Shown piece by piece: positions 1 through 64,000 of a stretch of 64,000 nt of DNA. How positions within the stretch are numbered: position 1 is the first letter of the stretch; the number at the start of each line of letters is the position of its first letter. Under the pieces are notes generated by a model. That model searched no databases. It was not told the origin of the DNA and saw only the letters and a program-made list of their open reading frames with translations. Origin of the DNA: Dacryopinax spathularia (taxonomy: Eukaryota; Basidiomycota; Dacrymycetes; Dacrymycetales; Dacrymycetaceae); NCBI GenBank assembly GCA_037974965.1, contig JBBPFI010000005.1:744001-808000 (forward strand), read 5' to 3'. The translations under genes and the position numbers were made by a program.

Positions 1-1325
1 TTCGGAAGCCTCCTTCGCCGGGGGCGTAAACGTCATCAGTACGCGAGCGTCGCCCTTCTTATTCTTACTATCAGAGCAATAGTTGCTCGCTGGCAACGGG
101 GTTCATGGACAAAAAGGCTAGCGGGTACGACGAGCCGTCAGCGTGCGGCGACCAGAAGTGTGCGTCGACCACATGTTGCCCGATCAAGGGACTTGACAAT
201 TGTCGCAAGGAAGCCGACACCGAACGCGGGCGAGCAAGGCGTGGGAATAGCGACCTACGGTTGAACCAAATTTGCAGCGAGCTCGATAAGGCTATGAGCC
301 CTTGGCCTTGCAGGAAAGTTGGACGAATCTGGCCTAGCAGACTGCGTTCGCGCGACCATGGCGATACCAGAGGAAATAAAGGACCGTCTCGACAAAGTTG
401 GATAAGCAAGCGGCGACCTGTCCACTACAATACATAGAACCGGAGACACCATTCAGGAATGTCTCTCCTCCATATCCGAAACTCGTCATAGTGTAGGTCC
501 CCCGGGCCCGGAGGTTTAGCAGCCAACACATTCCGGCAGGTCTGCCGCTTCTAGGCATCCTCCTCAGTTAGCCTCATACCTCAACGAAATATTGTCTATA
601 GGACTATTACTACTGTTGTTTTGAGTTATAGCTGTACCCTCTAAGAGGTGTTAGAACGAAATAGGGAAATATATTTGTAGTTTGTGGCTGGGAAGGAGGC
701 GCAAAGATAAAGTTGCGTTGGCCGGAAGTACTGGAGTTTAGTGGGGTCTGGCGTTCAGAATCCGAGCACCGGCAAGACCAGCGACCCGCTCCTGCGCACT
801 GTCCTCTGCCCAGCTCGGGTTACGGCTCCCCTCTCCGTCTTACCCATCCTCCTCTCACGGTGTTATACCCTTCACGTACTGCAACGTGAAGCCAGCTGTC
901 AATCTACTGTCGCCTATACGCGGTAGTTAGACTAAGCTGGTAGCCGCCTGCCGGTAGACGCGAGGATCTCCGTCGGCCAGCAAACGGCTCGGATCAGTAC
1001 TTACGAACGTTGCAACCATAGAATATACGACGGACGCCACTAAGGCTTCAAGATAAGGACCTTTCCTGTTGGAGAGGAGAAGGAGTTCGGAGAGGTCGCC
1101 GGAGCGAGGAGAGGTGCTGCCGGCTGAGTGTTGGACGAGACTGGGGCCCCTGCATTCGGTGAGTGCAACGCGACGCCGTCTCTGCGCGACTTTCGCGACA
1201 TAGCATGGCGTCTGACGCGTTGTTCAATAGCCGTTTTGGTCGGAAAGTAGAGGACTGCAAGCCTTAATACCCCAGGCATTCAGTTTCGTGCCTGTCCCGC
1301 GTACGCGGCCGTACCGGTCCTCGAT
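1..1325. other. No gene recognised at left edge
   Basis: Open frames here are short, overlap on both strands and look arginine- or serine-rich without family motifs. It probably holds the upstream region and 5' leader of the CENP-B-type gene starting at 1326. A 5' exon of that gene cannot be excluded. Confidence 0.5.
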
Positions 1326-4151
1326 ATGACGCGGCGGCATCACACGTCCGACGCCGCACGACTCCAACAATTCGTTTTCCCCGCTCAGGACGCTGCTCAG
1401 GATGTGCAAGCACAGGCTCCAATGGGTGTCATGCAGCTCAGTCCAGAGCAACAGCAACAGCAGATGATGTATGACCATCTCCAGCTCAATCACTCGCCAA
1501 CCTACGCACACAGCCCTTGGGCGGCGCAAGGTTTTCCACCTCAGGCGTTCATGGTCTCTACTTCGTCTCAGGAGCCGGCTTCTCAATCGTCGACTCAGCT
1601 TCACTCTCAGCCGCAGCAGCTGCCGTCGTCATCGTCCGCCAACTCGCTGGCATCAGTGTCATCGTCTTCAACTGCGTCGGCTCGTCCCAGGACGCGTTCC
1701 CAGACAAAGCGCGACGCGCAAGCTGCTACGGCTGCTGCTGCACTCCAGAGCGGCATACACACTAGCCCTCCACCTGTTCCACCCCTGCCCGTCCATCTCG
1801 CAGCCTCGGTCGCCTCCTCAACACCCTCTGAAGGAACGACCTGGACTGCTCCAACTACGTCTATCCAAACAAGGCGCCATATGAAAGCTAATGCCGCCGA
1901 CACCGCAGCTGCACTGCCGAGAAGCGCCAGCGATCCGTCTGGACTGGGACTACAAGGAGTAAAGACTCGTCAGAGGGCGAAAAGGGAGGCTGAGGTTAAG
2001 GTTTGCGTTCTCATTCCACAACTCAGGCTGTTTCGCTAACCTTGCATATCTAGCCGCCTCCCCTGTCCTTGAATACCAATAGCCCAGGGCAACTTGTATT
2101 CCCCAGCAGCATATCCGCCGCCGGCAGCCCGCAGACCGCCCTCAGCAGCGCAAATCAGTCTCCCGTGGCCTTTGGCCCTCCACATCCCGCGTGGGCACAT
2201 TTGGCATATACGCCCACGACTTCACGCACCATGACGCCAACATCGACCACGCCCTCACTCCACTCATCTGCATATAGCACGTCGTCACTATCACCGCCAT
2301 CGCTTACTAGCGCTACGGCCTCTTCGAGCTCGTCATCCCGGCGCCCTCCGAAGCGTAAAGCCAAGCTCACGAACCACCTACGCAAGGAGATGCTCGAGTT
2401 TGCCGAAAAACATCCAAAGATGACGCAAACGGACATCGGTATCCGTTTCGAGGTGGAACGTAGCACAGTCAGCAAGACGCTCAAGAACCGCCATGCCATC
2501 CTGAAAGAGCTGGAAGATGGTAGGCTGGGACCGAAGAATAGGTAAGAGCCGTCTTCCGGCATACATCAATATGATTGACCTCGCATTCAGGCCTACCAAA
2601 TATCCCGATGTCGAGGAGCAGATGACTCCGTGGGTAGCTCGATTAACAGAGCAGAACACCCAAATTACCGACGCCATGATCCGCGAGAAAGCACTCCAGA
2701 TCGCCGAGTCATTGGGCCATACGCCGCGTTTCAAGGCCAGCGTTGGCTGGGTATCGGGCTTCAAGAGCCGCTTCTCGATCCGCGGTGGTTTCCGGCAGTT
2801 TACTGGTCCGCCCAAAGTCGATGAGGGCGAAGATGAACGTATGGAAGAAGAAGAGAAACCCTTGATTGTTGCCAAACGAAGGCGCACAGAGAAATCGGCT
2901 GTTAAGCCTGTGCCTGATGAGGCTACGGAGGAAGAGACCGAGAGGGAGGAAGAAAGCTCAACTGTAGCCAATTCGTCTCAGTTTTCGAGCGGCTTCTCCG
3001 CTATCAGCTCCAGCTCTGTCACAACGTACGAGCCATCTTTCGACGAGTATCAACAGAGCGAGAGTCAGCAGTCGCAACCTAAAGCTGAGGCTACGTCGCA
3101 AGATGCTGGCCTTGGTGAAGATATGGTTGTCGAGCCGGAGCAGACTGTTTCACAAGCAACGCCTCTTCGCGCTCGGGCCCTCTCACAGTCTTCGGCAACG
3201 GGTGCTTCGCCGGCTCATATGGATGGCTACGTCTCTCCTGCCGGGTCCTTCGAGTTCCATGGCCAACAGCTCTCGTTCTCCCAGCCGAATTCTCAAAATG
3301 TCTCGAGCACCTCGTCACCCGTACAATCCACACTCCGCTCGGACGGCTTCCTTTTCCCAGCTCTGGCTGAAGAACCTGCCGCACCGGAACAGCCAGGCAC
3401 ACCCAGCACTCAGATGAGTAACATGGTCTTGTTTACTCCACCTCAGCAAACCTCGCGCTCCGGTTCCGCTCGCAACACCTTGCACAATTTTGTGCCCAGT
3501 ACAGATACGATCATGGAGGACGATGAAGCTGGATCCGCGGAAGCGACCAACGCGACGTACCAGAATACTTTTGGACAGCTAGGTGCCCCTTTCTCACTGA
3601 CGACTGCGGCCTCAGTCGCCATGACGAGCGTTTCGCCTCATGCTCTCTCTGGTTTCCAACCTGTGCAAGGCACATTCTTGCCAACCTCCCATTCTCAGTC
3701 TTCTCTTGCTGCTGCGTCTCAGACCTCAAGCCGCATGCAACCGCCGCCTTTACATCATGCCATGAGCGACATCGCTGTGCCTCAGGTTGCCTCAATGCAT
3801 CGCCCTAATCGCCTTCAACGCTCACGCTCTCAGTCCGAAGTGCTCTTCTCTTCCCGTTCCACGCATGGCTCTGGTCACGAAGTACCCACCGAATTCCGCA
3901 TTCCCGACATGATGGAACAATTACACCGACCCGAATTGCTCGTCCACGGCAACAGTAGCCAGCCGCTAGCCTATATGACTCAGATGGCCTCGCCAGCTGC
4001 GGACCCAGCCTCCAAGCTTGCTTGGCTCGACCACACGTTGCATCAAGTCATGGGCGACCTGAGCGAAGAAGAACTTCGCATGTTCTCCCAGGTACGCGAG
4101 CGCGTGCAACGCCAACAGGTGAACGACCTGATGGCTGGCCAGAATGCCTGA
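1326..4151 (+). CDS. CENP-B/Tc5-type HTH DNA-binding protein
   Basis: Three exons fit: 1326-2000, 2054-2541 and 2591-4151, giving about 907 residues. Residues about 1-320 are low-complexity Ser/Gln/Ala/Pro. Residues about 324-380 resemble the CENP-B N-terminal (psq-like) helix-turn-helix, with TQTDIGIRFEVERSTVSKTL. After the second intron, about 390-455 match the HTH_Tnp_Tc5/CENP-B domain, with ASVGWVSGFKSRFSIR. The remaining 450 residues are disordered and Ser/Gln-rich. No DDE nuclease domain follows, so this is a DNA-binding regulator or chromosomal protein of transposase ancestry, like fungal CENP-B homologues, rather than an active transposase. It probably acts in the nucleus. The start is the first ATG of the long frame; an upstream exon is possible. 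The DNA-binding call is firm; the biological role is unknown. Confidence 0.82.
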
Positions 4152-4771
4152 CCCAAAAACGTCTCTCCCCCTCCAAATTCTCTCTTCTCTTTTTCTCCTC
4201 TCATTTCTGGGTACTCGCAAGGATCACGCTGTCGAAAAAACTGCAATTCCTCTCTTTTGCCTGCAATTTCTTTCTACCTGGTTTCATTCCACCCACGCAA
4301 CCCAAGAGGATCCAAAAGGCCCCTTCTATCGAGCGCCACGTTTACCACCTCAACTTATCGAAGGCCCGCAATGGTCGTCTGTCCCATCAACGGAAACGCA
4401 TCGCCTGGCCGACAACGCATTCAACCAACCCAACCCAACCCCTTCATTCCCTTTCATTGATTTAACCACCACACCCAAACTAGCCATTCATTCCCGTTCC
4501 GTAATGATAACCCACGATCAGTCACGACTCTGCTCCTGCTGTGTCTCTAAACCGTATTTTCACTTTTTTCTCCTCCATCTTCTTTTCTCCGTCTCTGCTG
4601 TCTCTGCTGTCTCTCGATCGAGCCGACGTTTGGTGTTGTGAGTCGAAATATATTATATCGCTGCGATCCGTACCACGAAGCGGAAAATACAATTATATCG
4701 ATGGCCTCTCCAGTCTTTTCCCCGCTCCTCCTCTACAACGGCCTGCCTCGAAACGATCCTCTAAGCCGCGC
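4152..4771. other. Convergent 3' intergenic region
   Basis: This lies between the stop of the CENP-B-type gene and the stop of ALG7 on the other strand. It is rich in C/T and has no supported gene. It likely holds both 3' untranslated regions. Confidence 0.5.
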
Positions 4772-6560
4772 TCATCTCCGATCCCCATCATAAACAAACC
4801 CCGCCACCCCATACCGAACAAAGAAAGCCAACGCGCTCCCCGCACACTGCGTCACCATCACGCGCACAACCAACTGTTCCTCCGTCATAGGCCCCAACCA
4901 AATAAGGAGGACATTAAGGATAGTCAAATTGGTGCAGGAAGTGATCTTCCCCGTTTTGGGGTCTGTCTCGAGCCGTACGAGTCGGAGGAAGGAAAGGAGG
5001 CGGAGGACGACGTCTCGGAGCGCGGAAGGCTTTTCGTGGGAAAGGTCGGCGGTGGAGTTTTGGAGGAGCATCGTTTTTTGGTCCAGCCTATGTCGGCATC
5101 AGCACCTCCTCGACTTCAACCGCACCACTGGGCCAGACGACGAGGGAATGGAGGGTGGACGTACTTCGGCAGCCTGTGCCTCGGACACGGCACGACTCCA
5201 AACAACTGCGGACAGCTGAGGATAAAGTTGAAGATCTGGGGGATGAAGAACAAGAGCAGGGTCTTCGAGAAGTGGCCCAGGATGCCGGCTGCTGCTATTG
5301 CCATGCCGGTGAAGTAGCACAGGGTGTCGCCCGGGAAGGCGCGGGCTGGGTACCTGCGGGGGTGGTTAGCATATATCCAGCCGCTGTTGGCAGATCCGTT
5401 GGAGACGAGGAAGGAGGGTGGTTGGGAGGAACAGGGTGACGGTGCAGAGGAAGAGGAAGAGGAAGCGCACCAATTATGCCACATCAACCCCGCACAAACG
5501 CCAATCAGCGGCAGCATAAAATACAAACTCAACAAATGTCTCTCCACGAGCTCCCTGCTCCCAAACGCGAGGCCGGCGCCCCATTCGCCGCCCAGCTCGC
5601 GCGTGCCCACGCGCACTGTGTAGGGCCAGGGCAGGTAGAGGAGGTCGTTGAGCGCTACGCTGCAGGCTATGATGAGCGCTTGGGAGACTTCGACGCCGTT
5701 TATGCCCGCGAGGATGTTTATGGCGTTGGTGCAGAAGGTGGAGAGGAGGGACATGTAGATGTAGTAGAGCGGGCCTGAGGGGCATGGTCAGCATTCTCTT
5801 CCTCTTTCATTCGAGAGGGAGGAGGGGGGGGCATACCGAGCTCGACGATCGTGCCGAAGAACCGCCGCAATGGAATGGGCATCACCACTGTCGTCAAGCC
5901 TTGCTCGGCGTAATAGACCATCAGCAGTGGGATAGAGGCGATGATCGGGATGGGCAGCTTATACCGCCACCGAATATCGAACAGGTCGTCCAGCAAGCCC
6001 AGCATAGTCGCCGCCAAGAACGACAGCAGCGCAGACAGGTATGTTGCGAGCTGCCGCGCATCGTCAGCAGCTGTCGAGCATAGCGAGAGGGGAGCGCGCA
6101 CCTGCTGGTGGGGGAAATCGCCCTCCGCTAGACCCGCCAGGCTGCTATCCTTTCCACGACCGAAGAACCCCGAGAACGGGAATGGGATGAACAGCGTGAG
6201 GAACGTAATGTAGACGGCGGCGCATATAAGTCCTTGACATTCTGGGCTTCCAGTCCATCAGTCTTCCTTCCCCCTTTCACCTCCACAAGCAAGGAAGGAA
6301 ACAAGAGAGACGCACATAGGATCATCGTACGTCTTGAGCATGTCCCGACCCTTGAGGCCGATCTTGACGAAGTTCTCTCCCAGAGAGGGGATGAGGTGCG
6401 CGACGGCGAGGAAGGAGAGCAGGGCGAGGCCGACATTGGTCTCAAGAGCGGGGAGGACGAGCTGGGATGGAGGCTTGAGCAAGGGGCGGAGGATGAGTGA
6501 GAGGGAGAGTGGGAGGAGGGTGAATGTTATTGGCTTGGGGAGGCGGCGTGGGGCGGGCAT
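4772..6560 (-). CDS. ALG7: UDP-GlcNAc:dolichyl-phosphate GlcNAc-1-P transferase
   Basis: Six exons fit on the minus strand: 6560-6316, 6246-6102, 6050-5837, 5774-5471, 5353-5165 and 5087-4772, about 470 residues, the usual length. The enzyme transfers GlcNAc-1-phosphate from UDP-GlcNAc to dolichyl phosphate in the ER membrane, the first step of N-glycan precursor assembly and the target of tunicamycin. Diagnostic blocks are visible in order: an Ile-Pro-Glu join at the first splice, [15 protein letters not shown] (the Asp-Asp motif), [22 protein letters not shown] split by intron 4, [29 protein letters not shown] and PCPRHRLPK. Many hydrophobic helices are evident. Intron phases agree at every junction. 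It follows the oxidoreductase gene on the same strand with about 250 bases between them, which should contain its promoter. Confidence 0.95.
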
Positions 6561-6813
6561 GAGGGGCCGGGAGAGGGGGGGATGGCACGAACGCCGGCTG
6601 GCGGACGCGACGGGTAGGACGCTCTTTAGGACGACGATGAGGGGACAACCCGACGCGGTGGACCCTTACGTTGTGACGACGTGGAAGATGGTGGCAGTGA
6701 ACTGACAATGAAAGAAGCGCCCATACGCACGTTCTCACACAGTTTATCCGCAACTCCGACAAACCCATCAAGATACACGCATTGAACTGGTTCTGTGTGC
6801 TAGTACCGACCTC

Positions 6814-8325
6814 CTACTGCCCCTTCGTCAGAGCTTCAACAACCATCCTGAAAATCTCGATATCCTTCCTCGCGTCCTCCACAGTCGACTTGAACGGCTT
6901 CCCCACAACAACCGCATCCCACAGCTCCTTCATCTCGAGCGTATAGGCGTCTTCCCACGTAGGGGTGATCTTCTGCTCCACGTAGGCACCGTTAATGTTG
7001 CTGGAGAGGGTGATGCTGATCGGGAGGCCTTTGATGAATGCTATCCGTTCTCATATCAGCTTGCTGCAAGCATTGGGAGAGGGGAGAGAGAGAGAGGGAG
7101 AGAGGGAGAAGGCGGAGAAGAGAGGAGGAGGTAGACGTACGAGTGTCATAATCTACCTTAACCCTCTTATCCCCCGCAAAGATCTCCACGCTCGCGTCAA
7201 ACCTCCCAACCTGATCCACCCCCGTCTCATACGTACAAACGAAACCCCCATAATCAAAAAGCGCAGTAATAAACCGACTCTTGGGAATGCGCGTATGCGC
7301 CGCCAGAGCCCGAAGAGGCATCCCAAGCGCTTCGCGCATCACGCTCAGGTCGTGTGAGCCCAAGCCGCCAAGGAACCGCCAGACAGTGCGGAGCTTGTCG
7401 TCTTTTGCGTGCGGGCCGAGCGCGCGGGCGTAGATGGACTCTTCGAGCTCTTTGCGTTCGGAGAGGGCGTTGGACGGGTAGTCGGAGAACGCTAGGGGAA
7501 AGGTGCCGGACTGGGGGATGAAGAATGCGTTCTACGCCTTCTTGTCAGCCTCTCTCCCCTTCCCTCTTAACCGCATCGCTGCAAGATAAGGAAGGAGAAG
7601 TACGCACCGGACCGATTATATCCCTCACTTTAGCATACTCGACCTTCTCCCTCCCCCCAACCAAGTCAATAGCCTGCTTGAGCGCGGGCGCATACCTCCT
7701 CATATACCCCACGAAAACTACCACACCCGCTTTCTTCGCTGCTGCGTTGATGGCGTCCGCGTCTTCTAGGGTGAGCGCCATGGGCTTCTCGATGAATACG
7801 TGTTTCCCCGCTGAGATGGCCTCGAGTGCGACTGGTGCCTATTTCGCCGTCCTTGGTCACCCTATGCCGGCAGGTGTAGGAAGCGAGGCGGGGAGGACGT
7901 ACGTGGTACTCATCATTGTTCAACACAAACACCAAGTCCACCTCCGGGTCCTTGACCAGCTCTGCGCTCGTAGCGTACGCTTTGGGCACATTCCATTTCT
8001 TCGCGCTATGCTCTCTGGACTGCTTCGAGATATCGCACACGGCCGTCACCTGCCAGTCCAGTTAGCCAACACACTCCAACACAGGCTACCATCCCCCCGC
8101 ATATGCCGGAACGATCCCGGCTTAGGTTGAAAGGAAGCGTACCTTGAACAAGTGGGACATCAACGCCAGCGTCGGCAGCTGCTCACCCACATCAGCATGG
8201 GTAATGAAGGGGGTGGTGGGAGGTCGAGGAAACGGGGGACGTACATGGATCACTTGCGCTACGCTCCCCGTCCCCACCAAACCAACACGGACGATCTTGT
8301 TCTGCGTCTCAGGACCGGGGGCCAT
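6814..8325 (-). CDS. Gfo/Idh/MocA family NAD(P)-dependent oxidoreductase
   Basis: Six exons fit: 8325-8245, 8178-8143, 8049-7903, 7838-7608, 7531-7141 and 7040-6814, encoding about 370 residues. The N terminus has a Rossmann dinucleotide-binding motif (VGLVGTGSVAQVIH). Residues about 45-110 continue the fold, and the family motif GKHVFIEKPMALT, with the Glu-Lys-Pro that contacts cofactor and substrate, is present. The C-terminal half matches the family's beta-sheet domain (WRFLGGLGSHDLSVMREALG). Relatives oxidise sugars, inositol or other polyols, or reduce sugar-derived ketones. The substrate cannot be read from sequence. The second exon is only 36 bases but is bounded by good splice sites in phase 0. 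It is likely cytosolic, since no signal peptide is seen. Its last exon ends 253 bases upstream of the ALG7 start. Confidence 0.9.
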
Positions 8326-9516
8326 ACTCTCCTTCTCTGCTCTTCAGTGCTCTAGTAGTACCCCAGATAGCGCGAGTGCGTTCAAGCTGAACAGTCGAGG
8401 GCAGCTGGGGAGGGAGCATGATGTCGGCCTATATCTTGGTGTGAGGTCGAGGTGTCTCGTGACGTCTCTCACTCATTACGAGCACGCTTCTTGGGAAGGA
8501 CCGAGACCGGAAGGCATTAAGGCGTTATAGACGGCCGGAAGGGTTGCCGACTTGATATGCCGAACAGTCTGACCGTGCGGGGGAAGGACGAAATGGGATG
8601 TGGGGTACGGTAGTGGTCGGCGCGAGGTGCGGGGAAGGAGGAGGTGGTGAGGGACCGGGGGTCGGGAGGGGATCCGAGTGGTTTGGAAGGAGAGTACTAG
8701 TCCGGTGAGGAATGTTCAGTTCATCTTGGGAAGCGTAACATGTTATTTGACACAAGTAAAAAATGCTGCAATGCTGGCTGCATGCTGCGTTATATCCAAG
8801 TTAATATGTTTCTGTCTGATGCAGTACTCAAGGTGAATGCGGCCTATGTATAGTGTCCCTGGCACCGACTGGATCTTCCTGTGTTTTCCGCACGTTGTTC
8901 TTCCTCTGATGATCAGAATACTTACTTCTAGGGGCTTGGCACAGCTCGGGCATCGTCGCTCTCCTTCTGATACAGTGTCGGTCATCCATTAAGCTCAGCC
9001 GCTTGCGCACTTGCGGGCAGTCATCGCACTGACTCATATCTAGAGCGATTCTCGAAGATCTAGAACAGGCGAAGTCGAGAGGCGGGCAATATCGTCCACC
9101 AGCCAAGACAGCTCAGTGTGAGGAATGGAACAATGCAAGCTGGAACAACGATTGATGATCGCTCCTCTGAGTCATGGCCGAGGGAAGAATAAGCGGCCGC
9201 CTCACCGTAGTCAGCGGCGGCGAACCGACTGCCCTGAAGTTCTTACGTTACGACCATCCCTTGTTCAGACCCTTATCAATGCCCTAGCACTTGAATTTGA
9301 CCGACCGAGGCGCTGTCGTAGCTTCTCTGGCCCGAGGCTACCGCTCCCATATCCCGCAAGGGATGGGTAATGCCTGCCGTTCAACGTGATTGATGACGAG
9401 GCGTACACGTGAAGATCTCCGTGTGTTTCGTATCTTGCTTGGGAAAACGAAGGGACCTGCTGGTTAGGAGGCGTCTCTTTCCTCTCGACTTGACCGTCGT
9501 CTGGCTTTTGCACAAG
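8326..9516. other. Divergent intergenic region
   Basis: This 1.2 kb stretch separates two divergently transcribed genes, the oxidoreductase and the first P450. Open frames are short and unconvincing. It should contain both promoters; I see no clear TATA box close to the P450 start. Confidence 0.5.
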
Positions 9517-11423
9517 ATGTTGCCTCTGCCGTTCTCGCTCTCTTGGCCTGTGCTGGCCGTTGCTGCTCTTGTCTTGTTCGTCTTGAACCGCGCACTTGTC
9601 TACTACCGAGCGCGTCGCGTAAGTCCTCCTTCCAAATGACGCCGTTCCGAGCTAACAATCCGCTTGATTCCTCGATTGGTCTACAGAATGTCAACTTCCT
9701 CCCCGGCCAGACCTGGCTCGTCTCGCCCTTCTCCCTGCCCGGCGCCATCCTCCCCGGGAACAACTACAACCCGGGGATGTCCTTCACCTGGCTCCAGAAA
9801 CGCACTCTCTACACCCGCACCCCGCTCGACCTAGCCAGCGCGACCGGTCTCCTCCTGGGCCACCCGATGATCTACACCAACTCGCCCGAAGTGACCAAGC
9901 AAGTCCTAGGCTCCAAAGCGCCCTGGGAGAAGCTGCGCGAAAGTGTGAATAGTCTTGCTCCGTTTGGGCCGAATGTGTTCGCTACGATGAGGGATGAGTG
10001 GCCCAGACATCGGAAGGCCGTCGCTCCCGGTTTTAATGGCAGGCTGTATCATTCTGTGTTTTCGGAGACGGTGCAGACGTATTATGATTGCATGGCGGCT
10101 GAGAAATGGGAGAAGGAGAGGGAGTTTATCATGCCGGACGTGACGGCTATCACGTCGAAGGTACTTCTTGCCGTTTTGCGTATCCCCAGGAATGTTCGCT
10201 GACGATCTGCATAGTTCGCACTGTATCTGATTGCGAAATGCGGTTTTGGTATCGACCTTTCCTGGAATGAAGATGTCGGCGAGCGGGTGAGGGGGATGAC
10301 CCTCCCTGAATGCTTCGAAGTGACGAGCAAGTCGGTCCTCATTCTATCGTTCTTTCCTCACTGGATGTACCGCCTGCCCATTCCCGCGTACGTTTCACCC
10401 TCTCCTACCCTCTCCTAACAACTTTCCACCTTTTGATGTCAATCTCCAGCTTGCGTCGGCTATACGATGCCAGTAATATCCTCGAGACCATCTTGCAGGG
10501 CATCATCGACAAACGCCGTGCCGAGGGGTTCTCAGACGAAGGTCAACAACGGGACGTATTCAGCCTTCTCTTAGCAGCGAACGAGCTCGAGAAAGGCAGC
10601 AAAGGTGCCCTTACCGATCAAGAGCTCGTTAGTAACGTGTTCTTGCTGCTCTTGGCAGGTCACGGTTAGTCTACCTTGCTCTATGCAAGCAGCTACGTTA
10701 CTGAGGCGATTGGCAGAAACGACCAGCAAAGCCCTAGCAGCTACTTTAGGAGAGCTGGCGAGCAACCCGGCGGAGCAGCAACGCGCGTACGAGGAAATCA
10801 TAAGCGTCGTTAAAGACGGCAAAGATCCCGTAAGAGCCGCTTTGTTGTGCTTATTGGCCACCGCTGATGTTGCATACGTAGACCTACGACGACCTGGAAA
10901 GGCTGCGCTTCACCGAGGCGTGCTTCATGGAAGGCCTGCGGATGTATCGTACGTCGGAGTATGCTGCCTTCCCCCAACCGTGGCTGACATCGCTCCAGCC
11001 AGCGCACTCATGATCGTACGGCAATGCTTTGAGGACACGGTTTTACAAGTCCCAAGCAAAGAAGGTCCGACTGTTCCGTTCCCCGTTCCGAAGAAACAAA
11101 TCATCGGGATAGACTTCACCGGCATCGCGTACAACCCGCGCATATACGCCGACCCATACACTTACAAACCCGAACGTTGGCTCGATCCATCCACGGAGCC
11201 GCTGCTGGCATTTTCCTACGGACCGAGGGTATGCATCGGCAAGCGGTTCGCGGTCGTTGAGTCTACCGGGCTGCTGGCGCTTCTCCTCCGAGACTGGAAG
11301 GTGGAGCCTGTGCTTAAAGGGGGCCAGACGCTTCAAGAGTGGCATGCGGCTTGGGCTGAGCATGTTGAGGGCACGGTCGGCTTTGGGCATAAGCGGTTCC
11401 CGTTAAAGTTCACGCGTCGCTGA
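9517..11423 (+). CDS. Cytochrome P450 monooxygenase, copy 1 of tandem pair
   Basis: Seven exons fit: 9517-9618, 9687-10160, 10215-10387, 10450-10664, 10717-10829, 10882-10948 and 10999-11423, giving 522 residues. An N-terminal membrane anchor occupies residues about 5-23 (SWPVLAVAALVLFVLNRAL), implying ER attachment. The I-helix motif AGHETTS is split by intron 4 near residue 320. ExxR is EGLR (about 375-378), PERW lies near 439-442, and the haem loop FSYGPRVCIGKRFA puts the thiolate Cys at about 460. It should hydroxylate or otherwise oxidise a hydrophobic substrate with electrons from a P450 reductase. The next gene has the same exon lengths throughout, so the two arose by tandem duplication. 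The CYP family number cannot be assigned from memory. Confidence 0.93.
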
Positions 11424-12163
11424 TGAAACGCGATTTGTGTAGACTGCTATCCGAACCATACATCTTTTGCCTAAGCATATAATAGGGCCATTGCCTAGGT
11501 CATTCCGAGGTGATCTGACGGCCACTGAACCTCGGTAAACCTACCGGCCTCTCGTATCTCCGATACTGTCGATCATATCGATGTTCCTCCCTCAATGGAC
11601 CCTGGGATCTCGAGGATCTCGGATCCCCGGGCAAGGCCAAAACCAGTGCCGCACCCTGATCCCGGTGGCTTGCCACACAAATAACAACCACTAACTTCTG
11701 TATTACTTCAGCGCTGACCGACTTGATCAGCCTGCCCGTTGGGACTCTGGATACTATGAACTTATCACCGAAATAAACGTGCAATTCATTGTTCAGCCTG
11801 GAACGCATTCGATCGGCCCCCTGCTCGCAGTTTGGGGTGGAACCGGCGACCACGAACGTCGCCTGTCTGAGCGAAACCAGTACATGAACAATCCAATGAC
11901 ATGGATATCACGCGGGCCAGGAGACGGTGAAGGGTACGCGCCGGTAACGACGGTACATAGCGGCTCGGTCACATTTACCATTTGCGTTTCGATTCTTGCC
12001 TCCTATGTCCGGTATCGGCCCACTTCGTCGCAAACTAGCCGATGAATAGAACAAGGCTCTTCTGAAGGACAGCCGAAGACATCATAAACTCGCTGTGAAG
12101 CAGTGCAGCGCCGAACTCTCGCAAGCACCAAACTCTCCAGTTCCAGCAACTCAACTGGACAAC
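11424..12163. other. Spacer between tandem P450 genes
   Basis: About 740 bases lie between the stop of P450 copy 1 and the start of copy 2. No coding frame or repeat is supported; it should carry the promoter of copy 2. Confidence 0.5.
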
Positions 12164-14044
12164 ATGCTGCCTATCCCCTTCAGTGTGTCATGGACCGAAG
12201 CCATCGTAGTTGCGGTGGTCTTCTTCATCGTTGAGCGTATCGCCAACTACTATCGTATGCGTCGGGTACGCTGTACTTCCATGATCAACCGAATATGCGT
12301 CTGACCCTTCTTCAGGAAGTGTCCTTCATTCCTGGTTTGACCTTCCCGGCGTCACCTCTCTCCATGGTAGGGTCGCTGCTGCCACCGAGCAAGTACAACC
12401 CCGGCATGGGTTTCCCTTTCCCATTCAAAGAAGCACTTTACGAGAAGTCCAACATGGAAGCGGCTACCGTGACGGGATTCCTGACGGGAAAGCCGGTCTT
12501 GTACACGAGCGCCCCGGAGGTGATAAAGCAGTTCTTGGCGAACAAGGCTCCTTGGCAGAAGATTAAGCAGTTTGTGGAAGGGGTGGCACCTTTCGGCCCA
12601 AATGTGTTTTCCACGTACAACGAAGATTGGCACAGACAACGCAAGGCCGTCGCTCCAGGATTCGCTGGTCGACTCTATCCTTCTGTTTGGAACGAGACCA
12701 TCGAAACGTACTACGACTGCATGGCCACCGAGAAATGGGAGAAGGAGAGAGAGTTCATCATGCCGGATGTGACTGCGGTAACATCCAAGGTACAAATCAT
12801 GCCTTGGCGCTTGTTAAGGAACGTCTAATTCGCTCCTTAGTTCGCCCTCTATCTTATCGCAAAGTGTGGCTTTGGGATTCCCCTTTCTTGGAAAGACGGT
12901 GCCGACGAGCGTGTCCGAGGCCTGACCTTGGGGCAATGCTTCGAAATTACCAGTAGCAACGTCGCCACGCTCTGCTTCGTCCCTCGTTGGATGTACCGTC
13001 TCCCCGTACCTTTGTAAGCGATCGGACCTCTAACTGAAACCCCTTGCTAACTGATTTTACACCCAGCCTGCGACGACTGGACGATGCAAGCTATGGCCTG
13101 CAAGTAATGCTTCAAGACATTATAGACAAACGTCGAGCAGAGGGCTTTTCGCAAGAGGACCAGCCAAGAGACATCTTCGGTCTTCTTCTGGCAGCGAACG
13201 AGCTTGAGAAGCGAAGCAAAGGGGCGCTCTCCGATGCGGAACTGTTCAGCAATGTATTCCTTTTCATGATGGCGGGACATGGTCAGTGGCTTTATCGCCA
13301 GTAAGGCAATTGGTCTCCGTCCTAACACGTTGAGCAGAGACAACAAGCAAAGCATTGGCGGCTACCCTCGGAGAGCTAGCTAGTCATCCGGGTGCACAGG
13401 AACGCGCCTACGAAGAAATCATGTCTGTCGTCAAGGACAACAGGGACCCGGTAAGATCCGGTGAATGGTGGGACGTTGCCCTTGGCTTACTTGTTCCAGA
13501 GCTACGATGACTGGGACAGGCTCGCGTATCTCCGCGGCTGTTTCCAGGAAGGGATTCGCTTGTTCCGTACGTCACCTATGGCAGCCTTGATGAGCCAGGA
13601 TCGCTCATGCTTCTCCAAGCTACTGCCATGGTCATCATGCGTGAAGCGACCGAGGACACGGTCCTGCAGGTACCCAGCAAGACGGGCGGTACGGTACCCG
13701 TTCATCTCCGCAAGGGACAGTACATCGCTGGCGATAACGCCGGCATGTCCTTCAACCCTCGTCTTTATCCCGAACCGTACGCGTTCAAGCCAGAGCGATG
13801 GCTCGACCCGGAGACGGAGCCCTTGATGACTTTTTCGTGGGGTCCCCGGATCTGCATCGGAAAGAGGTTCGCCACAACCGAGAGCGCTGCTCTGTTGGCG
13901 TTGCTGCTCCGCGACTTCAGGATCGAACCGCTCCTCAAAGAAGGTCAGACACTGGAGCAGTGGCACGCACACTTCGCGGTGGATGTCGAGGACGCTATCG
14001 GCTTTGGACCAAAGCGATTCCCGTTGAAGTTTATTCGCCGTTAG
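12164..14044 (+). CDS. Cytochrome P450 monooxygenase, copy 2 of tandem pair
   Basis: Seven exons fit: 12164-12265, 12316-12789, 12841-13013, 13067-13281, 13338-13450, 13500-13566 and 13620-14044. Each has exactly the same length as its counterpart in the upstream P450, and the product is again 522 residues. An N-terminal anchor is at residues about 8-25 (TEAIVVAVVFFIVERI). AGHETTS spans intron 4, with the Ser-Lys that follows retained. ExxR reads EGIR, PERW is intact, and the haem loop FSWGPRICIGKRFA places the Cys at about 460. Sequence divergence from copy 1 is substantial, so the duplication is not recent and both copies appear intact. Substrate unknown. Confidence 0.93.
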
Positions 14045-14140
14045 AATGACTCCTTAAGCATGTTACATTGACCTGGCCAGTTACTCGATCTTAGAGGGTA
14101 CTATGTCTGTATACGGACTACGTCATTGAAAACGTGGCAG

Positions 14141-14933
14141 TCAGAAATTCATAGGCTGGCTCAAGCGCGCTGTACTCATCTCGCTCCACATCTGAACGCG
14201 TTTCAGTTGTGTTATCGCTGTGTGGGTGACAACAATGTCATTGAGTATGTCCAATGCCAGTGGCCTAATTAGCAGGCCGCCAGGTCTGGTGTGTGCTCGG
14301 AAGAACCCGCCTGGGGCAGATACGCTTCTAGCCACTGGAGTCTCTTTGGCGTCCAGCAGCTGATGACATAGCTCAGCAGCTTCCTACGGGGAAGGGGAAA
14401 TATGATACTTCGAGATGCTCGTCTGTCAGGCCGCCCGTCCATCTCCAGGCGTATTCCGCTTCTTTCACTCGGAAACTGCGCTTCGTCCGCCAATCACTGT
14501 GTAAGGTCAGCTTCTCTGTAAGGAAACCCTCTGAGGACGGTCTTACTACCGAGGAGCGAACCATCCTCGACGAGAAGCGGCCAGGTAGTCCCAAAGTTTC
14601 ACAGTATTGCTGCCATTTGAGTACCGCAGCTCCATCCGCTGGGGTATATAATGATGCCACTCGATCGTCGCAATTTCCGTTTCCAATCCGCCCTCAACCC
14701 GCCAGATAGTCGTAATATCGGTTCCGAACAGGGGTCTGGTGGACTTGGTCTTTATCTTGATTCTTGAAGGCAAGGTCGCCGTCGACCTGGCTGATAGTTC
14801 CGTCCAGCGGGTGGGGCGTCGAGAACGAGAAGTACTTCGCGTCAGCGAAGTCAGGATAAAGCTCTGCAAGACTCTGCAGCTCTGCTGGTTCTGCTTGTCG
14901 ACGGTCGGATGAGGATCTCTCGAAGACCGCCAT
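14141..14933 (-). pseudogene. DUF6593 protein, frameshifted tandem copy
   Basis: This is a paralog of the intact gene at 15118-15909. Three exons correspond: 14933-14550, 14496-14409 and 14359-14141. The second exon is 88 bases, as in the intact copy, and the splice phases match. Exon 1 reads MAVFERSSSDRRQAE onward, but around 14761-14768, in a run read as TTCAAGAATCAAG, one extra base shifts the frame. Removing one A would restore the family sequence that continues as TKSTRPLFGTDITT. Everything downstream (LWDYLAAS, RFRVKEAEYAW-like, GGLLIRPLALDI) is open and conserved. It is either a young pseudogene or holds a sequencing error. DUF6593 has no known function. Confidence 0.75.
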
Positions 14934-15117
14934 TATGCTCTCTGGCAGGATTGAAGCTGAGGATCCCGGTCGTACGGTGAGGGCGCTACTTATGATCGCC
15001 AGCGTTGAGTCCGGCAATGTTGTCATGCACACGTAGAAGGACATAAGGGGTTCTCCTCGCTAGTTACTACAGCGGTATCGATGATGGTAGATCTTGATCC
15101 TAGATTTGACCCGACAA

Positions 15118-15909
15118 TCAGAACTTCAACGTCTGGTTCAAAGCCGCAGCTCCCATATCTCTCCGCGACGCGTTGCTCATCCGTTCCATCTGTGCTATCG
15201 CCGTGTGCGTGACGATGATCTCGTTGAACAAGTCCAATGCCGGCGGGTTGACGAGCAAGCCGCCCGACCTGGTGTAGGGGATGAAGAACCCGCCTGTCTC
15301 GCGTATGTCTCTTGCTAGCGGGGTGTCGTGCGAGTCTAGCAGCTGTTGACAAAGGTTGGCATCTTGGTATGAGGGAGGGGGAATATAATACCTCGAGATG
15401 ACGGTCTTGTGGACCATCGGTCCATGTCCAAGTGTATTCCGCTTCTTTCACTCGGAACCTTCGTTTCGCCTTGAAATCGCTGAAGAGATATAGGTTAGTC
15501 TCTTCCTAGAGAAACCTTAGCAGAAGCCTCACAACTGCGGAGCAAACTGTCTTGGACCAGAAGCCGCCAAATAATCCCATAGCTTCACCGGATTGCTGGT
15601 GTTCGAATACCGCAGTTCCGCCCGGTCAGGTTCATAGTGTTTCCAATCGATCTTCGCAACCTCCGTCTCCAATCCGCCTTCAACCCGTAGAATAGTCGTA
15701 ATATCAGACCCAAACAGCGGTCTGCTCGATTTCGTCTGTATCTTGAACGCAAGGCCGCCATGAACCTCGCTGATAGTCCTGTTCAACGGATCGTGCGTCG
15801 AGAACAAGAAGCGCTTCGCATCAGCGAAAGCAGGAGAAAGTTCGGCGAAACTCTGCGCTTCTTCTTCCGGGTCTGTTTGCCGGTGTTCGGACTTCTCGAA
15901 GAGGCCCAT
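15118..15909 (-). CDS. DUF6593 domain protein
   Basis: Three exons fit: 15909-15536, 15479-15392 and 15342-15118, encoding 228 residues. The first intron uses a slightly unusual GTTGTG donor, but its position equals that of a GTAGTA donor in the neighbouring copy, which supports it. The protein has the features of DUF6593, a domain almost confined to basidiomycetes: an early FSTHDPLNRTISEV segment, SDITTILRVEGG, IDWKHYEPDRAELRY, LWDYLAAS, and a final helix LDLFNEIIVTHTAIAQMER. There is no signal peptide or transmembrane segment. The function of this domain is not known. It is transcribed away from the disordered-protein gene at 17592. Confidence 0.82.
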
Positions 15910-17591
15910 TGTGCCTTCTGAGTATGTTGGATGGGAGGAGTCTGGTCGCCCGGATGGGCGACGACGTCCTAATCATAGAGCTTCATTCCAGCGTAGAGTT
16001 CAGCACTGATATCCGAAAGATGCCGACGTCATGTTCAAAGGAGACCTCGCGGTAAGGGTCCTCGCTAGTTACCTCGCCGACTGGAATGATGGGTTGATGG
16101 GCAAAATGAGCCATATTGACCAAAAGTCATCTTCCTTCCTAAAAGGCTACCTTTTATCAGCGTCGTTGGAGCAGGAAAGTATATCCCAGTTCAGGGATAT
16201 TGGTCATGGACGGTTTCGCTTCATGTTCGGGAGACAAGGGGTGACCGTACGTAAGCTCGACGAGATGAAGCAGCTTATGAAAACGTCTTGGCGCGCGTTT
16301 CTGCAATCAGCATAGGCTGCAGAAGGCCCGCTGAGGTCGGGATGATGCCATATGAAGCGGGCGGGTATTTGGAAGGCCACTTCTTTGGAGGTCTGATCAT
16401 CGTCAGTAAGAGCAAGCGGTTCTTGTCACAAAGATGCAGCAGATGCCTGAACGGGGCAGAATGAGCAGCACGCGGTGATAACGAGACTCTGATCGGCTGT
16501 TGCCTGATTTCTTCGCGCGGGCCGACGCCTTCTTCTCGCTGGCAGAAAGAAGAAGTTTTGCAGTCTTCTGGCAGCAGTTGATCCCGATGGCATGGGTGAG
16601 GAGATAGCCGGAGTTGAGGATGCGGACAAGCTGTGTTGGCACGATCAGACCGGACTATGCTGGCGGTAAGTGCGGCCTGGCGCCATATTCCGTTGGGCAA
16701 AACTGTCTTGCATGCTTTTCAAGAGTTGATTTGGATGAACCGGTCTCATGTCTAACAGGGATGATTGTCTGATTCAAAGCGGGATCGAATGTGGCGCCGT
16801 GTGGCTTTTCCTTAACGGAAGGATGGGATCGCCGGAACGTGTTTGAGAAAGTGACAACGGGCGCCCTTTGCGTTCCATACATACAGTTCATCAATTGCGG
16901 CGAAAGGGATAGAAAACCACACGGGGGAAGGGAGAACGCGGTTGTGGAGGCGAGCAAACCGCTTTTGTTGATCCTCGTTGAGGGCTTTTGCTCATCCAAC
17001 CACCGTTGTGTACAGCTCTGTTCGTTCGACCGCACCGACCATCACTGCAACTGATGCGGGTTTATAGTAGCGAGGCACGGTAACTACGGACGTGACACAC
17101 CGACTGCGGCTCGGTTCCAAATCGGGATCTTCCGCCTGGTCAATTCCTCCGCTGTCATTGTCAGTTGTTGACGACGACCGACCGGGTCGACAATCATCAT
17201 CCAGCTCATCATCCCTCCTCCCAAAAGTCTATCCTTCCTCGCTGTCTTCCTCAGCGCCGCGGACAGAAGCACTGCATCCCCACGCCAGCGTCATCAGAAC
17301 ATCACCCGCTCTCATCGTAGTCCGACGTCCGACGACAACACTCACACGGACGAGCGCTTCGACTTCTCGAGTTGTCTGGTTTAGCCAGGAGACCATATCG
17401 ACATCATCCAGCCTTCGATTGCATCGTCAGCCTATCAGACCTTGTTTGGTCCTCAAGGCAGCGGTCGCTAACTACGCCCTCCCTGTCTTCGCTGGTCATA
17501 GAGGCTTCTTTGGCCACCGCCGCTGCCCTCCTGAAGCATCGTTGACGACCTCTCAACTCACGACCTTTACGAGCACAACACGATTGTAACG
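15910..17591. other. Long divergent intergenic region
   Basis: This 1.7 kb lies upstream of the DUF6593 gene (minus) and the coiled-coil protein gene (plus). A 94-codon frame at 16031-16315 and other short frames show no family features. The C/T-rich stretch 17150-17590 looks like promoter and 5' leader of the plus-strand gene. Confidence 0.45.
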
Positions 17592-19567
17592 ATGTCCTAC
17601 CGACGCTCGCCAGCCGCTACAAGCGTCTCCCTCCCTTCCTTCTCCCAGGCGTTCCGTACGCCATCGCCTAACGGCACATATGCCAGCCACCACTCACATC
17701 CGATGCCGTCACACAGTCGGACTGATTCCCGCGGCGGTCCGCCCATGGGTGAACGACCTCCCAGCAGCAACCATCTTCCGCCTCTCCGTTACATGAATTC
17801 GAGCGACGTAAGGGAAGATCCAAGGCGGCAGGATAGCGGCGAGGGAAGGAAGCGTACGCTGGAGGAGGTAGAAAGGGATGGTGGAAGGGGCCTTAGGGAG
17901 GAGGAAGCTTCGTGCGTCAACATAGCTATTCAAGCATGCATACATCTGACCTACCACTATCCAGTGTCAAGCCAGAGCCGCTCTCCCCACCCGGATCACC
18001 TTATCCCAAGCGAGCTAGGCCTAACAGTGCAACTACGGCGACTCAAGCACACCTTTCACCCAACAACAGTACTCATTCCTCGTCCTCGGGTCCGATACAA
18101 GCGCCCATCTCGCCTATCGTTGCTGGGTTTGCGATCGACCCAGAGCGGCCTGAGGCTGCACAGGATCAAGTCCGTCGAAGCCTCGCTCTGAAGCAGCAGC
18201 AGCAGGATCTGATCCAACGACGGAAGGAGCAAGCTGAAGTCGGCCGCTCAGACAGAGATCGGGAGTGGCATGAGCAGCATCCAACCAGCTCGCCTCACCT
18301 TTCTCACCACACGCCTTTGATCCAGCAGAGATCGCCTGCGCAACAACCGCAGCCACCTCCGCCGCAAAGCCGGACGCTGCCACAACCCAGTCTTGCAGTC
18401 CGTCGTGGTCCTCTCACAGCCTCGAAGGCGGCGACGCTAACGATCCAGACATCGTCTTCTGGTTCGGGCTCCTCGCCTCAACATTCTCGGGAACAGGCGG
18501 ACACGCATACACTTCACCCGGCGCATACATACGGCAGAACCCTGATAAACCATCCCACATCAGCGCTACGTGGAGGTGCTGAAGGTCCAGGCGAGGTACG
18601 ATCCGCCCCGCCACAGCAAACACGTTTCGCCGTACAGCCTCTTCGACCCGAAGCCGGTCGAGTGCATAGTCACCTAGGCGCCGAACGAAGGCCAATCATG
18701 CCCATTTCCCAAACCAGCCGGGAGATGCAGCGCGAGCGAGTTCAAGAACTCCAAACGCCGCGCGAACACCGCCAGCCGCTGTCGAGTGTCCCGCTGAGCC
18801 GAAGCGCGCAGCGGACTCCGAGTGTCTTGAAACCTATTCAACGCGAGAGGGAGCCAAGCCCTCCTCCGACTGGCAGTACAACTGCAGTCTCTATGTCCAG
18901 GCGGGCCACTTTCGACCGACCGGGCTCGCAAGGCGTGTCCGCCGGGCACCATTATCCATTTGGTGGCATGCAGGGCGGCGCTCCTTTGCAGACTGCTCCT
19001 CTTCCCGGACGCGGCGATATCCTGCAGCAACAACAGGCGACTGCCAGCCGGAGTCGCGGTCTCCCTGGGCAGTATCCGCCTCCAACAGCTGGACTTCCTC
19101 CGCCGACTGCTGGCACTTCTGCAGCTGCAGCTGCAGCAAGCGCGACACAAGCCAGCGCGGCATCCACCACCACGAGCAATTTTGACAACCTGACGCCCGA
19201 ACAACGTACATTCCTGCACCCGTTCTTGACGTTCTACGACTCCATCCTCGATTCCCAAAAGCTCAAGGAATGGCTCAAGAAGGAGATCGAGCGTGCTGGC
19301 CGGGCCAACCAGAGCTTGATGGACAACCACCAGGCCATCGAACGCCTTATCAGCAATGCTGTGAAGGGCGTCAGGGAGGAGTTCAGCAGAGAGCGCGAAG
19401 AGTTCGAAAGGAAGATCTCGAGCCTCGAAAGTCGCTTGAGGCAGCTGGAGGAGCGCGCACCGGAGAGTGCTGCTAGCGCGTCTGAGAAACAGGCTGCCGC
19501 GAACGAGAACGGCAAGGAAGCGGAGACCAACGGGATGGAAGTTGACGAACCCGCCAAGGAAACATAG
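17592..19567 (+). CDS. Disordered Ser/Pro/Gln-rich protein with C-terminal coiled coil
   Basis: Two exons fit: 17592-17911 and 17965-19567, joined in phase 2, giving about 640 residues. The N-terminal 500 residues are low complexity (Ser, Pro, Gln, Arg), with a basic cluster PKRARP soon after the splice that could be a nuclear localisation signal. A stretch near residues 160-190 (SLALKQQQQDLIQRRKEQA) is helical and charged. The only well-folded-looking part is C-terminal: NFDNLTPEQRTFLHPFLTFY, then KEWLKKEIERAG and a heptad-like coiled coil ending ESRLRQLEERAP, followed by an acidic tail. I do not recognise the family. A nuclear scaffold or transcription cofactor would fit the composition, but this is inference. 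Confidence 0.75.
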
Positions 19568-20483
19568 CTAAGCCGTGATTAACCAAAGGGCGGACTTCGT
19601 CCTGAGTGAAGGGGTGGCAGAACTGCGACACTCTCAAAAGTATATCCTTCGACTTCATGCCCCAAGAGCATTTTTTCGTGCAACCGGTTATTGGCGACCT
19701 GAGTTGGCAGCATCCCGCCTATCGCTATGCCACCAGGTACCCGCAGTCCGGAGTTGGTGATATAAGTAAGTATTAGTCGGCGGCGAGACGTTGCCGAGCG
19801 GACACTTCCTCAGCCTTCTTTCCGGGTATTGTTGTACGTCGTGGACGACTAAACCATTCGCTTTTCTTTTTCATCATTCTTCTCATCGCTTCTTTCCTCC
19901 AAGATTCGTGCTCTGGGTTATCGGTTATGTCCAGCTCTCTCATTTTTCCATTTTTCATTTGTATATTCTTCACCACTTCATGCTTCGATACCGTTGATTA
20001 TGTATCCTGTTCGTTGTGTGCATATCATGTATGACACAATGGACTTCGACGATAACAAATAGAATCTCGATGAAACCTCGTCTTTGCGATACGTTCATGA
20101 TGCCTTAAATGCGGTGTCAGCTACTGTATTCGCATCGGAATGTGGCCTTATGTCGACGACATGCTGGCCCCCAGAAGATAGCGGCATTGAAGGGGCGGTG
20201 CTAAGTTGCGAAATCTGCGCACTGTACTGCTGTTCGATCAACGGAACCGCAATATCTTCCAAGAGGGGAGTCCAAGTCATGACAATGATGCGATCGCAGG
20301 CCAACATCCTGGTCGGGTCTTTGCTTGCACGGGTAATCCCCTAGCTCGTGAGAGGAGGGTTCTTTGAGAGTCGACTCGGGATCAAATATTCTGCCACTAG
20401 AAACGTTATGGAAAGGTAAGCTAACAAAAGCATCCGATTGGTTCATCTTTCAATCAGATCAACAATTTCCCGAAACTCGCTCG

Positions 20484-20524
20484 CTGCAGCAGGCCGGGGC
20501 GGGTGGGCGGGAGGCCTGCTGCAG
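20484..20524. repeat. Perfect 12-bp inverted repeat around a G-rich loop
   Basis: CTGCAGCAGGCC (20484-20495) is followed by a 17-base G-rich loop and then its exact reverse complement GGCCTGCTGCAG (20513-20524). It lies in a long intergenic region, away from known coding sequence. Confidence 0.85.
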
Positions 20525-21290
20525 AGAGCGCTGGAGCCCTTCGGAGAGGTAAATCCCGAGCTAGGGCTTTGCCGGCGCATAGCACGGCCCCTCTCACAAA
20601 TCACACAGGTGGTACGCTATTGTTAGTGCTGTCAGGATGAGCAGAGCCTCGTCAGAATGACAACTGGAAAGCGACCCCAATGGATATGAAAGGCTCACTG
20701 AGCTAATCGTACATGTGCTGATACGTAACCTCCGGAGCCATGGTCGAATTTGGCCAAAAATAAACGTCACGTGACCACATGCGGCTTCCCGAAGCGCGCG
20801 CGTCGGGCAAACCCTCTTGCCGCGCTTCAGCTTTCTTCTCGTCTGCCATCAGATACGACTGCAGAAAACACTTTGCTCGTGGGAATTCACTCTTCCCTGG
20901 ATAAACGCAAGGATATGTCGCGCGTCTTGTGCAGTCGACGGTCGGAGCCGAAGGAGCTTTCTGGCAACTGTGCTCCTCGAAGGGGATAGCTACTCTTGGC
21001 CGAAGATGCTATCAGAGCTCAGCAGGCTGTAACTTTGCACCACATCGCTGTAAACATTCATTTAAGAAGGCTCGCCGTTTCATCAGTACCCGAGGCTCCT
21101 TGTGCTCGATCAATCATACTCCACAAAGTTCTGCTGTCTGTCGATGAAGGCGTCCTGCCAGCATAAGCATTGGTTAGCAAGATGCGAACCGGTGCATTCC
21201 TCAAGCCAGGAACCGGCTAAGGCTCTCTCGGCACGCTGGACCCGCCATTCTGCTTGACAATACTGTCTCTCGTGAGCGACGCGTAGAAGG

Positions 21291-21304
21291 CGCATATAAG
21301 GACC
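21291..21304 (+). promoter_or_regulatory. Putative TATA box of the NRPS-like reductase
   Basis: GCATATAAGG lies about 100 bases upstream of the start codon at 21393, a plausible spacing for a fungal TATA element and leader. Confidence 0.5.
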
Positions 21305-21392
21305 GCCGTGGACGACTTCGCCTCTTCGTCACTATCCTAGCGCCTAGAAAGCAGTCCCGAGAGAACAACAACAAGACGATAACCCACATCTT

Positions 21393-24300
21393 ATGGAGAA
21401 ACCTCAGACTCGCTATCCCCCTAAATACGTCACTCAGCAAGCTAAAGATGTCTCTGGATTCATTCCACCTCCGTTCGACGGTTCAATGCCCGTGGGAGAG
21501 TTCATCGACTGGTCAGTGCCTCCCGCGCATTCCCTCTCTGGGAAGCTAATATCTCCCAGGCACCTGAAGTACAGCGAGCATCACCCATTTTGCATCCTGG
21601 TGGAGGATGGAGAACAAGAGAATGTGCCAATCACGCATGGAGAGTGTATGTCCTCCTAGCGCCGTGATCTTCAGCAGACGCTGAGCGATTATTGTAGTTG
21701 CCCGGGCAGCTCATCGAATTGGAAAGGATATTCAGGACGCGGTCACCGACGGACCTGCCAATCCCGATGGCACGCCCAAGACCATCGCTCTCCTCTCGGG
21801 GGCAGACACCTTGACGTACTTCACCGTTATGATTGGCGTGATGCGAGCTGGTTTTGAGGTGCGTCCGGACCCATATGACCTACAGTCCGCTTTCTCAACC
21901 TTTGCAAAGGTCTTTCCCATTTCTCATCGGAACTCGGAAGCCGGACTCCAGCACCTGCTCAAAGCCTCCAACTCGCATTACCTCGTGGGCTCCACTGGAT
22001 GGGACGGCAAACCCCAAACAGCTCTGCAGCAGTCAACTCAGCATGTGCTGAACGAGATGAAGACGAGTCACTACGACATTACCCTGATCCCTGAACCTCA
22101 TTTTAGGGATCTTTATCCTCGGCTCGCCTTGAGACCTGTTCCTGCGTACGATCGAGGTGCAGACGTGGAGCGGACAAGGCTTCTTGAACCCCTCTCCACG
22201 ATGGCATCCTACAGGAATGCTGATCCCAATACCCATCCTTGCTTGATAATGCACTCTTCCGGAAGCACGACATTTCCTAAAGTCATCCGCCAGAATCAGC
22301 GAGCTATGCGTTTCTGGATGAATTGGTTGTGGTACGGCGAGGAGGATGTCGGTGGGACTGTGTGCTGTGCTCTCGGGCTTCCTGTGAGTATGCATAACGC
22401 AGCTCTGACGCGCTTCTAAATCCCCTGGCCTGCGATTAGGGGTTTCATGCTGGAGGCATTACGTTCGGCGTGAGTCACTCACATGCAAGAACTTGATCAT
22501 CTGCTGATACACTGTACCGGATAGCTAGGGTTCCCTATCGGAAGTGCGTACCTCTCCCATCGTCCTCATCGGGAATACTCATTTTTGCAGGTGGGGTAAC
22601 AATGGTCCAGTTCATGCCGTCTGAACCGGTGATGCAAGCCACCACTGAAACTACTCTTATGGGACTTCGGAAGTCAAGATGTGACTGGTGCTTTGGCGTA
22701 CCGGCCTTCCTGAATGTGCGTCGTTGCTGGCAGACGGAATGCTACTGTGTTCTCATTGTTGAAACAGGAATATTCTAACGACCCGGAAGTGATCAAGTTT
22801 CTAGCTAGTCAGCGAGGGATCGTAAGTGTGTGACTGTGCAACTTCGGACGTGTGTTGAGAGCGCGAACAGCTCTTTGGATCTGCACCTTTCCCGGAGGAA
22901 GCCGGAGACCGTCTGTTCGCAGGTGGGGCCAACTTGGTCAACATTTACGGAGCCACAGAAGTTGGCATTGTCACCGGATTATCCTTCAAGAACAAGGCGG
23001 ATTGGCTGGTAAGCTTGATTTACTCGATCGAGTCCTGTTTTCTGAACCTAAGTCACCGACAGTATTCCCAAATTTCGCCCATATGCACTCACCGCCTTCA
23101 ACCAGATGACGAAGATGGAGATGTTTATCGGCTCGTATTTGTGGTCTGATCGCTCAAACACAGAAAGGCCGGAGACAAGCTAATAAGGGGGCAGGCAAAT
23201 GAACACTACTCGCCCAACGTGTACAATATTCCTGGAGAAGCCGCGTATGACACGAATGATGTCGTTGTGCCACATCCTATCCATAAGAGTCGTTACCGTA
23301 TTCTTGGGAGGTCGGATGACCAGATCATGCACTCAACTGGGGAGGTAAGTACACCAACTCGCCAGGGTTGTCGTTGCTGACATACCGTAGAAAACCAATC
23401 CGGGTCCTCTCGGTGAGGGAGAATCCACTTTCTTGTCGCCGGTCCATTGACATGGAGCAGAAAACATCATTGCGGGTTCGCCTTTGGTCAAAGCTGCCGT
23501 CTATTTCGGCCGAGAGCGTACTCAAGCGGGAGTTCTGATCGAGCCCTTCACCCCGATCGATGTTACCTCAGAGGCCGCCATCGCAGACTTCCGCAATGCG
23601 ATCTGGCCTTACGTGGATCGAGCCAACAAATTTGGACCCACGCAATCGAGAGTCTTCAAGGAATACATTCTGGTGGCAGATCCAATAACGAAACCGCTAG
23701 CCCGGACACCGAAAGGTTCTATAGCACGGAGTTCGGTCTTGAGGCAGTACGAGGATGAGATCAACCAAGTCGGTATCTCTGGTTGCCACAGGACGCGCTT
23801 ACAACTATTCCCCAGATTTACTCCGCCGTAAACAAATACCATCAATACGACTGGGCCAAACCACCTTCCTCATGGAATGTAGACAGCATTCTTGCCTTCA
23901 TCAAAAGGGTCGTCAACGGCGTAATGGGAGAGGGACGCATTGGCGACGTGGATCCCAAGCAGGATCTCTTTGAGCAAGGATGCGACAGGTGCGGTCCCAA
24001 AAAATTCATACGGACAACTGCTTATCATAGTACAGCTTACAAGCCACCCTCATTCGCAATGCCATTGTGAATGCTCTGCGAACTCAACCACCGGCCTTGA
24101 TGGAGGGGCTTTCACGAAAGCCTCGGGACACCGCCCGAAGCGTTCCTCAAAATGCTGTCTTCAAGTTTCCATCAATCACAGCACTGGCTTTGTTTGTTTC
24201 TGGACTGATCGAGGGCGGAAAGAATGACAATGAATACGATGATCATGTGGAAGCAATGCGATCGCTTGTCCAACAATATAGCCAAGGTTGGCCCGCGAGA

Positions 24301-25649
24301 AGCCAGGCGAACGGCAAGACCTGTATTACGGGGAAACATACCGCCCACGACCATTCAGATCTCGAATGCGTTCTCTTGACAGGGACGACTGGTACACTTG
24401 GTGCCTACCTGCTCTGGTCGCTCTTATCCAATGAGAAGGTCGGCAAAGTCTACGCATTCAATCGCCCGGCCGCAACCAAGTCAATTGTCGATCGACAGAC
24501 GGAGGCGTTCAAGGATCGCGGTATCGCCGTTGAACTAGTCGGCCATCCCAAACTCGTCTTGTTGGAAGGCGATACTGCCAAGGAGAATTTGGGAGTGCAT
24601 GCAGGTCTTTACGCTGAGGCACGTCCAGTGGTCGATGTCGTTCATTTTCTGTACTAATCAGTTACCAGCTTGTCTCGTCAATAACCTGCATTATTCACAA
24701 TGCTTGGCGGCTCGACTTCAACATGGGCGTTTCCTCTTTCGAATCTCATGTCCGCGGTGCAAGGAATCTGATGGACCTTGCTCTGAAGTCTCCTCGAGAG
24801 ACACTGCCACGATTCCTCTTTACCTCATCCATTGGCACGGTGGCGAGCTGGGACCGTCAAGGCCCAGTACCGGAGGTACCACTGGAAGCTGAATTTGCCG
24901 TTGGAAATGGATATGCGGAAAGCAAGTGGGTTGTCGATAGAGTGAGCGTGGCCTTTACTATCACTTGGTTTCCACTGAGCCTCGCTTCAGATCATGATGG
25001 AGGCCTCCAGAAATTGTGGACTACCGACAGTCACATTCCGTATTGGACAGCTGGCTGGCTCTAGGCTCAATGGTGCTTGGAACACCACGGACTGGGTACC
25101 CCATATAATTAATGCTGCATGCGAAATAAACTCGCTACCCTTGGTGGAAGAGGAAGAGGTAGTGTCTTGGCTGCCTGTGGACGCGGCCGCCGCCTCGGTG
25201 AGAACTGCAGGTCCCAATGCTGCGTGAAAGGCTGAGCGGCTTTCCAGATCATCGAGGTCATGCACAAAGTTCGCGATGGCAATCATACGTTCCACATTTG
25301 CCATCCTTATCCGACCACCTGGAACTCAGTCATGCGGCAAGTGGCAGCTTACCTCGGTACTCGAGGACGTCATATCCAGTTCGAACCGTACTCCTTGTGG
25401 TTGAGCAGTTTGCAGGCCTTGGAGGACGACCCAGCTGCGATACATAGAGTACCGGCGCTTAAACTACTCAACTTTTTGCGTTGGGCTATACGCCCACACC
25501 ATTACGAGCGGGAGGCTTTGGGATTCCCCATCATCGATACTGCAAAAACGAAATTGCTCGCGGATACCTTGAGGAATCTGCCGCAACTGGATTCTAGCGA
25601 TATTCAGCGCTGGATGACGTACTGGGACGCGCACTGTCTGTTTCCTTGA
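21393..25649 (+). CDS. NRPS-like carboxylate reductase (A-T-R)
   Basis: Seventeen exons fit: 21393-21511, 21560-21645, 21698-22383, 22440-22469, 22529-22547, 22591-22715, 22768-22821, 22871-23008, 23063-23143, 23195-23344, 23391-23412, 23461-23768, 23792-23988, 24036-24618, 24669-24941, 24991-25197 and 25248-25649, about 1159 residues. The adenylation domain shows HSSGSTTFPKV, YGATE and RYRILGRSDDQ with TNPGPLE. The carrier domain has GCDS, its Ser being the phosphopantetheine site, created across a splice junction. The reductase domain has TGTTGTLGAYLL (NADPH), IIHNAWRLDFN, TSSIGTVASW and a YxxxK (YAESK). Such enzymes activate a carboxylic acid as adenylate, load it as thioester and release it reductively as aldehyde or alcohol. 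Two micro-exons (30 and 19 bases), a 23-base gap at 23769 and a GC donor at 24619 are uncertain. It is tail-to-tail with a P450 gene. Confidence 0.88.
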
Positions 25650-25752
25650 TTACAAAGCGGATCATTGTAATTTCCGAGTTTAAATGGAAGATTCCCCATT
25701 ATAAGGCGATACGAAGTCCACGGAAGGAGAGAAATGAGTCCGGTGACCCGTA

Positions 25753-27814
25753 TCACAATGCTCTTCTGGTGAATTTGAGCGGGAAAGGCTGAGGTCCGAA
25801 ACCAATGTTGCTTTCGACGTGCTTCTCCCACACCTCTTGCCATTCGGCAAGAGTTTCCCCGGGTTTCAACACCGGCTCGATCTTGTAGTCGCGAAGCAGC
25901 AGACTAAGCAGCCCCACGGATTCGGCAAGGGCGAATTTCTTCCCGATGCAGACGCGCGGTCCATAGGAGAAGTTGAGCAGGGGCTCAGTGGTAGGATCTA
26001 GCCAGCGTTCTGGCTTGAATTCATAGGGTGAAGGATAGATCCGCTCGTTGTAGCCAACACCGATCCAGTCCGCCCACATGTACTGACCGGCTTTCACGGG
26101 TACGGTAATGGTGGATCGCCCGTCTGTGGTCGGCACTGAAAGGGTCGTGTCTTCGAGTGGTGCACGTATCATGGCATTTGAGCTCGCTGGGCGAAGAAAT
26201 GGGTCACTCGTGAAATATGATGCAAGGAAATGACTCACGGAACATTCGTAGACCTTCGTTGAAGCATCCTTGCACGTACGGTAGCCGTTCGAAGTCATCG
26301 AAGGTCTACATAAGATGAGGAGGACGATCCATAAAATGGCGGATGCTGCAGTGCTTACGGGATCGCCCCTGTTCCTCAAAACACCCATCACCTCTTCGCA
26401 CGCTCTCTGTTGCTCCTCAGGGTGAGACGCCAGCAGACCCAATGTGGCCGCGAGCGCTCGACTTGTCGTTTCTAAATCATCTGAGATCAGCAACGCTTTT
26501 GTTGTTACAATATAACCACGCACCATGTCCAGCAAGAAGCAGCAAGAAGACGTTGCTCACGAGCTCACGATCCGTCAATGAGGCCTTACTGTCCTTCTCC
26601 GCCGCATTGGCCTTCAGAAGATGGGAGAAGATGTCCCTGCGTGTGTCGTCGTCTGTGCCTGCAATACCTTGGGCCCGGCGCTTATCGATGATTCCTTGCA
26701 GGATCATCTCCAGCGCCTTTTTGGCTTTGCTCAGTCGTCGTACCCTATGCCTGTAAGCTGATACGATATAAAGTATAAAGAATGACCTACGATTTCAAAG
26801 GCAAATAGAACATCCATCGAGGGAGCATGGATAGTATAACGGACGACCCGCTCGTTACTTCGAAACATTCCGTCATCGTCATCCCGTTGACCTTCTCGCC
26901 GATCGACTCGTTCCAAGAGAGGTCGATGCCAAAGCCGCACTTGGCAATCAGATACAGTGCGAACTGGGCAGACAAATCAGTACATATATGGGACAGCGAG
27001 GAGGAAAGGCGGAACCTTTGATGTGATGGCCATCACGTTCGGCATGATAAATTCCCGTTCCTTCTCCCATTTCTCGGTTGCGAGGCAGTCGTAGTACGTG
27101 TTGATGGTCTCGCTCCACACTGCGTGATATCTGCCCCAGTCAGTTGAGCCTACCATGCGAAATCAGGTGCAGTGGTGCACTCACAAGTTTGGCGAAAAGC
27201 CAGGCTGGACAATCCGACGATGTCTCGGCCAGTCAGCCTTATTTGTCGAAAAGACGTTCGGGCCGAACACTCTGGCATGCCACGGCGATCAGAGGTGGGG
27301 AGGAAGAAGTCGAGGTTGGACTTACGCAAGTGTCGCACTAATGAGATCCGGTTTGTCCCAAACTGTCTTGTACCCAAGCATCTGCTTGGCCACTTCCGGA
27401 GAATTGCTGATCATCATCGGCTCGCCGCCTAACCAGCCCAGTTCTGATACGATCTCCGCTTCTCGGTTCTTGTAGACTGGAATAGACGCGTCAGTCGAAT
27501 CCAATCTACCGAAATCGGCCGCCCTAGGCAGACGTACCCTGTTTCCGGTCATACCAGAGTGACAGGTTCCCGGGGTTGTACTTCGTAGACGGAAGGAGAG
27601 CGCCAGGAATTGACATTGTCGAAAAGAAGTATCTTCGACCTGGGAGGTATGATACCATCTTCCCCCATTGCTATGTTAGCCCGAATCCCCATCTTCGCGT
27701 GACTGGATGACGAACCGCGAGTTCGCGCGAATAAGCCACGATCCGCCGGACCACCAGGAGCAGAGCCAGTCCACCCAGAAGGACTGGCCATGAGATGGGT
27801 AGTAGCGGTATCAT
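25753..27814 (-). CDS. Cytochrome P450 monooxygenase, third paralog
   Basis: Ten exons fit: 27814-27716, 27658-27538, 27476-27326, 27271-27185, 27130-27016, 26963-26791, 26750-26524, 26471-26359, 26305-26239 and 26186-25753, giving 528 residues. The N terminus MIPLLPISWPVLLGGLALLL is an ER anchor. AGHETTS spans intron 7, ExxR is EGLR, PERW is intact, and FSYGPRVCIGKKFA places the haem Cys at about 464. Exons 2-5 add up to 474 bases, the length of the single second exon of the tandem P450s at 9.5 and 12.2 kb, so it is a close paralog with more introns. Only about 100 bases separate its stop from that of the convergent NRPS-like gene, suggesting possible joint use in one pathway, which is inference. 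Confidence 0.93.
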
Positions 27815-28333
27815 CGTGCGCCGTAGTACCCAGACCAGAGGAGTCAAGGCGCAATGTCCAAGTAGCGGAGATGTAAGCAGCTAAGCAGCCCCCAGAGCTA
27901 TATAGTCGCCGACGGAAATAGGCATGACTATCTTCGGCGAGTTGCCTGCTGCCAATGAATTCAATCAGCATTTTCAGCTGCAAAGTCTGGTAGGCATCGG
28001 CGACGGGCGAGCCCTTACCGACCGATCTGAGATGATGCACCGCCAAATCGCCGAAAGGAGTGATAAGCGCCGGGGTCGCGATGGTGAACGTTTCATGATT
28101 CCACAGTGCCCAATCAGAGGACGTTGGAAGTCCACAGAGCACGTTGAGGCATGTTGGGGTACCGGCGGCCTGTGCCGGCTGCTTTTTCCGGTAAGCGCCT
28201 TAGATCCTGATGCACGTGTTCGAAATCTGACGCTTTATCTCGCAGAAATGCCTGAGTATTAGAGTCATCAAGTAGAAGTAGCTAGTAATATTAATGCTGC
28301 TTGAGTCAACGAGACCTTCTAGCTTCCAAGTTA
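27815..28333. other. Intergenic region between P450 and COQ5
   Basis: About 520 bases between the start of the third P450 and the stop of COQ5, both on the minus strand. It holds the P450 promoter; no other gene is supported. Confidence 0.5.
27896..27906 (-). promoter_or_regulatory. Putative TATA box of third P450
   Basis: On the minus strand a CTATATAGC element lies about 85 bases upstream of the ATG at 27814, a spacing like that of other TATA elements in this window. Confidence 0.45.
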
Positions 28334-29450
<1,117 letters not shown>

Positions 29451-29605
29451 GGAGTTGGACGAGATGTCAGGGTCGTGACGATCGAGCGCCACACGACAGT
29501 AACCAGCAATCGGGGATACAACTATAGAAGAACTGGGGGCAACTAGGGGATCTTTGGAAGGAATTCATTATGTACGTAGAGGTTTCTCTACTATAAAGGC
29601 AAGAT

Positions 29606-31081
29606 CTATGTTTCGGTATAGTACTGCCCAGACAGTCGTTTAATGAAGTTGTCCAGTAATCGTGGGAAGGAAACACTCACAGCTTGCCGCCTGTGCCGTG
29701 CTTTGGCAGTCTCGACAGGCGAGTTATAGTCAATCTTGGTTCTACAACTAGATGAGCCAAAAGTCAAAGACCGGGATCAATAGCACATACGCATCTCTGA
29801 ACCTCCGCAGATAAGCGATCGCCACATCCTCCAGCTCAACCGGCTGCACCCCAAAGATATCCCAATCACCCGGCACCTTCACGTCGTCAATACACCTCCT
29901 CTCGATCTCGTCCGGGCTCATGCTCGGCCACCAGAAGACGTATTGAGCGATATTAGCCAGGAACTTGGCGATGGGTTTGGGGATCGCGGGGCTGCGATAG
30001 CGGTTGTCGGTTACGCGACGGGCGAGGTCGAGCAGCTGTTCGTGCGTGTAGGTCGTTGGGCCGGGGAGGTTGATCAGGTTCTTGGGGAGGTCGGGCATGT
30101 CGATCATGCGGTAGAGGACTTCCGCCACGTCGAGCACCTATGAAACTTATCAGCGACCGCTCTAGTGATAATGGCAAGATGCATACATGCACAGGCCGGA
30201 CCCTCGTGCGCTCGCCGTTGAACTTGAAGGCCATGTCCCAGTCTGCAAGCTTGATGAGCCACAATTCTCACCAAGGTACCGAAAGTGCTTACAGCCCAAC
30301 TGGTTCAAGAACCGATCCTCTCCTCCATACATTGCCGACGGCCTGACGATGACCGCTTCCGGGAACTCGCTCAAGACCGCCTGCTCGCCCTCGTACTTCG
30401 CCTTGTAGTAATGGCTCGTGGAGTCGGGTGAAGCGTTCAAGTGGGAGACTTGGATGAACCGGGCGACGTTGTTTTCCTTCGCGATACGGGCGATGCGTGC
30501 CGCGCCATCTACATGGACGTCTTTCCACTTGTAGTTTCTAGGCGTCACGTCAGTAAGGGTAAAAGTCAGGGGACAGGTATATGCGCACTTGGTCTCGTAG
30601 TCGAGTCCGACGAGGTTGTAGACCGTGTCAGAATGCCTCAAGCACTCTGCGATCTGCGTCTCGTTCCTCAGCTCCCATTCCATCTGTACGACAGCACCCA
30701 GGTCGCCAGCTACTCGCAAATGCCGGATATCGTAGTCGTCACGGTAGGGTACGATGACGTTCGAGCCCGTCTTGGCTGATCACAGTAGCCGTCAACGACG
30801 ACATTGTGATGGCGTAGTACGGTACGTACCAAGCTTGGAGACAATATATCGTCCCAAGAAGCCAGATGCGCCAAACACGGTAGCGCAGTGGCCCGAGATG
30901 GCACTCCGACCTTGAGGGCCATAACGGATCACAGGCGGCCGGTTGGGCAAGGTAACAAGATCATGCGCGCCTCGCTGTTCTACTCGTCAGCAGCGCTTCC
31001 TCCGCGCATAGATGGCAGACTGACCTTGATAACCGAGCCTATTGATCTAGGCAGGTTCACCTTTACGGGATGGCGCAGCAT
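29606..31081 (-). CDS. NDUFA9: NADH:ubiquinone oxidoreductase 39/40-kDa subunit (NDUFA9-type)
   Basis: Eight exons fit: 31081-31025, 30974-30830, 30775-30589, 30537-30293, 30242-30187, 30137-29791, 29747-29681 and 29623-29606, giving about 373 residues. The basic start [19 protein letters not shown] suits a mitochondrial presequence. [16 protein letters not shown], the atypical SDR Rossmann motif [39 protein letters not shown]-like, QVSHLNASP and [11 protein letters not shown] are typical of this accessory subunit of complex I, which binds NADPH and sits near the quinone site. The two last, short exons are less certain: without them the frame stops at 29748 after a few foreign residues. With them the end reads [24 protein letters not shown], joined by good GTATGT and GTGAGT donors. 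Confidence 0.9.
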
Positions 31082-31640
31082 GACGACGGCGAGGAGGTGT
31101 ACCGTTGACGGTGAACACCGCGTTGTGGACGTCGAGGACGAATGCGGAAGCAGTTGAGGTCGAGGGACCCAATCGGGAAACGCCGGTTTCTGGTTCTGTC
31201 CATCCTCGACTATGAACGCCGATTTTTCCACCTCAGCTCATTTGCTTCGATGGCTTTTGTATGGCACTATTGGATAGCCAATGCAAACAGCACTCGACCC
31301 ATGTTCATATGTCTTCAATTCCCACTCTTGTCCAAGATCAAATGAGCCTCGATCAGCGACTCATACCTGTCCAGTGAATTGGTTCATTATGTTTGATATC
31401 AGCAAACATTATTGTTGCCCGACAGCAAGCTGCTGTACAGTAAGCTGAGCAGTTACTTCGTCAATGCTTTCTTGCGCTGAGCAGTTCCGGCAAAGCCGGC
31501 CGAATTACCCCACATGCCAGACCCTACCGACCTCGACCCCACATGACAAGCCATGACCTGACCGTTATGGCAAGAGGCAGGATGGAGGTCGTCGCTGTCT
31601 ACCCTTCTCTCCTTGTACACTATCTTGAGTACTGTACAAT
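31082..31640. other. Divergent promoter region
   Basis: About 560 bases separate the divergent starts of the complex I subunit gene and the dehydratase gene. No coding sequence is supported. The first part encodes an in-frame upstream extension on the minus strand that does not look like protein. Confidence 0.5.
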
Positions 31641-33417
31641 ATGGCGGCTAAGATCTCGCACTTCGAAGTAAAAGGCAAGCTGGTCCTTGTCATGCTGAGG
31701 TCCTAGCTAAGAGATTATGTTCTCGAGACATTCGGTTTCCGACCAGTTTGACTGGTGCAGGCACAGATGCTATGTACGTCCTCTTGCACGCTTCCGCACT
31801 TTCGGACCTGACCCTTGTCCTTAGGAACGTAGACTGCGACTACTCCGCCGCCTACATTGCCCTACACACCTCCGACCCATCCCTCTCCGGGTATGGGATG
31901 ACATTCACCATCGGCCGAGGCACAGAGATCGTCTGCGAAGCCATAGAACAAGTCGCAGCCAGACTCATCGGGAAAGATGTAGAGGAGCTGTTTGCGGATA
32001 TGGGGAAGACGTGGACGTTCTTGGTTGGGGATTCGCAGTTGCGATGGTGCGCCTTACCCTTACCGTTGTACGGGAATCAGACTGATGGGTAGAAAGGATC
32101 GGACCGGAGAAGGGTATCATCCACCTGGCTACGGCGGCGGTAGACAACGCTCTGTGGGACATGTATGCCCGCTCGAGGAAGAAACCGCTTTGGAAGTTGG
32201 TGTCAGACTTCACTCCGGTACGTATACATACTGGCCCGTCAGAGAGCGCAGTAACACCGAAGTGTAGGAAGAGTTCGTTCGAAGCACCGCGTTCAGGTAC
32301 ATCACCGACGTGATCACGCCTGAGGAAGCGCTTGAGATGCTCAAAGCCAAAGAAGCCGGAAAGAAGGAAAGAGAGGCTCTCGTCCGAGCGATCGGGTATG
32401 CACGGTCGAGTTCGTGACAAAGGAGCCCAGGCTGATACGAGTTGCTGCAGATACCCAGCATATATCACCTCTGCCGGATGGCTTCTCTATGACGATGAGC
32501 AAGTAGCAAGGCTGACGAAAGAAGCCATCGGGAGGGGCTTCAACCACTTCAAGATGAAAGTCGGCGCCGACCTGCAGAACGACCTCCGCCGAGCAAAACT
32601 CATCCGCTCAATCATCGACGACCCCGCCAACCTCTCCCCCGGCAAGATCGTCGACCCCGCCAGCATAGCGGGGAAGAACGCCGGCCCCACGGGCAGCGTG
32701 CTAATGATGGACGCGAACCAAGTCTGGGATGTGCAGGAAGCGATCGACTATGTCGTCCAGCTTGCCCCGACGAAGCCGTGGTTCATCGAGGAGCCTACTG
32801 CGCCGGATGACATTTTGGGTCATGCGGCGATCAGGAAGGCGCTGAAGCCGTATGGGATTGGGGTGGCGACGGGGGAACATGCGCATAATCGGATGGTGTT
32901 TAAGCAGCTGCTGGAGGCGGAGGCGATCGATGTGTGCCAGATTGATAGCTGCAGGTTGGCGGGGGTGACAGAGATCCTTGGTGTGCTGCTCATGGCTGCG
33001 AAGTGGGATTATTCTTACACAGCATGCTGCCCGTAGCTGATATTTGGGCAGGTTCGGCGTCATCGTCTGCCCTCATGCCGGTGGTGTTGGCTTGTGCGAA
33101 CACGCCTTGCATCTCTCGCTGATCGACTATCTCTGCGTATCCGGCACGATGGAGCGTAACGTGCTGGAATACGCTGACCATCTGCACGAACACTTCGTCA
33201 ACCCCGTCACGCTGAACAGTAATGGGAGATACAACGTGCCTAACGACCCAGAGGAGGGCTACAGGCGAGCGTTTTCTCCTTCTTACTTGGTATTCGACTT
33301 AGTGACATGCGACGCAGCACGCATATGAAGGACTCGGCATTCGAGGAGTTCGGGTTCCCGAACGGAGCGTACTGGAAGAGTGTCGCAGAGGGCAAGCCGA
33401 AGACTGTGCTTTTGTAA
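31641..33417 (+). CDS. Enolase-superfamily sugar-acid dehydratase (L-fuconate dehydratase/ENOSF1 type)
   Basis: Eight exons fit: 31641-31674, 31728-31773, 31825-32046, 32097-32217, 32268-32395, 32451-33002, 33052-33264 and 33318-33417, about 471 residues. The N-terminal capping domain begins MAAKISHFEVKDIRFPTS. In the barrel, HFKMKVGADL carries the catalytic Lys-x-Lys, metal ligands appear in LMMDANQVWD, WFIEEPTAPDD and GVATGEHAHN, and a His acts in VCPHAGGVGL. The C terminus GYSTHMKDSAFEEF matches the human ENOSF1 type. Family members dehydrate L-fuconate or related sugar acids. Two introns (31675-31727 and 33265-33317) need GC donors (G|GCAAGC and AG|GCGAGC); GT alternatives destroy the conserved start or end. 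Predicted cytosolic or mitochondrial; the substrate is inferred from similarity. Confidence 0.9.
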
Positions 33418-33606
33418 CCAATATAACCAAGATGTACCGTACTGTACAACAATCCGATTCCCGGGATACATACACATTCCTATCCTTCCATTCCTGCAAA
33501 CCGATCCATCCATAAGCAACCCAATAAGCAAACAAACCCGATCCGCCGTATTAGCTTCATCCCCCCATCCCCCCAAACCCAACCCAAACGCAACACCCGC
33601 TCAAAC

Positions 33607-35730
33607 TTAAACTTCCCCAATCGGCTCCCTCCTCCTCCTCACAAGCCGAACCGCAAACCTCCCCGGCCCAAACCCCACCGAAGGCTGGACATTATCCTCC
33701 AAACACCTCTTCCTCCACTCCCGCATCCCCTCTCCCGCTCTCAGCACAGCCGGTAGGATCCTCCAATCCTTCAAAATCATCGCCAGTACCGCCAGCGCCT
33801 CCGTCTGCGCAAACTTTTTCCCCACGCAGACGCGCGGGCCGTAGGAGAAGTTTATCCCTTGTTCGATGGAAGGGGAGAGCCAGCGCGAGGGGTCGTACGA
33901 CTCTGGAGGGGGGGAGGGGTAGTAGGCGGGGTTATAGGAGATGTTCATGAAGTCTGTAACGAGTGTCGTGCCCCGCGGGATGTGTAGGGTGGAGGTTGTG
34001 CCGTCGGGCTGGGGGAGATGGAGGGTGGTGTCGGTTTGCGCTTGGCGGGGGATACTGGGGATGCTCGCTGAGAGCCATTAGAAGCGTTCGCTCTTCGTTG
34101 TGATGAGGACATACGTATAACCCGCATGCCCTCCATGAAACAGGCCATGGTATACGGAAGATGGTCGTAGTCCTCAAACGTCTACTCCCACTCCCTTATC
34201 AGCAACCCCGTCCTCTTCTAAACCTCAAAGCCAGATCCAAAGCAAAAAAAAAAACACGCACCGGATCTCTCCCCCCCGTAACCCGCCAAATCTCCTCCCA
34301 CGCCCTCTCCTGCGCCTCAGGATGACAAGCCAACAACCCCAGCGTGCTCGCCAGCGCCCGGGAAGTCGTCTCGTGCCCCGCTAGCATCAGGAGAAAAACG
34401 TTACTGACCAGCTCTTGGTCCGTCAGGGCCGCTTTCGCTGCCCCATGTGCGTCCAGGGCTTTTTCGGCGTCGTTCGCGCGCAGGAGGAGGGAGAAGACGT
34501 CTTTCTCGTTCTTGTTGTCGGTGGAGTTTTGGGTTTGGGGGGAAGGGCCAGAAAGACGACGCTGCTCGATGATCCGCCGAACGATCGATTCGAGCGCTAA
34601 GTTGGCTTCTGCCACTCTGCGAAAGCTGTCTTCAGATGAGCAACTGCCGGGACTTCGCAGCGAAAGAGTAAGGGGACGGACTAGCTGAAAGGCAGGTTCC
34701 AGACCCATCGAGGTAGGACAGACTGGGGGATCACGGCTCCAGCGGAGATCTCGAAGCACTGGGAGAGCGTCATCCCTCTAACGCGCTCGCCGACGGTCTC
34801 GTTCCACGTCAACGGTATCCCAAACCCACACGAAGCGATCAAGTAGAGTGCGATCTACACACCAGGGTCAGTCCTCCCCAATACTGTCGAGTAAGCAGGA
34901 AGGGGAAGGGGGAGGGAGTGGGGAGGGAGGGAACGAACCTTGGAAGTTATACCGGGCACATTCCCGATCTCGAACGCGACCTCCTCGGCCCAGCCTTCGC
35001 TCGTGAGCATATCGTAGTACACCCTCACGCTCTCTTTCCATACTTGGGCGTAGAGCTTGTTGTTGAACCCGGGGCCGACGATCCGGCGATGGCGCGGCCA
35101 GCGGTCTTTGTAGGATGAGAAGAGGTTTTCGCCGAACATGCTGCACTGGCTTTAGCTTCTCGTTGGGGGAAGGAGGAGGGAGGGGGAACGAGGAGGGAGG
35201 AGGGAGGGAGGAGAGAGGGAGAGAGGGAGGGGAAGACGGACGCACGCAAGAGCAGCAACGAGCTCGGGCGTCTTCTCCCAGTCGTTCTTGAACCCCAACA
35301 CTTGTTTCGACACCTCCACGCTCCTCGTACTAAGCATAGGCGCGCCCCAGAGCCAGGGGACGATCGAGATCGTATCCTGGCCATACTTGGTATACACTGT
35401 CCATTCCTTGGTCAGCTCTGGGCCTTGCGGGGAGGGCAGGGAAGGGGAGGGGACGTACTGGTGGGACGGTTGTACCACGCCACCATGGCACCGGCGTTCC
35501 ATGACGAGCTGGGTAATAACAGCGAAAGAAAGGTAACAGGTCCGAGCGGATACCTGGGGCCGGGGAGGTGTTGACATCTCTATTCCCCGCCCAGACTGCC
35601 ATCAGTGGGCGGGATAATGAAGGGAGGTATGAGGAATGCGTACGGCGAGTTTGCTCCGGTAGGCGAGGATGCGGTTTAGGATGAGGGCGAGGAGGATGAT
35701 GAGGTATGTTGGGAGGGAGAGGTGGGCCAT
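33607..35730 (-). CDS. Cytochrome P450 monooxygenase, fourth paralog
   Basis: Eight exons fit: 35730-35644, 35579-35459, 35396-35246, 35140-34939, 34854-34682, 34625-34262, 34181-34115 and 34067-33607, giving about 541 residues. The N terminus MAHLSLPTYLIILLALILN is a membrane anchor. AGHETTS is here uninterrupted by an intron, ExxR reads EGMR, and the haem loop FSYGPRVCVGKKFA has its Cys at about 469. The usual Pro-Glu-Arg-Trp is Pro-Ser-Arg-Trp, keeping the Arg that matters for the ExxR triad but losing the Glu. Exons 2-4 (121, 151 and 202 bases) sum to the same 474 bases as in the other P450s here. It is convergent with the dehydratase gene, 189 bases away. Substrate unknown. Confidence 0.92.
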
Positions 35731-36756
35731 GTTTGCTCAATGCTCAGAGGGTTTCGTATGATGAAAAGGAGATGAGATGCGGGTGGATCAGATTGTTCAA
35801 GCTGATGATATATAGCGAGATCGGGGAGCTGTAGAGTTGAGTCGGTCGGGCCTGGCAGGTGAGAGCGACTCCCAGAGCCGTAGCAGCTATCACAAGCCAG
35901 CACAAGTCACGACCGTCGACCTCAACGAAACTGGACCATGCAGATCAGCCGGCCCACACATATCGAGCATCTCCAGTCTCGACGATCCGAAGCTGGCCAG
36001 CAACGCCCGGCCGCCGCACAACCACCAACCTCGGCGGCCGCAAACCCCAGAACGGCACGAGAAGGGGTCCAGGGACAGGGAAATGACGCGTGACGTAAGT
36101 AACGGCGCATTTGATTCTTCAGGATTCTGAGGGGCGCGGGGATGATGATTCTGATCATGATCATGACTTTTCCGATTCTAGGAGGTAGAGGGGGAGAGGG
36201 GAGAGGGGAGAGAGGGTATATTTCGTTGTCCTCTGACTAGCACTACAATCCAAAAACCATAACAACCACCATCCGGCCTAGAACTACACTCCTCCCCCTT
36301 CCTGCCTTCCTGCCTTCCATACCGTGGAAAGCGATTTTCTCCGGTCAGTCCGGTCCAATCCAGCGCACCTGACCGCGCCTGACCGCGCCCTCACACCACC
36401 CGCCCCATCCATCCAGAGAATAGGGAAACAATCAAATACAACAAATCGAAAAACATACGATAAACACCCTCCATCAGCCAACAGGCAACAGGGAAAAGGA
36501 ACGCAGGAACGGAGGAACGCGGACGATAAAGAGAATAAAAAGCCGAAAAGATAGGAAGAAATAGGATAAGTGCTACAGATCTCGTCGTCGCCCCTCCTTG
36601 GGCTGCTGCCTCTCACATCATCGCCACCCCTCGCCGGCTCCATCATCAGTCAGACCCTCATCCACTCCACACACCGCCGAGGGACGGGCAGATGTCAGCG
36701 AGCTCACTTCGCTCGCCCACTCCGCCCAGCGCCTCGCCTCCGGCTCGCCCGCCCGC
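35731..36756. other. Intergenic, low-complexity region
   Basis: About 1 kb between the start of the fourth P450 and the stop of the F-box/LRR gene. It has purine-rich runs (GGGAGAGGGGAGAG near 36190-36215) and a short direct repeat CTGACCGCGC near 36370. No gene is supported. Confidence 0.5.
35807..35814 (-). promoter_or_regulatory. Putative TATA box of fourth P450
   Basis: A minus-strand TATATATC element lies about 80 bases upstream of the ATG at 35730. Confidence 0.45.
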
Positions 36757-38559
36757 CTATAAACTCGCCGGGCTAAGCAAATGATCCCTATACTTCGGCT
36801 CCAGCCCCTCCCTCACCCCCTCCCCCCCCGCGCCCCTAGCAACAGCAAGCAACATCACCCTCTGACACCTCATACTAGCAATCATCCCCCTCACCGTGAT
36901 CCACTTCTCCCTATCCCTCTCCCTCTCCTCGCCCCCCGTCGGCCCTGGCCCCCCGGCGGCATCGGGGAGCACGTCCGCGGGCGCGGGGGTGTGAGGGAGG
37001 GAGATGAACGGGCCGGTGAGGGCGATCTGCGGCCAGAGGGTGTACAGGTAGGCGGCGAGCAGCTCGGGTTGGACGTGGATCCTGCCGTGGGTTAGGCGGA
37101 GCTCGAGCGGGGCTTCGACGGGGGTTATAGGGGGTGGGGAGGGGATGTGGGTTATGTTTAGGGCTGTTAGCTCTACTCGCTGTAAGCGCCTGCAGCGGGT
37201 GGCCAGGGCAGAGAGAGATGAAAGGGTCAGGGCGGACTCGTCTGCCAGGCCGCCGGAGCCGGTGGAGGAAAGGTCGTGCCATTGCAGATTGAGCACCTCG
37301 AGCCCTGGCCAGTTAGAGCCAAGAGCAGCGACGTGTGCGTCTGTCAGGTCTAGCGGCGTTGAGGAGAGGTAGGACAGCTCGAGCCGGAGAAGAGGCTTGA
37401 TCTGCATCAACGGCGCAAACCTGTCGAACGAGACGCTCGTATCTTGTCCATAGTCCAGGTCCCTAAACGTTAGGTTCAGGCTGCGCAAGTGCGGTTGGCC
37501 AGCGGCGATGATCGAGCATTGGTAGGAGAGCGCTTCGGGCGTGAAGGGCTCGGCGGCGATGTCGAGCGTGAGGGAATGAAGTTGGGGAGGGATGAGCTTG
37601 AGGAACGTCGGTGCTATGTGTTGGTTTGCGGAGAGGTGGAGCGAGCGGAGGGCGGGGAATGAGGGGTGGAACAGGAGTTGGTAGGAGACTTGCTCGCCGA
37701 TGATGTCGACGTTGTAGTACCCTACTCGTAACTCCTGCAGAGTGCCCCGGCGAGCGAGCGCCCCGAGCAGGGTGGGGTGGAGGCCGATGAAGTCGCATTC
37801 GAAGTATTCGAGGAATGCGAGACGGGTGACGAGGTTTATGACGGTCGAGAGGTGGATGCTGCCTCGCGGCATGTGGGCCGCTAGGGCGAGTCGTCTTAGA
37901 CGGGGACAGGAACGGGGGAGGGCTTCGAGGAGGCAGCCGACGGGGAGCGCCCAGTCTGCCTCGGCGTTGCCCCAGTATTGGTCGTCCGTGTGGAACGTCT
38001 TGACATACAGCTCCTCAAGACTCGGTGCCAAGAACAAGAGGACGTTGTTCAAGTGCTCCGCTTCCAGGGTTGTGTAGTGCAGACTCCTTAACCCTGGCAG
38101 GAGAGCACTAGTTCGGGTAAGAGTGGCGATGGACGTGAGCGAGAGATGCGCGTAGTCGTCGTTCAGCTCTTCGGACTCGCCCTCTTCGTCCACGCCGTTC
38201 GTGAGGTCCAGGTCCAGGGTCTGGATGAGCGGCGCATACATCTGGAACCTCCTCCATCGTGAAGCGATCGAGTAATTCCTTTTCGACGTCTGCCCTCCGT
38301 GTCAGCACCTCCTGTGGTAGTCATAGAGAAGGAAGAAAGGGGGAGCAAAACGCACAGCACCGGGATTCTTGACCTCCTCCGTATCCAAAAACAAGTTGAC
38401 GAGACACATAAGCGCCTCCGTATCGACGCTAGCCCATAACTGGCTCGCAGCGGGGAAGAAGAAGAACCCGGAGGTGCGGAGGAGGACGGCGAGGGTTTCG
38501 TGCGGGAGGTGGGAGAAGATGAGCTGCAGGATCTCGGGGATTTGGAGCGCGCGGTGCAT
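36757..38559 (-). CDS. F-box protein with leucine-rich-repeat-like region
   Basis: Two exons fit: 38559-38356 and 38289-36757, joined in phase 0, about 578 residues. Residues about 6-50 form an F-box (IPEILQLIFSHLPHETLAVL, then ASQLWASVD). The first residues of exon 2 (SRWRRFQMYAPLIQTLDLDL) match the short link seen in basidiomycete F-box proteins. Repeated leucine-rich units follow (LPGLRSLHYTTL, APSLEELYV, FPALRSLHLS, LHSLTLDI, LRSLNLTF, GLEVLNLQW, RRLQRVELTAL). Such proteins recruit substrates to SCF ubiquitin ligases. The acceptor at 38290 was chosen because an earlier AG brings a stop into frame. The last 100 residues are Pro/Gly/Glu-rich. The substrate is unknown, and this family is expanded and fast-evolving in mushrooms. 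Confidence 0.83.
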
Positions 38560-39507
38560 CCTTTCTGAGGGCGTGGGCGTTGTCCCCTGAGGGGAGGGAA
38601 GAGGGTGGGAGAGAGCTGCTAGAGGGAAAGATTTCGTTCGTTTTGGTGTCGTTAGGCGGGCGGCGATGTCGTCTGAGGGCTAGGGGCCGAGCTGGTACAG
38701 GTTGGAAAAGCCAATCGAGGAAGAATCAGGAGTCGGAGAGAGAGCAGTCCGTCGACGACAAGGAGGACAAGAAGAGAGAGAGAGAGAGAGCCAACAGCCA
38801 AGAGGGGGCACCAAGCGTCGACGTCCTTGAAAGAGTCTGTGAGCAAAGAGGGCGGTCACCTCCCCCTCTCTTCAATCCCTCTCACACCGAGCGAGCCGTC
38901 GGACAGCCCATCCGCGCGCGACCGGGCGTCCAAGCAGACACCGTCGGTCCGCCACGGCGCGTACTTGCTTCCGTGACTATTCAGATCCCGTGCATGGCAC
39001 AGCCACTCCCGCACCGGGCTACCGATATCGGTGCTTTTGGGCGAGAGGGAGGGCCCGATGAGACCGATGACGGGAGGGGGGGTATTGAGTTCTGGACCGG
39101 GACGGAGATTAGTGCGTTGGGTGGTGCGCGAGTTCATGGATGGAGGGGAGAAGGTTGAATGGGTCACGCGTGGCTGCAGGTGGAAGACGGGTGACGCGAT
39201 TTGTCCATTTCTCAATTCTACAAATTTGCACGCATACAATTTGGCCCAAGTAGGGGATACATACCATTTTCCGCGTTAGGCGACCGTATCGAAGTAGACT
39301 TTGGGCTTGAAAGGGGATGACCGCGAAAGAGGCCATCCCATATGCACGTGACTTGCGCCTCTCCGTCGATCAACGCCACTCAGGACCGCCCGATCACTCC
39401 CGATCAGGATCGATCACCCCCAGCTCCAACATCGCGTCCTCCCGTGCTCGTCAACGCGCCTCCCTACTACCGCATACAACACGCCTCGCCAACCTCGAAG
39501 CGCATAT
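38560..39507. other. Divergent intergenic region
   Basis: About 950 bases between the divergent F-box gene and RTT109. It includes a GAGAGAGAGAGAGAG tract near 38776-38792. Long frames read through it on both strands, but their composition is not protein-like. Confidence 0.45.
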
Positions 39508-41655
39508 ATGCAGCCTCTCACTCCTCTCCCTCTTAGGCAACATATCCTCTCTGAACTCTCTTCTCTGCCTGGGAAAAGGGAACTGCAGCTCGTGGTGCTG
39601 GTCACGCCGCCTAAGAGAACGAGTGGGCTGTATCCGTATGCGAGCAGGCCGAGGGTGAAGAGCTGGGTGCAAGAGGTTCTCTTACTGCTATTTGAACGCG
39701 TTCCCGACACACGCACCACCACCACTTCCGACCCCACCTCTACGGACGAGCAAGCCCGGTCGAGCGAGGCCAAGGATGGCGGCACGACGGGGCAGGCAGG
39801 CCAGGGAGGGCGAAAAGCCTGCATAGCAGCGCTCGAAGCCTACCTCCATCTTCTCCCCACAACCCAATCCTGCATCCTCTACATATCAAAACTCGACTCC
39901 TCCGGGCTCGCCCTCCCCCCTTCCCCTACCAGCCTCCTAGCACGCTCATTCCTCTCTCATCTCTGTTCCCCTCTCTTCCGACCCTCGCCCAGTGTATGGG
40001 TACATGTGTTCGCGAGAGCGCAAGGGCAGTATCTGTTCCCTACTTCGAGCGAGAATGGGAGGAAGAGGGTGTTGGGGGATACGAGGTTGTGTGCGTGGTG
40101 GAAGGGCGTGTTGGAGGGTGTGGTGAGGGGGGTCGTACCCGAATCTGCGGAGAAGCCGAGGGCTGTCGTACTTCCTTTGGCGTCCTCCGAACCAGGCGCA
40201 GGCGAGGGAACACGATCAGCGGAAGAGCAGGGAGAAGAGCAAGGGAATGGAGAGGGAGAGGGAGAACGAAGGGTGGAGAGCGCTGCTCTGCATATCCCAG
40301 CCGCCTCACATCCACCAAAATACGCAGCCTTCTACCTCCTCCCCGGCTATGGGGAACTCGAAGCCGCCCGTCTCCTCGCCCCATCCTCCGCTTCCGTACC
40401 CAGCACGACCAGCCCAGGAAAACCGCCCATAAACTGGACATACGGCCACCCTTACACGCCCCTCAACCCCTTTCCATTCCCTTCCAGCGCTGCTTTCCCC
40501 CCTCCCTCCTCTCCTTCGCTCGCTACCGACCCTTTCCTCGCCGACGGCGCCCCGTCTGCGTCTGCAGCTGCAAGTACCCCTGCGAGTGCGAGTGCGAGTG
40601 CCAGTGCCAGTGCGGCAGCGGCGAGTATTGCGAACCTCATACCGGCTTTTGAGGATGATCCGAAGACGCGGTTTGTCCAGGAGTTGGCTAGTGATGTCCA
40701 GCCTTTGGCGGTTGGGCCGAGGAAGAGGCAGAGGACTGGGGTTGGGCCGGTGCCGGGGTCTCCGGTGAAGAGGAGGAAGGTTGAGGCGGTCGACGAGGAC
40801 ATGCTCAGGGACACGTCGAGGGCAAAGGAGGATTCCGGTGAGAACGGCTCACCAGAGGGAGGAGAACGAGCCGGGCGGGAAAAGGAGAAAGACGCCGGGA
40901 AAGAACAGCGGCGAGAGAAAGAGAAGGAGAAGGAGAAGGAGAAGGAGGATGCCCCGACAGCCGAAGAACGCGCCCTCTCCCGAATCTCAATCGACGAGTT
41001 CTGGGAACTCATGCCCCATCGACAAGAATGCTCAAGCGGGGCAGTGACCGCTTTCTTCGTCTTGGTGTTCCCTCCTCCCTCCCCCTCTTCATCCCCATCC
41101 CCATCTCCACCACCTCCTCCTTCCACCGCTCCCTCCCCATCTCAGAACCCGGCGAAGACGAACGGCACCCCCTCCAATTTAGGCAAGAAACACCCAGCAG
41201 CTCCAATCGGCCCAGCACTGAAGTCTGACGACCCCTCCCCACCGCCCAAACTCGGGCAGGTCCTCCCTTCTGTCTTGGCCCGGATCAGGTCCCGTCTGCT
41301 GGACTTGGAGTTCGGGAATGTCGAGGCTGCTTATCGGAGCAGTAGCGTGCTGGAAGATCTTGTGAGGTCGTGTTGTGCTGTCGTTCCCCACTCACAACCA
41401 CAATCACAACCACAACCACAAGCAACAGCTGGACCATCTGGTCCTGGCGAGACGGCAACGGAGGAGAAACCTGGCGGGGTGGAGAGCGGAGCGATTGGAG
41501 AAAGAGGGGAGGATATGTACACCCAGTATGTGTGTGCGAGTGTGCTGGTTGATAACCCACCGCTTGCCCGGAGAGAGGTTGAGAGACGGGAGGAGGCGAG
41601 GCCGGCGGTGATTAATGTTTTGCAGGTTAAGAGGAAGAAGCGGCCTGCTGCCTAG
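39508..41655 (+). CDS. RTT109: Histone acetyltransferase Rtt109
   Basis: A single uninterrupted exon of 715 residues, unusual in this intron-rich window. Rtt109 (KAT11) acetylates histone H3 Lys56, with the chaperones Asf1 or Vps75, during replication-coupled nucleosome assembly. The N-terminal domain starts LRQHILSELSSLPG and continues GLYPYASRPRVKSWVQEVL. A core motif reads QYLFPTSSENGRKRVLGD with WWKGVLEGV. FEDDPKTRFVQEL at about 381-393 contains Asp-Asp-Pro-Lys as in budding yeast, where that Lys is autoacetylated. FWELMPHRQECSSGAVTAFF closes the fold. Between the last two lies a low-complexity insert of about 95 residues rich in Lys, Glu and Arg, with nuclear-localisation-like KRRK, and a second Pro/Ser-rich insert follows. 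The start is the first ATG that gives the family N terminus. Confidence 0.92.
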   Translation: MQPLTPLPLRQHILSELSSLPGKRELQLVVLVTPPKRTSGLYPYASRPRVKSWVQEVLLLLFERVPDTRTTTTSDPTSTDEQARSSEAKDGGTTGQAGQGGRKACIAALEAYLHLLPTTQSCILYISKLDSSGLALPPSPTSLLARSFLSHLCSPLFRPSPSVWVHVFARAQGQYLFPTSSENGRKRVLGDTRLCAWWKGVLEGVVRGVVPESAEKPRAVVLPLASSEPGAGEGTRSAEEQGEEQGNGEGEGERRVESAALHIPAASHPPKYAAFYLLPGYGELEAARLLAPSSASVPSTTSPGKPPINWTYGHPYTPLNPFPFPSSAAFPPPSSPSLATDPFLADGAPSASAAASTPASASASASASAAAASIANLIPAFEDDPKTRFVQELASDVQPLAVGPRKRQRTGVGPVPGSPVKRRKVEAVDEDMLRDTSRAKEDSGENGSPEGGERAGREKEKDAGKEQRREKEKEKEKEKEDAPTAEERALSRISIDEFWELMPHRQECSSGAVTAFFVLVFPPPSPSSSPSPSPPPPPSTAPSPSQNPAKTNGTPSNLGKKHPAAPIGPALKSDDPSPPPKLGQVLPSVLARIRSRLLDLEFGNVEAAYRSSSVLEDLVRSCCAVVPHSQPQSQPQPQATAGPSGPGETATEEKPGGVESGAIGERGEDMYTQYVCASVLVDNPPLARREVERREEARPAVINVLQVKRKKRPAA

Positions 41656-42033
41656 TCGTCGGCGTTGCGCGCTGTGCAACCTTGAGGACGGAGGACGAAG
41701 AGGATGGATAAGATGGCTTGCCAAGGACAAGCGTAATTATACTTGTATCTATGCCATAACTACATTACTTGGTATTTTGTTGTCGAGAAGAATTGTGGTA
41801 AGAGTCGCTCTACCGCAATTCCTCTCACATTCTGTTTGTGAGAGGAATTGTGGTAGAGTCGCTCGGAATGTATCAGAAGATGTCCGAAGCCATGCCTCGC
41901 GGTATGCTTCTGAGCACAGCCGCGCCTATCCCTGGAACGCGCTCTGCGCACCTCTCCTCGTCCTCCCACCTCATTGCCGACATTTCTAGAGCTATCCCAC
42001 AACCACCTTTCTCTCTTCATACAGAATTGAAGT
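41656..42033. other. RTT109-CAP1 spacer
   Basis: About 380 bases between two genes on the same strand. It contains the three-armed repeat at 41790-41856 and otherwise no gene. Confidence 0.5.
41790..41856. repeat. Three-armed alternating inverted repeat
   Basis: GAATTGTGGTA (41790-41800) is followed by a near-complement TACCGCAATTC (41811-41821) and then again by GAATTGTGGTAG (41845-41856). The second pair forms a 20-bp stem (41810-41829 with 41837-41856) with one mismatch and a 7-base loop. The sequence AGAGTCGCTC follows arms one and three in nearly the same form. Confidence 0.85.
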
Positions 42034-43204
42034 ATGGAAGCCTCCAAAGTCTCTCTAGCAACTTCGTTCATCCTCCAATCCCCACCAGGAGAAGTAAATG
42101 ACGTCCTCTCCGACCTCCGTTTCGTCCTCTCGGACGATAGTGCGCTCGAGACGCACGCGAAGGAGGCGCTGGAGGAGTATAATGTCGAGCAGTTGGTGGC
42201 TGTTGATGTTCCGGGGGAGAACTATAAGGTGCGTCCTATTCGCCTGGAACCTGCGGGAGGTGTGGGTGGGACTGATAAGCTGTGTTTGGCGCAGATGGTG
42301 TTGAGTCCGGCTGGGGTGGTGAAGGTTGAGGAGGGGGAGACGCGATATCTCGATCCGAGGGGAGGGAAGAGCTACGTTGTCGATCACATCAACCTTGTGC
42401 GTTGTCTGCTCAGCCATCCGGATGAATGTGTAGGGGCTGTACTGACTGCGCGGGAAGGCTCTCTCGGACCCATCCGAGCACACCGTCCCCTCCTCGCTCG
42501 ACACCCTCCGCTCCGCCCTCCAAAAAGCGCTCGACGCGCACCTCGCCCGCCATTTTCTGCCTCAACCCAAAGCTGGCTCTGCCGACCCCGCTCTGGGAGA
42601 CGCGGCATGTGCCGTTTTCGCTCCCTCCGCAGGTTCCGAGGAAGAAGCCGATCAGCTAGGCAGCAAAGTCTGGACCATGGAGGTCGTCAGCAGCCGGTAT
42701 AAACCGAGTAATTATTGGAGTGGGAGGTGGAGGGCAAGGTGGGAGGTCGAGCCGGAGAAGTTGGAGGTCAGGGGGAACATTAATGTCGATGTGCATTATT
42801 ACGAGCAGGGCAACGTGCGTCCGCGCTCAGCGCTTCTGCTAATAACCCTTACTGATCCTGCTTGTGTACAGGTTCAACTGCACACTAAGTACTCGCCGGT
42901 CATACAGCTTCCCTCAGCCTCTGTGAGCGCAGACCAGATCCTACAACTCGTAGCGGACGAAGAAGCCCGGTATCATGCCAAGCTGACAGAGTCCTTCGAG
43001 AGGATGAGGGACGGCGGGTTCAGGGGGTTGAGGAGAGTGTTGCCAGTAACGAGGGGGAAGATGGATTGGGATAAGGTGCGCCCGCTCCTCCGCGGCTGAC
43101 CCATATCTTTGTGGACGGAATGCTGATTGTATGCGCAGGTACTGGGGTACAAACTGGGTCAGGAGCTGGCGGGGACGAGGTCGCCACCTGTCGTGAGCTC
43201 ATGA
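42034..43204 (+). CDS. CAP1: F-actin-capping protein subunit alpha
   Basis: Five exons fit: 42034-42228, 42295-42396, 42458-42814, 42872-43075 and 43139-43204, all joined in phase 0, giving 307 residues. The alpha subunit pairs with the beta subunit to cap actin barbed ends at cortical patches. Family features are KVSLATSFILQSPPGEVNDV at the N terminus, VDHINL, the run SSRYKPSNYWSGRWRARWEV, then GNINVDVHYYEQGNVQL and LRRVLPVTRGKMDWDKV. The C-terminal LGYKLGQEL belongs to the tentacle that binds actin. Lengths and order agree with the family. The gene follows RTT109 on the same strand. Confidence 0.94.
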
Positions 43205-43693
43205 GAACGGACTGTTATCGAGACGCTAGAGAAGACGTGAATGTAAGACGGCTGATGTCCGGATGACCCGGACGCATGTGGACGACAATGATACCAAGAT
43301 TCTAGGCGACATGCTTGATTCTGCGATCCCAGGGGGTGCTGTCGTGCTCTGCCTGGAGAAGAAGACGAAGCACGACATTCCCAGAACTGCGCAGCTGCCT
43401 GAGCTCGCCTGGTCATCCTTCCCATGAGCTGTCTTCGATTTCCTTTTTGGGATATCTATCGGGCTTCTTGCTTCCCGACAACGTGCGTCTTTCTGATCCG
43501 ATGACTACCTCGTGTTCTGTCAACGGGCCGGGTTGCCAGAGGTCGTGGACACTCTGGCGCTACGTGGGATGACTCGCATCTCCATCCTCAAGGTATATAA
43601 CTGCGGGCTCGTCTGTACAGATCGTCCTTCCATTTACTCCAAACCTCCCTTTGTGACTGCAGCTCCACACCTACGACGGTCAACAATCCCACC
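43205..43693. other. Spacer upstream of first methyltransferase copy
   Basis: About 490 bases with no supported gene. A TATATAA element at 43594-43600 lies about 95 bases upstream of the methyltransferase start. Confidence 0.5.
43594..43600 (+). promoter_or_regulatory. Putative TATA box, methyltransferase copy 1
   Basis: TATATAA lies 94 bases before the ATG at 43694. The paralogous gene at 45324 has TATAAA at nearly the same distance. Confidence 0.5.
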
Positions 43694-44671
43694 ATGTCAG
43701 AGGAGAACCGCAAGCTGCTCGAAAGCTGGGAACACTTCCACACGGACGAGTTCACCCCTCTGCCGACGAACTGGCTTTCCTTCGGACCACGACTGGCATC
43801 CAAGACGTGGAAGAACTGAAGCAGCACGTTGTCGCCGTGCAGCAGAAAGCGCTCGCGGTCTTTCCGTACCCATGTATAATGAAGTGGACCTTCATCCAGT
43901 ACGTTCACTTACGTCCTCATTTCGTTATCTTCAGCTAAGCGGCGAGAAGGACGAATATCTCCAGGTTGAAGGGATTCCAGCCCTGCCTTGAGCTGCCGAA
44001 GGAACGGCCCGGTGCGATCTTGCTCGACATCGGCTGCTGTTTCGGCGCCGAGGCACGTAAGGCCGTTCTCGAAGGTTACCCGCCGAAGCAGATTATAACG
44101 TCCGATATTCACCCCGAGGTACACGCACAATCCGTCCGAGATTATCACCCCTCTGATCGTCAGGCAGTTCTGGGAACTGGGTCACGAGCTCTTCAGGGAC
44201 AATCAGCACTCCATGCCGATCACTTTCATCGCGGGTGATGCGCTCAACCCCGATGTCCTGGCGCTGGTCCCACCGGACACGCCGACCTCCACGACACCTC
44301 TGAACGAGCTCACTAGTCTCACGCAGCTACACCACCGCCTGAGCATCATACATGCCTCGCTTTTCTTCCATCTATTCTCGAAGGAGCAGCAAGAGCAGCT
44401 CGCGGGACGTTTAGCCGGTCTAATGGTACACGAGAGGGGCGGCCTGATCTTCGGCCATCAGATGGGCGCCGAAGTAGAAGGGATCGGGAAGATGCACGGC
44501 AAGTGGGCCCACAACTGTGAGAGCTGGAAGCGGATGTGGCACGAGGCGTTCCAGCGTGCCGGATGGACCGGAGGGGTGGAAATCGACTGCGAGCTCGTAG
44601 AGGCTGAGCAGTATCTGAAGGCCTGCGGCATTGGCACACACTATCTCTACTGGACTGTCGAGCTGGTCTGA
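43694..44671 (+). pseudogene. SAM-dependent methyltransferase, frameshifted tandem copy
   Basis: Three exons match the intact paralog at 45324-46320: 43694-43898, 43950-44118 (169 bases in both) and 44168-44671 (504 bases in both). Exon 1 starts MSEENRKLLESWEHFHTDEF and then one base is missing near 43758, where the paralog reads TTCAACCCGTCT and this copy TTCACCCCTCT. Downstream the family frame resumes open: TTTGIQDVEELKQHVV, FPYPCIMKW, ILLDIGCCFGAEARKAV (SAM motif) and FHLFSKEQQEQLAG. Only this single lesion is visible and the promoter is retained, so it may be a very young pseudogene or a sequence error. Exon 1 length plus one base would restore the correct splice phase exactly. Confidence 0.78.
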
Positions 44672-45323
44672 GGCGTTGATGCCTACGAATGTTCGTCCTT
44701 CAGTCTATAAAGACTGGGGAAGTCCTGTCTCACACGACCAGTCCGAATCGAATTTGAGCCTACTGAACAGCAAGGCTTGGAAAGAGCCGTGCAAGCAGAG
44801 ATCTGAATCTTGCGGACTTCACGCGTAACCGAGCCATCCGTCTCCTCGAGCATGCAAGCTGAAGGGACCGCTTCATGACGCGCCGAATTGGCCCTTAGCC
44901 GCACACATACACGCAAACTATTATCATACGACCACGTACACGACTCCGACAGTTTGGGACATTGATCGATAGACATACGGAAAGGTGCCACGCCATACTG
45001 CTTGCTGAAACGATGGCCCGCTATTTCCGGATTCAATCGCAGCCCAACGAATGAATGGATGCCGTAACAGGTAGGCATCTACTTATTGTTCCTTCAGGGA
45101 CCGCCGTAATCCCGTTGCGGCTCTGTTGCTGCCCTCACTCAGTGCTAGCTCCGCACTCCGGATCCGGCATACATGAGATGCATGTACTCTCGATCGTCGA
45201 CCAGACCTTATCCAGCCGAATGGTGCTCTTCCTGCGATATAAAGTGGTGCCCCAGCCGCTGAGGACTTGCCTGCTGCTCCCAACTTAACGAGATATCCTC
45301 CCCTTCTGGATAACCTGCTTCCC
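44672..45323. other. Spacer between methyltransferase copies
   Basis: About 650 bases with no supported gene. The right end carries the TATA element of the second copy. Confidence 0.5.
45238..45243 (+). promoter_or_regulatory. Putative TATA box, methyltransferase copy 2
   Basis: TATAAA lies 86 bases upstream of the ATG at 45324, matching the arrangement of the first copy. Confidence 0.5.
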
Positions 45324-46320
45324 ATGGTCAATCTAAGCAAAGGCTCTAAAGAAGACCCGAAGGTCCTGCAGAGCTGGGACGACTTCCAAGCGGCCGAGTT
45401 CAACCCGTCTCCCGGCGAGCTGGAATTTCTTCAGACCAGCACGGGCATCCAGGATGCTCAGGAACTGAAGCGACATCTTCTTACTATTCAAAGAAAAGCG
45501 CTTGAAGTATTCCCGTACCCATGCATCAAGAAATGGGGCTTCATAATGTATGTTACTACTCGGAGCACTTGAAGCAGAGCATGACTGACCCGACCCAGGA
45601 CAAACATAGCCAAGGTCAAAGGCTACAAGCAATGTATTCAACTGCCAAGGGAGCGAACTAACGCACTCCTGCTGGACCTTGGCTGCGGTTTCGGTGCCGA
45701 TGCACGTAAAGCCGTTCTGGATGGATTCCCGCCCAAGCAGGTGGTCGCAGTTGACCTGCATACCGAGGCACGTAGTACCCTCTGTTGCCGCACCTGTCTC
45801 ACTGACCGCGCGGCAGTTCTGGCAGCTTGGGCGTGACCTCTTCAGGGACAACGAGGAAACCATGCCAATCACCTTTATCGCTGGCGACGCGCTCGATTAT
45901 TCCTTCATGTCCTTGGTTTCTCCAAGCACGCCGATCAGCAGCAAGCCTCTGAACGAAATCACTACCCTGACACAGCTGCATCATCGCCTGAGCGCTATAC
46001 ATGCATCCCTCTTCTTCCACCTCTTTTCGAAAGAACAGCAAGAGCAGCTCGCCGCTCTGGTGGCTGGATTGCTGCTTCCGGAGAGAGGGAGCGTCATCTT
46101 TGGTCATCAGCTTGGTGCGGAAGAAGAGGGTATCGGAAAGGAACTCGGCAAATGGGCCTTTAGCCCCGAGAGTTGGAAGGCGATGTGGTGTAACGTGCTG
46201 AAAAGCGCTGGCTGGACAGGCAGGGTAGAGGTCGATTGTGAGCTTATGCCCGCCCCGGAGGAAATCAAAGGCTTGGGATTAGGCACACACTTCCTCTTCT
46301 GGACTGTGCAGCTTGCCTGA
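45324..46320 (+). CDS. SAM-dependent methyltransferase, intact tandem copy
   Basis: Three exons fit: 45324-45547, 45599-45767 and 45817-46320, giving 298 residues. SAM-binding motif I is LLLDLGCGFGADARKAV at about 98-114, followed by QVVAVDLHTE (motif II). The second half (MPITFIAGDAL, LHHRLSAIHASLFFHLFSK, PERGSVIFGHQLGAEEEG, CELMPAPEE) is shared with the upstream copy. Such proteins occur in basidiomycetes near metabolic genes and probably methylate a small molecule; the acceptor is unknown. The second intron begins GCACGT after GAG, while the paralog has GTACAC at the same place, showing a GC-AG intron. ATG 45324 is preferred because it aligns with the start of the other copy. Confidence 0.85.
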
Positions 46321-46650
46321 CACGCGACCTCTGATAATATTGTAAATATAAGTTACCATACAAGAATCCGATTCCGACTCTATGCATTGTGACCCACTCC
46401 ACGCACCGTGCTGATCATTGAAGGGTCTGAAGATTTGGGTTCAGAAGCGGAAAATGTTGCGATCTTGCCGTCTGAACAGTGAAGTTAAACCTTCAACGCA
46501 ATCGGATCCGTCCGTTCCCGGCCATCTTCATTCGCAAAGCTCAGACGCTCAACCGAACAAACCAGGCTTGACCTTCCTATAACACGCACTCTCCTCGCCT
46601 ATCCAACTTCATTCAATACACCAATCCTCCCGATCAAAGGTCATAAGGAC
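46321..46650. other. Convergent spacer
   Basis: About 330 bases between the methyltransferase stop and the mini zinc protein stop. On the minus strand, 46554-46597 reads EESACYRKVKPGLFG before a stop, similar to a segment after the decayed copy at 53 kb. It may be a last exon of the zinc protein. Confidence 0.5.
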
Positions 46651-46836
46651 TCACCGCCCATGTCCTTCAGGCTTCCCCGTTCCCTCACAAGCCGAACAGT
46701 TCGCATTAGTGACCTGGACGAACCCCAGATCGGTCGAATACCCTCCTTGTTCAATACCGGTGCCATTACATTCCGGGCAAGAGGGGAGCTGGTTCAGGTG
46801 CGCCCAGAACTCTTTCTCGTTGGACCAGGCGGGCAT
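46651..46836 (-). CDS. Mini zinc protein with two CxxCxGTG motifs
   Basis: A 61-residue protein starting MPAWSNEKEFWAHLNQLPS. It contains two DnaJ-type zinc-binding half-sites, CPECNGTG and CSACEGTG, enough for a single zinc ion in one hairpin-like module. The ATG at 46836 is preferred over one 11 codons upstream because the related sequence at 52956 begins with the same MPAW(S/T)N(E/Q)KEFWA. The reading frame ends at TGA, but that TGA is part of GTGAGT, a strong splice donor. A downstream exon joined at 46569 would replace the last codons with KVKPGLFG, so the true C terminus is uncertain. No J domain or other domain is present. Function unknown, possibly a small chaperone cofactor or thiol/zinc protein. 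Confidence 0.6.
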   Translation of the reverse strand: MPAWSNEKEFWAHLNQLPSCPECNGTGIEQGGYSTDLGFVQVTNANCSACEGTGKPEGHGR

Positions 46837-48305
46837 GATGAGCGTAGACTGCTGCAAAGAGTCAGTCATTGGTCATCGGTTTTGTATGAGAAGAAGGGAC
46901 AAACATTCCCGTTATGTGTGAGGGCGAGGTGGGATGTGAGATTGGGCGCTTTGGATGGACTTGCTATGAAGAGTACTTAAGACTTATACAGCCATCTGCC
47001 CGTTGCGATTCTGGCAGCTGTGGAGCGCAACCGGTACTGTTTGACCTCCGGAGCCGCAGTCCCGATCGGCGCTTGCCCTCCTGGGTCCAAGGCGAGCTAG
47101 TCTCCATTCGAGGAGGCTCGGCCCATCAGGAGTACCGAGTATCCAAAGCATACGTGGTAGTAGGGCCGACAGCGAGCCCATGCCATAGGGCACGCGTCGC
47201 GTCGGGAGAGCAGCCTAAGAACCAGGACAGAGCAGAGGATCGCCTGGCTTGGAGGCGCACGCCTCAAAGCAGATCGGAGCAACCCAGTCTCCCGTGCCGG
47301 TGCTTGGCAGCCCAATAATCGCACGCTCACGCGTACCAAGTCCTATAAGCCAGGCAGAAGGTTAAGCTCCAAGAAGACTCCACAAGCCCGTCCATAGTTC
47401 TGGTGGGAGGGGCGCACACCACCGTCAAAGCATCCAGGAAGTGACAGGGCCTGCCCCAACTCGGAATGATCAAGGCCCCGGGTCGAGCCAGGAACTATGC
47501 GGAATGTGTGGCGTAACGGGGGTTCGAGACTTGATCCCTGTGCATCTTTTGTGCCTATGTAGAGTGGAACAAGTCCTGCCTGGGGCCGCACTTGCTAAAG
47601 GCCTAACTACCGGAAGTAGTGAGGGGAGGGAGGCGTGCGGGTCTTGTCAATTGGTTCGACTGCAGAAGCGGGTTTGTGATTGGAACTGAAGGTTGAGAGG
47701 TTGACGATGGCGATTGGCGAAGCAATGTCAAGAGACTGCCATTGAGCGATGGACTAATCTAGAGCAAGTTGTAACTTAGCGAAAAGCACTGTAAAGAATC
47801 AAGCGTAAGGATGAAAGTAACTATGCAGATATATAACTGTCCGACGACAAAAAGAACAAAAATCGGACGAAGGTGCTGCGACAAGAGCAGAAAAAATGCG
47901 AAAGTGAAGCTGTTGGCTGCGGATGAGAATGTCGAATGTTGCGAATATCGGAAGTTGTAGAGGACGGAAATCAAAAGAGCGTGTGGTTTTCTGTCTGTAG
48001 GTCGTTCTTGCTGTATAGGTGCGGGTCGGCAGGTCGGGTCTATGTATGTCTTTGGCTGGGTGCGGCGGGCGAGTCACGCGGGCTCGTGGTGCGGCAGGGC
48101 AGGCGAAATAGAAATGGGAGAATGCGGTGAGAGTGCGTAAAAGCCAGGAGCGAGGTCTATGCTCCGAGCATCGGGTATATCTTCGCAGGGCATGCGGCGG
48201 GATGCAATGTGAGGGGTATCGTCCTTCCTTCTTTCATCTTCATCTTCATCTTCTTCCTCCTCATAACCCAGAAGGAGAGGAGCAACGCAGAAAAAGTGGG
48301 GATGA
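46837..48305. other. Intergenic region
   Basis: About 1.45 kb between the 5' end of the mini zinc protein gene and the stop of the membrane protein gene. No convincing coding frame. The AT-rich part 47750-47960 is probably 3' flank of the membrane protein gene. Confidence 0.45.
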
Positions 48306-50291
48306 CTAGTCCAGGTCCTCCAACCTGAGCCCGCGGTTCTCCCACTCCCTCACTACTGCCCACCGTTTTGCCACATTCCGATGCGCAGCCCGCGCCCCAA
48401 CGGGGAGACCAGTAGCTCTGGGGATCTCCAGCCGCTTCTTCTCCCTCTCCCTCTCTCGTTCTTCTAAGATCCCTCTCTCTTCCAGCGCCTCCAACTCCTC
48501 AGCGCCCCGCTCCCTGTTACCGTCCATGCGCCCGAGCGCACGCACGCGTCTCCGAATCGGCGGCACCCAAGTGCTCACATGCCCGGCCGCCGTCGTAGTA
48601 GCCCCCACCTCACCCGCGCTCCCCCCTATCGCGACCGGATACGTGGGCCCCCCATTCCCCCTGTGGGTAAAATACCACGCGCACGCAATCCCCCCTCCGA
48701 GCGCACATATGCCCAGTATCACACAGCACACCAGAATCCTTGAGGTCACCTGGCGAGAGGCGAGCCGACGGGCGAGCCAGTTCGAGTGCCGTTCTTGTGC
48801 TGGCTTCCGGTTCTCCGCTTTGGCAACCATTGAGAACCGACGCCAGAACGCATCGCCGTCGTCTGTTGTTCCGCTCCTTCCCCAGCCTGCGAGGGACTGC
48901 GGGCGCGAGACGGCAGAAGGCGGTTTTTCGCGTTTGCGCACGGGGAGAGCGTCTTCTTTCTCGCTGCGCATTATGCCGAGTGCACCGCCGACGCCTTGCT
49001 GGAGAGGGGAGAGGACGGCCATGCTGAACCTTACGCTCCCTCTCTGGCTGCGCGGGGCAGCGAAGAGCGGGGTGATGGGGGAAGAAGGCGGGAGCGGGTG
49101 GGGGGAGAGGGAAGAGGGTGTTCCGGGTGTGCGGGGCGGGAGGAGGGGATCGTGTATGCTCCCGTTGGATTGGGGCGAGGAGAAGGGAGATTGACGCGCG
49201 GGAGGGGGAGGGGTGAGGTAGGGCGCTTGGGGGGAGGGGTACGGTCCGGCTTGACGCAGGATAGGCTGGGGATGTCCTTGCCCTGGGAGAGGGCCAGGAA
49301 TCTGGATCATCGGCGGTCCGCGTTGCTGCGGTCCTGGACCTCCCGGGCCTGGAAATCCGGTTGCCCCTGATAGGTCGAGCGGACGAGGAATAGGCCGCGG
49401 GACGGGGGAGGCGTACTGCGGTCCTTGCCCTTGCCCCTGCTGCACTGGCTGCGGAGGTTGGAAAGGCCGTTTCTCGTCCCTCACTTGCTGTTGCGGAGGC
49501 GCCGTCTGGGAATATGCGGGCGGCGGAGGGGAGAGGATCGCTTCCCTCCCCGTTGGGTCTGGCGAGGAGGGAGCGAGTGAACCGGGCGAAGAGGGGCCTT
49601 GGGTGGCAGCAGCGAACAGGGCGGCGTGCTTTGCAGTGGTGGGCGAGGGGGCGCGCGACACGTTCGGGACCGTGATTCCCAGCCCGACCGGGACAGGCGC
49701 GGATGTGGCGACAGCCGGTTTCTCTGCGACCGGGCTGTTCTCCATTTTGCTCGACACAGGTGCCGATACGGGAGCAGCGACGGGCGAGCGAACGCGTGGA
49801 GATAGGAGGTGCTCATCGTCGCTCTCCCCCTCTTCGTCCTCCGAGTCACTCAACGTCTCCGTGCTCAGCAATCCGAGGCCGACGCCGTACGTCCCTACGC
49901 CGGAGAGCCGGCGCTCGTCAATGTTCTCCGGCGGGACGGTGAGTGCCGAGCTGGCCGAGGTGCTCGCAGCCAGACTTCCGGCACTCGCTGCGGCTGGGAG
50001 GGAGGAGGAGGAGGAAGACTCAGCGGCAAGAGCTTTCTTCAGCTGCTCCTGCTTCGAAACCGGTTTCTCCTCTCTCTCCTGCTCCTCTGTGCTGGACTTG
50101 CCTTCACTGCGTGGCTTGGCAGGGTTCACGCTCGAACTTGAGTTCATCGGTGACAGCGGTGGGCGAGGCGAGGGAGGCGGGACGAGGACCTTCGCTTGAC
50201 CCGTCGCGCTCGCTGCGAGAGGTGATGAGGTGTATATGCGCGGTTCGAGCGCGGGTTTACGTTTTGGACGGAGCTCGGATGGTCGGGGCAT
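48306..50291 (-). CDS. Pro/Ser-rich single-pass membrane protein
   Basis: A single exon of 661 residues. The first 515 residues are disordered, rich in Pro, Ser, Ala and Gln, with acidic patches (SDSEDEEGESDDEH) and many PxxP stretches (QQRGPPMIQIPGPLPGQG). One hydrophobic helix near residues 518-541 (RILVCCVILGICALGGGIAC) is preceded by basic residues (RRLASRQVTSR), suggesting the long N-terminal part is cytosolic. The C-terminal 120 residues carry a Thr/Gly-rich linker and a charged helix (EELEALEERGILEERERERE). There is no signal peptide. I do not recognise the family. The single long open frame in GC-rich DNA, with a clear transmembrane helix, supports a real gene. A plasma-membrane or ER scaffold or sensor would fit but is only inference. 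Confidence 0.7.
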   Translation of the reverse strand: MPRPSELRPKRKPALEPRIYTSSPLAASATGQAKVLVPPPSPRPPLSPMNSSSSVNPAKPRSEGKSSTEEQEREEKPVSKQEQLKKALAAESSSSSSLPAAASAGSLAASTSASSALTVPPENIDERRLSGVGTYGVGLGLLSTETLSDSEDEEGESDDEHLLSPRVRSPVAAPVSAPVSSKMENSPVAEKPAVATSAPVPVGLGITVPNVSRAPSPTTAKHAALFAAATQGPSSPGSLAPSSPDPTGREAILSPPPPAYSQTAPPQQQVRDEKRPFQPPQPVQQGQGQGPQYASPVPRPIPRPLDLSGATGFPGPGGPGPQQRGPPMIQIPGPLPGQGHPQPILRQAGPYPSPQAPYLTPPPPARQSPFSSPQSNGSIHDPLLPPRTPGTPSSLSPHPLPPSSPITPLFAAPRSQRGSVRFSMAVLSPLQQGVGGALGIMRSEKEDALPVRKREKPPSAVSRPQSLAGWGRSGTTDDGDAFWRRFSMVAKAENRKPAQERHSNWLARRLASRQVTSRILVCCVILGICALGGGIACAWYFTHRGNGGPTYPVAIGGSAGEVGATTTAAGHVSTWVPPIRRRVRALGRMDGNRERGAEELEALEERGILEEREREREKKRLEIPRATGLPVGARAAHRNVAKRWAVVREWENRGLRLEDLD

Positions 50292-50520
50292 CCTTGCTTA
50301 TTGTTGGCAGGACGTTGGTGCTCAGTAGCGTGCGGTTAGGGTGTCGGTTGTGTCTGGGGTGGATGTTGCAGGTGAAGACGATGTGTGATTGTTGGTAATG
50401 AATGTGGGTTTGAAATGAGAGTTGTGATGCTGTAAGAGCAAAGGCTGAGTCGGTTCTTCTTGCTATGTCGAGGTGGGTGATTAGGCTGTATATGCAGGTC
50501 GCGTTCCTATACGCTGTCGA

Positions 50521-50540
50521 GGGGGGGGGGGGGGGGGGGG
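50521..50540. repeat. Homopolymer of 20 G
   Basis: Twenty consecutive G residues followed by a purine-rich AGGAAGGGAGGAGG stretch. Length of such runs is often misread, so the exact count is uncertain. Confidence 0.8.
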
Positions 50541-51207
50541 AGGAAGGGAGGAGGGAGGGGGACGATGTCAAACGTGGAGCACGACGACGAAGAGGAGCAA
50601 AAGGGAGGGGGACGGGTTGCTGCGGTGAGCGTATGGTGTGCTGTGCTGGAACGCAAACGCGCGGGTCTCTCGCGATCAGAGCAAGCGACCCGTTGTTTGC
50701 CGAGTGCTTCTCTCAGTCGATCACCCCCTTCCCGCGTTCCTCTCCTTTCTCCTCGGGCGCGTGTAATGAATGCACAACGAACGGTCTGGAACGCAACTCC
50801 CAGTTCACCCAGTAGTGCACCCGATCGTCCCCCCCTCGTTCTCCACCGAAAATCACACAACCACAAAGGACTTTCGATAAAGCACAACGAACGGCGTTTG
50901 GGGAATCTTCCCATGGAACGCGTCGTTATGCAAGGGGCGCGGGCGTATTTTGGATTCTTGTGTGGGGCTGGGCCCTGAGCGGGACGCGTGCAAAGACTCG
51001 GAGTTGCGGAGCCGAGATGAAAGAGCACGTGACTCATACCGATCGATCACTCGTGCAAGCCCCGATCTCCCCGCACATGACGCCGAACTGATCGCTTGTT
51101 TCGCTTGCTCACCACCATCTTCTCCGCAATGCGGATCCTCTGAACTAAGTTCTGGATAACTATGATGGGTTCGCTTGTTCTGAAGTGGGGGAGATGGTCG
51201 TTTCTGT

Positions 51208-51235
51208 GCGGGGCGGGGGCGGGGGCGGGGGCGGG
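51208..51235. repeat. GGGGGC tandem repeat
   Basis: Four closely spaced G-runs of four or five separated by single C residues. The pattern could form a G-quadruplex and resembles repeated GC boxes. Confidence 0.8.
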
Positions 51236-51716
51236 AAGGCGGGGATGATGTCAAATACCGCGCGTTCTGCAGGACATCATTGGTCTTCCAGCTCAGAATG
51301 GCTGAACTTCAGCGCCACGTCGTTCTCTTCCTCCAGCAATCTCCGCTCTTTCCACTTGCGTACATCGTGCTGTGGAGGACAATGAAGCGATACAAGCTAT
51401 AACTCGATAGTAGGACGCGATCCAATCGATCAACAAGCCCAGACCCCGTCAGGTGCGTTGGTTTTGGTTGGAACGCTCAGCGTCACGGATCGGACGCGAC
51501 CTAGGATCGAACATCGATCGACCCCTCCTCTCCATCATCCAGACCACCCGCGTCCCCCCAGCAAAAACAGGGAGATTCCAGCTTCATATGGTGCCGATCC
51601 TCACGCATGAGAGCTCCCGAGGCTGGCGATCCTCCCCCTTCTCCGTCCAACTAGAGTCCCTCCTTACAAGCTTCGGGTAGATCGACGTCACCCCCCTCTC
51701 CTCCGCCCCGCCCGCG

Positions 51717-51724
51717 TATATAAA
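51717..51724 (+). promoter_or_regulatory. Putative TATA box of small charged protein
   Basis: TATATAAA lies about 105 bases upstream of the ATG at 51826 and is followed by a C/T-rich stretch typical of fungal transcription start regions. Confidence 0.6.
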
Positions 51725-51825
51725 CTCCCCTTCCCTCCCTCCCTCTCTGCGAATCAGACCTGCAACCGCAAACCGCCCCGAAAGACCCGACGAAACCAGC
51801 CGCACGCTACGAAAGAAGAGCAAAG

Positions 51826-52140
51826 ATGTCCGCTAACAACGATTTTGCCGTCAATGCTGATCCTGATACGGCTGTGGACTACAAGCGGGAGGACGCGGAG
51901 GCCGCCAAGTCCGAGCAGACGGGTACGATCCCCAAGTGTGAGTACCCTCCCCCTCCCCCTCCCCGGCCGCCTGCACGGACTGACACGATACGATCAACAG
52001 CCGAGGTGGACGCCCTGGGCGGAGAGAAGAACTATGTAGAGGGGTATACGAGGGGGAAGAAGGTGGACGCGATGCGCCAGGAGAGGGAGGTGGACGAGGC
52101 TGTCGAGAGGGCCACGGCGGAGGATCAGGGGATGAACTAA
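51826..52140 (+). CDS. Small charged hydrophilic protein, unknown
   Basis: Two exons fit: 51826-51937 and 52001-52140, encoding 83 residues. The intron has a GTGAGT donor and a clear acceptor and keeps the frame. The product is very hydrophilic: MSANNDFAVNADPDTAVDY, then lysine- and glutamate-rich stretches with SEVDALGGEKNYVEGYTRGK and a C-terminal acidic helix. No signal peptide, membrane segment or cysteine is present. A strong TATA box and pyrimidine-rich leader suggest an abundantly expressed or inducible gene. The composition is reminiscent of small stress-associated proteins, but I cannot name a family. Confidence 0.7.
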   Translation: MSANNDFAVNADPDTAVDYKREDAEAAKSEQTGTIPKCEYPPPPPPRPPARTDTIRSTAEVDALGGEKNYVEGYTRGKKVDAMRQEREVDEAVERATAEDQGMN

Positions 52141-52955
52141 GACCGTGTAGCGCGCGGGCCGGCAGGCGACGGGGTGATGCTGTACAACGATGCCAGACGG
52201 GAGATGCGAGATGTGAGATGTGAGATGTGAGATGCGAGATTGGAGATGGCTTTGTGTGATTATCCAGTGAACAGAGTGCAGCGTGAACGTATGAACCTGA
52301 ACAACGCTCAATCCATTGTACCTATGACCTGTAACACGACAAGTTTCATCTCTTCGAGGGGTCTCCTGAACCGAAGCACGGTGTCTGACGCATGCCATCG
52401 GGGGGCAGGAAGTCCCGAGGTCGCTGATGCATTTGCGGTCTCGTCAAATCCTCTTGATTGATCTGCACCGTCGGAATACTTGACGGGAAATGTGTTCGAT
52501 TGAAGTCTCCACTGGGATTCGGGATTCTCAGGTATCGAGCGACCGACTGACAACTCGCCCCGTCAGACCGCCCGGAGAACCAAAAGATTCGGAGTCCGCA
52601 GACCATACTCCGGCCGGGGCTCCGCTAGAGAAGAGGCAAGTCCGGCATGGTATGCGGCTCTGCCGTGTCCTGACTCTTCAAGTCGACGAGTAGCTTGCCT
52701 ACCTTGTCATCGCTAGCATCGAGACGGTGACAATGCATATATAACTCCAATCCAAGTAAGGTCCAAAGGAGCATTCAAACCAACCTCCAGTATTGAAGCC
52801 ACAGCATCATCCTATATACTAGTACCTAGTACCTAATACCTCACAACAAGGTTCGGCCTCTTTCCTCCAGTCCAGTCCAGTCCCACTCCCACTCCTCGCC
52901 TGCGGCACCCGATACAGTATCACCTATTTATTCCCTGACACATGAGCAGCGCAAG
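52141..52955. other. Intergenic region
   Basis: About 800 bases with a heptamer repeat at its start and no supported gene. Confidence 0.5.
52201..52240. repeat. GAGATGT/GAGATGC heptamer tandem repeat
   Basis: Five full 7-base units (GAGATGC, three GAGATGT, GAGATGC) and a partial sixth lie just downstream of the small charged protein gene, probably in its 3' untranslated region. Confidence 0.85.
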
Positions 52956-53271
52956 ATGCCCGCCTGGACCAACCAGAAAGAGTTCTGGGCGCGTACCACC
53001 TTGCCCAGCCTGCAACGGCACCGGCACCGGCGTCGAGCAGGGCCGTCTGGATACGGAGCTTACGGAGCTCTCGTTCGACCGGCTGGCTCACGAATGAGGA
53101 TTGCAGGGTTTTACTTGGGCCTTGGCTCGGCGAGGGACTTGGACGGTCAGTCTGCTCCTTTCTGGTACTGTAACTTAGGGGAAGAGTCGGAGGGAGAGGT
53201 GCTGATGTTTTGAGCTGGCAGGGGAAGAACGCGCTTATTACTATAAGGTCAAGCCTGGCAAGTTTTTCTAA
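52956..53271 (+). pseudogene. Decayed copy of the mini zinc protein gene
   Basis: The start MPAWTNQKEFWA parallels MPAWSNEKEFWA of the gene at 46651-46836. After about 13 codons the frame changes: CPACNGTGTGVEQG, the counterpart of CPECNGTGIEQG, is in another frame. The second cysteine motif is only faintly recognisable around 53125-53145 and a stop intervenes. At 53222-53271 a segment reads EERAYYYKVKPGKFF before a stop, matching a segment downstream of the intact gene on a shared AAGGTCAAGCCTGG core. This is best explained as a degenerate paralog on the opposite strand. Confidence 0.65.
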
Positions 53272-53982
53272 TACGGACATGTGGGATGGGACGGGAGTTG
53301 GGAAGGTGCAGCTGGTTGAGGGATAATCGTATATTCTTTGGAATAGCGCTGTTCCAACCGCTTTGCCCGATGGCGGCGTCATCGGCAATATTTCCTCCGG
53401 GCCCGCGAAGCAGAAGAGGTCATCCGGAAGACCCCATCATCTAACCCACAAAACTATGGCTGAACTTGGCTCCTCTCTACCTGGATCAGTCTATCTATCT
53501 TCAGGTCGCCAACGTATCGTCAGAGCTGAAGTTCTTTACACATCGTTTGACTGAGCTGGCAGCACAGGATGCACATCAACTTGTTCAGGGGTCTCGGGAT
53601 GATGGCTCATGGCAGCTTGCGGCTCCGCAGGAGCATCGAATTCCCTACTTCAATCAATCCAGAGCAAGAGCATTGGTTTCTATTTCCGCTCTGGAAGCCG
53701 ACCAGTTCTCCGCTGGCTACTGTTTAGCAGAGGGATAGTCAACAAATAGCTCACACGTTCTCCTCGGTGCCGCAATTCCCGCATCCCTAAACGCCTCGTT
53801 CAGGGACTACTGTATGCTCTTCTCTGCGCCTCCCATCCAGGATCTTCGACTTCGAAAGTCGAAAACGTCATCATTCTCCACAACGCGCTCCTGTGCTGGG
53901 TTAATGGTGTGACAACGATAAAAGCCCTGAAGGGCGAGAGGGGTGTCATCGTCCTCTGGGCATTCCAGCTCCTTGGCGAACT
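53272..53982. other. Intergenic region upstream of fifth P450
   Basis: About 700 bases with only short frames (for example 53466-53738) lacking family features. It should contain the fifth P450's promoter. Confidence 0.45.
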
Positions 53983-56007
53983 ATGCTCAACTGGATGTTG
54001 CTGGCCGGGATCGGCGCGATCACTTGGGCGATCTACTGTATGAGTCATCATCGGCGACAACTTATGGTGAGTGGGATCTTGCGAGCGATATGAATATGGA
54101 CGGGATCTGAGGATATACACAGGAAGTGCAGTATCTTCCTGGACCGCGACCGTTTTTCTCTCCTTTCTCGCTCCTTGGCGCGCTTTTGCCGACCAATGAC
54201 TACAATCCTGGCTTGCTCATGAGCTGGGTTGGGAGGTACAGCCGTAAGTACCACACGTGCTTATGAGAGTAGGTTGACCGACAGGGACGACAGTATGGGA
54301 GAGATACGGCAGCGAAATCATCGCCCTCGTTCCGCTTATCCCTGGCCGATCGGTATTGTACACTCGTTCTGTGGAAGTCGCGAAGCAGATCCTGGCCCAC
54401 AAGTCCGACTGGGACAAGGTACCAGTGCAAGTGGACAGTTTGGCGTGCGTCTGGTCAGTTTGCAGCGCAACTTCCTATTCTGACTTTCTTGTAGGATGTT
54501 CGGCGAAAACCTGTTTTCGACTTACCAGGATCAATGGCAACGGCATCGCAGGATCGTGGCGCCTGGATTTCGTCAGGCCTTGTAAGCAACATTCCTGTCT
54601 CACATGCAGGCGAGACCGAATTGCTCTACAGATACGAGAAAGTTTGGAACGAGAGCATTCGGACATACTACGACATGACTCAAACGGAAAGCTGGTTTGC
54701 GGGCGATGTCTTCGTTCATCCAGACGTGACAGCCATGGCCTCCAAGGTCGGTACGCACACATCTCGACGAAGCATAAACCATAGTTTGAGAAGGAACCAG
54801 ATCGCGCTCTACTTGGTCGCTTCCTGTGGGTTCGGTATGGCTCTTAACTGGAAGGATACCGTTGGGGAACAGATTGGCGGCTTGACGCTGAATGAGTGCT
54901 TTCGGATCGCCTCTTCTTCGATCTATGTCCAGATCTTCCTGCCGAAGTGGGCATTCCGGCTACCCGTGCGACCGTGAGCCCTGCTTTTTTCGCCCTTCTA
55001 GATAACGGACTGACTCATTTGCAGCCTGCAGAGAATTCGGGAAGCTAATCAGGTACTCGAATCTATCCTGAGACGTATAATCGAGGATCGCCGAAATGAA
55101 TATCCAAAGCCTGCAGAAAGTAGTGCGGATCAGGACGTGTTCAGCCTGCTCGTCGCAGCGAACGAGCGCGAACCGGACCTGAAAGATGCGTTGACGGACG
55201 ACGAGCTTGTCAGCAACGTCTTCCTGCTCATGGTCGCCGGCCACGAGACGACTAGTCATGCGCTGGCATCGGCTTTGGGTCTTCTGGCTTGCCATCCGGA
55301 TATCCAGAATAAAGCGCATAGCGAAGTAATGAGAGTGGCACAACATGGAGATCCGGTAGGCATCAGAGTAACATCTGCGCTCCTGCATTAACGCCTGGTT
55401 CGCCCAGACCTTCCAGGAATCCGACAGTCTCATATACACCCAAGCATGCTTCCTGGAAGCTATCCGTATCTTCTGTAGGTTTCGCCTTGAATGAGTGACC
55501 GGGAATGACTCATGAAGTCTGCGCAGCTAGCGTCTCCGGCATGCCTCGACGTGCGACAAGAGACACGATTCTTCGGATCCCTTCCTCGAAGAATGGTGTG
55601 ACGGACCTTCACATCAGAGCGGATCAATACATCGTAATCGATCTTTTTGGTGCTTGTGAGATCCATGCTTGTATGCGCAACTGATGCCTCGCTGACACCT
55701 GGCAGGCTACGATTCTCGCCATTACCTCGATCCAGGAGAATATCGACCGGAACGATGGCTTACTCCTGGCACCGATCCAAACTTGATATTCGGAGATGGG
55801 CCGCGAGTTTGTGTAGGACGCAAATTCGCTTTGAAGGAAGGCACAGCGATATTGACCATGCTGGTTCGGCACTGGTTCATAGAACCTGTGCTGAAAGAGG
55901 GAGAGACGCTTAGGCAGTGGAGGCAGCGATCCTTGGAAGGATCGGTGGCCAATGCTCTGGGTTTCGGACCAACCTCGTTCCCGCTTCGATTCAGAAGGAG
56001 AAGGTGA
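53983..56007 (+). CDS. Cytochrome P450 monooxygenase, fifth paralog
   Basis: Ten exons fit: 53983-54066, 54123-54243, 54294-54444, 54495-54581, 54632-54746, 54801-54973, 55025-55355, 55408-55474, 55527-55655 and 55706-56007, giving 519 residues. The anchor is short (MLNWMLLAGIGAITWAIYC). AGHETTS is within one exon, ExxR is EAIR, PERW is intact, and the haem loop is IFGDGPRVCVGRKFA with the Cys at about 455. Asp replaces the aromatic residue found in the other four (FSYG or FSWG). Exons 2-5 have the same lengths (121, 151, 87 and 115) as in the third P450 28 kb away, and an extra intron lies between the ExxR and haem regions. Substrate unknown. Its stop is 40 bases from that of the convergent F-box gene. 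Confidence 0.92.
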
Positions 56008-56047
56008 GGGAGCGCTAATAGTATAGATTACATACACTTCGTACATA

Positions 56048-57280
56048 TCATCCGAATGTCCATAGGATGGTTACATTATTGGCGATAGTAGCCCAGAGCG
56101 TCCGCGTGCCCTTCTCCTCCTTTCCACTATGCACGATGACCGTGTCAAGTGTCGGCATCCCTCTCTTCTGCCACGTATCGACAAAGTCCGGAAGATCTTG
56201 CTTCTCGCTCTCTCCACCAAGCGAGAGCTCAAATGTCTTCAGCCGTCCTAGAAATATCCGTCCGGTAGATGCAGCATGTTCGATAGCGCGTATCAGTCGT
56301 CGGAGGATACCACGACCGGCGATCGTAGATAATGCCAAGCCGTTGACGTTCGGAATCGCTTCCAATGCTTCGTAGATGCCGTGCCATTCCCAATGACACT
56401 TGTCGAACCGCATCTCTCGTAGCGAAGGGATGCACGGCACGTTCGGGAGTGGACTGCCAATTCCGTATGCGCCGTACAGGTGTAAGGCCCTGAGATTTGG
56501 CATGTCGAACGCCGACAAGAGCGCCTTAATGTCGGCTCCTTTCATGTGCGAGAGCTTGATGGTCTTGAGACAGGGCAGTCGCGTTAAAGAGGGGAACTGC
56601 CATGTTGCGAGGCGTGCAGGCGAGTCGCCATCGGTCGCAAGTCGATAAGTGAGGCTTGACATTCGGAGCTCTTGTAGAGCCGGACATCGACGTAAAAAGT
56701 TGGTGATATCGGATAGAGGCACCCAGAGTGACCGTTCCGTATTGTAGGATGCACTCGAGATCTCGTCGATGAAGAAACTCCTCAGGACTGGCCAGTCTGT
56801 CCTGCTCAACCGAGCGAACAATTCGATTGATCGACATGTCATGTGGTCTTGGATCTCGAGGTGTTCAATTCGTTGAGATAATCCAGGTGTATCGCGGCAG
56901 AACTTGATCAGTTGAGGCGAGAGTAGCGGTCCCGCAGCCAGGACTTGAAGTGGCTGGATGCCGCTCCGCGAGAACGTAACCGCTGGTTGACCATGGTGCT
57001 CTGGTCCGCGATATAGTTTTGTCCAAAGCACAGGTAGGCGCGCATATACGTCGTACCATCGTCGACAGACGCCAGCTAGCGAATAGCGGAAGTGGAAGTA
57101 GTGGCTCATCAGCTGTCTGGTGAAGTCCTTGGATGCGGCTTCATGCTGTTCCAGGAAAAGCATATATGCAGACTCGAATATGAGCATGAGAATGTCGTCG
57201 GGTATACGGTCCATAATGGCCATGGACTCCTCTATACGACAGTAAGCAAGGTGAGAGACAGTCGCGCGAGACCGGCTCAC
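56048..57280 (-). CDS. F-box protein, single exon
   Basis: One exon of 410 residues. The F-box spans residues about 22-85 in a split form: MDRIPDDILMLIFESAYML, then, after an insert, YSLAGVCRRWYDVYARLPVLWTKL. This is the typical basidiomycete F-box arrangement. The remainder has leucine-rich units (LQVLAAGPL, IEHLEIQD, WPVLRSFFIDEI, CPALQELRMSSL, LPCLKTIKLSHM, MPNLRALHLYGAYG). It would present substrates to an SCF ubiquitin ligase. An in-frame ATG 19 codons downstream (MAIMDRIPDD) may be the true start, as the first residues are not conserved in character. Only 40 bases separate its stop from that of the fifth P450, so the 3' ends probably overlap. Confidence 0.85.
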   Translation of the reverse strand: MSRSRATVSHLAYCRIEESMAIMDRIPDDILMLIFESAYMLFLEQHEAASKDFTRQLMSHYFHFRYSLAGVCRRWYDVYARLPVLWTKLYRGPEHHGQPAVTFSRSGIQPLQVLAAGPLLSPQLIKFCRDTPGLSQRIEHLEIQDHMTCRSIELFARLSRTDWPVLRSFFIDEISSASYNTERSLWVPLSDITNFLRRCPALQELRMSSLTYRLATDGDSPARLATWQFPSLTRLPCLKTIKLSHMKGADIKALLSAFDMPNLRALHLYGAYGIGSPLPNVPCIPSLREMRFDKCHWEWHGIYEALEAIPNVNGLALSTIAGRGILRRLIRAIEHAASTGRIFLGRLKTFELSLGGESEKQDLPDFVDTWQKRGMPTLDTVIVHSGKEEKGTRTLWATIANNVTILWTFG

Positions 57281-58228
57281 CGTACAAAGTGGTCCCCATA
57301 GAGGTAGACAATAGAGGTGTCAAGTCCACAAGTCTCGAGCGATGGGCCGCGCACCAAGTCACATAAGGGAAAAGGAGCACTTCACCCAAATCATTGCCTT
57401 ATATGCTCAGTGAAGTCACAGAAATGGCTGAAGGACCGCCATCTAACGCCGTCCATGCAACGCTGGAGGCACGAGGCGGACACTTCGGAGGGGCGGGATG
57501 ACCGAGAAACGACGGCAAGCCACAGATGCTGCGTTTCTCGCCATCTCGTGAACGACTCCTCAATACCGATCTTTTCGCGTCGCGAACCTCCAGAAGAAGG
57601 ACAGAGGGCACCGATGCGACCAGGAGAACAGAGCGCTGGTTTATCAGTCAACAAAATTAAGAATGAAGCATGATCAACCGCGACGCACCAGAGCTGAAGG
57701 TTGGCCAGCCGTCAGAGTCACTGTCAGGATATCCCCGCCATGCCTATCTGGTAAACCACTAAGATTCAATATGGAGAACACAAGGATGACAGGGCCGAAA
57801 TTCTGCCATTGTTTCAAGGTACAGAACTCGATGAAATAACGGTGATGGTTGATTCTTAAAATCCGCGAATGACCGCGTCGTGTCGGGATCGCGTTCGCAC
57901 TGCCGCTGTTTGTTCGTCGCGCCATGATGGCTCTGCAACCGCCTCGCCTTCTCTTACAAACAGTCTCCCAAAACGTTACAGTTGTACCTATTAATACCCT
58001 CGAGCCTTTCCGCATGCCGGATATGGTGAGAACGTGCGGGGAGAACTGGGGCCCATGGAGTGCGTGTGGACAGCAAGGGTCAGTCTGCGCAAATCCGGCC
58101 GAGCAAAGGACACCGCTACGTAGCGCATCGTCGGTGGGAGTCAGGCACGTTCAGCGTTGTGAGGTGCATATAATCGGTTGATCTGGTGCGTACACGCCGT
58201 ATATCACTCAATTCTCTTGCAGCTAACT
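57281..58228. other. Divergent intergenic region
   Basis: About 950 bases between the F-box gene and the first RBR gene. No gene supported. A GCATATA element lies near the right end. Confidence 0.5.
58166..58172 (+). promoter_or_regulatory. Putative TATA element, RBR copy 1
   Basis: GCATATA begins 63 bases before the ATG at 58229; the same heptamer precedes the other two RBR genes at 59 and 68 bases. Confidence 0.5.
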
Positions 58229-59434
58229 ATGCAAGGGCAGGAGGACCAAAGACCGCCTTATGCGCCTATGACGACGTCTAACGCCGATGCTCGACTTCCA
58301 GTGATGGACGGTCGTCCAAGATGCAGCGTGTGCGGTTACCAGTATTCATGTGCTACATGCACGCTATACTCTGTCGCTACCAGACATGCGGACGGTCAAC
58401 CGGTCTCGTCGTCTTCCACATCCGGACCGCCAACAACTTCGACTGCGTATCCTGAAGGCCTACCTCCAGAAGCCGTCACAGCAGCCGAACGCGAAGATCC
58501 ATCGACCATCACTGTAACATGCGCCGTTTGTCATTCGGAGCTCGTCTACCTGGGAGGGAACATGCCTCGGCATATCACCGAGCGCTGTACGCATACTCAG
58601 CGTGTATGCAAACCATGTATGGTCAGCCGGCTGCGATTCACGGTCGGAGATGGGCCGGACCTGCGCTGCCCCATCACGTACCGCTGCAGTAATAAATTGA
58701 ATTATGAGGATGTCAAGTACTGGGCGGATGCGGAGACGCTGGAAAGGTGCGCACATATGCGTAGTCTTGTGCAACTGGTTACTCACGTCAGTCCCTTCAG
58801 GTTCGACAAGCTTCTTCTGATCCTCAAGCTGACCAGCGATCCTCGGTTCTACTGGTGTTTGAACCCGCATTGCAAGAATGGCCAGTTGTATGAGCCACCA
58901 TTACGGTCTGATCTGGCAAATGGGTGCAATCCGGACATCATTACGTGCGGAGTCTGTTCCGCTCGGGCATGTCTGCATCACCAGGTACCGGGGCATGAAG
59001 GCCAGACGTGCGAAGAGTACGATAAGGCAGGTCGGCGGGGTCCTGCGCAGGACACAGAGAAGAAGTCACAGAAGTGGCTAAGGCAGAAAACGGTGAGATG
59101 CCCGCGGTGTCAAAAGCATGTACGTGTTTTTTCCTTCCACTTTAACCCCGATTTTGAACGAGCTCTTCAGATCGAGAAAGTGGATGGTTGCGACCGTATG
59201 ACGTGCCGCCGCCCATTCGGTTGCGGTGCGAACTTGTGAGTGAAGCGTTTCCTGTTTGCAGATTCTGATTGACGTGCGACACCTAGCTGCTGGCGATGTG
59301 GCTCCATTTACGCCCTGTATTCTGGCACCGTAGAGCACAAACTGTGGTGCAAGCATTACTATTCTAACTTCTCTGTCGACTGGCGGACATGGTGGAGAGG
59401 AGTTCGTTTCAATTTCTTTGAGGCTTCGGGTTAG
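58229..59434 (+). CDS. RBR (RING-IBR-RING2) E3 ubiquitin ligase-like protein, copy 1
   Basis: Four exons fit: 58229-58746, 58801-59119, 59171-59235 and 59287-59434, giving 349 residues. In order: an N-terminal four-cysteine knuckle (CSVCGYQYSCATC), a Ser/Thr-rich linker, a RING1-like domain (CAVC, then CTHTQRVCKPC and CPITYRC), an IBR domain (FYWCLNPHCKNGQ, ITCGVCSARACLHHQVPGHEGQTC) and RING2 (VRCPRCQKHIEKVDGCDRMTC, then FCWRCG). In RBR ligases ubiquitin is first carried on a RING2 cysteine; the Cys of DGCDRM sits at that position. RING1 is irregular, with a long loop between its first two pairs. The tail ends in aromatic residues (WRTWWRGVRFNFF). First of three tandem genes on the same strand. 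Confidence 0.9.
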
Positions 59435-59918
59435 CGCGGCGGATAGCATTACCTTTGGGAACTCGTACTGCTATCATTATGGATATTTAGACCTGGACAT
59501 ATAAAATGATGTGTGGTTCGCAACTGCCGTACAATGGCGCAGGCAGAGCGGAGATACCGTCGCGTCTCTCCCATGCCGCGCCGGTCGCCTGCGCATCGTC
59601 TCGCTCGTTATCTATCATCTTCCCCGCTTCTGCCGCTAGTGCCGTCCTCTGAACGCTGAATAGCGCCTATCCATCCCCCCCTGATCCAACCCACATTCCC
59701 GCAATGGCAAGAACAACCGCCGAAGACGTGGCTACGCGTGGAATGCGCGTGCACAGCACGCATCACGGATCTGCGCAATTCCGGCGCGGTTAGGCAACGA
59801 CACCGCTATGCAGCATAGCGTTGCACAGAGTCATGCACGTCTGAGCTTGACAGACAGGAGCATATATCACTGGGTTCCACGACTTGCCAGCTGGCAGCTC
59901 GCTCCCTCAACACTAACG
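59435..59918. other. Spacer between RBR genes 1 and 2
   Basis: About 480 bases; no gene supported. The promoter of copy 2 is at the right end. Confidence 0.5.
59860..59866 (+). promoter_or_regulatory. Putative TATA element, RBR copy 2
   Basis: GCATATA begins 59 bases before the ATG at 59919. Confidence 0.45.
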
Positions 59919-61157
59919 ATGCAACGCCAGGAAGGTCCGTCGATCCCGTCGATCCCGCCGTCGCCAACGTCGATGAGCAATGACGAGCTGCATGCAGCCG
60001 CGGATCCGCCTAGATGTGGCGTCTGTGGCTACAAGTATTCTTGTGCTACTTGCGTGCTCTACTCGGTCGCTGCGCGATGGGCTATCGGTCGTCCTATCAC
60101 TCCCTCTTCGTCTTCCGACACCGCGGCCTCCTCCCCCAAGTCGACCCCATTGACGGCTCCGACCTCCTGTGGCGACGTCGAGCCTCAAGAAGGTGGTTCA
60201 TTGATTCGGCGCCATGAGCCGCCGATGATCGCCGTGCTCTGCGTTTTCTGCGACTCGCTCTCCATGTACTTGCCGGAGCACATACCTCGAGGTGCAACCG
60301 AACAATGTAACCACACCGCCCGCGTCTGCAGACCGTGTATGTCTCGATGGATCGCGTATAGGGTCGAAGTTGGCATGGAGCTGGAGTGCCCTCTGTTCCA
60401 GCACTGCAGCAACGTGATGAGCTATGCTGATGTCAAATATTGGTCTGAAGAGGAGACGTTCGAGAGGTGCGCAGAGCCTTCCTCCTTTCCTGCGCCTGTC
60501 TGACTTACAGACTCGCAGATACGACAAGCTCTTGCTGAGCAGCACGCTAGCGACGGAACCTCAATTCTTCTGGTGTTTGAACGCTCGTTGTAAGAGCGGA
60601 CAATTCCACGAACCGCTGCCGCAGGACGAGACGAACATGGACTGCAATCCAGCCATCATCACCTGTGTGGCTTGTTCCTCTCGCGCGTGTCTGCGACATC
60701 AAGTACCGTGGCATGAAGGCCAGACGTGCGAGGAGTACGATAAGGCGCATCAGAGCTGGCTCGACCCTCAAAAGAGGAAGGAGAGGAAGGTTCAGAGATG
60801 GCTGGGGAGGAAAACGATGAAATGCCCGCGCTGCGAGCATCATGTGCGTGTCCTCCCATGTCGGCACACCCCAACCGTGATTAACTACAACCGTCAGATT
60901 GAAAAGCGAGACGGCTGCGACCATATGACCTGTCGCCGACCGTGGGGCTGCGGTGCAGAATTGTGCGTTATCCGCACTCTTCTGGGTTGGGATGTTGCTA
61001 ACCCAAGGCATCTAGCTGCTGGCGCTGCGGTGCCGAATACCAGATGTACATCGGCACCAAGCACAAACGATGGTGCAAATATCGCTTTTCCGGTATTTCA
61101 TTCAGGTGGAGGTTTTGGACGAGAAACCGATTGGAGTTCTTCTACGCAGGGCGTTAA
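59919..61157 (+). CDS. RBR (RING-IBR-RING2) E3 ubiquitin ligase-like protein, copy 2
   Basis: Four exons fit: 59919-60466, 60519-60843, 60898-60962 and 61016-61157, giving 359 residues. Domain order equals copy 1: CGVCGYKYSCATCVLYSVA knuckle, a Ser/Thr/Pro linker, RING1-like (CVFC, CNHTARVCRPC, CPLFQHC), IBR (FWCLNARCKSGQF, ITCVACSSRACLRHQVPWHE) and RING2 (CPRCEHHIEKRDGCDHMTC, FCWRCG) with the catalytic-type Cys in DGCDHM. The third exon is 65 bases, identical in length and phase to copy 1 and to exon 5 of copy 3. The C-terminal tail is again basic and aromatic (FRWRFWTRNRLEFFYAG). ATG 59919 is chosen because it aligns with copy 1 (MQ-Q-EG/D) and sits at a matching distance from the TATA element. 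Confidence 0.9.
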
Positions 61158-61690
61158 CGTGGGGACGGAACGGGGCATCCTCTCAGCGATTCTCTTTCTG
61201 TTAACTTATCTATAACTTGAGGACAGTTCCCATGTATCTCCACAGGATACGAGTGTCACTGTACCCCTTTTTGATGAACGAGTCTGACTCGAATGCTTTG
61301 TTGACGATGACAAGATCAGGACTTGGTAGGCGTATTTGGTACCATACCTGACTCGAGTGAGCTTCCTTCCAAGTTGACTCGGGCACTTGCCTCCACCGCC
61401 ATCCCGCACTAGAAGCCACCATGCGCGCCTGTGTCCTCCGATCCAACACCTTATCACACTCCCGCTATCATGTTCCGCACACAATTAGGGGCTGCTTATA
61501 TCCTCACATCTGTGCTTCTGCCAAATCCGGATGACTGGACATGATGCGAATCCGGGCTTGCACAGCCAGTCACATTCCCTAGGGTTGGCCTCGTGTTCAC
61601 CACCATTGCTGGCGCCTCATCCGCATATAAGGACCCAAGCTCTAGACACGGGTTATACGCTGAAGTCTCTGGTCCACGCCGTCTGCTGCG
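61158..61690. other. Spacer between RBR genes 2 and 3
   Basis: About 530 bases; no gene supported. The promoter of copy 3 is at the right end. Confidence 0.5.
61623..61629 (+). promoter_or_regulatory. Putative TATA element, RBR copy 3
   Basis: GCATATA, here part of GCATATAAGG, begins 68 bases before the ATG at 61691. Confidence 0.5.
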
Positions 61691-63604
61691 ATGCCCCTGC
61701 CGTCTGCTGCTCGGAAGGCGACTGTTGAGAACGATCAGCGATTGAGCAAAGCCGACGCGGGCTTGTCCTCGCCGAGGGAGTCAGTGGAACGGCTCGATGT
61801 AGTTCTCGATCCTCTGACGCCCAGTACGACCATCTCGGGGAATGAAGGCGCGGTGTCTGGACAGACAGGCGTTGACGACTCGGCATCATCGTCCAAGTCT
61901 ATCCTGGAGGAGGGCATCGCATACACTCGAAAGCTCCAGCGGCACGTGCGGCTCCTGAAAGAGCTGGGTATCGGACCGGATGACCTGGATGCTTATGTGC
62001 AAGGCAATATCAAGGGTATGATCTGCGAAATGGTGTCGAGCGCCGAGGCGGAAGAGCGGGCAGGCCGTTGGACAGAGGCAGGGGATATGTACATAAATGC
62101 TGCTCCGTATGTGCAGTCACCTCGCTCCGTGTCCTCTAACGCTGAAGTCGCATTGTTTCGTCATCAGCCTTCTCAGCATGCTCTCCCAAAGTCTGTATGG
62201 AAGACCAACTGGAAGCTTTGGTGACGTGAACAGATTAGCCGAGGCGGATTGGATGGTTATGCAGACGGTCCGTCCCTGCGCCTTGTCTTCCGTCTTGAAC
62301 CGATCACTGATGAGGCCGTTCCTAGAGCACGGGAAACGTCGTCAATCTCGCTGAGCGATACGTTGCTCTATTGAAACGTATGCGCGTGAAGTACGAGAAA
62401 GACAGATGTCCGTTGCCAACACGGGTGCTGTTGGCGCAAACTAGCGAACCGGATCGTTGTCCCTCTTGCGGCTTCAAGTTCTCCTGCGAGCACTGCGTGT
62501 CTGCGAAAGCTGCCCAGAGATGGGCCTGCTCTCCCTCCCAGCTCCCGGACGGTCCGTGGTGTTTACCTGACGCGGCATCGACCAGCGGCCCATCGAGGTC
62601 GAGCGTCTCAACAAGAGAACACGAAGTGCACGAGCAATATCTCGGGGCTGTCGCGCGCGCCTCCCGCTCGTCTGTATCACGGCCTTTCAGGCCGGCAAGG
62701 CGTCCTACGGTGGTCTATCACTGCAGCGTATGCGACGAAGTGATCAGCAAGCCCGAACTTCCAGTAACTGATCGTTGCAATCACGCGCAGCGGGTATGTC
62801 AGGAATGTATGCGCCGATACCTCGATTGTCATATGCACGACATCAGCATTCGCTGCCCGATTCCGTCTTGCGATATCTTGTTGGCCTTGAACGATGTCAA
62901 GCGTTGGGCTACGCCGGAGACGTTTGAGCGGTGCGTCATTTCTCTTATCTAGAACGACGCACTTGGACTAATCGACGTTGTTAGGTTTGACCAGTCCTTG
63001 CTCCGGCGTCATCTGGCGCAAGAACCCACCTTTTCATGGTGCAAGAATCCGGCCTGCACATTTGGGCAAATCCACACTCCGGCATCTGCGGACTGTACGC
63101 TGGTCACCTGCCCCGCATGCAGTAATCGCTCGTGCTCAAAGCACGATATACCGTGGCACGAGGGCCTGACCTGCGAGCAGTACGACAAGCGCAAGGGGGG
63201 TTGGCTGAATAAGGAGGTATGGAAAGAACGAAAGGTCAGTTGGTGGGTGAGGAGGAAGACGAAACAGTGCCCTGGTTGCGGAAAACATGTACGTAGCTTT
63301 CTCTGTACCCTTCGATCGCAACTGACGATTCTGCCCAGATCGAAAGAGCCGGAGGGTGCGATCACATCACCTGTTATGCACCAGCTGGATGCGGCTACCA
63401 TTTGTATGTCGTCTTTCTTTCGCTACTACTGGGATACTTATGAACATATCTCTTAGCTGTTGGAGATGTGGCGCCGACTACTCCGTTGTATTCCAGGTCG
63501 GCAACCATGCCCATAAACGCTGGTGCAAGCACTATCGACCAGCGCGTGGATGGAGGCTCCGTTTCTGGAGAAGGAACCACGTCGATATCATCGAGGTATG
63601 GTAG
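61691..63604 (+). CDS. RBR E3 ligase-like protein with MIT-like N-terminal region, copy 3
   Basis: Six exons fit: 61691-62106, 62168-62267, 62326-62930, 62985-63288, 63339-63403 and 63457-63604, giving 545 residues. It shares the RBR part of the neighbours: knuckle CPSCGFKFSCEHC, RING1-like CSVC with CNHAQRVCQEC, IBR (FSWCKNPACTFGQ, VTCPACSNRSCSKHDIPWHE) and RING2 (CPGCGKHIERAGGCDHITC, CWRCG). Before this lie about 215 extra residues: a disordered start, a helix pair (EGIAYTRKLQRHVRLLKELG) and a segment AEAEERAGRWTEAGDMYINA followed by NLAERYVALLKRMRVKYEK that resembles an MIT or TPR-like helical bundle. MIT domains bind ESCRT-III tails, so a link to membrane traffic is possible. The join of exons 2 and 3 was chosen to keep this helical frame open and is the least certain. 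Confidence 0.83.
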
Positions 63605-63752
63605 TCCATCCGCCTTCATGGATATATGCGCATATATGTATGATATGGACCACGTGCCAAACGGGAGTTGCAGGGAGAATTCAGATTGCTATTGCTTCAT
63701 TTTGCTCTTAATGGACTAATTGCTACACGATGATATGTAATCCGATCAACGC

Positions 63753-64000
63753 TCAGTACTGCGCGCCAGGAATCCGCTTGCTTTCGTTCGATGGCTGAGG
63801 CGGGGCATGGGGGTCCGTCCCAGGGATATCGACGTCGTGCGACTACACGCGGAGTTAGTGACCTGCTCTAGCTAACGGCAAAAGGGAGGGGGACGTACTG
63901 CAACGCCAGGTCGCTTGTGGTCAGGCTTCAGGTCGCTAACTCCGAGAACCCCACCCTCCTCGCTGCGATCGGGCACTGTATCCATGTCAGCTCATCTGAT
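63753..64000 (-). CDS. 3' end of an unknown gene (partial)
   Basis: The last two exons of a minus-strand gene running off the right edge: 64000-63899 and 63842-63753. The donor is GTACGT and the acceptor GTGTAG. The readable end is DTVPDRSEEGGVLGVSDL and so on through PGTDPHAPPQPSNESKRI to a TGA stop. It is a hydrophilic, proline-rich tail with no recognisable domain; the body of the protein lies outside the window. It converges on RBR copy 3. Confidence 0.5.

Follow-up and report, generated by a model that had tools for sequence, protein, structure and literature searches.

The 64,000-nucleotide stretch of Dacryopinax spathularia DNA analyzed here (the window) carries five P450 genes, named g1 to g5, together with a gene of the adenylate-forming reductase type that lies between them; a sixth paralogue, g0, sits 7.4 kb to the left of the window on contig C5 (Table 1). 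The two cluster proteins that were scanned whole, out of six, scored 218.6 bits (g1) and 188.2 bits (g5) against the Pfam p450 cut-off of 22.8, and pieces of other P450s on C5 also exceeded this cut-off. Read by eye, all six spliced cluster proteins contain FxxGxRxCxG, the heme-cysteine motif, and AGxxT, the I-helix motif. A place in one of the named CYP families, such as CYP5144 or CYP5150, requires more than 40% identity to named members. In the reductase-type gene, the AMP-binding_C_3 and NAD_binding_4 pieces scored above the curated cut-off and the AMP-binding pieces below it.

Table 1. Predicted genes, exons, and introns of the P450 cluster (window positions unless stated otherwise; exon lengths in bases in parentheses)
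Feature	Position	Strand	Basis and remarks
g0, sixth paralogue	contig C5, ~734.7-736.6 kb (window start 744001)		Spliced alignment; exon lengths 102, 474, 173, 215, 113, 67, 422
g1, P450 gene	9517..11423	+	Predicted by spliced alignment; Pfam p450 E 1.9e-64; lengths after first intron 474, 173, 215, 113, 67, 422
g1 exons	9517-9618, 9687-10160 (474), 10215-10387 (173), 10450-10664, 10717-10829, 10882-10948 (67), 10999-11423	+	
g1 AGH/ETTS intron	10665-10716	+	Spliced alignment
g2, P450 gene	12164..14044	+	Hand model and spliced alignment; lengths after first intron as in g1
g2 exons	12164-12265, 12316-12789 (474), 12841-13013 (173), 13067-13281, 13338-13450, 13500-13566 (67), 13620-14044	+	
g2 AGH/ETTS intron	13282-13337	+	Spliced alignment
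Adenylate-forming reductase type gene	21685..25061	+	AMP-binding, AMP-binding_C_3, and NAD_binding_4 (reductase) pieces
g3, P450 gene	25753..27814	-	Spliced alignment, with stop also from a hand model; lengths after first intron 121+151+87+115, 173, 221, 113, 67, 425 (to match end)
g3 block exons	27658-27538 (121), 27476-27326 (151), 27271-27185 (87), 27130-27016 (115)	-	
g3 other exons	26963-26791 (173), 26305-26239 (67)	-	
g3 AGH/ETTS intron	26523-26472	-	
g4, P450 gene	33607..35730	-	Spliced alignment, with gene ends also from a hand model; lengths after first intron 121+151+202, 173, 364, 67, 434 (to match end)
g4 block exons	35579-35459 (121), 35396-35246 (151), 35140-34939 (202)	-	
g4 other exons	34854-34682 (173), 34625-34262 (364), 34181-34115 (67)	-	364-base exon without AGH/ETTS intron
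g5, P450 gene	53983..56007	+	Spliced alignment; Pfam p450 E 3.1e-55; lengths after first intron 121+151+87+115, 173, 331, 67, 129, 296 (to match end)
g5 block exons	54123-54243 (121), 54294-54444 (151), 54495-54581 (87), 54632-54746 (115)	+	
g5 other exons	54801-54973 (173), 55025-55355 (331), 55408-55474 (67)	+	331-base exon without AGH/ETTS intron
g5 extra last-exon intron	55656..55705	+	Codon and phase match an L010 intron

Gene structures and outgroups

The models came from a protein-to-genome spliced aligner that was supplied with no intron positions, accepted GT-AG or GC-AG introns of any phase, and took the g2 protein as its reference; start codons were chosen automatically. The g2 reference model was set by hand, and both g1 and a six-gene profile, used as references, returned the same g2 exons. 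According to the original prediction, the coding sequence between the first intron and an invariant 173-base exon measures 474 bases in each gene of the window, as one exon (g1 and g2), three (g4), or four (g3 and g5); a 67-base exon is likewise invariant, and an intron splitting AGH from ETTS is present in g1, g2, and g3 and missing in g4 and g5. The aligner reproduced every length of the 474-base block, recovered the 173- and 67-base exons in all five genes, and distributed the AGH/ETTS intron exactly as claimed; the pattern AGHETT matches in the window only in the two genes without that intron. An intron in the last exon of g5 is new relative to that earlier description, as is g0. Without the stop, the whole last exons of g1 to g5 measure 422, 422, 431, 458, and 299 bases.

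In the cluster genes the 474 bases represent 158 homologous codons without an indel, and the three introns that can divide them, hereafter the block introns, sit at g1 codons 75, 125, and 154 in phases 1, 2, and 2. Across the six cluster genes and L010, the nearest other P450 found in the genome, retention would shift the frame or add a stop for 51 of the 52 introns, the single exception being a 54-base intron of g5. GT-AG borders likewise occur at 51 of the 52, a count that reflects an aligner that nearly requires them.

L010, the one close outgroup, comes from the same genome, stands on a long branch, and is 30 to 34% identical to the cluster genes. Its block also spans 158 codons, through one codon lost and one gained, and its block introns are identical in codon and phase to those of the four-exon genes; introns were placed at alignment columns 92.1, 142.2, 172.2, and 457.1. 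The first exon of L010 was set by hand, and so were the boundaries of its 353.1 intron near AGH, where a 38-base GC-AG intron proposed automatically was dropped for a 50-base one that ends at the normal acceptor and has a GG donor. The intron matrix comprises g0 to g5 and L010, with the other P450s left out; the more distant L026, in which two of eight introns map to the ten positions of this matrix (92.1 and 211.0) and six do not coincide, entered one tree only. Usable models were obtained for L026 and L019, and also for L012, L016, and L017 with L017 as reference. Partial-length alignment or doubtful introns kept L011, L013, L014, L015, L018, L020, L022 to L025, L027, and L028 from use, and L021 gave no alignment above threshold in the spliced-alignment search. 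Similar exon fusions occur in other P450 groups of the same genome.

Direction of the intron changes

Together, these seven genes have 52 introns at ten positions, and no intron is private to one gene. One tree supports a clade of g0 to g2 (100/98) and one of g0 to g3 (100/99), a second tree that includes L026 returns both (99.5/100 and 98.5/100), and a grouping of g4 with g0 to g2 is rejected (AU p 5.7e-5). Under parsimony on the best tree, a loss-only history requires eight changes, the same number as an unrestricted one, against 14 for a gain-only history; with two alternative placings of g4 and g5, the figures are 8 or 9 against 16. Each block intron would demand three gains on the best tree, as opposed to one, one, and two losses.

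Because the outgroup L010 carries the three block introns, the direction of change at these sites is read as loss: the data support their presence in the ancestor and their disappearance before g0, g1, and g2 split. The data likewise support two losses of the third block intron, which separates exons of 87 and 115 bases: one in the ancestor of g0 to g2 and another, separately, in g4. Loss is also likely for the AGH/ETTS intron, in the ancestry of g4 and g5, and for the last-exon intron, in that of g0 to g4; one of these two introns, or both, would then have disappeared twice. If g4 and g5 are sister genes, gain and loss each take two changes at position 457.1; if they are not, the same applies at 353.1. 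At 268.2, where L010 has no intron, a single change suffices either way. Thus, where exact losses or gains among neighbors had been proposed, exactness stands and the direction is now loss for the block introns, with loss the likelier but less certain course for the AGH/ETTS and last-exon introns. The idea of a clean natural series stands in part only, because no single lineage passed through the one-, three-, and four-exon states in turn, the 87/115 intron having gone twice.

Possible mechanisms of intron loss

We consider it probable that the six genes arose by duplication from one P450 with short introns and later lost introns exactly through recombination with cDNA. The ancestral gene would have had about nine or ten short introns; the three block introns would have been removed exactly and without an indel before g0, g1, and g2 separated, and g4 would have lost the third block intron on its own. 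In each loss the gene may have recombined, by gene conversion over an internal tract, with a cDNA that had been copied from its spliced mRNA and carried no introns. Removal was exact between the splice sites: within 12 codons on either side of the five lost sites, the six cluster genes are free of indels, apart from a two-residue insert in g4 near 457.1. Three adjacent introns disappeared on one branch, although adjacency of three among nine has a p of 0.083 and one event is indistinguishable from three. The 3' bias expected of poly-A priming was not seen, as the lost block lies in the 5' half of the gene and downstream introns are kept. A source of reverse transcriptase is at hand, since RVT_1 matches the genome at 57 places, of which 37 lie in frames longer than 1000 amino acids; reverse transcriptases do not discriminate between mechanisms. 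The matches on contigs C19, C23, and C24 contain internal TGA and may be mitochondrial. Identical codons make up about half of the conserved residues in g0/g1 and 35 to 42% in other pairs, and silent positions are therefore so diverged that no conversion tract could be visible.

Separate genomic deletions by end joining, coinciding by chance with the splice sites, seem an unlikely alternative. Such deletions would fit the missing 3' bias, and the loss of a single block intron in g4 needs no cDNA; moreover, the L010 copies of the introns at 142.2 and 172.2 have repeats of 4 and 2 nucleotides across their splice sites. However, the copies of these introns retained in the cluster are flanked by repeats of only 0 to 1 nucleotide, which would therefore leave nothing to guide an exact deletion, the lost sites are exact in reading frame, and three adjacent losses share one branch.

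It is also tempting to ask whether some losses, such as the second 87/115 loss in g4, spread by conversion from an intron-free paralogue, for which a neighbor in the same array could have served as donor; we regard this as improbable. In its favor, g0 to g3 are unusually alike in columns 172 to 211 (77 to 90% protein identity, against 30 to 68% in columns 92 to 142), where codons are identical at 19 of 28 places in g2/g3 against 85 of 233 in the rest (p 0.0019), with a similar excess in g0/g4 (11/16, p 0.031) and g2/g4 (9/14, p 0.039). Yet this segment was picked after the fact, g4/g5 has the same excess (10/14, p 0.023), and in columns 142 to 172 g4 is closer to g5 (72%) and g3 (62%) than to g0 to g2 (48 to 55%). 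With 15 pairs tested, none of these excesses holds once the numbers of pairs and segments are allowed for, and neither segment identity nor codon identity gave a signal of gene conversion among the cluster pairs after correction. A bolder variant, to which we give slightly less credence still, would make the 87/115 intron a hot spot of loss, the cDNA of one array member repeatedly converting the others so that introns are shed in concert. Intron gain from an ancestor with a single 474-base exon, by later insertions in g3, g4, and g5, is very improbable: although the block is undivided in g0, g1, and g2, and for 268.2, 353.1, and 457.1 at least one tree tried makes gain as cheap as loss or cheaper, the block introns would have had to enter the same codon in the same phase several times over, and the overall count is 14 changes against eight.

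Comparison with known systems

Clean intron loss is a known and published kind of change in gene structure, and the present case is an ordinary, easily read one. A screen of five Cryptococcus genomes (Sharpton et al. 2008, PMC2395259) reports 31 losses and no gain, while one polymorphic gained intron is also named; the losses described there are mostly internal islands, some involving several adjacent introns. As in our genes, they are exact and some genes lost introns in more than one lineage, whereas Cryptococcus concerns close species with a 3' tendency and the P450s here are old paralogues changed in the 5' half of the gene. The tandem P450 clusters of Phanerochaete chrysosporium (Doddapaneni et al. 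2005, PMC1184071) resemble this one in their clustered paralogues and frequent introns of 45 to 55 bases, and intron number and position are described as varying in clusters of more than three genes; as far as that account goes, the differences are put down to older duplication or translocation, with no polarization on a tree. In the enriched P450 families of basidiomycetes (PMC3899305), exon sizes and intron places are similarly conserved among tandem P450s; the main text of that report does not use the term "intron loss," and g0 to g5 are placed here at the level of the P450 superfamily. Grasses (PMC4256211) provide a parallel in the independent loss of the same intron and the preferential loss of adjacent and small introns, although that account deals with plants, genome-wide, and between species. 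A literature search on intron loss in fungal P450s found nothing on that subject.

The cluster thus offers a compact, polarized case, with six paralogues in about 65 kb and an outgroup in the same genome. The exact exon lengths of these P450s are usable by gene finders. In a cluster of fungal P450s, losses can explain most of the intron differences, and one intron can vanish twice; since the same intron was apparently lost on two lines, intron presence would be a poor marker of kinship in such clusters.

Gene models and the 474-base block

The five P450 genes of the window (g1 to g5) were modeled with a purpose-written protein-to-genome spliced aligner whose only input is a reference protein and splice consensus. 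With the g2 protein as first reference, and then with g1 and a six-gene profile, it returned identical exon lengths, which reproduced those claimed in the original prediction. Both proteins scanned whole, g1 and g5, satisfied the Pfam p450 profile. When g1 was searched against the 29.2 Mb genome (24 contigs) to which the window belongs, 62 exon matches were listed, and those with at least 40% identity all lay at 734.7-800.0 kb of contig C5, which carries the window. They correspond to g1 to g5 and to a sixth paralog, g0, which is 78% identical to g1 and has the exons of g1 and g2 (102, 474, 173, 215, 113, 67, and 422 bases). The next match, L010, is 30 to 34% identical to the six genes and served as outgroup.

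P450 genes and a neighboring gene, with intron presence (1) or absence (0) at alignment positions (column.phase) 52.0, 92.1, 142.2, 172.2, 211.0, 268.2, 353.1, 391.0, 413.1, and 457.1, in that order
Feature	Position	Strand	Source	Introns
g0, sixth P450 paralog (locus L009)	contig C5 734.7-736.6 kb, 7.4 kb left of window		genome search with g1	1000111110
g1, P450 gene	9517-11423	+	spliced alignment	1000111110
g2, P450 gene	12164-14044	+	spliced alignment	1000111110
g3, P450 gene	27814-25753	-	spliced alignment	1111111110
g4, P450 gene	35730-33607	-	spliced alignment	1110110110
g5, P450 gene	53983-56007	+	spliced alignment	1111110111
L010, outgroup P450	contig C2			1111101111
Gene with AMP-binding, AMP-binding_C_3, and NAD_binding_4 pieces	21685-25061, between g2 and g3	+	Pfam	

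Across these seven P450 genes, 51 of the 52 predicted introns would break the frame or bring in a stop if retained, which makes them credible; GT-AG ends, also found at 51 of 52, are a pattern largely imposed by the aligner itself. Mapped onto the protein alignment, the introns fall at ten positions, each common to at least two genes with identical codon and phase. The coding block between the first intron and the 173-base exon comprises 158 homologous codons (474 bases) with no indels across the six cluster genes. Since L010 also reaches 158 codons, through one codon lost and one gained, there is no sign that the number 474 would itself be conserved.

Direction and repetition of intron change

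The original prediction spoke of exact losses or gains. For the three block introns (92.1, 142.2, and 172.2) loss is favored: because L010 carries the four-exon block, the undivided block shared by g0, g1, and g2 is a derived state that has shed three adjacent introns, and the three-exon version in g4 is one that has shed a single intron. On the tree with g4 and g5 together, loss-only histories take 8 changes, equal to unrestricted parsimony, versus 14 for gain-only; other placings of g4 and g5 take 8 or 9 versus 16. The counts speak against a blanket claim of loss: taken alone, they leave gain and loss equal at 268.2, at 457.1 (the last-exon intron of g5, also in L010) when g4 pairs with g5, and at 353.1 (the AGH|ETTS intron) when it does not. 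The L010 sequence at 353.1 is a 50-base block whose acceptor is normal but whose donor is GG, scored as present with that caveat; this intron (AGH|D, ~2370-2425 of L010) may be non-canonical, or the GG may stem from gene decay or faulty assembly. In L026, a P450 more distant than L010, two of eight introns lie at the places of 92.1 and 211.0, and the other six do not coincide.

Two tree runs strongly supported both the clade of g0, g1, and g2 (100/98 and 99.5/100) and that of g0 to g3 (100/99 and 98.5/100). The grouping of g4 with g5 is weak (50/38; 54.8/55 in the other run; 81/64 with L026 added), and joining g4 to g0-g3 is not rejected (p 0.36). Joining g4 to g0-g2 with g3 outside, a grouping defined once the first tree was known, can be rejected (AU p 5.7e-5). 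Intron 172.2 therefore disappeared on two or more occasions, barring a regain in g3. If the changes are losses, 353.1 or 457.1, or both, would also have been lost twice. The four-, three-, and one-exon states thus do not form a single ladder, and the "clean natural series" originally proposed is only partly borne out.

Possible mechanism and apparent age of the losses

The reading frame is clean at the lost intron sites. Three adjacent losses on one branch would suit a cDNA tract, but 3 of 9 introns would fall together by chance with a probability of 0.083. Simple poly-A-primed conversion would not be enough, because introns downstream of the lost block are still present. For Cryptococcus, passages of PMC2395259 describe intron losses as mostly internal islands, with meiotic recombination or self-priming proposed. 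End joining would be poorly guided to exact deletion, since the retained cluster copies of the lost introns have only 0-1 nt repeats across their splice sites and the L010 copies up to 4 nt (extant, not ancestral, sequences). The genome holds 57 reverse transcriptase matches, 37 of them in frames of >1000 aa. Ten reverse transcriptase matches on several contigs have equal scores (131.4 bits) and lie in frames of ~1300 aa each, suggesting recently spread retroelements.

The events look old, judged by the share of identical codons rather than dS, and any conversion tracts would by now escape detection, because identical codons remain at only 192 of 388 conserved residues in g0/g1 and at 35-42% in the remaining pairs. 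Columns 172-211 show an excess of identical codons in g2/g3 (19/28 versus 85/233 elsewhere, p 0.0019), g0/g4 (p 0.031), g2/g4 (p 0.039), and g4/g5 (p 0.023), of which nothing survives correction over 15 pairs for this segment picked post hoc. In these columns (window ~12681-12789 in g2, ~27016-27130 in g3) g0 to g3 are 77-90% alike, far above the preceding exon pair, which could reflect either strong constraint or old conversion.

Genomic setting and comparison with other P450 groups

Judged from its domains, the gene between g2 and g3 is built like an adenylate-forming reductase, so the P450s may be part of a secondary-metabolism locus. Introns of ~50 bases and the gene content of the sequence fit a fungus, probably a basidiomycete. 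An enolase C-terminal-like (MR_MLE_C) frame (32332-33036) adjoins g4. The window also holds a 544-aa open frame with an HTH_Tnp_Tc5 DNA-binding domain (2517-4151), a 715-aa frame with a HAT_KAT11 histone acetylation domain (39508-41655), and two adjoining frames with IBR (half-RING) domains (58178-59239 and 60424-61215), perhaps duplicated ligase genes.

Two further P450 groups of the genome, being those that could be modeled rather than a survey, were compared, and their differences may be gains or losses. In the contig C3 trio (L012, L016, and L017), introns differ in presence and absence: exons 89 + 488 of L017 are a single 577 exon in L012, an exact fusion; L012 is also missing the intron that falls at codon 66 in L017, the reference, and its length there is off by one codon (340 versus 165+178); and L016 has one extra intron at codon 88. 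In the contig C12 pair, L026 has 74+113 and 96+126 versus exactly fused exons of 187 and 222 in L019, whose model has doubtful GC introns elsewhere. Sections of earlier work describe Phanerochaete P450 clusters of more than three genes that vary in intron number and position (Doddapaneni 2005, PMC1184071) and, in part of another report, conserved exon sizes in tandem P450s (PMC3899305). The intron differences among the clustered P450s of D. spathularia are a tidy further case of an already known phenomenon.
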